Source of the DNA: Bolinopsis microptera
Lineage: Eukaryota; Ctenophora; Tentaculata; Lobata; Bolinopsidae
Reading direction: 5' to 3'
Length of the DNA stretch: 64,000 nt
NCBI RefSeq assembly: GCF_026151205.1
Contig: NC_087075.1
Location: 4,252,359-4,316,358 of the forward strand
In this document: positions 1 through 64,000 of the stretch, one piece after another
Layout of the letters: each line of letters begins with the position of its first letter
Numbering within the stretch: the first letter of the stretch is position 1
Translations under genes and position numbers: made by a program
Notes under the pieces: model-generated
Databases searched by the model: none
What the model saw: the letters and a program-made list of their open reading frames with translations, nothing else
Told to the model about the DNA's origin: nothing

Positions 1-3000
1 TGAACGCGTACACTGAAGAGGGTCGCATAAAGTCGCACTACGATGGTGTTCTGGGTCTGTCTCCTTATCTAAACACTGAAGGAGATATCTACCGCACTCT
101 AGAGAGGGTTTACAGTGACAATGATCTGCGGTTAACGGTGCGTTTTTTTAAAGTCCCGTTTTGTTTTGTCAAGTATTTTAATATCATAGTGATAAATTGA
201 TCAATTAACTGTTCCTAATGAAAGGATACCACTGATACACTGTACAATTATAAAGTTATAATAAGATCTTGTAAACTCAGCCCTTTCAGCCGACTGACGC
301 ACTGGTGTATGATTCAGTGTATCTGATAGCACACGGACTAGATGAACTATACAGAACCAACCCCAGGATTGAGATGAACAATTTTAAGGGGGAGTGCTAC
401 GAGGCTGCTGCTTATGATTGGATCCTAGGGACTGAGATTTACACCAAGTTCACTGCGGTTTAAATTCATATGTAACTTATGAATTCATATATATCAATGT
501 ATCTACAGTTATAATTCGTTATGATAAAGAATAGTCTAACAGAAATTAGTCCCAGAATGAAACTTTTACCTTCGAGTTAATGTTAAGGTAAGTTAAACTG
601 AGAACCCCTCAGCTGAGTTACCAGGGCATCACAGGAACCAATCAGATGTGGCCAAACAGCCGACCAGAGAGGGACTCCTACAGGTACAACATCGTCAACT
701 TCAACAGACATCTCTTAAAGAGTGACTCGGTGACAACGGTAATCTACTTAGATGGATACAATTAACTTACGATTACTTGTTACATAATCAGCTTGTGCAG
801 AGTGAAATGTAAATTCCCCACAATGAGTATACTTTTTGATAAACATAACATGAAACTCATCACTACTCAGATTGGGAGCTGGGACCCGTACAGAAGTCCC
901 ACTATCTCCCTTACAAAACAGCCTGTATGGACCCATGGGATGGAGGATGCTCCTACGGATAACCCTATGATAACTGATGTTACTCTCCGGTTGGGGGTAT
1001 TGGAGGACAAACCCTTCATTATCTACAATTATACTAACTACGGGTATCCTAATTGCTCCTGTGAGTTCTACTGATTCATCTAGTTTATTATTTGCAAAAC
1101 TTCATGAAAGAAATGATGGAATGTTCAAGTCAAAAGAGGTCGATTGCTTGTTTAGTTCATATCAAAGGACATTAATCTCTTAATCATCTCTTTCTCTCTC
1201 TCTAACATCCTCAAAAAATGAGTTTTTTTATTTTTGTAATACGTCACAAGTTATGACGTCACAAATTATGACGTCACAAGTTATGACGTCACAAGTTATG
1301 ACGTCACAAGTTATGACGTCACAAGTTATGACGTCACAAGTTATGACGTCACAAGTTATGACGTCACAAGTTATGACGTCACAAGTTATGACGTCACAAT
1401 TTATGACGTCACAATTTATAACGTCACAACCTCACGCTATACATCATAATAAACTTATAATTTGCAGCAATGCCCAACAGAGACTGGTGCTACACAGGGG
1501 TGAGTATTGACATCATCAGACACCTTCAGAACAAACTAAACTTCAAGTACGAGTTTATAGAGTCACCAGATGGGAAGTTTGGGAGTGAGGTTAATGGAGT
1601 CTGGAACGGTCTTATCAATGAGATCGGTGGAAAGGTAATTTAAAAAGGCTAAATTCCTGTTACTCATTGTCGTAAATTACCAGGTTACTTTTGGTAGGAC
1701 TACTTAAGTGTTTTCTAAGATAAAGTGCCTCCAAGTTTAAGTACTTGCGTCTTGGTAACAGCTGAAGACGATATAATACACATGTATTTTGAAAGCTCAT
1801 TCTATCTTTCTATATAATAAAACCTTTTGTGTCATTTATATAGGGTGGGCCAAAAGTCAGTACCCATACGTTGGGTCTTATACCTCCGCCGTCTTTTATA
1901 TTTGAGAATTGTTGCTTTGCAGTGACTGAGCTATAAAGGCCAACGTATGGGTACTGTATTGGCCCACCCTGTATTTTCCAAGAACACTCTCCAGGAGAGG
2001 GAAAAGTTTGAGAAAACTTAAATAATATTATTTCTCTCAGTGGGTAGATCATGATTTACAGATTGAATTTAGATACGAAGGACGAAATAAGTGTTGCTAT
2101 AAATCAGTTTCAACAAAATAAAGCTGATAACATTGAGATAATGTTATAAATCGATAGTCTTGCAAATTTGTCCCAAGATAATGGGTAGAGATAGATTCGA
2201 ATGGTTTACAAATCATAAAAAGAAAAAGAAATTTATTTTCAGAGGCTAGATGTAGGAGTGGTCGGGTTTGGAACGTCTCACAGCAGAGAGAAAGTTGTGA
2301 ACTTTGGGATATCTTTTTACCCAGGGGGTGTTAGAATGGCGACCAGTAAAGATATCTCTACCACGGACTACTTCTTCTTCTTACGACCCTTCTCTAGAAA
2401 TGTGTGGTAGGAAGATTTTGAGTCTTTTATCTTTTTATCTCAAATATTCGGTGTCCTTTATATTTGTTCGCGCATTTTCGTTGTGGTCCCTTTTTTAAGG
2501 TAAACCACGTGGGTGCAATCAGATGTAACCACACGATGCCATACCTCATTTCCATCTAGATCTTCTTTCTCATCTACTACATTCTTTACAACATTTACAG
2601 CATTTATAAGTGTAATAGTACTGTTACTCATAGTTATATAACCGTTATAAATATTTATCGAAAAAAAATGAGACTTTTTTATTTGTATGTCATAATTATT
2701 CCATAATCTGACCTTCCCGTTTCAGGATCTCAATACTGGGTGGGATCGTGTTCTTCTTCGCTATCCTCTACCTCCTGGACAGGTTCAGCCCGTATGGTAA
2801 TGATGGAGGAATCAGGTTTAAAAGTAAATTGTGCATGTGTGAGAACTGTGCAAGGCTACTAAAGAGAGGGGGGTTCAGAGACAATCTGTGTCCGTTTAAG
2901 GAGGACCACGATCTAAAACATGAAATGGGTAGGTAATCTGGCAATCAGGTACCTTTTATTTTATTGCTCTGTTACATCGTTGCGGACCTCTAATTAAGTC

Positions 3001-6000
3001 CCTCTCAAATTGTGAAATATTTTATCACAAATGAGTTACAATTTCAGCGATTATGAGTGCCCCGAACGCTCTCTGGCTCTCTATCTGTTCGTTCCTAACT
3101 GTTGCCCCTGCCGACGGTATCCCCAAAAACTGGTCAGGTCAGATCATGGTTATCACCATTTTACTTTCATTACCATTACAATAGCTGTTTTAAATGATAA
3201 CTGGAAATAAATTATGTTGATGAATGATTAATACACTTATACAGATGTTTCAAGTGATTTTAATAGCTTTGATGTGCATGATGTACATTCTTACATTGTA
3301 CAATCTACATTATAACACGATATCCAGCTACTTGGGATATTAACACGTGCACAACCCAGCTACTTGGGATATTAACACGTGCACAACCCAGCTACTTGGG
3401 ATATTAACACGTGCACAACCCAGCTACTTGGGATATTAACACGTGCACAACCCAGCTACTTGGGATATTAACACGTGCACAACCCAGCTACTTGGGATAT
3501 TAACACGTGCACAACCCAGCTACTTGGGATATTAACACGTGCACAACCCAGCTACTTGGGATATTAACACGTGCACAACCCAGCTACTTGGGATATTAAC
3601 ACGTGCACAACCCAGCTACTTGGGATATTAACACGTGCACAACCCAGCTACTTGGGATATTAACACGTGCACAACCCAGCTACTTGGGATATTAACACTT
3701 GCACAACCCAGCTACTTGGGATATTAACACGTGCACAACCCAGCTACTTGGGATATTAACACGTGCACAACCCAGCTACTTGGGGTATTAACACGTGCAC
3801 AACCCAGCTACTTGGGATATTAACACGTGCACGTAACCCAGCTACTTGGGATATTAACACGTGCACGTAACCCAGCTACTTGGGATATTAACACGTGCAC
3901 AACCCAGCTACTTGGGATATTAACACGTGCACAACCCAGCTACTTGGGATATTAACACGTGCACAACCCAGCTACTTGGGATATTAACACGTGCACAACC
4001 CAGCTACTTGGGATATTAACACGTGCACAACCCAGGTCGGATCATGATAACCATATGGTGGATGATATGTCTGGTCATGGTCAGCATGTACACTGCCAAC
4101 CTGGCTGCTTTTCTGACAGGTTAACTTTCACTTTTGCTTTTATTTTCATGTGGTCAGCATGCATATACCACCAATTTAACAAGAAATGTTGCCGCTTTTC
4201 TTTTGTGGATGGCCGCTAAATTTCCCGATCCGTGATGGCCGCCCAGTTAATTCCATATTAAATTAGAAATACATTTCTATGTCATATGTAACACTAACCA
4301 TATGTTTATTGTTTATGCAACCTGATATAGTGATATGACACGGATCTGTGCAAAATGGTAATACTATAATTTACTAACTCGAAATAATATGCTATCAATT
4401 AGTGCCTATAAGCTAGTTGGATGAAATTAACGATTTGATCGGTTCAGCGTCGCGCGCCAATACCAATTTAATTCAGATTTCAGAATATTGCGCAAAATAA
4501 CTTTGCGGAGTGACAAACAAAATTTGGTTGCTTTACTGACAATGACATGGATTTGTTGAGCATCAATTTGTAGCTTTTACGTTAGAGTTATGGTGAGGGT
4601 CAATTTTCGGGGGGTCAATTGTCGGGGTGTAAATTGTCGAGGTGTAAATTGTCGGGGTGTAAATTGTCGGAGGGTCAATTCTCGGGGGGTCAATTGTAGG
4701 GGGGTCAATTGTCGATATAATTAATGGGCAATTTAGTTCATTTGTGTGGTATGTTCGCCTTAGTATCCACATTTAAACAAATAAAAAGCTATAACTTACA
4801 GAGAATATGTAGTCTAGGCTTACCTTTCATATAAAGTAAGTCTCATTCAAAAATATTGATATTTAACCAATTTATGGGCCGAAATCTATTAAATTTGGTG
4901 CGTATGCCCAAATTTGGGCAAATGGTTTTTGGCCCATAACTCAGTCATCTTTTGTCCAATCTTGATGAAATTTCATTTATGAGTTTAGGAGCCCACTAGC
5001 TACAACCTGGGGTTTCGACATGTTCAGGGTATTAGGTCAAATTGGGCCTAATTTGGACCAAATATGGGCGTGGCTGCACCGCGGGCACCGTTTGGCGGTT
5101 GGTGTCCGGGACCCCTCAAAAGTTCGGTCACCGGTCCTAGTTTGTTGAAATCAAACCCCCTATCTTGAAATCAAACCCCCTCCTTAATATATAATGTTAC
5201 GCTCAATGGACTCTGCAATCTATATTACAATCGTGGCAATTACGTCGCGACGGTCGTTTTCTTCATTAGGTTCAAGGTCGCAATATTTATTGCAGCGGAA
5301 AACATTAAAGTTTTAGCAGATTGTCCGGCTAAATCTCCCTTTATATGGTGTTACCAGGTTACATCTAGTCTCGTATTCTGTACAATAACAATGGCTCCAG
5401 AATTATAAAAATTATAGCTCGCCAGTGAACTATAGTTTTTATAGTTCCCTTAAATCACTCCAGCATTCTCACATAGCATACGTAACAGCTCCTTTTCCTT
5501 TGCGTGTGTAATGAAATAATCGCCTTCCTATATTATAGAATGTTTGAGTTAACTTTGTTTGTCGAATTTGCTCGCCCTATCTCTCTCTCCTCTCCTCCTT
5601 TCTTTGTTTTCTCTGTCCTGCAGTGATCATGCACGCCACGCCGAGGCCAAAACTTGCGGCGGAGGCGGCGTTTTTTACCTCTTTCCCTCAAAATTACTCG
5701 TGACTATCAAATTTCACTAGTTCTGTGACTCTGCACGTTTGACTCTGTGAGTTCATCTTTTTGTTGCTCTCCTTCAGTCGGCTGTTTTTCTTTCGCTCTT
5801 CAATTTTTGTAAATCTTCAGGATACAAGCTATAACTTTATGATATCTTTTTATCAACTTATTAAGTTCACAATGATTTCTAAACTTGGTCTGTTTTGTTC
5901 TACATCAAATAAAATTTTATCATTCACATATTAACACATCCCTACACGGGAATCGGTCGCGAGGGCGGAAGTCGCGAGGGCGGAGGTCTCGAGGACGGAA

Positions 6001-9000
6001 GACCCAAGGGCGTAGGACTCATGTGATCGACCTCCGCCCTCGAGTCCAACCTTTTAGGAAACTTCCGCCCTTGAGTCCTACGCCCTTGGGTCTTCCGTCC
6101 TCGAGACCTCCGCCCTCGCGACTTCCGCCCTCGTGTCCTATACCCGATATGTGATACACATATCGCATAAGCTAATTTATTCACGTTAAGCTGGCACTCA
6201 ATCATAACAGTTTAAAAACTTTTATAAATACCATCTTAGAAAGCAACGATGGAAGTCCAAACGATCATTATTAAGATAAAGGATGGTGATCCTCTGCTCG
6301 TGTCAAAAAACCTACTTACCAAGGATAGCCGTATGTTTACGTATCTAATAGAGGAATTAAAATATGATGAGCTTGATCTAGAGGATTTCTCAACTGAAAC
6401 AGTTTCCCTGTTTCTAACCCTACTAGATGACAGACAACTGGGTGAAATTGAAGATGGAATATTCAGAGAATTGCACAAAATAGCCAAAGTGTTTGAAGTC
6501 AACTGGTTGAGAGAAAGATGCTGCAATTGGTTAAAATGCAGAATGGACTCCATCGCAGAAAATAATGAAATAAAGTTCCTATTCGACGAATGCTGGTATA
6601 TTCTCAAAAAGTGGGAGGATAAAGAAATGACAAATGAACTGGTTTCAAGTTTGGCTCTGAAGGACAATTCATCGTTTATCTCAGAATATATGTCAGATCT
6701 TGACAAACTGGAGACAGGGCAGATAGATTTGCTAGTCAAACTTGGAAGAAGCAACACTGATCACTTCCTCCAAATCATTTTGCACAACTTGTCCGGTCAA
6801 AAAGTTTTGAATGAAAAAGTGAGACATCTTCTTGAAAACATAAATTTGGCGTTATGTTGTAAAAGAAATGAGGAGCTGTATCTTGAAGTGTTTGAAGTTA
6901 TATCGAACTTGTCCGGGATATCAGTTGCTGATCTGAAATCTACTCACCAACTCACGTTAGAAACTACAAGATTAACCAGTTCTAGAAGAGAAAAAATAAA
7001 ATCAGGAACATGTGTTGTGTATGATGCTAAGGAATATATTTCCCTTCTGAATAGTTGTAAAACATTGAATGATATCACTAAAGCTGTAGATAAAGGCCGC
7101 ATAACATCCATATTAGTGGTAGTTGATGTGTTGATAAGGATTTTCCTTGGTGATGCAGCTAACAAAGATCAAGAAACTGTTAAACTATTTGTGACTGCAC
7201 TCACAAATATTTGCAGTGTTAAAGAGCTACAAAAGGTATCTAGATATTATTTAGATATCATCATAACAGCTTTAAACTACTTTACTCTAGAACAATCAGG
7301 ACAGCTTATCACGCTGCTGAAGGAGTTGAAGAAGAACGAGACGTTCTGTACGCACCATGAGATCGTTACAATAAAACATCATAAAATAAATAAAGTAACA
7401 GCGGAAAAGGAGTACAAAATCCTGTTTAAATTCAAACATCCTGGAACAGGAACCTGCACAGAGTCTGATAGTACGTGCGGTTTTATCTTGAGAAATATTA
7501 GCCATGAAGGTAACAGTACCACTACACTGTGCACACAAGGTGAGGACTACAAGAACACAGGATTACATTATCATGATGTCATATCCGCACGTGACATGGA
7601 CTGGTATGATAAATATATAATATATAAATGGTATGATAAATACTCAGGTACCACACCTGCTGGTTACAAGGTAACAGTGGTAGGGAGGTGCAAGTGGTGG
7701 GAGGAGTGGCTACCAGCTGACATAACAGACTGGAAGTATGAAGCACGTTTTGTAGACTACAATGTTGCTGATTACTTGGTCGCTAAACGAAATTAGTGCT
7801 TTTCATACTTATTCTGTGAGATTTGACTCATTTTGACATAGTATTTCGTTTGTTAGACTCTGGATCAGTATACAGACAATTATCACTTTACCCGGTTACA
7901 AAAGCTGGGTCAGTAGATTGCAGTAATTTTGTAAATACCTTTAATTGTTTCATATTTTTGAAGAAGACAGATTATATAATGAATATCAACGATCAATATT
8001 TATTATATAGTTAGTTTACGATTATGTTTGAAATTTATTGCAGTTTTTGTTGTAACACTAACTCATGATTATGCTGGTATTATTAGATTTATGTCTTGGT
8101 GCAGCATACAAAAGTAACCATCATGTGTTTACTATTTACGTGTTTAATCTTATCCTGTGTTTTATTTCGTGTTAAATGTTATCTTGCACTTGTTTTAACG
8201 TAAGATAGATAACAGAAAAGGGGAGGAAGAGAAAAATAAAGGAGATAGTGAACACCTTTAATTGATACTATGTCCATCTTGAGAATTGACCCTGCTACCA
8301 CTTTACGTCTGGTATAATTGAGTGTTCTGATGAGTTCGTTTCTTTCTTTTTATCTGAGCTATAACATTTTCTGAAACCCTCTCCTCTTGTAGTAGATATG
8401 GTAAAACGTCACTAAACCTCATTATAATAGAGAAATCAGCTTGTATTTGCAAATATAAATCATGTCAGAAGCATTCTGATATGATGAATGGTTCTGAACT
8501 GCATTTCAGTTTCCAGTAAAGGTGTTGATATACGCTCAGTGGATTTAGTTTAACTGCATTTCAGTTTCCAGTAAAGGTGTTGATATACACTCAGTGGATG
8601 AGTTCTGATTTAGTTAAACTGCATTTCAGTTTCCAGTAAAGGTGTTAATATACACTCAGTTTAACTGCATTTCAGTTTCCAGTAAAGGTGTTGATATACA
8701 CTCAGTGGATGATTTAGTTTAACTGCATTTCAGTTTCCAGTAAAGGTGTTGATATACGCTCAGTGGATGATCTCCTGGGCCAACAAGAGTACGCTTTTGG
8801 CACAGTGGAAGGATCGATCACAGAGAATCTGTTCATCAATAGTGATGTAAGACATTAAGATTCCGATTCTATTACTACTATAGTTGATTCTATTACTACT
8901 AGTTGATTTTATTACTACTAGTTACTCTTCTAGCTGAGAACGACTAACAAGTCTTATTTGATATTTTAATTATTTTTAATTTTGAACAACAACCTATTAA

Positions 9001-11161
9001 TTAAGCAATTACATTTGTAGAACCCTGGCCTCCACCGCCACCGCTTTTCGTTTTTGCCCTTCTATTTCTTTTTTATCCTAAATTTTTAATTATCAGAATG
9101 CCAAGTCACTTTAATCCACCAAACAACCAGAACGCCAAATTACGGAAACTGTACGACCGTAGTGCATCAACTGAGTCCTATAAAGAAGGAGTTACACGGA
9201 TGAAGCTGGGAAAGTATATTTTTCTTTACGGTAACGGTCCTCTCGACCTAACCACCTCAATTAACTGCAATTTGGAAATAATTGGCGATGTCCTCGTAGA
9301 TTTCGGGTATGAAGAAATTATTGGTTTTTTGATAAATTTAAATTTGTTAAAAATCCATTTGAAAAAGGTATATGAAGAGGTGGAAATGAAATGTTACGTT
9401 TTACCAGTTATTGTTATTTCATTTGAATGACTGTTTCAGTGTTTCATTTTAGCTTCCAGTTATAATTCCTGCCAGAATAACAATTTTAACATTTTCAGGT
9501 ACGCATTTGCGTTTCAGATCGACTCTCCCTACATTGAACTTTTCAACAGAGAAATGCTGATCCTGCAGGAGAGGGGCATGATAAAGGACTTGTGGCAAAA
9601 ATTTGTTAAAGGTCAATTTTTACAATTAGCTCAGCTGCATTCATGGTCATCGTTCAGACAATTATTCGTTTACTTCCATTGATGGCTATGAAATTCAACC
9701 AACAGTTCAATAACTTGTACATCATCATTTTGATTTTAAGGCGTTAGTGCCGAGTAATGCCTCTGGGTAGTGCTCCTCAATCAATCAAATCATCAATTAA
9801 ATTATGAAATATTTATTGTTTACACAAACCATTCACATGGTTTACTGAACAGTTTGGGGAAAGGAAAATAGTGCCGTATAAATGGTGGAATACGGTATAT
9901 ATCACGGTTTTACTGTACTTGGTAAATCAAAATGAAAACGTACATACTATATATCGCAGTTTCAATTTGAAATTGTTTTCCTTTTCAACTTTTATTTTTA
10001 AAATGTTTAATCGTAATCATAAACATCAGGTCATTGCGACGAAGATGATGATTTTGATGCTGAAGCAGACAGTCTTGAAGTAGTCAACTTGCTGGGTTAG
10101 TAATTTAATATTATAAATTGATACGTATTTCTGACGTTTTCTGACAAATATGTTCATAAGGTCTAAAAATATAAAGTTTTAAATACTTCTGTCACAATTT
10201 CGGAATTTCTTATGTTTCTGATTGGGGATAAGTCTCCACTTAAAAACAAAATATGGATAGAATAAATTATGGATAAAATAAAGATAAAATAACCAAAATT
10301 CCAAAAATGTGACTTATGCACATTTACGAAAGATATCCGATTTTGTTTAGTGCAATTAATACACTAAAAGCTGTAAGCCTGTTAATTACCTACCGGACAG
10401 CAGGGGATCAAAAGAGCATAAGAAGCATAAAGCAACAAATCCACCAAACCGCGAGATAGATCCTTATGACAATTTTATGGCATTAAACTATACATAAAAT
10501 TTGTCGCAGATAATGCTATAATGGGAAAAATCGCGATTCCGTACATGCCGCGATTTCCTTTTGTCCCTGGTATGTTATAGAGTTATACACTTCCACAGAT
10601 TGACTTGCCACTAAAGCACTAAGGGCGTTATTTTACCAACTGGTTTTCAGAATTACTTATTAGATGGTAACTTATAGGTGGCAACTAGGTGGCAACTAGG
10701 TGGTAACTAGGTGGTAACTAGGTGATCACTAGGTGGTAACTAAGTGGTAACTAAGGGCGTTATTTTAACAAATGGCTTTCAGGACTACTCATTATTTGTG
10801 TTCCCCTCCTAGTCCTCGCTGCTTTAGTCTTTTTGCTGGAGATTCTCGCATCTCCTAAAAAGAAAAATGGAAAAAGATTGGTAAGTAAAAATAAATATAG
10901 CTTCTTTACTGGCCGCAGTTTTACAAAATATAGTTTATTAGTCTTGTTTCAGATGTCTTCATAATTAAATAATTAGGTCTCAACTTCCACTTCCACTTCC
11001 ACTTCCACTTCCACTTTCACTTTCACTTCCACTTCCACTTTCACTTTCACCTTTTCCTAACCAGGACATGGGAGATGCGATACAAGCAGTATTTGAGGAC
11101 GATCAGATGATACAAGCTAACAAAACATCTCAGCCTCTCGTGATATGTAGAGAGGACACTG
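1..11161 (+). CDS. Ionotropic glutamate receptor subunit, 3' part, 15 exons
   Basis: This is a ligand-gated cation channel of the plasma membrane. Exons, all GT-AG and in matching phase: 1-137, 281-457, 613-738, 871-1060, 1468-1634, 2243-2406, 2726-2928, 3048-3137, 4036-4119, 8734-8846, 9131-9306, 9499-9611, 10030-10095, 10783-10880, 11065-11161. The first three or four encode the end of the amino-terminal domain (DALVYDSVYLIAHGL). S1 follows (GVSIDIIRHLQNKLNF, then SREKVV with the ligand-binding Arg), then M1 ending DRFSPYG, the pore exon, M3 ending MYTANLAAFLT, S2 with both disulfide cysteines, and M4. The Q/R-site position reads Thr, and two S2 ligand residues differ from glutamate receptors, so the agonist is uncertain. 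The 5' end lies outside the window. A further exon at 11331-11533 can join in phase, so the true 3' end is open. Family assignment is firm; exon edges are inferred. Confidence 0.9.
1251..1430 (+). repeat. 15-bp minisatellite of CRE palindromes
   Basis: The 15-base unit atgacgtcacaagtt is repeated about 12 times in an iGluR intron. Eleven units carry the perfect palindrome TGACGTCA, the consensus CREB/ATF site, in exact 15-base register from 1254 to 1411. The unit is a multiple of three without a stop in one frame, so it reads as MTSQV repeats. I see no reason to think it is coding. Confidence 0.95.
1841..1971. mobile_element. 131-bp mariner-like MITE with TA duplications
   Basis: The terminal inverted repeats begin agggtgggcca on the left and end tggcccaccct on the right, and continue inward through a shared cccatacgttgg/ccaacgtatggg segment. 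The dinucleotide TA flanks both ends. There is no coding capacity. A second, interrupted copy lies at 20241-20990. Confidence 0.75.
3048..3137 (+). CDS. iGluR pore-loop (M2) exon
   Basis: This 90-base exon encodes the re-entrant pore loop between M1 and M3. The residues ALWLSICSFLTVAPADGIP align with the family pattern around LWFSLGAFMQQG. The Q/R-site position is therefore Thr, followed by Val-Ala, instead of Gln-Gln-Gly. The exon joins 2726-2928 and 4036-4119 in phase 1 on both sides. Confidence 0.85.
3325..4035 (+). repeat. 32-bp minisatellite carrying a splice acceptor
   Basis: About 22 nearly identical 32-base units (pieces cccagctacttggg and atattaacacgtgcacaa) fill the 3' end of the iGluR intron before the M3 exon. 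The functional acceptor, cacaacccag just before 4036, is itself the end of the last unit. The intron therefore holds some 20 copies of the same acceptor sequence. Each unit also holds a CACGTG E-box and a CCCA...TGGG inverted pair. There are no spacers, so it is not a CRISPR array. Confidence 0.95.
4780..5165. mobile_element. Non-coding repeat, one arm of a foldback family
   Basis: This stretch is highly similar to 12095-12470, for example in gggcgtggctgc, ggcaccgtttggcggttg and aagttcggtcaccggtcc. The copy at 11584-12520 has inverted arms, whereas this one is a single arm. It lies in an iGluR intron and has no usable ORF. Confidence 0.7.
5945..6139. repeat. GC-rich palindrome of 15-bp units upstream of the BTB gene
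   Basis: Perfect 62-base arms (5960-6021 and 6072-6133) flank a ~50-base loop in AT-rich DNA. Each arm is made of ~15-base units such as gtcgcgagggcggaa, and the loop holds a further partial unit. The right arm ends about 115 bases before the BTB start codon, so it could form a hairpin in the promoter or 5' leader. Both strands stay open only because the unit is a multiple of three. Confidence 0.9.
6249..7796 (+). CDS. Single-exon BTB-domain protein nested in an iGluR intron
   Basis: The 515-residue protein starts MEVQTIIIKIKDGDPLLVSK. Residues ~1-100 have the BTB/POZ pattern: short strands, then DSRMFTYLIEE, LEDFSTETVSLFLTLL and a helix ending FEVNWLRERCCNWLKCRM. BTB domains mediate dimerisation and often recruit substrates to Cullin-3 ligases. 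Residues ~130-340 look helical and BACK-like. The last ~150 residues are rich in Cys, His, Trp and Tyr (GRCKWWEEWL) and I do not recognise them. I see no Kelch, zinc-finger or MATH domain. The lack of introns in an intron-rich neighbourhood suggests a retrocopy. It sits on the same strand inside intron 4120-8733. A GC palindrome lies just upstream, and an AATAAA lies near 8,236. Confidence 0.85.
   Translation: MEVQTIIIKIKDGDPLLVSKNLLTKDSRMFTYLIEELKYDELDLEDFSTETVSLFLTLLDDRQLGEIEDGIFRELHKIAKVFEVNWLRERCCNWLKCRMDSIAENNEIKFLFDECWYILKKWEDKEMTNELVSSLALKDNSSFISEYMSDLDKLETGQIDLLVKLGRSNTDHFLQIILHNLSGQKVLNEKVRHLLENINLALCCKRNEELYLEVFEVISNLSGISVADLKSTHQLTLETTRLTSSRREKIKSGTCVVYDAKEYISLLNSCKTLNDITKAVDKGRITSILVVVDVLIRIFLGDAANKDQETVKLFVTALTNICSVKELQKVSRYYLDIIITALNYFTLEQSGQLITLLKELKKNETFCTHHEIVTIKHHKINKVTAEKEYKILFKFKHPGTGTCTESDSTCGFILRNISHEGNSTTTLCTQGEDYKNTGLHYHDVISARDMDWYDKYIIYKWYDKYSGTTPAGYKVTVVGRCKWWEEWLPADITDWKYEARFVDYNVADYLVAKRN
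8499..8765 (+). repeat. Five copies of an iGluR acceptor plus exon start
   Basis: The block ctgcatttcagtttccag, continuing through aaaggtgttgatatac and ctcagtgga, occurs at 8499, 8554, 8619, 8664 and 8723. Only the last copy runs on into the full exon. The first four duplicate the polypyrimidine tract, the AG acceptor and the first ~13 codons. They are potential cryptic acceptors. Confidence 0.9.
10402..10573. mobile_element. Degenerate hAT-like MITE relative
   Basis: The right end (cgcgatttccttttgtccctg) matches the terminal repeat of the intact MITE at 51636-51784. The left end (caggggatcaaaag) is a diverged counterpart. I see no clear 8-bp target duplication. It lies in an iGluR intron. 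Confidence 0.5.
10624..10795 (+). repeat. Partial acceptor duplication flanking aactaggtgg repeats
   Basis: The segment aagggcgttattttaccaac...ttttcag at 10621-10653 is a diverged copy of the true acceptor region before the M4 exon (aagggcgttattttaacaaa...ctttcag, ending 10782). Between them lie about eight ~10-11-base units of aactaggtgg type. The layout matches the other exon-anchored arrays. Confidence 0.75.
10981..11050 (+). repeat. (CACTTC)n microsatellite
   Basis: About 11 copies of cttccac/ctttcac units precede the acceptor of the iGluR exon at 11065. They may act as its polypyrimidine tract. Confidence 0.9.
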
Positions 11162-11330
11162 GTGAGACAATAATCAATGTTGTGTGCTAACTCACTTAAA
11201 AAAATAGCCCCAATAAGGCGTAGCATAAACAGCAAATGAATTTTATCTTCAGATTAGAATCAAATTGTCACGAACGTTAACAATACACAGTTAAATACGT
11301 TACCGATAAGTTTTATCAGCTCACTGAGAG

Positions 11331-14300
11331 TATCTAAGAAAAAAAAATTCTTCAAGTTTCTTAAAAGACAGCTAAGTTTAACCTGTCCAGATCTCACATA
11401 CGAAGTACCCAGACCGGGCAGCTCCCTAGAGTACGTGAGTCCTGATTTTGATCAGTCAGTGTATGATAGGGAGGCCCTGTGGACACAGTCCCACAACAAA
11501 TCTACTCTTACTGAGACTGCTGATAATATTCTGGTGAGTACTACATGGATTATGTTTGATACATTTTGTTTCCTTTAAGGCTGGGGTTCACCCTGAATTT
11601 TTTGTGAAACTTGGTTTCGAGATAGCAGTTGACCAATTTTCATCAAGATTGGACAAAAAATGACTGAGTTATGAGCCAAAAACCATATGACCATATTTGG
11701 GCATACGCACCAAATTTGATCGATTTTGGCCCATAAATTGGTCAAATATCAATATTTTTGAATGAAACCAACTTTATATGGAAGATAAGCCTATACTACA
11801 GATTCTCTATGATTATCAGCTCAATATCTACCTAACTGAAAAATGCCCGGCAAATTTCAGAATTTGGCCGCCAAATTTTTTTAAAGGCCTAACTCAAAAT
11901 TCCATATTAAAACTTAAGGTCGAAATGCGATTCTACGTTGATTCTGAAAATTTCATGTAAAAATATTGAAACCCTATTGAGTTCTATTGTTTTGAACGAA
12001 ATCAGTTTCGCAAATATCGCGAACTGAGATATGGGCGATTTTGTTCATTTTTTGCAATTAATTGAACACAGAATCCACAGTTAGGTAGATATTGAGCTGA
12101 TAATCATAGAGAATCTGTAGTATAGGCTTATCTTCCATATAAAGTTGGTTTCATTCAAAAATATTGATATTTGACCAATTTATGGGCCAAAATCGATCAA
12201 ATTTGGTGCGTATGCCCAAATATGGTCATATGGTTTTTGGCTCATAACTCAGTCATTTTTTGTCCAATCTTGATGAAAATTCATATACTTGTTCAGGGGA
12301 CCACTAGCTACAAGTAGAGCACCTAAAATCTGGGTTTTGGGCATGTTCAGGGTATTTGGCTAAATTGGGCCTAATTTGGATCAAATATGGGCGTGGCTGC
12401 CCCGCAGGCACCGTTTGGCGGTTGGGGTCCGGGACCCCCTCAAAAGTTCGGTCACCGGTCCTAGTTTGTTGGTCAACTGCTATCTCGAAACTAAGTTTCA
12501 CAAAAAAATCAGGGTGAACCCCCCCCCCCCCCCCCCCCCCCCCCCTTAAGGTTATCTTTCTGTAGCTTTATAAGTTATCAAATAAATCGTCTTACTGCCA
12601 TTTGTAGTGATTCCTACAGAGGAGTCATCGGAGTTTTATACTTTCATAATTCATTGAAGTCATGTTAACTTCAGCCACTTTTCACCATAAGCCATAAGCT
12701 TTCAATCATTTTAAGATGTTTTAAAGCTTTAATTAAAGTTGTCTGCCCCAAATTTCAGGCACATGTAGCTATCATAACAGATGCTAGTTACACAGGCTGG
12801 GGTGCAACTAACTTAAACACTAAGAAAAGGTTTGCATTTAAACTGTAAAGAGTCTTTCCACTTAAGAATTTTAACGCTTTCTTCTACCTCTTCCACCTTT
12901 CTCCCACAAGTAAACACCAAATAACACGCTAATAACAAGCTAATTACAAGTTATTACACACTAATTGCCTGATAGTAACCCACTAATTGTTACAGTGTAA
13001 GGGGTTACTGGAGGGAGGAAGAAAAAGCTCTACCTCAACACATCTTGGAACTGAAAGCTGTGTATTTGTCCCTCAAGATATACTCTAAGTTCCAGCAAAA
13101 CGTGCACATGCAAGTCAACCTTGATGATCAGGTGAAATAACACGCTAATAACAGTACGCTAATTACACGCTAATTACACGCTAATTGCCCGCTAATTACC
13201 CACTAATTACCCACTAACTACCCACTAATTACCCACTAATTACCCACTAATTACCCACTAATTACCCACTAATTACTCACTAATTACCCACTAATTACCC
13301 ACTAATTACTCACTAATTACCCACTAATTACCCACTAATTACCCACTAATTACCCACTAATTACCCACTAATTACCCACTAATTACCCACTAATTACTTG
13401 ATGATCAGGTGAAATTCATTCATTAATTTGCACGGACTGTTTTTCGGATATCAGAAATATCTTCTTACAAAAAATCAAGTAACTATGACTGTTATTTTTT
13501 TCATTTTTTAAAATTTGCATTGTAGATTATAGAACTTACTACATGCGGGTTCGCGGTAAATCGGGGTTCGCGGTAAATCGGGCTTTAATTGTTTGTTTAC
13601 ATTATACATCAACATGTTAAGCCCTATTTATATTTAGGAGAAGGAGATGGCCGGCCGTGGTAAATCGGGGTTTGCGGTAAATAGGGGCGCGGAAAAATCG
13701 TGGTTTAACTGTGCTGTACTTTTTAAACAAAAACTAAATAATAATATTGTTCTCAAAAGTTAAATTATAATTGTTTTTAATCTCAAGAGTCGAGTTGGAA
13801 TCAAAATCAAGACCAAAGAAAAACAGTTTCACTCAGATTTCAAAGTTTAAATCTATACACTTTATAGTTTAGACGTTTAATCACTTTAAAACCTTCACTT
13901 AGCAGTTATATTTATCCATGTAGCACATGACAGCTCTGCAACAAGTCTTTTCCTTTTTCTTCCCGTCCTTTAGTCGGGTACAGTGGTGATTGTACGTAAC
14001 ACAACTCCACGGATCTGAAAATAACTTTGTCAGATTTGATGCTTCATATTAATATTTAGAGGTGATCAGAAAGACATGAAGGGGCTGTGTATCAATTAAA
14101 AATCTGCATCCATTTGAATTGCGTTATTTACCGTAGCTAAGGCTTGATCCGCACTTTTTTATATTGTTGAGATATGCTAGACAAGAGCAATCCATTACGT
14201 ATATCTCGGGCCCAGAGCATTTCGTAAACTTGTCTACGCTGATAGCGTGTTCCGCCTCAAGTCCTGGAAAATAAGATTTGGTTTCGAGAAATTCTAAAAA

Positions 14301-17300
14301 CTGCATTTATTAATGTGCACATTTCATTTATTGATTTATCCTAAAAATTTGTGTTTTCCTTTCTAGCAAAGACATCATCGGTATCCAATCAAAGCCTAAT
14401 GAACCTCATTAATACACGCTAACGCCTTACTCTTGATCAGATTGGGTGACGAGATCACTAATTGAGTGCAAATATCACTGACTGAGTGCTCGGATCACAT
14501 ATCCGATGGATTTTAAAATGGTCATAACTCAGCCATATTTTAACCAATGAACTTGAAACTTTTGGAAAAGTTTTCAATTATCAAGCCAAATGTGTGCAAA
14601 AAATTTGGAGTTCTTAGCTTAAAGCGTTCTCATTTTATGAAGACAATAGTGAAAAAGAGGGAGTGTCACGCCACGCCCACTGTAATTGGGCGTGGCTTAC
14701 GAAACTTTCAGAAAATCTAAGTTTGACCCATATCTATAATCTCTGAAATTTTGGTGCAATTTGGAGACGAATTACGTGAGCTATTAAGAGGTTGCGTGTG
14801 GGTAGTCACTTATGGGCCACTCTTATAGAAGTAAATTGCATTCTGTACTTTTCTCATCGATTATTATAGGTGGTTCTAGGGTCCTAATCTTGAAAACCCA
14901 CGAAATTGTTTTCTTGCCCTTGGGAGAGTCCACGGGGTTGACACCATTTCTCAGGGAGTACCTTCGAGAGGACTTAATGTAGGTGATGCCACCACAATCT
15001 GGTAAAACAGATATGAAGTGAAGGGATCAACTTTATAAATCAACTTTATAAGAAATAAAACTTACGGTTTATAATTTGTAAAAATGTAGATCAAGATGAG
15101 AGTCATTAACAGAATTTCAGCTGTTTACTAACCAGAACGCTTGACACACCCAGTCTGTGCTTGTTCTAAATCGTCGTAATCGGAAACTCCAGATCTGTTT
15201 CTTCCCCTTAAATATTTTCCACGGTGTTTCTCCCAGATTCCTGAAAATATTTACCAGCCGTTAAAGGACGCACGGACAAGGATCTTGACAAATATGATAA
15301 CAATTTAGTTCTGACTCTATAGAAATGCTTGGTCATGACTTACCGGAGTCAGCTGTTACTGCAACAATTATCAAAGCTAGTGCGACCAGAGAACACATTC
15401 CTTGACTGCTCCGAAACAAAACAATAGTATAAACAAAGTCACGTTTAGTTTGAAAATAAATCTATTTATGTGATCATTGATAAACTTTTGAAACTTCCAA
15501 AGATACAATCATACAATGGCCATAAACATTTAACAAATACTATTCGATCGAAACTTAATTCAACAATACATCTCGAGATTTGTTTATATATTAGAACTAC
15601 ACAATAGCATGTTTCGAAGCAGCTCCCCAAAATGTATCCGGGTAAACTAACGACTGTTAATAACCTTTCTCCAACAGCGGCGTACAGTTATTTAGTTTCA
15701 TCAATACTGATCTGATCAGAGAAAATCAACAAATCAAATTAATCAAATTTTCGTAATTCCATTGAGTTCCTTTTCAACGGAACTGCAGGACTTTTGATGA
15801 TGATATTATAATTTGCAGGGGTGTTCTGGATTAAACTTTAAATTGTATCTTTTGTTAGAGATTGTACTCTTACTCGTAGAGTGCAGTAGTAACTATGGTA
15901 ACGCTTTTGTTAGAGAATGTTGATTATATTTGATGCCAATGATCCTGGCATAATGCTGTCGTGAATGGCACCGGACTACCGCGTTGTTTCTTTCACCGCT
16001 CGTACCTTCATATTATTATTGCAGAAAAATGAACTCAATTATTTATTGAAATTCATGTCTATAATTTGATTAAAATTCTCTACTGTTTCTTAGTAACTGG
16101 TATCCAATCAGATAAAAAGCCATCTACAAAGTATGTATTGCAGAATGCAGATGTATATTATATGATAACATTACCTTAAATGGAAGTGTAACTATGGACA
16201 TGGTAACACTACCATATCAAGATTAATGTTTCCCGAAAATCAAACAACGAATGAGTACCACAAATTTCCAACAACATCTTTACAACATCGGTAAAATATT
16301 TTCGTCCATCCTCAGTTGGGGTAAAAACTCCAATAAAAACACTACCATATACGGTAACACACTCTTCCTCGTAGAGCGCAGTGGTAACTATGGTAACACT
16401 ACCATATACGGTAACACACTCTTCCTCGTAGAGCGCAGTGGTAACTATGGTAACACTACTATATACGGTAATACACTCTTCCTTGTAGAGTGTAGTGGTA
16501 ACTATGGTAACACTACCATATACGGTAACACACTCTTCCTCGTAGAGCGCACTAGTAACTATGGTAACACTACCATATACGGTAACACACTCTTCCTGGT
16601 AGAGTGGAGTGGTAACCATGGTAACACTACCATATACGGTAACACACTCTTCCTCGTAGAGCGCAGTAGACGTTATCAACGGTACAGACAACAAGAAAAG
16701 TTCGCAACCAGTTTCCTTCCTAAAACGTAAGATCTGGGAGCAGGTCCTGCAGTTCAACATAACGTTAACAGCCCGGTACGTTAGCAGCATATATTACCAC
16801 CTAGTTACCACCTAGTTACCACCTAGTTACCACCTAGTTACCACATAGTTACCACCGTAAGATCTGGGAGCAGGTCCTGCAGTTCAACATAACGTTAACA
16901 GCCCGGTACGTTAGCAGCATATATTCCTGTTACTTATTGATGTGGGTTACTAGGTTACTTTAGATAGGTCTACTTGATTGTTAAGTAATTGTTTGGTAAA
17001 ATAAGAAATAGTCAATCATACCGTTTACTTGATTGTTTAGTAGTTTTTAATATTAGTGTAGTAATAAATAGTAAATATCAACTAACAATGATAAGTAATA
17101 AATTCTGAATCACACCGTTTACAGGTACATGGATGGTGGGAAGAGCATCACAGCTAACACCATGAGTAGATTACCCGTCGACTCCACCGATTGGACCATC
17201 ACTAATGAGCTGTACGATACAATCTGCAGCCACTTTGATGTTCAACCTGAGATTGACCTCTTTGCTTCGTGGATCACTTCTAAATGTCCGCTTTTTGTCA

Positions 17301-18623
17301 GCAAGATGGACGACCCGAAGAGCTTTGCTGTGAACGCTTTTAAGCAGAAGTGGGACTCCTGGGACTGTGTGTACTGCTTCCCTCCAATCAGCGAGTCTGT
17401 TCTCAGCAAGGTAAAATAATTACCACCTAGTTACCACATAGTTACCAACTAGTTACCAACTAGTTACCACCTAGTTACCACATGTGTGTACTGCTTCCCT
17501 CCTATCAGCGAGTCTGTTCTCAGCAAGGTAAAAGGATTAACAAATAGTAACCAAATAATTACCACCTAGTTACCACCTAGTTACCAACTAGTTACCACCT
17601 AGTTACCACCTAGTTACCATCTAGTTACCACATGTGTGTACTGCTTTCTTCCCGTGAGTCTGTTTTCAGCAAGGTAAAATCATAAAACTTCTGTTTTAAA
17701 AGCTGTCCTCTGTCATACTTATATCACTGTAGTAAGCTGGTGATAAACTAAACTGATAAGCAAATATAACTTAAAGTACAGACTGTTCTAAAAACCTAAC
17801 TAAATCCTCGACCCTAATAGAGAACCTCACAACAGGTGTCAGCTCAGGTTGCCAGGTCCTACTGCAAGGTCTTGCTCATAATCCCCTGGTGGACAAGAAG
17901 CAACTGGTTTGTGGAACTACAGAAACACAAGATAGCAGAGGCGTACCCTTTGGGGAGGAAGGTAGAGCTGTATCATCCCCACGACCGACTAATGGCGCAT
18001 CCTCAGGTTACCACCTAGTTACCACCTAGTTACCACCTAGTTACCACCCAGTTACCACCTAGTTACCACATAGTTACCACCTAGTTACCACCTAGTTACC
18101 ACGTACCCTTTGGGGAGGAAGGTAGAGAAGTATCATACCCACTACCGACTAATGGCGCATCCTCAGGTTACCACCTAGTTACCACCTAGTTACAACCTAG
18201 TTACCACCTAGTTACCACATAGTTACCAACGACCGACTAATGGCGCATCCTCAGGTCATCATCCTTTTGTGAATTCTGAAATGATTTTGATTTATTGGAG
18301 TAATAATCATATCTTGATTAGGTACTGAATACTGATTATGAAAAACAATATTCGACCAATTTTACAAAGACTTGATTGGAATTTTTAAACATTTATTCTG
18401 ATTGCGGGAAATATTAATTCTTAACCTGCAGGGGCCCCGGTTGAAACTAGCAGCTATTCTGTGCAGACCTGGTGGGAGGAGGACACAGGGAGGGTTCGTA
18501 CCGGAGGGGCAGAGTGACACTAGTTTAGTTACAGGGCCGGAAACCCTGCCTGGGAGGGGTCCTGATACCATGAATGTCGCTATCAATGATATCAGTGGCA
18601 ATGAATTCCTGAATAGACGTTAA
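11331..18623 (+). CDS. Intron-split DIRS retrotransposon-derived RNase H gene
   Basis: Exons in phase: 12759-12829, 12996-13131, 16660-16775, 17125-17410, 17836-18006 and 18432-18623 (stop TAA), with a possible first exon at 11331-11533. The joined product shows the DIRS-type RNase H order: ITDASYTGWGA (first Asp), ILELKAVYLSLK (Glu), VNLDD (third Asp), the KIWEQVLQFNITLTAR helix, then TANTMSRL, FDVQPEIDLFAS and IIPWWTRSNWF. In active DIRS elements the TANTMSRL site usually reads ADxLSR, so the fourth catalytic Asp is Asn here. No reverse transcriptase core lies immediately upstream and no tyrosine recombinase follows. Six introns and intact phase argue for a host gene made from a retroelement rather than a mobile copy. 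An AATAAA lies at 19007. The start is uncertain: it could be a fusion to the iGluR transcript or use an unseen promoter. Confidence 0.7.
11584..12520. mobile_element. ~0.94-kb foldback element
   Basis: Long inverted arms (about 11584-11835 and 12075-12520) begin ggttcaccctga and end tcagggtgaacc. The right arm carries an extra ~180 bases, shared with 4980-5150, that breaks the symmetry. A run of about 27 C follows (12519-12545). It lies in an intron of the RNase H gene and has no protein-coding capacity. Confidence 0.75.
13118..13415 (+). repeat. 11-bp acccactaatt array bounded by copies of an exon end
   Basis: About 20 units of acccactaatt start right after the donor of exon 12996-13131. 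At 13397-13416 the sequence ttgatgatcaggtgaaat repeats the last coding bases and donor of that exon. Confidence 0.85.
13899..15398 (-). CDS. Secreted cysteine-rich protein, four exons, nested antisense
   Basis: Exons on the minus strand: 15344-15398, 15133-15240, 14132-14263 and 13899-14014. All have GT-AG sites and phase 1 junctions, giving 136 residues. Exon 1 encodes a signal peptide (MCSLVALALIIVAVTADS). Exon 2 has one Cys and a dibasic KR. Exon 3 has a C-x9-C-x-C-x9-C pattern, and exon 4 has C-x6-C-x12-CC-x4-C-x6-C, which resembles cystine-knot spacing. That gives 11 cysteines after the signal. It is likely secreted. I do not recognise the family and do not assign a function; knottin-like folds occur in peptides of many kinds. 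The gene lies wholly inside intron 13132-16659 of the RNase H gene, on the other strand. Four consecutive phase-compatible exons with good donors (gtaagt at exon 1) make chance unlikely. Confidence 0.75.
14500..14830. repeat. Possible diverged relative of the 4.8/11.6-kb repeat
   Basis: Phrases such as gtcataactcagccat and gggcgtggctt recall the foldback family at 4780 and 11584, but the similarity is patchy. It lies in the intron between exons 3 and 2 of the cysteine-rich gene. Confidence 0.35.
16330..16665 (+). repeat. 57-bp minisatellite carrying an acceptor and exon start
   Basis: Six 57-base units (aacactaccatatacggt... through ...cttcctcgtagagcgcagt) end at the acceptor of exon 16660-16775. 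The last unit supplies the real acceptor (tcctcgtag) and first coding bases (agcgcagt). A stray degenerate copy lies near 15865-15905. 57 is divisible by three, so both strands stay open; I treat those ORFs as artefacts. Confidence 0.9.
16725..16925 (+). repeat. Tandem copy of an exon 3' end and donor
   Basis: Bases 16855-16925 repeat 16725-16795 almost exactly: the last ~48 coding bases of exon 16660-16775, its gtacgt donor and the start of the intron. Five ttaccacctag units lie between the copies. Confidence 0.9.
17385..17680 (+). repeat. Three copies of an exon 3' end with ttaccacctag arrays
   Basis: The end of exon 17125-17410 (tgtgtgtactgcttc ... cagcaaggtaaaa) recurs at 17484-17531 and, more diverged, at 17632-17678. 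Arrays of ttaccacctag separate the copies. Each copy keeps an AAG|GTAAAA donor. Confidence 0.9.
17960..18256 (+). repeat. Three nested copies of another exon 3' end
   Basis: The end of exon 17836-18006 (cgaccgactaatggcgcatcctcag) is repeated at about 18100-18168 and 18229-18255 with the same ttaccacctag filler. The first extra copy extends back to cgtaccctttggggagg. Confidence 0.9.
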
Positions 18624-20040
18624 CGTGTTTTTTTGCTTTACAAACTCCGTTATAGGCTGTTGCTTTTAAATTTGATGTAATTAGAACAGGGCTAAAAAAG
18701 TAATTTTAAAAGATGTGGTCCGATTCACGAGCTCTACAAACTGAACATGAAGGGTTGGATACTGCCGGATTTGTTGACTTCATAAAACTCTATGGCGGTC
18801 GATAGTATGTGTTAGCCGATCTGATCAAGTACCTCTGGGCTGCCGATACAGATTGGCTGGAATAATTATATTCTTAGTCTCTTTTCCTAACATTCTCAAC
18901 ATTTTATATCTCATTGGTTATAATTTTGTCCGATTGTTATTTTTTCTTGCTGATCTGAGTTGGGACTAGGATTTTTATCAGCCATATTTTTACAATTATA
19001 TGATATAATAAATTGTTTCGTCTGTTTTTTGTTGTTATTGGGGTTCGGTTAGGGTTAGTCCCCCTTCGTTCTGAAGTAACGTTACCTCGGAAGGTTTTTG
19101 TACCACTTGATCAAAACCTGACCTGCTCGTGACATGTCAGGTGGAACTGTACCACGTGTTTACTACCAGAACATCATACCTTCCGAAGTAACGTTACTTC
19201 GGAAGGGTTCAGCAGCCATAATCGGAACCCTAGCTCTCTCTCTCTCTCTCTATTTGTGGTTCTCGAAACCTTCCGAAGTAACACAAAAACTGCCCGAGTA
19301 ACACCCTAACTCATAAAATCTTGGTTTACCTCTAGTAGCACTTTGATCGTTTTGAACCGATTTAAAACCGTGTTCAGTGTTGATCGGCTGCAAAACCTTA
19401 AAATACCATACTGGACAATGTACTACACAAATTAACTGTAAATAATATATTACACTACACAGAGAGTCACCTGTAAGTTTGGGTTGAGTAGTAAAAGTGC
19501 AATAACCCCACTCTCCCACACTCTCACACTCTCCCACTGTATGACCCGTACTCGCACATTGGTCAAATTGTTACAAATCTATATCCTTACCGTTAACAAA
19601 TATTTAGCTACCTTATCAGACTTTATTTGAACGGAAATTAATTGGATGCTGAAGGCCCTATAGCGTTCAAATAAAGTTCGTTCAAATAAAATTTCCGTCC
19701 AACTGTCAAAGTCCGTTGATTTTTTCCCAAAAGTATTCCACTACGAACTTAGTTGTCCAGGATATGACGACTTTTTAATTTTTTCGATTTCAATTTTTAT
19801 CATCAACATTTTACTGTTTAACGACTACTTTTTTTTGCTTACTGTATTAAAAATCGATCGAAAATGTATCTTTAAATTGTTTAAAAACGCCCAAAAAGAT
19901 ATCAGATATTTTTTGAATGCCTCCGAGCGTTCATTTTAATGTCCGTCAAACATTATACGTTTACCTATAAGTATAATTTCCGGTAAAAAAAAACGTCCGA
20001 TAAAGTTTTTTTAATCATTTGTGCCCAGTTGTAACGATAA
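18624..20040. other. 3' flank of the RNase H gene and palindromes
   Basis: No coding exon is visible. An AATAAA at 19007 could end the RNase H transcript. A perfect 28-base palindrome (ccttccgaagtaac and its complement) lies at 19179-19206, with an imperfect sister at 19063-19094 and a half-site near 19268. Around 19610-19705 a short inverted pair surrounds ttcaaataaa. Confidence 0.6.
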
Positions 20041-20240
20041 GCATGTATCGACTATTAGTGGATCTCGACTATTAGAGGATCGTGATTATTAAAGGATCGT
20101 GACTATTTAAGGATCGTGAATATTTAAGGATCTCGACTATTTAAGGATCGCGACTATTAAAAATAGAGGATCATGATTCATGACTATTAGAGGATCGTGA
20201 CTATTAGAGGATCGTGACTATTATAAAGGATTGTGACTAT
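20040..20240 (+). repeat. ~18-bp ggatcgtgactattaga array
   Basis: About 11 degenerate units run directly into the truncated left end of the interrupted MITE copy that follows. Confidence 0.85.
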
Positions 20241-20990
20241 TCAAAAGTCATTGGGCATACGTTGGTCTTAGCTCCGCCGTGTTTTATATTTGAGAGCTGT
20301 TGCTTTGCAGATAGCATACTGTACCTTCTGGTTCGAAGATTTTGTGGTCAAAATTTGAAAATTCGAATATTTTAGACCACGCCCATTCATTATTAAAACA
20401 CCTATATTGTTCTCTCTGAACATGCTGGACGTCTAATTTTTTCAGAGACGGTAGATTATTACTATTAGTAACATGTTGCATCTGATTAAAAAAATTACGT
20501 GAAACAGATTTGAAACGAATGAGTTATCAAGCATTTAGTTTATCTTGTTAGCAAAATTGATTCGGTGATTATGTCATTATGTGACACCTTGACACAACAC
20601 TTTGGTTAACGGGGTGACCTTATCAGTTTATCACGTGATCAGGTAAGCCAATCACCTGATCATACGTAATGAATAAACTCGTTATGCTTCGTATCTCAGC
20701 CATCTGAGAAGCTACAACTCTAATTTTTTCAGGACAAACGTAATCCAAATGACCAAACACAATTCAATGAAATGTAGCTCGATCCGACTATCCAAATTAT
20801 CAAATAAATGCAAAAATGAACCTTCATTTGAAAAAATGAACTAGAACTCGAATATTTTTCGATTTGACAAATTCCCCAAACCAGTGGTGGTAGTAAGTCA
20901 TACCAAAAAGAATTATTTCAATTGGGCACTCAGTGACTGAGCTATTAAATTCAAGGCCAACGTATGCCCAATGACTTTTGGCCTACCCTG
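20241..20990. mobile_element. Second MITE copy, interrupted by ~620 bp
   Basis: The halves 20241-20310 and ~20931-20990 correspond to the MITE at 1841-1971, and the break falls after gctttgcag. The inserted DNA is AT-rich and non-coding. The left terminus is truncated; the right terminus (ggcctaccctg followed by TA) is kept. Confidence 0.7.
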
Positions 20991-21929
20991 TATGCTGTAT
21001 TTATCGTGCCTTGGACGAATGTTTCTTTGCAATATTCTAGTTCTTTTTGATCTTTTCACTTCCATTTTTTGTAATATGAGATAATATTTTTTATCAGCAG
21101 GGTCCTGTGATGCAAATTTCAACATTAATAAAATTCCATATTTCGGTCGGAAAAATAACTTAAATATTTCTTGTGCAATTTTTTCAACGTACATACTATA
21201 ATAATAATTATATTATATACGGGGGGGGGGGGGGGGGCAGTGGCGTTACAAAGAGCCCCGCTGACCCGCTGTGCCTAGGGGGACGCAAAATCGCATCGTT
21301 TGAATGTGAGACAATTTTGAAAAACTTAACTGCCATGCAGTACTAGCAAAATAAGCAGATATTTTTGATATTTTGCCGGCGTATCCTCTAAATTCACCTA
21401 ATTTTTCTAATTTTAGGGAGGATACCGCTATTTGTAAACACCTCCAGGATACCGCTATTTGTAAACACCTCCAGGATACCCCTATTTATATTATAATACG
21501 CGTTGCTCTGATAACGCTCTGATAACGCCACTCATTATATAAGCGCTGTCCTCTGATGTATCGCGGTCACAAAATTTTTTGTGATGCATGACTGCGGTAC
21601 AGTCACAGAACACAGAATGACAAATTCTTATCAGTTGTTCACGCTCAAAGTAGGTATAGGTAACAAAATGACACGCAATATCTTGGGAAAGCTTGTGATA
21701 AGAAGATTAAATTAGAGAAGTTGATTCCTCGGGACAAGTTAAAAGATAATAGAGCTGCAGCTAGGGAGTTACTCAGGTGACAACTCAACTGATAGTATCA
21801 AATTACCTGCTTATCATGCCATACTACTCTTCCTTCTTTTTCAGAACAGTTTGTGCAAAAAGTGATAACTTATTATGTGAACGACCCCTAACATTTTTTG
21901 TTTTTAAGTAACACCCTGGCCTCATTTTC

Positions 21930-22690
21930 TGTTTTTAAACACCCTTTGTTTTTAACTAACACTCTGTTTTTAACTAACACTCTGTTTTTAACTAACACCC
22001 TTTGTTTTTAACTAACACTCTCTGTTTTTAACTAACACTTTCTGTTTTTAACTAACACCCTTTGTTTTTAACTAACAGTCTCTGTTTTAAACTAACACTT
22101 TCTGTTTTTAACTAACACTCTGTTTTTAACTAACACCCTTTGTTTTTAACTAAAACTTTCTGTTTTTAACTAACACTCTGGTTTTAACTAACACTTTGCT
22201 TTTAACTAACACTCTGTTTCTAACTAAAACTCTCTGTTTTAAACTAACACTCTCTGTTTTTAACTAACACTCTCTGTTTTTAACTAACACTCTCTGTTTT
22301 TAACTAACACTCTGTTTCTAACTAACACACTCTGTTTTTAACTAACACCCTTCGTTTTTAACTAACACTCTGGTTTTAACTAACACTCTCTGTGTTTAAC
22401 TAACACTCTGTTTCTAACTAACACACTCTGTTTTTAACTAACACCCTTCGTTTTTAACTAACACTCTGGTTTTAACTAACACCCTTTGTTTTTAACTAAC
22501 ACTCTGGTTTTAACTAACACTCTGCTTTTAACTAACACTCTGTTTCTAACTAAAACTCTCTGTTTTAAACTAACACTCTCTGTTTTTAACTAACACTCTC
22601 TGTTTTTAACTAACACTCTGTTTCTAACTAACACACTCTGTTTTTAACTAACACCCTTTGTTTTTAAATAACACTCTGGTTTTAACTAAC
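21930..22690 (+). repeat. tctgtttttaactaacac array upstream of the saposin gene
   Basis: About 40 units of 16-19 bases with small variants (ctttgt, ctctgt, ctggt). It ends where the five exon-start-like units begin. Confidence 0.9.
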
Positions 22691-22967
22691 CCCCAAATCC
22701 TTGTGTAGTTTTGGAAATTGAAGAGGGAGTACAAATTGTTTTAACAAACACCCTTTTCTCCTAGCGTAGCCTGAAATGTTTAAAGAGGAGTACAAAATTG
22801 GGTTTTAAAATAACACCCTTTCCCCTTAGGGAAGTGGAAATTTGAAAAGTGAGTACAAATTTTTTTTAAAACTAACACCCCCCTATCCCCTTAGTGTAGC
22901 TGGTAATGTTTAGAGGATACAAATTTGGGTTTTAAAAACCCCCCCTTTATCTCTTGTGTAGCTGGTA
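22691..22967 (+). repeat. Five diverged copies of the saposin exon start
   Basis: Units of about 60 bases repeat the series pyrimidine tract, tgtagctggtaatg, gaggagtac, aaattg. The last copy becomes the true exon (ctcttgtgtag, ctggta, ATG). The region before the start codon is therefore built from copies of the start region itself. Confidence 0.75.
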
Positions 22968-24314
22968 ATGATGAGAGGAGTACTAATTGGAGCACTCTTA
23001 GTGCTGGGAGTCAGCTCAGTAGCTGTGCAGATCATAGACCCAGCTAAGTGTACGCTTTGTAAAGCAGCTGTGTCCGAACTCAAGGTTATAATGGAAGACA
23101 AAGACACTAAAGATCTGCTGGGCGTGCTGAAGAAGTTTGTGTGCGCCAATGTGCCCATACAGGACTGCGATAACTGGGTAGATAGTGAGTTGTCCCAATT
23201 GGAGAGTGTGGTTGAAGCTTTGGATCCTGGCGCTGCCTGCTCTCAACTTGCTGTGTGCGCTACTACCATGGCCCCTCTTCAAGACTCCATACAGTGCGAG
23301 TTCTGTGAGTTCCTGGGGGATGAGGTGGTGAAGAGAGTGCTGACTAGCGCTACAATAGACGAGGTAGTGGCTGCTGCTGAGAAGGTATGTAGTGAGCTCC
23401 CCTTCGTTTCTAATGAGTGTAGTGCCCTGGTCAAGGAGTACGGACACTTTTATCTCGACCTGCTTGTAGGCTCGATTGATGTGCAGCAACTCTGCTCAAA
23501 GATAGGACTCTGCTCTCGACAAGTTAGGGACCTCATAGAAAGTACAGAGTTATTCGAGGTAATAAAGAAGGGTCTCCAGGACGACTCACCCCTCTGTGCT
23601 GGCTGTCAGGACCTGCTAGGTGAAGTGAAGAAAGCCGCTAATGACCCTGACACGATCGCTATTAACAAAGACCTAGCTCCCGTTATCTGTGAGGTGATTT
23701 CTATTCCTTTCTGTAACTCACTCATGACCAAGCTCCTCGAGGGGACCCTGGTAAAGGCACAGAACCTAGACGTAGAGGGGACATGTGTGGCTCTGGATGC
23801 TTGTTCGGGATCAGTAGTAGGAATGGGGGATGTGTGCTCAGACTGTGCTCAGATAGCTGACCTTGTTATAAAGGAGCTACAGGACCCGGCTGTGCAGCAG
23901 CAGATAGAAGCAGTGCTGGACGAGGCGTGTTCTATCCTGCCCATACCGGACTGCAAGGAGACTCTACACAGCTACATGGTCATCATAGAAACACTCATCT
24001 CAGGGATGGACGGTAAAACAGTATGTGGCTACGCTGGCCTGTGCAGCTCCAAACATGAGACAGTGAGCAGCTACGAAGTGAGCAGCAGTGTAGGAGACAC
24101 GTGCTCAGAGTGTACCATGATAGCAGGGGAGCTGATAACCCTTCTAGAGAACCAGCAGGTAGACGCTATCTTGAAAGGGGTCATCTCCGAGATTTGCACC
24201 GTTCTTCCCATCTCCAACTGTGAGACCACTCTAGACGGCTATTTCGACGAGCTCGTCGCTCTTCTCAAGAATCTGGACGGGAAAACTCTTTGCAGTCTCA
24301 TTGGACTCTGCTAG
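22968..24314 (+). CDS. Prosaposin-like precursor with five saposin B domains
   Basis: The 448-residue protein has a signal peptide (residues ~1-20, LIGALLVLGVSSVAV) and five SapB domains. Each has the full set of six cysteines: 28-97, 110-182, 210-279, 290-359 and 379-448. Saposins bind and perturb lipids and assist sphingolipid hydrolases in lysosomes; related multi-domain precursors in invertebrates also act as secreted membrane-active proteins. No saposin-A-type end domains are present. The gene is one exon here, with a plausible acceptor (cttgtgtag) six bases before the ATG, so an upstream 5' UTR exon is possible. The sixth cysteine of domain 5 is the last residue before TAG. The last codons are the first unit of the following minisatellite. 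Confidence 0.93.
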   Translation: MMRGVLIGALLVLGVSSVAVQIIDPAKCTLCKAAVSELKVIMEDKDTKDLLGVLKKFVCANVPIQDCDNWVDSELSQLESVVEALDPGAACSQLAVCATTMAPLQDSIQCEFCEFLGDEVVKRVLTSATIDEVVAAAEKVCSELPFVSNECSALVKEYGHFYLDLLVGSIDVQQLCSKIGLCSRQVRDLIESTELFEVIKKGLQDDSPLCAGCQDLLGEVKKAANDPDTIAINKDLAPVICEVISIPFCNSLMTKLLEGTLVKAQNLDVEGTCVALDACSGSVVGMGDVCSDCAQIADLVIKELQDPAVQQQIEAVLDEACSILPIPDCKETLHSYMVIIETLISGMDGKTVCGYAGLCSSKHETVSSYEVSSSVGDTCSECTMIAGELITLLENQQVDAILKGVISEICTVLPISNCETTLDGYFDELVALLKNLDGKTLCSLIGLC

Positions 24315-25250
24315 AACTCGCTGCAGTCTCATTGGACTCTGCTGGAACTCTCTGCAGTCTCATTGGACTCTGCTAGAACTCTCTGCAGTCTCATTGGACT
24401 CTGCTAGAACTCGCTGCAGTCTCATTGGACTCTGCTAGAACTCGCTGCAGTCTCATTGGACTCGGCTAGAACTCTCTCTGCAGTCTCGTTGGACCTCTGC
24501 TAGAACTCTCTGCAGTCTCATTGGACTCTGCTAGAACTCTCTGCAGTCTCGTTGGACTCTGCTAGACCGCTCTGCAGTCTCATTGGACTCTGCTAGAACT
24601 GCTCTCTGCAGTCTCATTGGACTCTGCTAGAACTCGCTGCAGTCTCATTGGACTCTGCTAGAACTCTCTGCAGTCTCATTGGACTCTGCTAGAACTCGCT
24701 GCAGTTTCATTGGACTCTGCTAGAACTCGCTGCAGTCTCATTGGACTCTGCTAGAACACTCCTAGCAGTCCATTGGCTCTGCTAGAACTCGCTGCAGTCT
24801 CATTGGACTCTGGCTAGAATCTCTGCAGTCTCATTGGACTCTGCTAGAACACGCTGCAAGTCTCATTGGACTCTTGCTAGAACTCTCTGCAGTCTCTTGG
24901 GAACCTCTGCTAGAACTCGCTGCAGTTTTCATTGGACTCTGCCTAGAACTCGCTGCAGGTCTCATTGGACTCTGCTAGAACTCTCTGCATTCTCACTTGG
25001 ACCTCTGCTAGAACTCGCTGCAGTCTCATGGACTCTGCTAGAAATCTCTGCAGGTCTCATTGGACTCTGCTAGAACTCGCTGCAGTCTCATTGGACTCTG
25101 CTAGAACTCTCTGCAGTCTCATGGACTCTGCTAGAAACTCGCTGCAGTTTCATTGGACTCTGCTAGAACTCGCTGCAGTCTCATTGGACTCTGCTAGAAC
25201 TCTCTGCAGTCTCATTGGACTCTGCTAGAACTCTCTGCAGTCTCATTAGA
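24285..25250 (+). repeat. 31-bp minisatellite grown from the saposin stop codon region
   Basis: About 31 units of aactcgctgcagtctcatt plus ggactctgctag follow the stop codon. Unit one is the coding end of the saposin gene (residues TLCSLIGLC and TAG). Units vary between ctcgctgcag and ctctctgcag. Indels increase to the right, which may be real divergence or sequence error. Confidence 0.95.
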
Positions 25251-28200
25251 CTTTGTGAGAAATATTCCTTATGATTTTTACAAAAAAATTTTGGTTTTCC
25301 CAAAAAAGTTTAAGTTTTTTAACGAATTGAGCCCCCCTTTTTAAGATTAAAAAATGTTTAAATACCCCTGCCAACTAGGTATAATAAAATGATTAAAATG
25401 ATTTTTTCCATAAATTTTAAAACAAATCAAAGGTTTTGTTTTTTAGAAACACGACGTAATTTTTCAGCTTTGAAAATTTTTTTTTTGTTTGTGTTGGTGA
25501 AACTTTAAAATCTTCCAAAATTTTTTATTTGTTACTTTTTTCCCCAATTTTTCAATCCCAGTTTTTTGGACTGTATCGTGAAAAAAAAAATCCCCTTCCC
25601 TTAAAAATTTGGAGAACAAAAACATAAAAAACCCCAGGCGTTGGCCACATGCAACAAGAAAACATTTTTAAAATTGAAATTTTAAAGGGCCCCTTTTTAA
25701 AACCCCACCCCCCCCCTTTTGGCCTTAATTTTTAAAAGTTTCCTTAATTTAGAGCAAATTTAAAATTAAAGAAAATTGAATAATTTTTTTTTAAGATATT
25801 TTGTAGGATATATGCTTTTGGGGTCGGGGTTTTTTTCTTTTTAAAGGTGAGCAGTCCCCTTTGATTTCCCCCCCTCTGAGCAGCCCCACTCTGAAGAAAA
25901 ACCCCCCATCCCCCTGAGAAAAGGTCCCTCTCTATCTCTGAGAAGTCCCCTTTTGAGCTTTCCCCCTTTTTGAGCTTTCCCTCTCTGAGAGTCCCTCTTT
26001 GAGCTTTCCCTCTTTTGAGCAGCCCCAAATTTTTTGAGAAGTCCCTCTTAGCCCCTCGGGGCCCAAGCCCCTTTTGGGGCGTTCCCTTTGACCCATTTTT
26101 TCCTCTCGGGGAAAGGTCCCCCCTTTGGGGTTTTCCCCTTCTGAGAAGTCCCTTTCCCCTGAGCGCCCCCTTCTGAGCGTCCCTCTTTGAGAAACCCCCT
26201 TTCTCTGAGCATTTCCCCTCTCTGCCCAATTCCTCTTGAGCGTTCCCTCTCTAAAGCGGGCCCCCCGGGCCCTTTCCCCTGAGCGCCCCAATTTTCGGGA
26301 GTAGTCCCTCCGATCTGAGCGGGCCCTTTTTTTGAGCATTTCCCTTTTGGGGGGTTCCCTTTTGGGGGTTAGCCCTTTTCCCCTTGAAACACGTCGCCCC
26401 CCCAAATTGTCGTTTCACTAAAATGAAAAGGGGTTCGCCTGTAGTTTTTTTTACGATACAGGGGGGCCACACCGGCGCAGGGGTCACAAAATTTCGTATG
26501 ACAACTCTCAGGGATGGGGCCCCAAATGAGAAATTACCAGTATTTCTCTAAAACAACAAGAAAGAAACCGTCCCATTCTCTGAACTTACAACCATTGTCC
26601 CAGTACTTTCTCTGAACTAAAAAGTATTGTACCGGGAAAATTTTCCCCCGAATTTACAAGGACCTATCTCTGTGGTAGTTGCTGGTAAAGTGTGGACCTG
26701 GGGGCCCTATATTCGAAGCTTTTGGGACTCCCTGGAGGAGTGCGGGAACCTTTAAGCAAAAACTTGCGGGCCTATAAAATTTAATAGACTATCACTAAAT
26801 GTTTCCACCCACTCCAAGGTAAACCCCCGCATGTGCATATGGTAAAGGAGCAAATCGGGTTTTACCCAGCTCCTCAAGGCCCCGGGAAAGGGTTTGGTCA
26901 AAAACGTTTTTTATAAAACCCGGCCGCGCCCCGGACGTTGCGCGGCCCCCCCTGTATGCAAACCCTTCCCAGTCGAAACTAGCTACTTATAGGGGAAGCG
27001 CCAGTGGGGGTCCCCACATGAAAAAGGAGAAGGGTAGTGGAGGGGGTTCTAAAAGGGTTTGGGGGAAATTTACTGAGGGGGGGCCCCGGGGTTTTGTAAC
27101 AAAGTTTTTCTTTGTATACGCGAGGGCGTTCCCTCTTCCCATTTGGGCCCGGGGCTTTTAAATTTATTTTTATGTTTTTTGCCTTCACGCTAAAATCGGC
27201 GAATCCCGCTACTGGACCTTCCCGCACCGAGCTGCGATGAATTGCCCTTTCGTCCATATTTTTTTTAAGTTTTTATTTTTAGTTTATTTGGGGTTTTTAA
27301 AAAATATTTAAAAAGCTTTTAAAGGGGAAAAAAGGGAACGTTTTTTCCCTGCTAGGGTTTTTGAGACCAAACCGCAAATTAAACAAAAATTTTTATTTTC
27401 CTAAGGATCGATAATATTTAAAGAAGTTAAATTTTTCCCTTTTTTAGTAAAGTGCTATCCCAAAATGCACTTTTTTAAACTTTGATTCTTTTAACTCTAA
27501 AGGCAAAAAAAGAAATTTTAAAAATTCATATTTGTAGCCAATAAGTTTCCCAAAAATTTTTCTTTTGTTTGGGGGAAAATATGAGTTTGAACCCGGGACA
27601 TAAATCCCCGCGATTTTAGCTTTTTGAATTTATGATGAACGCGGGGGGTCCCCAATTGATAAAAACTAAAATGCTTTTGGGGGCGTATCCCGCGTCGAAA
27701 ATTTAAAAAAAACGCTTGGGGAGGGACAAATATTAAAAACTTCGTTTAAAAGTTATGAAGTGGGGTACTTTTTGGGAAAAAGGAAAAAAAAATTTTGGGG
27801 ACAAACAAGTTTGTGACTATTTTTGGGTTGATTTAATACAACTGCAAAAACTTAATTCAAATTTCAAGAAAAAAAAGTAAAAATTTTTACCCTTTTTTGG
27901 ATTTTTACCTGCGTTTTAAAATGAGGGATTTTTTTTAAAAATTTTTATCCCATCTTGTGGGGGCTGTTTTTTTAGCTACTTTTTGCAATTTTTCCCGGAA
28001 AATCCAAAATATTAACTTCCCCAAAATTTTATAAAAAAACAGGGTTTTTGGGGGCCCTATTTTTGTAAAAGGGTCCAAAAATCTTAAAAACCACTTTTTA
28101 ATGTTTCTACGGTCAAAAATACGTCTGGGTAAATGTATCTGGGTCCCTAGCGTATCAAACCCAGAAAAAGGCCCTTTAGACCCTTTAAATATTAGGCAAT

Positions 28201-29310
28201 GTCCTTGCTAAAAAATAAAACCCCGATAATCCCTTTAAACCCTGTATGGCATGTGTTCACCAAAACCATGTGCTTTACCCGCCACTGCGGGGGTTTTGTT
28301 AAAGTCAAAAAAACCGGGCCGTGAGGCGGGCCCCGCCCCCCACGCAAGGGGAAAAAGGGCTCTGGATAGAAAAAACTTTGTGTATGGGGTTGGGCTATCC
28401 CCCGTTCAAAAGTTTTTAAAAAAAGATTTTTAGGCCCCTGAATTAGGCGACGTTGGGGTTTTTTGAATTCCGTACAAAAAATCTTTGGCTCGCAGGGGGG
28501 GCGCATTTCCTACGTAGGGAAACTTAAAAAGAGGGGCCCCCCTAACAGGGATTGGCGTGCCGGTGCCGGGTAATAAAATTAAAAGGGCAGCAGGCAGTTT
28601 TATAAAATTTTGTAAGTGAAACCGGAAACTTACGGGGAACGGGAAATATTTCCCTGGGCCCCCCAGGACCCCAAACCGGTTTTGGGGGGGGCTTAATTTT
28701 GAAAGTAAAAGATTTTGGAGATTTTCCGGTTTTTTTGTAAATGTTCTTTTTAAAAAGTAAACTTTACCTCTCCAGGGGGAAAATTCAAGAAAAACGTAAT
28801 TGGATCTTATTAAATTCAAAATCTCCAAAAAAAAGCCCCTTTCGGGCCGATAAAAAAGTTTGAAAATTTAACTTTGCGGATACCTGTACTTGGGATTGGC
28901 CGGAATTGGGGGTTCCCGTGGAAAGCCGCCTAAACATTGGAATCCCCAAAGCGTGAAAATCTGTTTTGTTGTCGCGCGCGAGGCCCAAGGGACTCAACCG
29001 TCTTTAAATTAAAACCAACTCAAGTACCCCCACCCCGGGTAACTTTTCCTGGGCCGCGCTCCCCCTTGTCATTCCCCCCAAATCTCTTTTAAATTGTTTA
29101 TCAACTTTAAAAACCCGGGGGGTCCCCCAGTTTAAAGAAATATAATCGAAATATGAAAAAAGAAAAATTGCTAAAAGGAATATAAAATTTTGAAAAAGAA
29201 AAGAAAAAGATAAACCCCGTTTCTAATTCATTCTTTCTTTCCACTTTCCTAATTTTGACTTTGGGAAAAAGGGTTTTTTGACCCTTTTAAAAGGTGGGGC
29301 AAAAATATAA
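25251..29310. other. Homopolymer-inflated low-quality sequence
   Basis: Runs of three to six identical bases are far commoner than in neighbouring DNA. Open frames here are low-complexity (KRG and PKRG-rich) and overlap on several frames. It starts where the saposin minisatellite ends. I see no supportable gene. It is best read as poorly polished long-read consensus. Confidence 0.7.
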
Positions 29311-30090
29311 TCCCAATGGTTTTGTTGAAGAAATCATTCTGACAAAACTACAGTTGTGATGGAATTTCTTGCCGTACAAACAATACATCAATACAAACAA
29401 CCATCATAAACTGTTTTGTACTGATCCAATACGTATAATACTTCATACTTAAAGAATATTATATAATTTTTCCCGAACATCATACATGAACATCTCTTAA
29501 ACGTAAAAACTTAAGTCAAACTTAAGCCAAACAAAAGCCCTACGTTAAATTTGTAAGATTATTTCAGTGATCAAATTAGTCACGCCTACGTTTCAAATAT
29601 TTTTCGCTCCTGTCTAAGCTTAAAAGGGAAAATTAAATACAATCTCGGCAGCATCTGAGCGAATCTGTAATACAACACTTTCTCTTGAGAAAAAGGGCAT
29701 GATTACCTTTATTTGGTATCACGACTCCATATAGGAGCGAACATGTCTATATAAGGAGCGAACATGTCTATATAAGGAGCGAACATGTCTATATAAGGAG
29801 CGAACATGTCCATATAAGGAGCGAACATGTCTATAACTATAATATAAGGAGCGAATCTGGTATACAGCATCTCTTCAAATCAAGTGTGCTGGTAGGAGTA
29901 AATTTTTCCAGTAATCTTCAGTGCCAGATTCGCTTTGTAGCTGCTATTTAACCGTTTTGCAGCCACTTTTTAGCCACTTTGGTGCCGCTTCGATAGTGCC
30001 AGATCAGGTTCAAATCAACACTGAACCTCTTTAGTTTTACCTGGGAAAAACAAAAATGAGAAGTTTGCATTTCGTACTTTATAATATTTA
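29311..30090. other. Clean intergenic DNA with a 21-bp repeat
   Basis: The sequence looks normal again. Five units of aggagcgaacatgtctatat lie at about 29731-29850. A minus-strand frame at 29948-30040 with a ttttcccag acceptor could be an alternative last exon of the 31.9-34-kb gene, but the support is only a phase match. Confidence 0.5.
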
Positions 30091-30345
30091 CTCAATTCAC
30101 TATTATCTACTCAATTCACTAAAATAAATCCTTGTGTTTATACTCAATTCACTAAAATAAATCCTTGTGTTTATACTCAATTCACTAAAATAAATCCTTG
30201 TGTTTATACTCAATTCACTAAAATAAATCCTTGTGTTTATACTCAATTCACTAAAATAAATCCTTGTGTTTATACTCAATTCACTAAAATAAATCCTTGT
30301 GTTTATAATAATCAATTCAATAAAATAAATCCTTGGGGTTTATAC
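30090..30345 (+). repeat. 33-bp array, degrading into noisy sequence
   Basis: Six clean units of ctcaattcactaaaataaat plus ccttgtgtttata run to about 30310. Further copies to about 30540 carry homopolymer errors. The minus strand reads NTRIYFSELSI repeats, which I regard as non-coding. Confidence 0.9.
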
Positions 30346-31860
30346 TCAATTCACTAAATAAACCCTTTGAGTTTTAAAAACCAAATTCACAAAAATTTAA
30401 ACCCTTGTTTTTATCCCCAAAATTCACTAAAATAAACCCTTGTTTTTTTAATAATTTAAAAATTCACTAAAATAAAACCCTTGTGTTTAACGTCAATTAA
30501 AAAAAAAATTAAAATTCCTTGTTTTTTAAACTTTACAATTTTTCAGCCCCCCTATCCAGTAAACCCCTCGATTCGTCCGCAAGTATTTTCCCGGGGGACC
30601 ATTAGCGTTATGTTTATCAAAGGGGGGTTGGGGCTGGTGAACAAAGGGTTTTAAAATGGGTCAAAACCGGAAATTCCCTTTTATAACAATGTGTAGGAAC
30701 AGGTTTTATGCCCATAAATGGAACGAAAACTTTTTTTATGGGGGCTCAATTTTGGGAAATGAAAAAGGGATTAAAAATTAAAATAGAAACGTGGGGAGGG
30801 CCCATAAATTGTGCCGGCATGTGACCGTGAAAAACCAAAAAGTTTCCAGAATTTCTTTTCACGGGTTAAAAAAACTTAAAAAACGGCGTACCCCTTAACG
30901 GGGCTTACACCCTTAAATAACCGGGCTTACAGAGAGAAAGTTAACTAAACCATTTTGCAAGCTAATGACAAAAAAAAAGGGCCGGAAACAATCGGAAAAG
31001 GGGGGCCTTTCCCATTTTTCACACATTTTTTTAAAAACCGCCATTTAATTACCTTCGGAATTATAGTGGGTTTCACGGTCCGGTTCGAGGTTTTGGTCTT
31101 TTAAAAACGGTTGAAATCGAACTGAACCTAAAAACCCAAAAGGGGCTTAGTTTAAAATTGCTTCCCCATTTTACCGATAACTTTTAAAGCTAAAAATAAA
31201 ATTTTTTTACTATACCATTACCACTTTACCGCCACGAAAATTTGGGCCCCCCCAAAATGTTTTTCCATTTAACGTAATTACATTCCAAAATTAGGAATTT
31301 TAATGAGGTTTAAAATTGGGAAAACAAAGTTTTTACTGTAATTTTTATTGAAAATTTAGACCCTTTTACGTGATTTTTTTCACTTTTGAGTTTTTAAAAT
31401 CCCCTCCGAAACCCCATATTCAACAGTGAATGAAATTTTGACGGGGGTTTTTTTTTATTGATTCGATACCCCCTTAAATTTTTAAAAAGCCCTTTTTAAA
31501 ATAAAAATTTAAGTTAAACCTCGGTGAATATTGAAAAAAAAGAAGAAGCTCCCCCTTCACTATTGACATTGAAGTACATTATAAAAGCCCAAAATAAACC
31601 CCCTAAATAGTGAAAAAAAATTTACCTCCAATTTTTTACCACGATGGGCCCACAATTACATTAAAACATTTTTAATCAAACCATTGACAAAGATTTTTGT
31701 TTTTGGGGTTCAACAACTAGTGCCCCCTACTAACTTACTAAAAAAATAGAGCTTCTTAAAAGCTTAAAAAAGAAAAACGATGTTATTTTTTTACCCCAAC
31801 CCCCTAAAGGTTTCTCACACAATTGATTTAGATTAAATTAATTATTTATTATTAACTCCT
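30345..31860. other. Homopolymer-inflated low-quality sequence
   Basis: It has the same character as 25251-29310, continuing from the decayed 33-bp array. I see no gene. Confidence 0.6.
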
Positions 31861-34056
31861 TAAAAGGTGTAACCATGATAACCGTAGCCCTTATACGCGT
31901 GCTGTTACGCCAGTACAGAAAGCGTGAGGCTGGATATGCCCATATATGGTTACACTAAAGGTCGTACATAGTTACATGATAACAGGATATGCCCATATAT
32001 GGCAACATGATAATATGCCCATATTTGGCAACATGATATGCCCATATATGGCAACATGATATGCCCATATATGAAGCGTTGAGCGGTTAACTTACCACCG
32101 GAGTATCTCGTCTCATCTGGTGTCTCTGTGAGAATTCAGTTAATTTTCAATCATAGAAAGTAAATCGAAAAACTTAAATTCTTAAATCGGGCGACAATTA
32201 AATTCTTGGAGCCCAACCATTTACAATTTTATTTAAAGCATATTAATTTCAGCATCTACTAAGACATCTAAGACATCTACTAAGACATCTACGCTTCAGT
32301 AAATGTTTTTTATTTTTTACACATGCCACTGATCTCGCTTATAGTTGGAATTCAGCGTTTGAAACAAAAAATAAGCTTTCATCATATTTTGTAAAATCTA
32401 TAACATTGAGCGTTATATATCAAATTATATAAAAATATCTTTAATTAATCAAATAATGTCAAAAATAATGATATCATATAATTAATTATATTATCATATA
32501 ACTAATTATTGTTACAGAGGAAAACAATGCGAAATAAAGGAATACGCGTCCACATATTATTAGCAAGTCATGGTTATAATATGTAGCATCTAGAGCCTAA
32601 AGAAAAAACGTCACATTTAAGAAAAACAACATTTCGTAAAGGGAAAACGTCAAAAGCGTCCACGCGTCATAATCAATGTACCAGGGATATGCCCATGTAC
32701 GGTCACATTATAGTTCTCATAAGGAGCGAATTTGTCTATCCTTATATTTTTGTACATTTTTTACAATATATAAAAATTGTAGAAAACACTTGCTCAAGAG
32801 TGCTCAAATCCTGTATTTAAATATCAATTAATTAACTGTTAAATGACCGGTTAATGGCTGTTAAATGACCGGTCCTCAAAAATAACCATGCAACTTCACA
32901 CGTATCTCACTCTACAATCACTTATCACTAATCTCCACACTATACTAATTAGCATCATAATAACTGTCATTGTAATTCACCAAATTAATTAATTAAAATT
33001 AATTAACCAAATAATTAAAACAAGAAACTTGGCTTCTCTGTGTGCCAAGCCAGGCATTTCAAATATTCATAACATCAACTGAGAGATTAATATAACAACT
33101 TTAAACATTATTATATTAATTAACGTACGTGACGTATAATTAACATAACAATAGTTAGTTAACTAATTAAAGTTAACTAATTAGTTAATATATATATATG
33201 TATATATCATGGTGTGTAGTGCAAGTGTAACGATTGCTGGGTTGTTGTTCTTGTTCTTGTCAGGGATGTATCTCAAACAAACCATCTCCTATTTGTTATG
33301 CCTATATAAGGAGATGCCTACATAAGGTGACGTCGTAAGCCCTTATATGGTATTACTTTTTACTTACGTTACGTCCGGTGCCCGCTTTGGGAGGAGCTGC
33401 CGCAGCCTTCACTGGTTTTTTAGTCGCATCAGTTTTAGAACCAGTTCTGAAGAGGGAAGGTGGTTAGTTTCGGGGATTGGTTATGTGGGTTATTACTTTA
33501 TAATAATGCGGGATTATGCGATAGAATAACGAGGCGGTGCGTACGAGGGTTGTCTGTTGTGTGGGTGCGGAAATTATGCTTGTGGTATGAAAGCTATGCG
33601 TGAGGTATGATAGCTGGAACGAATGTTATTTTGAACGAAGAATATTTTGAATTTTCAAGGTCTATGAATAAACCGTTACACGATTCAACATTTCGAATTA
33701 AAGTTGGGTTTGGTTGTATTACTATTTGGGTTGCTGCTCAGAGGAAGACTTGTTTTACTTAAAGTCTGTGTATTGTCTAATTTAGAATATAAACTTGTTA
33801 AGTACTTAAGCGCAATTTCAGGTCTTGTTTATGTTAGCTGTTATCATATTTCCTTGTGTTCGACAGATTCTTATAGTACTTATTCTTAGTAGTAATGATA
33901 CTTTCTCGCGTTTACAAAAGTTTAAACGACAATATCTCCTTGTGTTTACCAATGCCTAACAATAATATTTCCTTGTGTTTGAACTTACTCAGAGCCATTC
34001 TGTTCTGTTGGTTGTGGCTTGACAACAGGGGGTTGTTCCGTAGCCACTTCACTCAT
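31860..34056 (-). CDS. Short basic protein or 3' end of the large repeat-protein gene, four exons
   Basis: Exons on the minus strand: 33989-34056 (start ATG, MSEVATEQPPVVKPQPTEQNG), 33368-33446, 32096-32125 and 31860-31901 (stop TAA). All junctions are in phase and the donors are gtaagt-type. The result is a 72-residue protein: an acidic/Gln-Pro start, a Lys-Ala-Pro middle (KTDATKKPVKAAAAPPKAG) and the tail RHQMRRDTPV then HAYKGYGYHGYTF. The second exon also matches in phase the end of exon 53859-53895 and has the same Lys-Pro-Ala style. The first exon may therefore be an internal promoter of the large gene. I do not recognise the family. The last exon is the least certain. Confidence 0.5.
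31925..32075. repeat. gatatgcccatatatggcaacat repeats
   Basis: About five ~20-25-base units lie in the intron before exon 31860-31901. A stray unit at 32688 reads gatatgcccatgtacggtcac. Confidence 0.8.
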
Positions 34057-35022
34057 TATTCCTACCAGCCAACATAGTTTAGAAAATAAGTAATACAAAA
34101 TAAATAGCAGCGAATAAGTTAATAAGTAGAACACGAAAAGAATCCGACCGGAAACAGAAAACGATTATTAAAGAAATTACAGAAGGGAAACAATATGAAT
34201 AATATCTGAAAACAGCCCAAGAACTATAACTAAAACTAGGCTTTGCCAAAATAACATAATCTACAACAGCAAGATGGACGGAATTTGAAATCGGAATTGG
34301 AACTTATCCAAAAGAGAGAGAGAGAGAGACGATAAGCAGAAAGTCTTAACAACATTTTGAATGAGGGGCCAATAAATCTAATTGCTTAAGAGGGCCTGAT
34401 CCGTATCTTTACAAGTAACAGACCCCTCTAATGCATTCTTCAAACAAGTTTCACGTTTCTTGTCTGATCACTTTCCATGTTGTTTATAGGAACATGAAAT
34501 CAGAAACATTCCATAATTTGGTGGGAATGTAAGGAAATTAGCTTAAAAACTAATTCAACTTGAACAGGGAATAGCAACCTAGCAATATACCTAGCAAAGT
34601 AGAACAATTCTTAAGAGAAGGTCAAATTATTTGCAGTAAAAATACTTAAATGAACTTAAAACGTTGACGAAGAGACCCACTTCCCTCAGCAACAAGATAT
34701 AGAGAGCTATCTAATCGCGCCAAAACAAAATACACTTAAAGTGTTTTGATTATATAACGCGGTCACTTAATTAAACAATTAAATATAATGAGATGACGCA
34801 CGTCCAAAGCTCTAATTGGCACGAATGTCTCAAATTTAAGTTAATTTTGAGTACATGTGACGTCAGATTACGCCCTATAAAATATATATAAGCACACTAT
34901 ATATTGTATCTTTTTATTATATTATTATATATATATATATAAAATACGATGTTTCTTTTGGAGAAATCCAGTTTCAAGAGTGCTCTACCCCGGGAGGGGA
35001 GCATTGTACAATGAAAACAACG

Positions 35023-35075
35023 ATTCTACAAACTCAGAGTTTCATGCAAATAGCAATCATCAGTGTATCAGAAAT
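35023..35075 (-). ncRNA. Hammerhead ribozyme candidate in the inverted left arm
   Basis: This is the reverse-strand copy of the motif at 35847-35897. The core and paired bases are unchanged. Differences fall in the stem II loop (TATTT instead of ATTT) and one extra T in outer stem I. Confidence 0.6.
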
Positions 35076-35360
35076 AACTTACTAAATTAATAAATCCATG
35101 TTTTCCTTACAAGCTCCTTCATAAAATTAACTTAACTAAACTAAATCAAAAACAAACGAAAGGAAACGAAATTGAAACGAAAATGAAATACAAGAACAAA
35201 AACTAAAATTAAAATAAAATATTCCTAAAAGCATTCTTCAGCATAAACTTGTTGGTGTGCCTACATTTACTTATGAGTTCCCTCCTCCTATTTAATAGAT
35301 TGCCATCTTTATTTAAAATAATATAAAGTTTTTCAGTAAGGCAGAGATGACAATCTTAGA

Positions 35361-35680
35361 AAGAGCACAAATATATTGGGCTTACTGAAAACACTTTTAA
35401 GACCCGTTTCAGTTCACACACAAGCTCTTTCAAACTCGAGAAGCTACGAAATCAGACGGAGCTATCTAAGAAAATATGGGAGTTGAAAGATAACAAACAC
35501 CATATAAAATATCTTGGAAAATAATCAAACATGCCCATCCGTACAAAGGGGGGTACGAAAGATTGTCATCTCTGCCTTACTGAAAAACTTTATATTATTT
35601 TAAATAAAGATGGCAATCTATTAAATAGGAGGAGGGAACTCATAAGTAAATGTAGGGCCACACCAACAAGTTTATGCTGA
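35361..35680 (+). pseudogene. Penelope-like GIY-YIG endonuclease remnant
   Basis: The frame reads KYIGLTENTFKTRF, then NQTELSKKIWELKDN, then after a stop and shift CHLCLTEKLYIIL and LLNRRRELISKC before TGA at 35678. These are the hallmarks of the GIY-YIG nuclease C-terminus of Penelope-like retroelements. A stop and two apparent frameshifts lie at about 35512-35560, so it cannot make an intact protein. The reverse transcriptase part is absent. Confidence 0.8.
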
Positions 35681-35846
35681 AGAAATGCTTTTAGGAATAT
35701 TTTATTTTAATTTTAGTTTTAGTTCTTGTATTTCATTTTCGTTTCAATTTCGTTTCGTTTCGTTTGTTTTTGATTTAGTTTTAGTTAAGTTAATTTTATG
35801 ACAGGAGCTTGTAAGGGAAAACATGGATTTATTAATTTAGTAAGTT

Positions 35847-35897
35847 ATTCTGATACACTGATGATTGCATTTGCATGAAACTCTGAGTTTGTAGAAT
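35847..35897 (+). ncRNA. Hammerhead ribozyme candidate in the element's right arm
   Basis: The core CTGATGA (35858-35864) and GAA (35877-35879) are correctly spaced. Stem I pairs TACA (35854-35857) with TGTA (35890-35893) and ATTC (35847-35850) with GAAT (35894-35897). Stem II is TGC/GCA, and stem III is ACT/AGT with loop CTG. The predicted cleavage follows T35889 (GTT site). The weak point is a T-T mismatch closing stem II. Hammerheads are documented in Penelope-like terminal repeats. Confidence 0.65.
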
Positions 35898-35959
35898 CGT
35901 TGTTTTCATTGTATATATAAAATACCGCATTTCAGTCTGATATTACATTACGTTGTAGA

Positions 35960-36545
35960 GCAGCTCACAGCTCATTGGAAATAAAATGGGAAAAGGGCCA
36001 AATAAGGTTTAATTTTAATAACTTTTTTATACTCTTTTTTAAAAAGTAGCTGGTTTTTCTGGTAGCCCAAATTTTTTCCCCGTGTCATTTAAAGATGGGC
36101 CGGTGAGAGGGGGGGATTAACTGGACGTTAAACTGGCGTTATAATTTCTAACTTATATAGTACTTAAAAATTCCCCGGGTTTCCCCCTTGGGAGACCCCT
36201 TTCAGAACCGGGAAAATTTGAGAAGTTAAACAAAAGGGGGGTTTGAAGGCCCGCCGAACCAAAACCAAAAAAAAAAAAAAAAAAAAAATACTAGGTAAGC
36301 AAATACCCAGGTAGCAAATACAAAGGGTACAAATACTAGGCCCACAAATCCCCAGGCTGCAAATACTAAAAAGGGAAGCAAATACTAGGGGTAAACAAAT
36401 ACTAGGGGGAGCAAATACTAAAAGGGTTGCAAATACTAGGCTTTGCAAATAAATAGGCTCCCCCAAAAATAGGTTCCAAAAAACTAAGGGTAGCAATACT
36501 AGGCTAGCAAATACTAGGCTAGCAAATAGGTAACTAGGCCAATAA
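35960..36545. repeat. gcaaatactaggtag array in low-quality sequence
   Basis: About 15 units of 12-18 bases at 36290-36540 lie in homopolymer-inflated sequence, including an A run near 36270. No gene is seen. Confidence 0.6.
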
Positions 36546-38270
36546 AATTCCTAAACTTTGAACTTTGCACTTAGAGTATGAACACATAATTGGAAACGAC
36601 ATGATTTATTGATTCGATTGATCGGGACCAAACCCAGAACAATTAAAAAATAACTGATCGAGTTAGGGGTTTGCTGGTCGGTATTTAGTATTTACATAAT
36701 TGTGTAGACATTAAACAACAAATATTAGTTATCTATAATCCATAATAGCTCCTATTACATATTAGTTGGCCGTTGAGCACTTGAATGTTGAAAGCACGTT
36801 TATAATATAATATATCATATACCTGAGACTGAACTAAAACAACTATAACCCCAGTAAAATGAAGAGGGGGGGGGGGGGAGTGCAGGGTAATTGCCCCTAC
36901 AAAACCAGAGAGACTTGTCTCTTTAAAAACACGTTTTTCACAGCACGAATAACTGCAGTGAAGTTAACTGAAAAGCTATTGCCGCACAGCAGTAACCGTG
37001 ATGTGGCATCTGGCACGTTGTGCATGGCAACTACCTACGTAGTGCACGACTGAAAAAAACGTATTAATTAATAATACGAAAGTAGATCAAAAGAGCCGCT
37101 TAAAATATACCGATTATCCTGGAGTGACCGGGTCACAGTCACCACAGTAACCACAGTAACCATAGTAACCACAGTAACCACAGTAACCCCGACCTAGTTA
37201 CACACCCTCTAGTTTACAAACACAAACAGTGACCTAGACCCTATCAATGTGTGGATGAGACGTATATCTGATAAGAGAAATGTCACTAACTGACAGTAAC
37301 CATAGTAACATATCTGTCACTGACTCACCACTGAAGACAGGCTATAATAGTGGTCTGCCAGTCAGACTCTCTTTTTAACTGAGACTCTTAATATGATTGA
37401 TATCATCACAGTGGCATCTTCTCACCCAATACTGCACTCTGATTGGCTCCCAACATCACATACTGGTCCCTGATTGGTTTCCATGTCAGGATCACGAGGT
37501 GTGTTCTGGTTGGCTGGTCCGGGGGTGGTCTAGAAGAGTATACTCTAACTGGTTCAAACTTAGCTTTTTGGCGCTTAGTGAAATAAACTGGAGGGAGTGT
37601 GGTAATTGAAATGCGGCTGAGATAGAACACAGACAATATAAAACTCCTGCACGTGACGTCACCAAAACACCACGTGACGTCACCAAATTGATGAGGAGTG
37701 AAAAGATTAAAGCTGTTTCAGGACTAATGCTCCTTATAAAGTCATAATACTGTGTGTCTTTTTTGGATAACAAGAGGGATTAACAAAACGTTGTGTAATG
37801 ATTGTTAACCTGTAACTCAGTAGAATAATCATTAATAGATTAATCATGTTTACTACTTTAAGTAATTATCGGTTATTACAGTTATTATCAGTAATCACAG
37901 AGCATCCAAACTCTTATCAACCCAATGAAATTTAACTTTGTATTCTTAAAATCGTCTTTCTAAAAGACGTTTCAACGAATCTTATAATCAGCCTAAAATA
38001 CACATATAATTTGGATATGTGTATATATGTTTGCGAAATATCGCGTTCAGCTAATTGACAGAGTATTTTATGGATCAAGAGAATGAAATGGGCAAGGTTT
38101 TACTGTATAATAATATGATGAATCAGAATGAAACAACGAATAAGTCTCTCAACAACAACAACAACATCTGTCAGAAAGTTGGGGTTCACGTCGTGTGACG
38201 TCACAAAACACCACGTGACGTCACAAAATGTTGTTTGGCTACGTTATACGTTATAAGGTTATGTTGCCTG
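36546..38270. promoter_or_regulatory. Intergenic DNA with paired CACGTGACGTCAC motifs
   Basis: The composite cacgtgacgtcac (E-box overlapping CRE) occurs near 37651 and 37671 and again near 38210, with a variant gtgtgacgtcac at 38195. Short ccacagtaac repeats lie at 37135-37190. I see no exon. Confidence 0.5.
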
Positions 38271-41040
38271 GGAAATTAAACCCAAAAAGGTAGGTATCGG
38301 GGTATTTTTGTCAGTGTTGGGGTCCAAATGCAAAGCTGCAGCTAATTTATTTAAATGGGCGGGAAATTGGGAAGAAACAGATTTAAATTTTGAAAAGGAG
38401 CACAAATTTAAAAATGAAAACTGTCTGGGGCAAAGGGGAGGGAAAAATAAAGTCTCCAAAACCCCTCCTTTTAAAGGAAAAAAAAACTCCAGGTAAAGCA
38501 AATAGGGAAAAATCTCCCCCAATTTAAAAATGCAGTGCAACCTTTGGGAGTGCTCAATAAAAAAAGGGATTAAATACTTTTGCTTTGTACGATTTTTAAA
38601 GGGGAGGATTGTCGGGAGCAAGAATTTCAAAATCGTTTTAATGAATAACTACAGGTTTTTAGTTTGGGAGTTAAGATGCTTAAAAAAACTGTGCGTATTC
38701 CACAAGTTGATAATCCCGCACAAAAGTAACCGTTTTGATAACAAAATTTTTTGATTTAAAAAAACCCCGTGGGATGAGGCTTATTAAAGCTTGTAACACG
38801 GTTTTTGGGAAATTTGGGGGGTACAGAATTTTTGTTTTTTAAAATTCATGGCTGAAGAAGTATAATGGAACAACTACAGGGGTACAAATTTTTGAAGGAA
38901 ATCGTCAAAAAAGTGACCTCACAGAGACTAACAAATTCCTGTCACCCGGTCGAGACGGCAAACCCGAAAAATTAATTAAAAATTTCGAAAATTTTGAAGA
39001 AAAGAACGGGGAAAAAAAAAGACGGAGGGAAAAATTAAAAATTTTAGACCCCCTGATTTCCTAACAAAGGTTCCAATTTAAAAAGGCAGGAAACAACCCG
39101 GGAGGGGGTGCCTTTCAAGCGGGGGCAAATTAGAAAAACAAACATCCCCCCCCAAAATTTAAAAAGGGGGGGCCAAAAAGGTGGGGAGATGGGGGAAAAA
39201 GCAGAAAAAGGATCAGTAATGAAAATCGGTGTTACAATGCGGCACGTGCCAGCAGCCTGTCACGGGGGGGCTTGTAACCAATCAGAGCGCCCGGAAAACT
39301 GCCCCGTGGGGAAAATGCACGTGCATATTTTTTAAAAACTTTAAAAATGGAGGGTTGTGTGGGGTGGGAAAAAGTAGTTGGGCGGGTGGGGTGTGGTTGG
39401 AAAAGGGGGAAAGCCGTAGGTTTTTTTTGACAAACCTAGAAAAATTAAAATGTCAGAAAAAGGGGGGCGCAGAGGGAGGTTTTTGGAAGGGGTTTTAAAG
39501 GGGAAATCAGGAAGGAAAGAGAGGGTTTCAGTTGGGAAAAATTTGGGAAATGCAACGGTGGGGTTTAAATTTTAGGAAACGGTCAAGGGGCTGACATGAG
39601 GGCACACGCTCTTTAAGAATTGGGGGAAAACTTTTTTTATTTTTTTAAACCTTTTTCCTTTTTTTTGGTTTGGCTGTGTATGGCCCCCCTTTGTTACACC
39701 GCTTTAGCATTTCCCAAATGGGGGGGGGAAGGGGGGGAAGGATGGGATTGGGAAGCTGTGTTGGGGACAATTGGGGGAATGTGCCGCATTTTCTGGCTGG
39801 TTTTTTCCCTTGGGGACTAAGTCCAAAGGGGATACCGATGGGGCCCCCCACGGGTAAGGGGCTTAAACAAATAGCGACCAAAATGGGAAAATTTCCCCTT
39901 GTGAGCGGGGGGGAGTCAACAAAAGGGGAAGGGGTTTGTGTCAATTTGGAAAAAAAGCCTTTGGGGTTTGTTTCCAGGCAGGAGGGAGGTTTTTTTGGGG
40001 GTTGAAAGGCGAAAGGGCAATGGAAATTTGGGAATTTTGGGGAGGGCCACTGATTGGAAAATATTAGCAGACCTGGATAAAACAACTTTAAATTTCCCGT
40101 GGATTTTAGCACGACCAGAAAATTTAAAACCAGTTTGGTTTTTTCCCCCCGAAAGCTTCCAAGGAGAGTAATTTGGTGGGAGCTTAAAAGTTTCCGTCGG
40201 GGAAAAGAGAATGCCCGCCCTCCCATGGGGGGAAACTTTTATCGGAAAAATAGTCTTAAAGGGAAATACAAAACCCAATTTGGGGGGGGCATGTTTTTTA
40301 GCTTTGCTGTTTGGTTGGTGCAAAAGGTGTGGTCCCCAGTAAAGTTTGGGGTGTCATCAAGGAAGATTTGGGCTGAATTTTTAAACCTCAAGAAGTTGGT
40401 CAAGGGTTGGGGAAGGATTAAAACCCCTTGTTCAAAATGGATTTATCTGCTGAATGGGCAAGAGAGTGGGAGATTTAGAGCTTTTTTGAGCTTTTTGAAA
40501 ATTTTACCTAAAAGCCAAAAGGGGCCAAAAGCTAAAAAACCCCTTTGTAAAACCCCGAGCATAAACAGGTATCCTCGGGTGATGTTTAGATCAGATTGGG
40601 GGGGTCCAAAAAGAGCCCGCTGGGGCACCAAAACCGAAAACCCCTATCGCAATGAAAGCCCGAAAAAGGTTTTCGGTTTGGCTGGGGAAACTTTGATCAA
40701 GCCTTCCGGGTTTGAGTCTTAAAAGTGTCGCCCCTTGCCGATGCCCGTTTTATTGCGGAGAAGAAAATTGGGAAAATGGGGGAAAATGGGCTTTTAAAAA
40801 ACAGCGCCCGGTTTTGGGTTTGGGTTTCCGGTTTTAAAAGCATGTAAAAGGGAGAGTATATCCGTTTTTCGCTGCAAATGATGCAAATCCCTTTTGGGCC
40901 CGGTTTGCTAAGGCCTTCCCCGGGTTTCCTTTATTTGGGGCTCCCCATGGGCTTGTGACCTCTGCGGGGGTTAAAAACCGCGGGGGGTCTACCAAACCCA
41001 TTTTAAAAGGGGTTTAAAGGGGAATCACGTACAAATAATT
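38271..41040. other. Homopolymer-inflated low-quality sequence
   Basis: Dense runs of G, A and T occur with long overlapping open frames of no family likeness, the largest being 40099-40722. It starts and stops abruptly next to normal DNA. I support no gene here. Confidence 0.7.
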
Positions 41041-42463
41041 TTGTCCAGGCTGTTCAAACCGTGACTTCACTTTCACTACAATTGCGAACTAATACTTGCA
41101 ATTTCTGTTTGACTCCACACAAACTCCACTGTTAATACTCTCAATGTCAGGTGTGTTGGAGAGACGGTTTTAGACAGCCTGCCACTCTATTTAGATAGCC
41201 TAGACAAAATGGTCAACTTTCTTAGTGCTCAACAACTTTAATGAAATGGGAGAAACAAGAAGACCGTTATAAGCAGACATAACGGGTAATGAACTAGTAG
41301 ACACTCATCAAACATTGTTGAGACTTTGCGAACTGGTCGCTGGAAGGGGACACTGTTAACTTGTTAATGTTATGGTAATGGACAACCAGACAACTAAATG
41401 AGCATGGAATAAGCAAGGCCAAAGCATTAACTCCCTTTTACTTTTACCTTCTTATCTCTTTATATTACTTTGGAGGAGGTATTGGTTAGACTAACTTTAC
41501 AGTTGTCAATAAGTTACTCCTAGACAAGAGTTGTAAACTTTATGAAGGAGCTGTTGGCATGGTTATCAAGTTATTAACTTATAAAGTTATAATGGGGTAC
41601 TAAACACTTAAAAAGAGCCTAAATTAAGTGGGAGGGACACAGCCGGATAGGTATAATAAAAATAAATAAACAATATAGGTCGTCTAAAAGGTATTCTGCT
41701 GACAGTACACTGCTGTAAAGCTAAAGGTCCGTCTAAAAAGTGCAATAAGAGAATAAGTATCGGGGGAGCCAGATGTTGAGACGTTGTCATGGTGACACCA
41801 CGTTACGTCTGCACCAACACGTGATCTAGTGGACTTAGCAAATAAGGACCCTCTAAACGTATCACGTGATATGATGTGCAGGGGGAAGAACTTCTCAAAT
41901 CTGGTGTATTCACAAACCACCTGGTTATAAAGTGGATAAGGGTATGTAATAAGGTAATACAACAGTAATATTATATTATAACGGTGCTGCAATGGTGGAT
42001 TATCAACACAAAAAACTCAGTGCCCCTTTAAATATATTTAATAAAAGTATTCTAGTTAAATATATATATTTAATAAAAGCATTCTAGATAAACATATGTA
42101 ATAAAAACATTCTAGATAAATATATGTAATAAAAGCATTCTAGTTAAGCTGTTGAGTGTTCATGCAGCTAAAGAGTATTGGAGGCACAAAGAATCAAAGA
42201 TAAAGTGTCAAATTGGCAATTATCACTATGGCAGCAGCCAACATGTAAGTACCAATAATAAGACACTTTCGTGGTACTACCGTGGAAGTGCCTCATCTCC
42301 TCCAATCAAAGACCTCTGAATCCTCTAATCGTGCAATCAGAGACCTCTAAATCCTCCAATCATGCAACCACAAGCTTTGAATCCCATAAATAAATCAGTC
42401 ACAACGGGATTTAAAGTTTAGCGATAAGGGTACTGTCTCTCAACCCATACTTTATACTTTTAT
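41041..42463. other. Intergenic DNA, one 30-bp array
   Basis: No exon is recognised. Four units of ataaaagcattctag plus AT-rich filler lie at about 42035-42145. Confidence 0.5.
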
Positions 42464-44048
42464 AATAACATAAACCCGCCACGCAAAGGGTTTATATAAC
42501 AGATCATCCCGCGCTAGCGGGATGATCTGATAAACACATACGAGTGCGCGCAGCGCACGAGTTTTGTGTTAATATGTAATCCCGAAGCGCCAGCTGAGGG
42601 ATTACATTTATATAAATATCTCCGGGATTTCGACGCGGGATCATATTATCACTCAGCCCGGCCCGCTGTTAGATAAACATCTCAAGGTGATATCATCCCG
42701 CCCCGGAAATTTGTATAAACCCGGCCCGCTTTTTAGTCGTAACTGATGTTTATCATTCAATTCTCCGACTTACAATAATCAATGATACTGCTGATTAGAA
42801 CTCGATAATAGTAGAACAGTTATACACGCGATCACGTGGGCGCGTCACGTGCGTACCACGTGCCACCAATAGCATACGCCGAGTCTATACCACGTGACTG
42901 GTGACACGAAAGCGCACCACGTGATATGAAACATCGTAACCGTCCACTTCTTTTACACGCAAATTCCTGGGAACGTTGCCAAAGCAGCTAATTCTTGGAA
43001 TTTCTCCAACGCGTGGCGTGAGAAGTTGGCGACTTGCCAGCTACCCTTGTCCGTGCCCTAAAAATAGTATTGTTTTGCTTGCTCTCCTTCCAGCTCTTGT
43101 TCCTGCTAACGTTCAAGCTATTGCTCCACTATGACAGATCGGTTTGACATTCAGATTGATGAACTGCTTTCCAATCGTGTTCCGGACAGTACAAATCCCT
43201 TGTCGAAATCGCCGGAGATAATTATAATCCATAAACACTTCACGCTCAGGGCTAAATAAATGTAATCCCTCAGCTGGCGCTTCGGGATTACATATTAACA
43301 CAAAACTCGTGCGCTGCGCGCACTCGTATGTGTTTATCAGATCATCCCGCTAGCGCGGGATGATCTGTTATATAAACCCTTTGCGTGGCGGGTTTATGTT
43401 ATTTTAGCCCTGAGCGTGAAGTGTTTATGGATTATAATTATCTCCGGCGATTTCGACAAGGGATTTGTACTGTCCGGAACACGATTGGAAAGCAGTTCAT
43501 CAATCTGAATGTCAAACCGATCTGTCATAGTGGAGCAATAGCTTGAACGTTAGCAGGAACAAGAGCTGGAAGGAGAGCAAGCAAAACAATACTATTTTTA
43601 GGGCACGGACAAGGGTAGCTGGCAAGTCGCCAACTTCTCACGCCACGCGTTGGAGAAATTCCAAGAATTAGCTGCTTTGGCAACGTTCCCAGGAATTTGC
43701 GTGTAAAAGAAGTGGACGGTTACGATGTTTCATATCACGTGGTGCGCTTTCGTGTCACCAGTCACGTGGTATAGACTCGGCGTATGCTATTGGTGGCACG
43801 TGGTACGCACGTGACGCGCCCACGTGATCGCGTGTATAACTGTTCTACTATTATCGAGTTCTAATCAGCAGTATCATTGATTATTGTAAGTCGGAGAATT
43901 GAATGATAAACATCAGTTACGACTAAAAAGCGGGCCGGGTTTATACAAATTTCCGGGGCGGGATGATATCACCTTGAGATGTTTATCTAACAGCGGGCCG
44001 GGCTGAGTGATAATATGATCCCGCGTCGAAATCCCGGAGATATTTATA
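42464..44048. mobile_element. 1.6-kb element of two interlocked inverted repeats (A-B-A'-B')
   Basis: A (42464-42610) is the reverse complement of A' (43257-43403), and B (42611-43256) is the reverse complement of B' (43403-44048). Both pairs look essentially identical over the segments compared. The element is GC-richer than its surroundings and contains many CACGTG sites and an internal hairpin, atcatcccgc/gcgggatgat. B holds a short frame starting MTDRFDIQIDELLSNRVPD that runs into A', perhaps the captured start of a transposon or host ORF. I see no clear target-site duplication. Confidence 0.85.
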
Positions 44049-46610
44049 TTACGAGAAGAATTATTTCAGTGCATGTAGAATATATATAAATACAAATCAT
44101 AAGTGAAACAACAGGGAGTATAAACATTAAACGTCTGAGTAAACCACCGCAGATCCCTCTTATATACTTATACAACTACAAGTATGCAGAGGAACGTCAC
44201 CAGATCCCACCATACAACTACAAGTACGAGGAACGTCACCAGATCTCACCATACAACTACAAGTATGCAGAGGAACGTCACCAGATCCCAAGATCACCAA
44301 GTTACCAAAACCACAGTTTACGTAGAATTGGACTAATGGTGAAAATAACGCACGTCTCTCAAGGAGTAACGTCTAACTACGTAACAATAATTAAACCTCA
44401 TAGTGATGAATAGTAGCAGTAGTCATGGTGATGAATCATGTAATGACACGTTTACTGTCTTTTGTCAGACCATTTAGATGGTGTGTACGCATTTTTTGTC
44501 TCGATCATGATTGGCTCCTGCACTAATTTCATCGGTGAATTATGATTGGCTCCTGGGTTAGAATGATCCAGGAATGTTCCCAGCATTGATCTATGAAGGC
44601 ATGATCTGTACGTTAGTATATTAGAAGTTATGCAAGCTCGTTGTCTCTTAATCAAACTACCGAGCAAACCATTTATTAAAAGTTAGAACTATTGATACCG
44701 CGCCATGATGTTGTGGAGGTGAAAGCCAAAAGCTGATGATTTAAAATCATGACATGCCCTGTCATGGTGACACGCGACAAGTACAAAGAATGCGCTGTCG
44801 TTCTCGAATAACCTGGAAAATGACTAATTATTCGAATCAAAACTCGTGACTATAACGCAAGGATCAGGGTAAGAAATAGTGGATGCGTACATCCACTGCT
44901 GGTCAATACATTGCAACCAGCAGATGACACGTATAGCCTGCACATCACGTACATTATGAATATGACCCACTATATGAGGCTAACAACAGCTGGTGTTGTG
45001 TTTTACTGTACACATTTAACCCACCAACAAAGAGTTAAACTATGTGAGCTGCGGGACTGGGCTCCTGTTACCCATATCTCATCAATACTGTTACCAATTT
45101 GTTACTGCAGAGTCATTTGCAGGGTTTTACTTGGTCCAACTGTCGTTGATGCAGCAATTACAGCGAAGTAAGAAAAGAAGAACGTAATAAGAAATAGGAT
45201 GACCGTCGACCGACGAAGTTATATCTGATATGTTTCCCCCTGCAAGTGAAGTTAAAGAACTGTCTAGTGGCTAATAAAGTAACTAGATAATAACTTAACG
45301 AGTTAACGAGGTAATTATAGAAGTGTTTTAAACTGGTTTAACGAGTAGTTACTAGGAAGATGGAGCGTGAAGTAGAGGGTTTAGTGGATTGCACGTGCTG
45401 AGGAGTACTGGAGTAGAGCGCCAATTGCACGTGCTACAACCATTGCACGTACTACAAGGACCGATATAAATATCATATTTAACTATCTACAGCTACTGTA
45501 GTACGTGATACTAATACAGCTGATTAAGTACTTAGAACTGGGAAATGGTAGAATGTAACTTAATAAGTTAATACACAAACCATCACAGGACGCAGGCAGA
45601 ATTATGATATGCTTGAACTCTTGAAGAAATTCATTCGTATTCTAAATTTTCTAGGAAATGGTATTCGGTTTAAATTTTTAAGGTTTATGGCAATAAAGAA
45701 AACTAAAGACACAAATTAAAAAGATATAATGAAAAGTCGAAAAGTCAAAAAAAAATAAATAAACAAGATCACGAGACAAACCATGTTTTCTAATTACAGA
45801 TACGGTCGGCTAATTAGCTAATACTAGAGTAATAGTCGTCTGCATAGCCATAACTTTACCAGCAAAACCCAGATCGGTAATTACATAATTGCCCTCAATT
45901 ACTTAATTGCCGCCCTGGAATCACCTGGAATAACAGCCACTGGCCAATTAGAACGTGAATCAACCATTTTCTGGAGTGTGTCACCATGACAACAGACATG
46001 TCACCATGACAACACATTTGATGACCAGTTTTAATACTGATAATTTGTTTAAGTAGTGCGTTTTCAATGATGGTTATCGTATACTAATGTTAAACTTAAA
46101 TACTGAGTGATTGAGTGAAACTAAACTAAAAAGTCGATAGTTGATATAAACTAGCCTTAGGTAATTGCAGGAATTTGTTAAATTCTGTAGACAATTCTGC
46201 TGCGTACGTGAAATTAATTCTACTCTAGTTAATTAATGCTCACATATCATAAGTCCCTCCTACTGACTTGATGTTGGCAGATTTAATGCAGTAAATACGT
46301 GTCTACTGTAAGTATTACTAGTCTGTAACCATGTAGACAGTAGCCATGGAGACATGATGTCTGGATTACAGAATTCATTATTTTTCGGATTCATTAATTT
46401 AGTGTAAATTTTAATTACTAAATTTATAATTATTTCAAATAAGGTTTCTCTTGAAGAATCTTATATGTCACAACGTTTTCCGGAAGATGTCGTGTATTCA
46501 AATAATTAAAAACTGAAGTGAATTTTGATGAACGTTACATGGAACTTTGAAATGAATAAATGACTGAAATAAATGAACGATACATGAATTAAAGGGGGAA
46601 GTACATGCAA
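44049..46610. other. Intergenic DNA, small repeats only
   Basis: Three ~50-base units (atacaactacaagtatgcag, aggaacgtcaccagatc) lie at about 44170-44292. No supportable exon is seen. Confidence 0.5.
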
Positions 46611-46624
46611 CCGGAGCTTTTAAC

Positions 46625-46945
46625 GAATGAAACAGGACGCTTGTCACGTGTCACCATGACAACACGTGACATGGCGCTTGTCACGTGTCACCATGACAAT
46701 ACGTGACATGGCGCTTGTCACGTGTCACCATGACAACACGTGACAGGACGCTCGGTTGAAGTACCGGCGGACTACTCGCTATACCCGAAGATTAACATAA
46801 CAACTGTTACCCGGGTTACCCGAAGATATGACCAATGGATAAAACTGGGCTTTACATAGCAAGACACATCAAATCACCATGACAACACATGACATGTCAC
46901 GTGTCACTATGACAACACATGAAATGTCACGTGTCATCAACATTC
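46625..46945. repeat. Palindromic tcacgtgtcaccatgacaacacgtga repeats
   Basis: Three units of ~37 bases lie at 46633-46745 and two looser copies at 46875-46940. Each pairs tcacgtgt with acacgtga around caccatgaca. Single related sites occur near 45985, 47090 and 47370. Confidence 0.85.
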
Positions 46946-47833
46946 AACAATCACCCTCTTTCTTTCCTCAGCCGAGTATAAAAAGTGTGCATCTCAGGAT
47001 AATTAGAGGGAAGGATAACAAGCAGATGCATGATAATGATAATCCCCAAATCAACATGGATACGCTTGCCACGTGGTGTCACCATGAAAACACAAGACAT
47101 GTCACGTGTCAACATGGGCACACGCTGGTTAGGACGAATAAAGAGTGCCGTGAGCCGACACCAAAATCTATAAAGTTCGGGAACGTTCTTCGAATACGAC
47201 AAAGAAAACCAGACAGCTTGTCTACCTAACTATAAGCGAATCCTAGGTGGGCCGGTTACCAAAGCAAACAGTTCGGGTTCGAGACCGAATATTCGGGAAA
47301 ATTTAGCAACTAAAGGGATGGTGGCGGCTCGCAGCCCCCAGAATACAGCTCCCAGATAAGATGTGTCACCATGACAACATGTCACGTGACAACAGTGGTA
47401 TATTTACACTACTAGAGAAGGTAGATGGGCTGGACCCCATATCTCGGACGGAGCGCAGTCCCACACAAACGTACCTCCACACTGTCTCACTTCCTTTACA
47501 CTCAGCCTCCGCCTTATTGGTGGTAACACGGTGGTAGAAGTGGTAATTTAGTGGTAATGTATACATTACATAGTATATATTAAAATACACTCGCGCCGCG
47601 CATTCATTGACCACAGGCTAGCTATACATTACATCTCCGCAAGCAATCCTCGTGGTAATGTATCGTAGTGGTTCATGAAGTTTGGAGATTTAGAAACGAT
47701 GTTTGAGGTATAAATGAGACGAAAAGCTGTAAAGTGTAAAATTATGAGTTTTTTGTTGGATAAAGGAATTTGCTAAAATTATGATAGTAATAAGTAAAGT
47801 TAAAGTTTCAGTTGATCTAGAGACACAACTAGC

Positions 47834-48066
47834 AATGTCACCATGTCACCATGTCACCATGTCACCATGTCACCATGTCACCATGTCACCATGTCACCAT
47901 GTCACCATGTCACCATGTCACCATGTCACCATGTCACCATGACACCATGTCACCATGTCACCATGTCACCATGTCACCATGTCACCATGTCACCATGTCA
48001 CCATGTCACCATGTCACCATGTCACCATGTCACCATGTCACCATGTCACCATGTCACCATGACAAC
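47834..48066 (+). repeat. 8-bp gtcaccat array
   Basis: About 28 perfect units, one with gacaccat. The unit equals the centre of the palindromic repeat at 46.6 kb. The MSPCHHVT frames across it are artefacts. Confidence 0.97.
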
Positions 48067-51000
48067 TAGCAACAACCACCCCCAACTAGACTACAAGACT
48101 ACAGTGACTCACTAAGAGAGTACACTCAAAGCAATGTTAACTAGTAGTCTCGTGAACAACACAACAGTGAACACCACAGAGAAGACTCAGTTTAATGTTA
48201 CTAACACAGAGAGGAGACCCAAAGCAATGTTAGTACTAATAACCGTAATATATATGCTCATAAGACCCTCATATGACCCTCATATGACTACTTGTAATAT
48301 ACAGACCTGGCCTCACAGAACACCTAATCCTACGGTTAAACTACGGTTAAACAGTAATTACAAATAAATCAAACAAGGACCTGTCTCATAGAACTGCTTA
48401 TAAATACCTAGACATTAATTGAGTCGGGACTTAAGAACCTAATGACAGTCATAATGACACTTATCACATGAAAAGACATCATAATTTCTTGTAATGTCAT
48501 TTAAGCCTAAAAATGGAGCCTCATAGTGGTTTAATAAGCGTGAGAAGTCAGAAAATTAATCAGTTAATCTACTAATTTACTGAGGTCATGTTATTGATTT
48601 CATGTTTAGATCAGTAGTATTGAATTGCCGTTTATAATGGTTAAGTAAGAGGTTATAAAGCTATAACACATACTGAATGGTAGTGAGCAAATAAATCAAG
48701 TGTTCAGGTCTGAATACAACGTCCATCTCCAATAGGTGTATAGAGTGAAGCACGAAGAGGTTATAATACATAACAGGTTATTATACAGGTATAACACGTA
48801 ATGATCAGTCTTACTGAGCAAATAGATAAAGTTTTCAGCTGGCTGAATTTAGCGCCTATCACCTACAGGTATACTGTATACCTGTATAGTGGGAAGTATA
48901 TGGATAATAAGAATAGCTTGCAGTGTCGCAGAATAGGTTGAAGTTCATAGAATGGGTTGCAGTTCATAGAATTATAAAATAGATGAAGATCTGAATTAGA
49001 TTAATGAAGCTTCTAGAACTTTCTATTGTGTCCTATCAACTAACACCCGGCCTTAAAGGATACACTGGTCTCAATATTTAAGGTTGATAAGTTAACTGTG
49101 ATAACCGGGCTTGTTTATTCATCAGAATGGCTTTCACTTTATGACGTTGCCCGTACAGGTTAATTTTATTACCCACAAATATTTGCAGTTGCTTAATTCA
49201 ACTAAATGGCTCTGTCGAATACTTAAGATTAGAAGATAATAGATACTAGAAGATTCTACGCCAAGCACTAGTGCTTTAGCTGTAGTAGCAGATTATAATC
49301 CATTTTATCGCAAGGCAAATTAGACAAAAGGTGACGCAAACGGAGGAGTGACGCAAATGGAGGAGTGACTTTTGGGTTGATACTAGATTATCGCTCCTCT
49401 GTTTGAAGCTTGATTGAGAGACCTACTCAGTACTAATATGTTTTCAGTATTAAGAGACTTACTGGAAGGTAGATTACAAAAAGACTACTACCATCTTCTG
49501 TGGTTTGATGTCAATAGAAAAATCAAAGAAAAATCGGGGGAAATAAAAATTGATATCGAAACCCTGATTAAAAATGAATCAGGTATCGCTTTATTTTTAT
49601 TTTGAGATTTTAATAGTCGGCAACAAATAGAAAACTAAGAGACATGATCAACAATGAAATACAAGTATATTTGTGCCATTTTCAAGAACCACGATAAAAA
49701 CCCTTACTCCGACTCAGACGTTGTAATAAAATTCAGGCCAATTATATAAACCTTAAACCGACCCTGGCTGTATCCCTACTACTGCAGGCAACTAAGGTGT
49801 TACTAAGGTGTTACTAAGGTAACCATTGTAATACTTAGTTTAGTGGATCATACCCCTAACACTAATTTAATAACAGACATTTACACTTGCTGTTAGGTTT
49901 ACGAAGTGCTCCAGTAGACTAAATTTAACGGATTTTATATTGTAAAGTGCTTCATTTTAGTGCTCGAGAAATTATCAAAATATTCTTATTAGATTAACGA
50001 CAAATCTTATATTCGGTATGACGTATGTATACTAATATTATTTATATCGACCATATTATATTGATAAGCCAAATTCTGGGTAGCACTTGATGATTTCAAA
50101 TAATATTATAAATCTATAAATGCCCGAAAATTACAATCATCACAAGGTTCAAATCTGATGCTACTGAAAAAACAGCAAATTATTAAAAGTCAAAACCAGA
50201 AAATCTAAACCTTCTGTCAGACCAACAGCAGTAACTGTTAGCAAGTCTGAAGTACTGTCTGAACTCTGAGGTGGTCAGATAAACGGCTTCCACCCTAGTT
50301 CAGGTACCGCCGACATGGCAGTAAGTTCACTAACTAGTTAAACATCGTGACAGTTCTTTAAACTTGCTAATGTTAACAAGTTGTGGATAAGCCCCAGCAA
50401 GAACGGCTAATATAGCTGTACTATAACAGTTGAGACCATTTTTTGTATTTAAAAAAAGGAAGAGCAGACCCTTACGCTTCATTGAAGGATATCGTCTACA
50501 GCTTTACCTACCTATACGTCAGACACTTGGAAATGTTAGCTTTTTACACAAAATCTGAGACTCATTACTGCATTATAACAAAGGGATGCTACTTGTTAAA
50601 GAAGGAATAGGGATGAGGTTTTAACACTTGGAAATTTTGGCCTTTTAAATAAAATCGGAGACTAATCATCAAAGGGATGGTGTGTTAAAGAAGGAGTAAA
50701 GACGGGGTTTTCATTGTTCTCTCTGAGAGTTTAGGTATTGTATCAGTTATTAGCCTCATTCTCATGTAAAAACTAGTTCTCTGTACAAAGCTGGCAAAGT
50801 CACAGCTCCAGTAAAACCCCGATTAACGGGGTTTTACTGGCTCACCAATTGTCGACAGGCAAGTTGTTGGGGAACCCGTAGCGTTATTAATGGAAAAAGT
50901 TAACGGCTACTCTGTTAGAGGGTTTTAGAAATATATAATTTATTTGGAGAGCACTTTGGAACATCTCTATGTGAGTATTTGGGTTTATAGTGATATCTCC

Positions 51001-51110
51001 AAATATCTCCAAAAGTTAATATTACCATTTACCAATTAGAAAAGCGTAAAAAAACAACAAATATTCGTTATAATTCAATAAAAATGCCCAAAATGAGGAG
51101 CCTGGCAACC
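48067..51110. other. Intergenic or intronic DNA with no recognised gene
   Basis: I see only AT-rich unique DNA. A hairpin with 13-base perfect arms (ccagtaaaacccc at 50808-50820, complement at 50828-50840) and a 7-base loop stands out. A 63-codon frame at 49414-49605 has no family likeness. Confidence 0.4.
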
Positions 51111-51116
51111 AGGAAC

Positions 51117-51635
51117 GCTCCACACAGTACACTATGTGCGCTCCACACAGTACAGTATGTGCGCTCCACACAGTACAGTACGTGCGCTCCACACAGTACA
51201 GTACTTGCGCTCCACACAGTACAGTATGTGCGCTCCACACAGTACAGTATGTGCGCTCCACACAGTACAGTATCTGCGCTCCACACAGTACAGTATGTGC
51301 GCTCCACACAGTACAGTACTTGCGCTCCACACAGTACAGTACTTGCGCTCCACACAGTACAGTATGTGCGCTCCACACAGTACAGTACGTGCGCTCCACA
51401 CAGTACAGTATGTGCGCTCCACACAGTACAGTATGTGCGCTCCACACAGTACAGTACGTGCGCTCCACACAGTACAGTACTTGCGCTCCACACAGTACAG
51501 TACGTGCGCTCCACACAGTACAGTACGTGCGCTCCACACAGTACAGTACGTGCGCTCCACACAGTACAGTATGTGCGCTCCACACAGTACAGCATGTGCG
51601 CTCCACGCATTACAGTACGTGCGCTCCACACAGTG
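51117..51635. repeat. 23-bp minisatellite without stops in any frame
   Basis: About 22 units of gcgctccacacagtacagtatgt (last bases atgt, acgt or actt). 23 is not divisible by three, yet no frame on either strand meets a stop, which creates overlapping 170-230-codon frames. I regard these as non-coding. Confidence 0.95.
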
Positions 51636-51784
51636 CAGGGACAAAAGGAAATCGCGGCATGTATGGAATCGCGATTTTTCCCATTATTTGCGACAAATTT
51701 TATGTATAGTTCAATGTATAACCTGTTAAATTTCGCGGTATCGCGATTTTTGGCCAAAATAATCGCGAAATCCTTTTGTCCCTG
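51636..51784. mobile_element. 149-bp hAT-like MITE with 8-bp duplications
   Basis: The terminal repeats cagggacaaaaggaaatcgcg and cgcgaaatccttttgtccctg match over ~20 bases. The 8-base direct repeat acacagtg flanks the element exactly (51628-51635 and 51785-51792). An 8-bp duplication and CAGGG ends fit the hAT superfamily. It inserted into the 23-bp minisatellite, so it is younger than the array. Confidence 0.9.
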
Positions 51785-51792
51785 ACACAGTG

Positions 51793-53858
51793 CAGTACGT
51801 GCGCTGAGCTGTGAATACGTCTAAAGACCCAGCACTTACAAGACCAGTGCTGTGACGAAGGCAAGGACTTTATAGCCACTACTAACGTCAGACTGGGGTA
51901 ACGCAGTTACCATAGTTACAGAGTTGTATAATAGCCTAGTAGGTTTATAGCTTAATGTAGAGATACAGATGGTTTTAGGGTATCTGCTGGTGACAAGATA
52001 TTACTATGAGCTTGTAGCTGTTGTCTGAACGATCCCAGATGACGTGACAGCTGGTGAATAACAGGTCAGGTAGGGGGGCCAACGCTTTTGGGGCGTTGCC
52101 CCTCCCCCCCCCCAGGTAGCAGTTTTAAATTGTTCCGAGCTCCCTCAGACAAGACTGATAATATGTCTCATAAGGTGACACTTACAAACTTTATATCAAG
52201 TAAGATATAGGTTTATTAGATTATAAGATAAGGGAATTGTGCGTTTGATAACCGCAGACGAAAGCAAGAGCTATTTATAACTACCCTGGTGCAACAAATT
52301 CTGACCATAAGCAGGCTGACCATAAGAAGTTGTATGTTCTGAAGTGCAGCTGATGTATCAAAAGCAGTGTGTAACAAAACACCCGCCCTGAAAAACAACA
52401 ACGAATAATAGCTATGAGTAGCACAGAGAGGAATGTAGCGGAGACATTGTAAAAACTCTCTCCAACCCGAAGGTTCTAGAATTACAGACCTACAGAGGAG
52501 GAGATTGTGGTAACGTGACACAGATAGTAACAGTTATTATACAGGAGCTGCTATCTGTATTAATATTTGATTGGTCTTTTAGAAAAAATAAAATGGAAGA
52601 TGTCTCTCAGGTCAGATATAATACGTTATTTTGTATTCAGCAATCGATTATGTCTCTCAGTGTACGTCACACCACCTGGAGCAATCAGAGGAGAGTATTC
52701 AGAACACGTGATTACAGTCGACCAATCACCGTCCGGGGCGATCCTCCTTAATCATAATAGGTGCAGGACACGTGCACATTTACAATTCGTAACCCATCGG
52801 ACAGGTTGTGTTGCCATGGCAATGTGTGCAGTCACGTGGTGTGGTGTCAAGTCACGTGGCGTTATAATTCGGAGATTCTGAGCCTGTAACTATGAAATTG
52901 TTCACGTTGAGGAATATAAGGTGTTTCTCCGTTCAATAAAGCTCAGTTTGCTGCTGAAACTTTTATAAAACGTGAGTTTGGTTGAGTAGAACAGGTTGAT
53001 GAGGTGAGAGCGAGAGATTTTGAAATATTATCTAAAAGTTTCAAGTTGTATTAAACTTTAGGTTGAAATAACACGAGTAGTACCAAGTAAGATTAATCTA
53101 AAACACAAAGCAACCGCAATTCCATTAAAGCTACAATAAACAGCAACAAACAAGCTGCGTGTCTAACAAACACCAGTGAGAGAATAACAAGCAATTGTTT
53201 GTTTGTTATTTGCACTACTAATCCACTATAATATCATAACACCAGGTATTATACGGCCTGCAGACTAACGATCTGTACTATTAATAATTTCCACACAGAC
53301 GCTTAGCGGGAAACTTCCAGCTACCAATCAACAGTTGAATTACTGTAAAGTGCCCACGTGACCAAATATTGACGCCACGTGATGCTAGAGTTATGTCACG
53401 TGATGGGATTAAGCGCGATTGTGGCGAGGTGTCCGTTATGGACCCTATTGTTTGATGTCTAGGATTATCGGTAGCGTGACCCACGCCCATCTCTACCAGT
53501 CTAACTCTATAAGATGGTAGAAGTGCAACAGTAATTTTGGTGAAGGAGCACGGTTATTTTGGTGAAGGAGGTTGTGATGTGTCAGCTCAGCGGAACATGG
53601 ATTTACCGAACTTTGTTGAGAGATAATACTGAGAAGTCTTAAGTAGACTAACCATGTTAGTTGAATTAAAGTGTTGATGTGATTGAAATAGAGCATCTAG
53701 TTATTCTGGCCTTGTAAGCCATTGTGAAATCGAGAATGGATGATCATCATAAACGACTTATAGTCAGTTTAAAGTAGAATATCAAACTGGTTTAAATACA
53801 TCTAGTTGTTAAGTGTAAAGGTGATGTTATATTATAATGCGGGCAGAAAAATACTCAC
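51793..53858. promoter_or_regulatory. Gene-poor DNA with CACGTG clusters
   Basis: No exon is recognised. CACGTG sites cluster at 52705-52855 and 53354-53402. If exons 53859-53895 and 33368-33446 belong together, this is intron. Confidence 0.4.
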
Positions 53859-56800
53859 TTTGGGCTTGCGGCAACTTTGCTAGCGGACTTGACGCCTGTA
53901 ATAATTAATGTTAACAAAGTAACAATAATAGTTTAAAAACCCTGAACTCTGATGGGGAGGTGAGTGACATCAACATAAACCAATCAGCTTCCACTATAGA
54001 CCGATCAAACACCAGAAACACTGTCACGCGTCAAAAAATATGTCTCGCCTCCCCACCAGAATCTGCATCTTATATTGTTTATGAATATAAATTGTTTATT
54101 TATTTATATATTTGTTTATTTATTAATAGTAAAATCTATTTATTTTATAATTTAATCACTATTTCTCACCTGTCTTACTCGGCGTTTTCTTATCTCCATT
54201 TACAGCAGGTTTCTTGGTAGGTGTAGCGGGCTTCGTGGCTCCTGCAACAAAATAATATTAATCATCTTATTAACTTATTGATCAACTAATTAGCTGATAG
54301 ATTTATGAGAAATTCATAATTATCTTGAACTTTATTCCCACGAGATCGACCCCTTTGAAACGACGTGTATTTTCTGTTGTGAACAACGTTTGAAAACTTA
54401 AACCAACAGCTTGAGGCTACAGAAGAGAAGGAGAACTGTCCAGAACCCAGAACGAACGTCAACTTAGTTGGTACTTAGGCAACAAAAGAGGGGAAAGAGA
54501 AAACCGACATTGTTCAGATTAAGAGGATACAACCATTCCAAATGTGTCATAAATAATAAATATCATAACTGTATCCGACGTGTTTTAAAATCAATACTGC
54601 TACTGAACTTAGTAACTAAAACAGCAACTCAACTCAAATAAACAAAAAGTCTTCAAATGTAGATGTGCAGTGTGCACCGTTATTGGGGCTCATACGGCGG
54701 TCCGCGGTTGTGCAAGTGCAAGTGCAAGTGCAAGTGCAAGTGCAAGTGCAAGTGCAAGTGCAAGTGCAAGTGCAAGTGCAAGTGCAAGTTAGAAAGAGAG
54801 GTCTAAACATTGAGGCCATGTTTCTGAAATATAAAGGACAGAGATTGCCTCAGAGTTGGGCATGCAGTAGGGTATAGAACACTAAAACATTCCGCCGGAG
54901 TTTCCTCCGCCGGTAAGTCATGCAGCTTTGCACACTAAAAACCTAGCTTGGTTCCTGGTCTGACTCTACTGGTCCCATTCGTAAGGGGCTTCTTCTCTAG
55001 ACCTATTGTAATAACATTCAACACCCCGAATAACATTCAACACCACGAGTAACACTCAAAACCATCTTAGAATATGTTGGAAATTCAGAAGAGGAAAATG
55101 AGCAAAGTGAGGTTCGCCAGAGTAAGAAAGTAAACGCATTTCAAACTAACTCAAGTTGCCAAACAAGAATAACTAACAATAATGGTAGGAACTGCATCTG
55201 TCCGTACGTTTGTAATTTACGGACCGCTTAATCAAGAAAACGGTAGGAGTAAGGGGACCGGTTTTTTCGGTATATTGCCGACAAAACTCTGAGGAAGTAA
55301 ATAAAAAAATGTTTTTCCTCCGGTTGTTGTAATATAACGTTTAACCCCAGAAACCCGGTTTTCTATACGGTTAGTGGTTAAATTGGTGACATTATGCTTG
55401 GGCTATCTACTAACTGTCCGGGGAATGGTGCTTTATAGGAAGTTCAATTTGTGCACAACATTTAGTTTCGATACATTAATCAAGTTTAAGTGTTTTCTCT
55501 TTATCCTCACAGGTAATGTTTCATAATTTTGTTTTAGGTATGTTCTTCTGTCACATGAAATGAAGTAACGTATCTTGATTGCTTGATGCGGGTTTTAGAC
55601 TGAGCGGGACTATACTTTAAGGCAGAAGGCCGGGTTACAGCTATAGTGTTAACATAAGTCTGATGTGCACTGTGAGTATTTCAAGAAAACATTTCTGATA
55701 GATTTTGCTCAGAGTCAGACAGGACAAAGTCTATTTATCTGATTCTGATCTTAAACAAACAGTGCAATTAGTGCAAGTGCAAGTGCAAGTGCAAGCGCAA
55801 GTGCAAGTGCAAGTGCAAATGCAAGTGCAAGTGCAAGTGCAAGTGCAAGTGCAAGTGCAAGTGCAAGTGCAAGTGCAAGTGCAAGTGCAAGTACCACCCT
55901 GACAGGAGAAGGAAGAAGGGAGCCTCAGTGCAGCATGCAGGAGGGTATAAAACACTGCAGTGGTCCACCGAAGTGTCCTCCACCGCAGTCAGAACATGCA
56001 GCATTCTCGCACTCTCAAACTATATAAACCTATTTTTTTCGTTCCTGCCTTCGGTTTACCCGTACCATTCGTCAGTGGCTTCTTAGCAGCTGGCTTGGCG
56101 CCAGCTGTTTTTGTAGGTGTTTTTGCTGCGGGCTTGGCTGCAGGTTTTGCTGCGGGTTTTGCTGCGGGTTTGGCTGCAGGTTTGGCTGCAGGTTTGGCGG
56201 GAGTTGCAGGTTTCTTGGCGGCTGCTTTAGGGGTAGCGGGTTTTGCACCGGCCTTCTTGTCCTGAAGAGTGAAGATGGGGAGTTAGATGGAGGGGGGTTT
56301 TTGATAAAAAACATAGGACTGTTCGAATCAATCAGAACAATCCAATAAATCAACAAAATAAGTGACAGAGAAAATAAGGGTTTCAAGATACTGTTTACCG
56401 TTTTCTGACAAAAATGCGTAAATACCACTGAAAAATCAAAGGTTTTCAAGCACTTTTTTTAGCTCTTGACCCAAAGAGAAATTTGGGTAAAATAATTCAG
56501 AATTTTAAAATAGTCTTTAAGCACACTCGTCAGAAAAGGGCAGCCATGCTGTTGTTAAATAGTTAAATACCTTCAAAACATTTAATAGATTCTCAAAAGG
56601 GTAAGAAGTTAAGAGTTTCAGAAGCAGTTATAAGTGGGCAAATGGAAAGACGAATATTGTTTTAATGAGACCGAATGAGCAGTATCGACCAATCTTTTTG
56701 ATAATATTCCTTTGGTTTTTCTTTATTTACTTATGAGAGCATAATCATCAAAAACAATTTACACAATATTGTATGCGAATCAGCATAAAATTTTCATGCC

Positions 56801-59800
56801 ATACATCCATATACAGCACAAATCAAGCACATTATTTTCCCATAAAAACTAAAGCGATTAGCGCACATGGAGAGCCATGCCACAAACTTGAGCCGGGGAT
56901 TTTGATCGTTTAGGTGGCAACTCTGGGGGACTAAGTTTTCCGTTGGCTTTTGGGGGAAGAGCAGGTTTGGCACCAACCTTGGAGGGGGTTTTGGCTGGCG
57001 TTTTTGCGGCCGGTTTGGCACCAGTTTTACTCGGTGTGCCCGTCCTACTGGGGGTAGCGGGCTTGCCTGCTTTAGCTGGGGTCTGATAAAGTTTCTCGTC
57101 AGTTTGAAGCAGACAACGAGGAGTAATATTATCATGTGTTAGAAAACATGAAAAATGTGGATGCGCGGCTCAACGCGCAACAATTTGCAAACATTGTAGT
57201 AGACTTGTTGTACAATATTTTCATTCGATTTTCGCGCTAAAAATTTTGTAGAGCAGACGGCGTGAAAATCGCGAGGAAGCGTTGGTACTTGGTCATAAAT
57301 GAAAAACTTAACTCAAGAATTGATAGCCTTAAAGACTTAGAACTGGTAGTATGACTGGTGGTACTGCGTATGAGCGGGATTCACAGCAAGAGAAAAGTAT
57401 AGCCAGCGAAATTTTGATGTCGTTGCGTCATTTCCACAATTCCATGCAGCTTTACAAAAGATGGAATGTCACTCAAAATATGCATATATTGCACGTTACT
57501 GTCAAATATTCTAGCTATTTCCTGAATTCAACATGCTTCTGTCTAATAAGCTTAGGGATCGTTCACGTATTACGTAAGCCACAATCCTCCAATTCTACAC
57601 ACCCCTCCGTAATAGCCACGTGACACACAGCTATAATTGTGTGTAAAAATAATACCAGCGTAAGTTTTCCCAAACCCCTCTCCCAAGGTTGGGTAGCACG
57701 TGAACGGTCCCTGTGTAATAAGTTCCAGCATTTACATTACAACATACCGCTGATTTCTTGCAGGGTGCTTCTGCCTTAGTGGCTTTTTTCTCCTTAAAGA
57801 GTAACATTTAAATGAATGTGGTATTTCAATGAATTCAGTGAGCACAAGATGTAAAATGTAGAATATAAATGGTATGCTTCACAGACATTAAATTGTCATT
57901 ACTTCAGTGCTTGAGCACAAAAAGCACATAGAATTATATATAACTTGAACATTGCCTTGAACTGAAATGTCAAAATGGAGAAAACAAGCCAAAACGCACC
58001 TGCATAGCTTTGATCTCCTCATCTTGAGCAGCTTTCTCAGTCTGCAGCTTCTCCATTGCAGCGGTCATCTCAGCGATCTTGGCCAGAAGATCAGTGAGTT
58101 GAGCCTTATCCGCAGCAATAATAGCATCACGGTTCTCAATTTCCTTCTTAAGTTCCTGGTTTAGAAGGTTTCGTTAAGTTTACGTTTTATACTGAGTTAC
58201 ATTTAACAGCACATACCGGTGTAACAATTTCTTAATTTTTGGGGAGGCATACTGAACTTTCATTTCATGCGAATCAGTAGATGGAATCAGGGTAGAAGTT
58301 GAAAAAAGCATGCTAATAATCAAGTATAATCTCCAAGAAGTAAGATTAAGTCCGTATGGTAGAGTTTCACCTGGTATCTCACACCAACAAGTGTGTGATA
58401 CCAGGTTTCTGGGTTCTTCAACAGAGAGTTTAAAACCAGAATCAAACAGTAAATTTTAGACCGCGGCTTACGAAGACCAGACAAAAGAAGATCAAGATAA
58501 AAAAGTTGCAAAATGAAATTCGAGGCCAGTAAACCTCCTCCACGGGGATATTTAAAACAAGGTTGGTACAAAATATCAAATATATATTAGAACAACTATA
58601 TACATTTGATTGGTGAATCATACAGAGGTTGCAACAGAAAATCTAGAGATGTAGTGAAATTCAAGTGAAATTCAAGTGAAATTCATCAGAACTGCAACTG
58701 TGCAAATGAAAGGGAGAGGTAGGATCGGATAAGGATAGTCGACAGGATCAACCAATGATGATTTGCTGTATTTTATGTAAAAGAACACACGCAGGACTAG
58801 GGCAGGTGGAGGGAAATCTCTCTGAATCAGATGCTGGTTACCTCTTTTCTCTTCTGTGAAGCAAGCTCTTCTTGCGCGGCAAGTTCCTTTTGCGCGGCAA
58901 GTTCCTTTTGCGCGGCAAGTTCTTCCTGCCTGGCAAGCTCTTCCTCGCTGGGTCCAGTAGGATCAGGCTCAGTAATAGGAATGAAGGGTGCGCTAATAAT
59001 GGTCGATGGAGATTCGGGCTCTGACTTTGACTCTGATCCAATAGATGACCGGGGAACAATAGATGTGCGGGGCAACAAGTTGGCTGATTCCTCTGAGGAA
59101 ATATTCAGGACAGATTCCTCTATCTGTTCATCCTCTTTTGTGTCATGGAAGCCATTTTCCATGAATAAGTTATCCGCTGTCTCATCATTGACATCAATCA
59201 AGTCGTCTAGATCATCTGAAAGCACTGCAGCATGCTGAGGAGGAAGATGAACGTCTGACTCACAAGGTACTTCATGCAGATCTTCAGTAGATACTGCAGT
59301 GGGTTCCGGTACCACATTGGGCTCTTGTGCTAACTCTTCATATGAATCTACAGAAGGTCCTCTGTACTCAACTTCTGGCTCGGATGGTTCAATTGTGTCT
59401 GGTTCTGAGAGTGCTGCAGAAAGGTCTTCATAGTCAGGCTCTGCTGCCGATTCTGCTGTAAGTTCTTCCTGCCTGGCAAGTTCTTCCTGCCTGGCAAGTT
59501 CTTCTTGCTCAGCAAGTTCTTTCTGTACGGCAAGTTCTTCCTCCCTGGCAAGCTCTTCCTGCCTGGCAAGCTCTTCCTGCCTGGCAAGCTCTTCCTGCCT
59601 GGCATGCTCTTCTTGTTCGGCAAGTTCTTTCTGTGCGGCAAGTTCTTCCTCCCTGGCAAGCTCTTCTTGTAAGGCAAGCTCTTCCTGCCTGGCAAGTTCT
59701 TTCTGTGCGGTAAGTTCTTCCTGCCTGGCAAGTTCTTCTTGTAAGGCAAGCTCTTCCTCCCTGGCAAGTTCTTCCTGCCTAGCGAGTTCTTCCTGCCTGG

Positions 59801-62800
59801 CAATTTCTTCTTGCTCGGCAAGCTCTTTCTCTCTGGCAAGTTCTTCCTCCCTGGCAAGTTCTTCTTGCAAGGCTAGCTCTTCCTGCCTGGCCAATTCTTC
59901 CTGTCTGGCAAGTTCTTCTTGTGCGGCAAGTTCTTCCTGCCTGGCAATTTCTTCTTGTGCGGCACGCTCTTCCTCCCTGGCAAGTTCTTCTTGTAAGGCA
60001 ATCTGTTCCTGCCTGGCCAGTTCTTCTTTCCTGGCAAGTTCTTCCTGCTCAGCAAGTTCTTTCTCTCTGGCAAGCTCTTCCTCTTTAGCAAGTTCTTCTT
60101 GCAAGGCAAGCTCTTCCTGTCTAGCTAGTTCTTCCTGCCTAGCAAGTTCTTCTTGCAAGGCAAGTTCTTTCTGTACAGCGAGTTCTTCCTCCCTGGCTAG
60201 TTCTTCCTGCCTGGCAAGTTCTTCTTGCTCGGCAAGTTCCTTCTGTGCAGCGAGTTCTTCTTCCCTAGCGAGTTCTTCCTCCCTGGCAAGTTCTTCCTGT
60301 AAGGCAAGTTCTTCCTGCCTAGCTAGTTCTTCCTGCCTAGCAAGTTCTTCTTGCTCGGCAAGTTCTTTCTGTGCAGCGAGTTCTTCCTCCCTGGCGAGTT
60401 CCTCTTCCATGGCTAGTTCTTCTTGCAAGGCAAGTTCTTCCTCGGTAGGTCCAGATTCTGACACTGGTTCTACTGGCTCAGCCTCGGGTACCATTTCAAA
60501 TGGTTCTTGCTCTGGTGCTTCAATGATCTCAGGTTCTGACGGTTCCTCAATAGTCTCTGGCTCTGAAGGCGTTTCATCTAATTCTGGTTCTGCAGGAGTT
60601 TCTGTGGGCTCGTCAATTGAATCTGACATTGAAGGAGTAGCCACAATTTCTGCATAAGTGGGTGACTTCGGTGGTTCTTCCTCAGCTGTTTCTTCTGAAA
60701 TTGCTTCAACAACTTCTGGTTCTGAAGGTGCTCCATCCATTTCTGATTCTGAAGGAGCGTTAATGGTTTCTGGCTCAAGAGGTTCATCAAATTCTGGTTG
60801 CATGGGTATTCCAACAATAAATTCTGGTTCATCCTCCGCTTCGGTTGGTGTGTCCATGGGTGGTTCAACAATTTCAGAGGGAGTTTCCGGTTCTGGTTCT
60901 TCAGGTTCCGCACGAGTGTCGACAATATCTGGCTCTGAGGTTGTTTCAACGGTGTCTGGCAGAGAAAGTACATCAGTTGACTCGGGCTCTAAATGTTTAG
61001 ACATGAACTCGAAGGATGGTTCCTCAGGTTTTTCAGATTCCTCAGGTTCTTCAACTGCGTCAGGTTCAACAACAGGTGTAGGCTCAGGTTCAAGATCGAA
61101 CATGGGCTCTTGTTCAGCATCACTTGTAGGTTCTTCAACTGAAGGCTTTGGAGCTTCAACAGCTTCTGGTTGCTGACTCGGTTCACTGACACCGGAATCA
61201 AGATCTGTCATGTCAACTAACATATCATCTAATGCTTCTGATGAAAACTCTTCTTCCGACTCTGAGTCTTCAGTGGGCTTTCCTAATTCTTGCTCTGAGA
61301 TAATTTCATCAATGGTTTGTTTAGATTGTTCAGGCTGATCTTCAGAACCTGGTTGAGACACCATACTTGCCAGCAAGGGTGTATGTCTGAAGGGTTCCTC
61401 CTCTGATGGTAGATGTCCTGGACAGTGATCTGAAGGGGTATCGTCCACACCAGAAGATGGCTCTTCCAAATCTGCTGTTTTTTGGTCAGACTGTTCCACA
61501 CCGTCTGTTTGATCTGTCTCTGGCTGACTCTGATAACGTAGAAAATCATATGAATCTGATCGAGGTGTGTCTGGTCCAGTAGAATCTACCCTAGAGATGG
61601 CCTCTGTGGATTCTAGTCTTAGAACAGGCGTGACATCAGACTCCATGTTATAGCCGTAGTCAGGTTCATCCTCCATGTTATATCCCGGAGAAACAGGTTC
61701 TACATATGAGACTGACTCAGAGGGATCAACAGGTGATTCGATATGACCAAGGGACTCACTTTCCTCCGTTACCGATTCCTGTATGAATATGCGGGTGACT
61801 ACACTATAGTAGGTTCGTAACCATAGTAACTATAGTAACTATAGTAACTATTGTAATTATTGGTAACTGTAGTAACCATAGTAACTATAGTTACTATAGT
61901 AGGTTCGTTACGAGATATTGATTAAATTAACAAGTTGGTGGTTCACGAGTACATTTTGGATATCTAGTTCTCAATAATTTTTGAATTATCTGGCACGACA
62001 ACCTACCACGATACATTCAATCCGGAATACAAAACATTGAATCTTATGACAAAGATATTTCAGCCTTATTGAAATCTGAAATAAGCATTCAAGCATTAAC
62101 ACTCTTGATTGCATGCACTCAGCAGTGACAATTTAGCAGGAACTTTATCGGATACAATTCAGTTCCCTGGCTCCAAAGTAAACCCAAGGGCTTCATAGCA
62201 ACATAGAAAGTATACCGGAAGGGCTTAGTAAACCTAGTAAACACATAAAGATGCAACAAAGATTATGGATTTAAATGAGTAGATTATTCCAGAAATACAT
62301 GTGCTAAGTCCAAAGGTGCATAATACGTAGGTATAGCTTACACGTTTCTCCTAATCAATTATGTTGCTATTATGAACTGATATTATGTTGTTATCATGTT
62401 GCTATTATGTTGCTTTTATGTTGTTATTATGTTGTTATTATGTTGCTATTATGTTGTTATTATCTTGTTATTATGTTGCTATTATGTTGTTATTATGTTG
62501 TTATTATGTTGTTATTATGTTGTTATAATGTTGTATTTATGTTGTTATCATGTTGCTATCATGTTGCTTATCACGCCACAGTAGGTTTAAATTGAGCTTA
62601 ATAACGATTTAAATATTGACGAAAGCTAATGTGACTAGAAAACGAATAAACACGGTTCATACACATTCAATTTACCTCGATAGCACTGCTAGATTCATCT
62701 GCTACATCACAAGGTGCTTCACAAACAACCTCGGCTCCTTGGGGCTCGGTTACAGCTTCAGGCTCAATAATAGCTTCAGCTTCAGGCTCCGATGTCATAA

Positions 62801-63617
62801 CGACATCGTTTTCATGTGTTGAAGTTTCCTCGTTATCAAGAGATAAGAGGTCGGCTGATTCCTCTGCTTTTGCTTCACTTTGCTCTTCTGGTACTTCACT
62901 TGCCTCTGTTGAAAGGTTGTCAGAAAGTGGCTGGGGTTCAAAAGCAGGGCTAAGCGGAGTTTCTTCTGGGGTGGGTTCCTCTGGGGTGGGTTCCTCTGGG
63001 GTAGGTTCCTCTGGGGTAGGTTCCTCTGGGGTAGGTTCCTCTGGGGTGGGTTCCTCTGGGGTAGGTTCCTCTGGGGTCGGTTCCTCTGGGGTAGGTTCCT
63101 CTGGGGTAAGTTCCTCTGGGGTAGGTTCTTCTGGGGCGGAATCTGCGGGGATTGGTTCTTCTGGGGTAAGTTCTGCAGGGCAAGGTTCTACAGGAGAGGG
63201 TTCCTCGGGGGTAACTTCATGTACTACCTCTTCTGGAGTTCCTTGATCTGGGGTTATTTCGTCTTGGGCTGTCTCCAATGGGCTTTCTTCTGCAGGAGCA
63301 GCATCTACTTCAGGAGCAGCATCTACTTCAGGAGCAGCATCTACTTCAGGTACTTCCTCATGAGATAGTTGTTCTGGGGCTGGCTCCTGTGGGGATGATT
63401 CTTCGTGAGCAAAGTCATCAAAAGAAGCTTCAACTGGTTCAGCGGCAGCGAGTTCAGCATCCTGATCCAAGCTACCAATATCAACAGAGTGTTCCTCAGC
63501 GGGCGCATCCTCATGGCTAGGAATATCCATGTGTTCGTCGCAAGCAGCGCAGTTTTCATCCGGTACAGTATCTTGGTCTACTTCCAGAGTGACATCATCC
63601 AGATTAGCGAGGCTAGG
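53859..63617 (-). CDS. Large acidic-then-basic repeat protein, MAP-like layout
   Basis: Exons on the minus strand, in continuous phase: 62676-63617, 58842-61778, 58000-58155, 57748-57792, 56888-57082, 56060-56261, 54170-54241 and 53859-53895. The 5' end lies beyond the window. The product begins very acidic (TPEEP pentapeptides, then Glu/Pro/Ser), continues as hundreds of residues of EELARQ-type repeats, then a short coiled coil (ENRDAIIAADKAQLTDLLAK), and ends basic (PAKTPSKVGAKPA, KPAAKPAAKPAAK). An acidic projection arm followed by a Lys-Pro-Ala-Thr region is the layout of MAP2/MAP4/tau proteins. No tau-type PGGG repeat is visible, so this is an analogy. Exon 56888-57082 may instead read on to a stop at 56858. 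Further exons may lie at 33368 and leftward. Confidence 0.75.
54713..54788. repeat. (CAAGTG)n microsatellite
   Basis: Thirteen perfect hexamers lie in an intron of the large minus-strand gene. The flank resembles that of the array at 55769. Confidence 0.95.
54790..55015 (-). pseudogene. Degenerate duplicate of exon 56060-56261 and its flank
   Basis: The sequence parallels 55892-56095 in order: hexamer array, a gcatgcag(t)aggg(t)ataaaacac-like stretch, tccgccgg/tccaccg block, then gttcctg...ccattcgta...ggcttctt. The last part corresponds to the 3' part of exon 56060-56261, but its donor and reading frame are gone. A segment was duplicated and one copy decayed. Confidence 0.65.
55769..55892. 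repeat. (CAAGTG)n microsatellite, second copy
   Basis: About 20 hexamers with two variants (caagcg, caaatg). It pairs with the array at 54713 as part of the duplicated segment. Confidence 0.95.
58842..61778 (-). CDS. Giant exon with EELARQ helical repeats
   Basis: This exon of 979 codons has acceptor catacag and donor gaggtaacc. The first ~450 residues are acidic (many SEPE and EEPSEPE motifs). The middle, about 59460-60440, encodes over 50 hexapeptides EELARQ/EELALQ/KELAEQ, expected to form a long charged single helix. A short repeat block returns at the end. The unit is 18 bases, so the array can expand without breaking the frame. Confidence 0.9.
61800..61910. repeat. gtaactatagtaaccata repeats
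   Basis: Short degenerate units lie in the intron directly upstream (minus sense) of the giant exon's acceptor. Confidence 0.8.
62345..62575 (+). repeat. 12-bp ttgttattatg array
   Basis: About 18 units of ttatgttgctat/ttatgttgttat lie in the intron between the two largest exons. The LLLCCYYV frames are artefacts. Confidence 0.95.
62676..63617 (-). CDS. Acidic exon with TPEEP pentapeptide repeats
   Basis: This exon of 314 codons has acceptor gcatttcag and donor gaggtaaat. About 14 copies of a 15-base unit encode TPEEP near 62965-63170, and three PEVDAA repeats lie at about 63295-63350. It is intrinsically disordered in character. Confidence 0.85.
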
Positions 63618-64000
63618 CTGAAATGCTACACTTCAAAACTTGTGCAGAAGAATTTGACAAGTTTGAAAGAAACGATAAACGATCTCGAGAAGTTTATACT
63701 TTTTTATAGAAAAGAGTAAATGGAAGTCTCAAGAGTTGTTCATCTACATTAGCTGAATAGCTCAGCAAAAAAGATGCTGTGATAGACTTTAATTCATCTT
63801 ATTATTATTTAAAAAGGGATGATGAAAGTTCAGCTTGCATGCGTTATAGCTGCTTCATGTCCCAAATTTTATGATTCTCTTACTTCCTACTCTACAAATA
63901 TTCTACACTGTAATAATATCGAAACCACAAAACTACAGGACTAACAAATTATTTAATTAATTTTTAAAAACCTCACAAAAAACCCAACTTAACACAACCG
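63618..64000. other. Intron of the large minus-strand gene
   Basis: This starts at the acceptor of exon 62676-63617. I see no further exon before the window ends. Confidence 0.5.

Follow-up and report, generated by a model that had tools for sequence, protein, structure and literature searches.

Tandem duplication and a dispersed 11-bp minisatellite at exon edges in the ctenophore Bolinopsis microptera

Changes of exon-intron structure are difficult to follow, since events that are still young are seldom caught. In a 64,000-nucleotide stretch of the Bolinopsis microptera genome (C4:4252359-4316358, referred to throughout as the window), minisatellites lie repeatedly against the edges of exons, which raises the question of whether tandem arrays start at, or are brought to, exon-intron junctions; an initial annotation of this DNA had proposed that they are systematically seeded there. 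The question also has a practical side, in that junction copies inside repeats may mislead gene annotation. The genome measures 264.65 Mb and comprises 232 contigs; the sequence analysed falls on 13 of them, which together amount to 258 Mb, and 13 chromosomes are in line with a ctenophore.

Gene models in positions 1-26 kb of the window were drawn by eye from open frames, GT/AG dinucleotides and family matches, with putative splice sites throughout, and Pfam assigned names to some of the exons only. The best solved match of an intronless glutamate receptor from the genome was the iGluR ML032222a, which we take to be a Mnemiopsis protein, with kainate receptors slightly behind. The second multi-exon gene gave nothing above the Pfam cut-off, and the motifs that it contains are presumably those of a DIRS-like retroelement RNase H. 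A genome search with that gene returned 7 matches, all of them the gene itself, and intronless relatives as an intron-gain test were accordingly dropped.

Table 1. Arrays and gene models in the first part of the window (positions are those of the window)
Feature	Position	Strand	Description
Glutamate receptor gene	ends 11190		model by eye
Second multi-exon gene	about 11340-18621		model by eye
Saposin gene	22968-24314		one open frame throughout
Array	3324-4035	+	32-bp unit x 22; most of a glutamate receptor intron, ends at acceptor; unit without coding bases
Array	8499-8765	+	acceptor with the first bases of the following receptor exon, in five copies (8504, 8559, 8624, 8670, 8728); tandem duplication in situ, 11-bp array absent
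Array	10624-10795	+	X (acceptor plus about 12 coding bases), antisense 11-bp array, X
Array	13118-13415	+	X (about 12 coding bases plus donor), array of related unit CTAATTACCCA, X
Array	16338-16667	+	57-bp unit x 5.8, ends at acceptor; splice-like bases, coding copy absent
Array	16725-16925	+	X (70 bp: 50 coding plus donor), 11-bp array, X
Array	17366-17680	+	X (about 57 bp: 45 coding plus donor) x 3, 11-bp arrays in between
Array	17960-18256	+	exon end plus donor x 3 (about 65 coding bases), 11-bp arrays in between
Array	22690-22990	+	degenerate units that resemble the region around the saposin start codon; not a splice site
Array	24284-25252	+	31-bp array, starts in last saposin codons including stop codon; not a splice site

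TRF found arrays at every place that the initial annotation had named (Table 1; X denotes a direct repeat of the target on either side of an array). The further claim that these arrays contain the adjacent splice site together with 5-60 coding bases stood for six of the eight non-saposin arrays, in which a duplicated junction with 12-65 coding bases is present, but not for the remaining two, which merely abut an acceptor. The arrays at both ends of the saposin gene, which had likewise been placed at splice sites, instead stem from the start-codon and stop-codon regions of a single open frame; edges of coding sequence generally, and not splice sites as such, can therefore enter arrays. Selection on coding sequence would by itself be expected to leave the coding copy at the array edge. 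Across positions 1-26 kb, an edge lay within 25 bp of a junction in 6 of 17 arrays, as compared to 1.08 expected (p = 0.00025), in a window that is itself the discovery set.

Beyond the window, tandem arrays proved to be abundant in this genome: TRF on 12 random 10-kb pieces identified 86 non-overlapping arrays, occupying 26,645 of 120,000 bases (22%). A control set of seven myosin loci, found by Pfam match and chosen regardless of arrays, provided 29 automatically proposed introns, of which 26 were kept (52 junctions), and none of those 52 junctions lay inside a locally duplicated 24-mer (a copy no more than 1.5 kb away, with up to 4 mismatches). The same loci contained 48 arrays, 12 of them in proposed introns, and two of these 12 approached a junction to within 25 bp (7 and 15 bp). 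The abundance of arrays in random sequence and the intact myosin junctions together indicate that minisatellites generally do not start at splice sites; proximity of array edges to junctions holds in the window and fails as a general rule, the proposal of systematic seeding is not supported, and a narrower effect, which applies to one array family and not to minisatellites generally, is likely real. Both figures also favor a reading without any targeting, in which duplication and array insertion occur everywhere, the survivors are those that keep one intact coding copy, and coding edges get noticed because coding copies are recognizable. The saposin arrays on a start and a stop codon point the same way, as does an 11-bp insert (L002, about 5162) that by eye sits on a probable stop codon.

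Several arrays and duplications were seen in passing in these and other sampled pieces. In one myosin locus, a 1.9-kb AGTAACCA array (L045 4460-6350) extends up to where an exon match starts. In another (L044 2713-3186), two tandem exons both encode the same myosin-head segment (profile 105-167 and 102-167), are too diverged for the 24-mer measure, and are perhaps a mutually exclusive pair. Related 8-bp arrays (CAGGTAAC, ACCTGGTT) occur at unlinked places (L041 6802-7261, L041 8802-9601 and L045 8869-9266), the one at L041 8802 with an X-like flank, and GTAAC or GTTAC is present in many array units of this genome.

A single family differs from the rest, with an 11-bp unit, GTTACCACCTA, that is spread genome-wide: a 42-mer of that unit, at no more than one mismatch, gave 311 forward and 130 reverse matches (overlapping within arrays). 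Loci containing it were fetched before any look at genes, as 16 pieces that represent each distinct place among the matches listed and 15 pieces at new places of an edge pattern (41 matches). An X-array-X structure was present in 24 of the 40 arrays of this unit (all 5 of those in the window and 19 of 35 elsewhere) versus 8 of 167 other arrays (Fisher 2e-14), in counts that are partly non-independent, as several arrays belong to one gene cluster (L001/L002) and multi-copy loci were counted repeatedly; collapsed by eye, X is found at about 25 of 38 places. The other arrays with X were distributed among random pieces (6 of 67, four of them in L037), myosin loci (0 of 32), the window (2 of 42, one inside a saposin array) and the 11-bp loci themselves (0 of 26), and mismatched flank pairs, used as a control, gave an X-like match in 0 of 1518.

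The details of that structure bear upon how the insert arrived. Across 16 events, X was 12-80 bp in length (median 50), and the array shared microhomology with X at both joints, averaging 2.69 and 1.69 bp versus 0.45 and 0.39 bp when paired with the X of other events. The initial annotation had suggested replication slippage as one way in which arrays start de novo; one and the same 11-bp sequence is found between target repeats at many sites, and the insert was therefore brought in. Copies also change after arrival: a common insertion at L003, L064 and L065 has 8, 6 and 3 copies of X, the array present in L022 is absent from the alignable sequence of L004, and X is not equally long in the paralogues L018 and L023, so that X can alter post-insertion and need not be a target duplication at every site.

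An insert that is brought in might be the body of an introner-like transposon family, moved by a transposase. Its copies are indeed dispersed in unrelated genes, and a few introns, at about three sites judged by eye (L001 6709, L002 5830 and L015/L017/L019), consist almost wholly of the 11-bp array. X is, however, variable in length, the microhomology at the joints is unlike the products of transposases, and the copies have no terminal body in common; blastn of masked flanks found no common body around the arrays among unrelated loci, the sharing that it did find being limited to paralogues, neighboring copies and a few repeat-like stretches. A transposon of that kind is accordingly improbable. 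Still less probable is an RNA route, in which reverse splicing or reverse-transcribed splicing intermediates (the latter also raised by the initial annotation) bring array introns into genes. Arrays do occur at both donors and acceptors, as that route would have it, but among 16 junction-spanning GTTACCACCTA events the array, by eye, is sense to the gene in 9 and antisense in 7, X extends into intronic bases past the donor, and microhomology is present at both joints. The GTTACCACCTA unit offers GT and AG in either orientation, and in several events the bases that follow the exon (GTTACC or GTAACT) come from the array.

Whether X spans splice junctions was assessed both by eye and by an automatic score. 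Thirty X events were listed and the empty site was rebuilt and rescored for 24; the six left out (G2, G4, G8, G11, L022 and L027, which had more arrays in the flank or a very short or poor X) comprised, by eye, two spanning events, one exonic event and three that were neither. In hand calls that were not blind to the hypothesis, X spans a junction in 17 of the 24 (10 donors and 7 acceptors), and the corresponding count is 19 of 30 overall and 12 of 19 outside the window. X lies inside exons at L010 and L012, is of uncertain placement at L004 and L008, and falls in non-coding-looking sequence at L013, L014 and L016, which together with L022 and L027 are the non-coding places at which 11-bp insertions were found. 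A 42-bp X would be expected to span a junction in 15% of cases given myosin geometry, in 25% given 300-bp introns and in 35% given 200-bp introns; against these three values, p for 17 of 24 is 1e-9, 3e-6 and 4e-4, and for 12 of 19 it is 2e-6, 5e-4 and 0.011, the set without window events being a weaker case at the strictest expectation (35%).

The automatic junction score combined the splice signal with codon usage on both sides; the version used here, with more coding training and 24 events, superseded a first one (9 of 30 events at p < 0.1, Fisher 5e-5), and a null built from flanks was discarded because array sequence contaminates them. Ten of the 24 rebuilt sites reached p < 0.1 versus myosin-gene windows, where 2.4 were expected (Fisher 5e-5), and 12 of 24 did so against random pieces; outside the window, 7 of 19 passed (binomial 0.0017). 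True myosin junctions passed in 57% of 54, the same myosin genes having served as training, and comparison of the two pass rates therefore suggests that about two thirds of X span a junction. Nine of the ten passing events had also been hand-called as spanning, the exception being L013 (non-coding by eye); the score missed a hand-called junction in W1, G6 and L005, and picked another acceptor in G5 and G7. These results support the view that the dispersed 11-bp family crosses exon-intron junctions beyond the geometric expectation. They also weigh upon the pure survival filter, the main rival to targeting through break repair: a filter alone predicts a mostly intronic X (with 15%, or 25-35% for short introns, spanning a junction), as opposed to the 17 of 24 called by eye and the two thirds estimated automatically. 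With its favorable evidence counted as well, that rival remains a serious minority possibility.

The best explanation of the whole is a mixture of two processes, ordinary tandem duplication and insertion of the dispersed 11-bp minisatellite. In the first, duplication of the kind that is abundant in this genome would at times capture the edge of an exon or a start or stop codon, and the captured-edge duplications would persist because one intact copy remains in use; candidate cases are the array at 8499-8765, the saposin gene, L030/L031 and L051. The last of these (C4:6352800-6353300) is a glutamate receptor paralogue, and it and L030/L031 have an exon end plus donor in tandem, in units of about 54 and 44 bp without an 11-bp array. 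In the second process, the GTTACCACCTA minisatellite would enter staggered breaks of roughly 12-80 nt, without other sequence, whereupon fill-in of the staggered ends would create X, joining would proceed through a microhomology-using pathway (template switching, for example, or polymerase-theta end joining), the inserted DNA would derive from another array or a circle of it, and X plus array would amplify afterwards. The excess at exon edges may combine more frequent breaks or joining there with the survival of inserts that splicing can remove.

To this reading, in which repair that uses microhomology joins minisatellite DNA into staggered breaks at exon edges, splicing tolerates the insert and amplification follows, we assign a probability of about 0.52. 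A bolder version, in which the 11-bp minisatellite is a mobile splice cassette without a transposon of its own that prefers junction breaks, duplicates the junction, takes over its donor or acceptor and occasionally makes a new intron, appears doubtful. Insertion of the 11-bp repeat at exon edges may reveal how DNA repair reshapes genes, and the genome gives a large set of comparable inserts in which the target repeat remains legible, such that target choice, repair pathway and splicing tolerance could become measurable.

The joining step of the preferred reading has parallels elsewhere. Short microhomology at the joints of the 11-bp arrays resembles that of microhomology-mediated (theta-type) end joining, and satellites in Drosophila reportedly disperse via circular DNA and microhomology, which would likewise copy short repeats to new places; to our knowledge, exon edges are not a described target of that dispersal. 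A report on Daphnia neointrons (PMC4202315) attributes them to staggered double-strand breaks: terminal exon bases recur as a direct repeat at the far end of the insert, the repeats shared with the exon measure 4-12 bp, and internal repeats suggest repeated rounds. The 11-bp inserts are similarly flanked by a direct repeat of their target (in 24 of 40 arrays), but X is 12-80 bp instead of 4-12 bp, a single minisatellite recurs as the insert, and most junctions appear to predate the insertion. Introners, according to a second source (PMC9860276), form characterized families with target duplications of 3-9 bp and/or terminal inverted repeats; they share with the present case many similar copies in unrelated genes and splice sites that are brought or recruited, whereas the 11-bp arrays displayed neither of those two signatures and usually comprise no whole new intron. 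Tandem genomic duplication at AGGT, which according to a third source yields intron gain (PMC3443670), resembles these events in that alternative splice sites arise when an exon edge is duplicated, and differs in that an array lies between the copies here and that only a single candidate gain (L001 8822, with AG|GT present) was found. A literature search for dispersed minisatellite insertion with direct repeats at exon-intron borders returned no paper, which is not proof of absence in print; the 11-bp effect is likely a variant of the staggered-break repair described at introns, one that differs in its longer repeats and in an insert that recurs.

The candidate gain extends from L001 8822 to L002 430, where by eye a coding stretch is apparently continuous through X, and X starts with GT after AG. 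Five copies of X with arrays follow, CTAG closes the last array ahead of the final X, and joining of AG|GT to CTAG|GT would restore the frame. A search for a copy of this region without the insert found none, and it therefore stays a candidate. In the window, a gain at 3138-4034 was ruled out, because the intron has a counterpart 5 nt away in the paralogue L057; the 5' end of that same intron, which holds the 32-bp array, resembles the start of the next exon with a score of 11, a value equaled by 0.7% of random pairs.

Some parts of the window raise the possibility of an assembly artefact. Homopolymer runs of at least four make up 19-33% of bases in positions 26001-32000 and 38001-42000, as compared to 2-17% in the remaining 2-kb steps, and these two parts are probably unpolished assembly. 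Against an artefactual origin of the arrays, which is very unlikely, stand arrays with different X on many contigs, and arrays in paralogues with different copy numbers. The array downstream of the saposin gene ends near the homopolymer-rich stretch at 26001-32000. Two further features lie within introns of the window: a 515-codon open frame (6249-7793) on the same strand as the surrounding glutamate receptor gene, which gave no Pfam match and looks like a nested intronless gene, and a foldback element (11583-12522) with arms at 11635-11838 and 12078-12281 that are fully complementary over 204 nt, and with outer arms of 54 nt.
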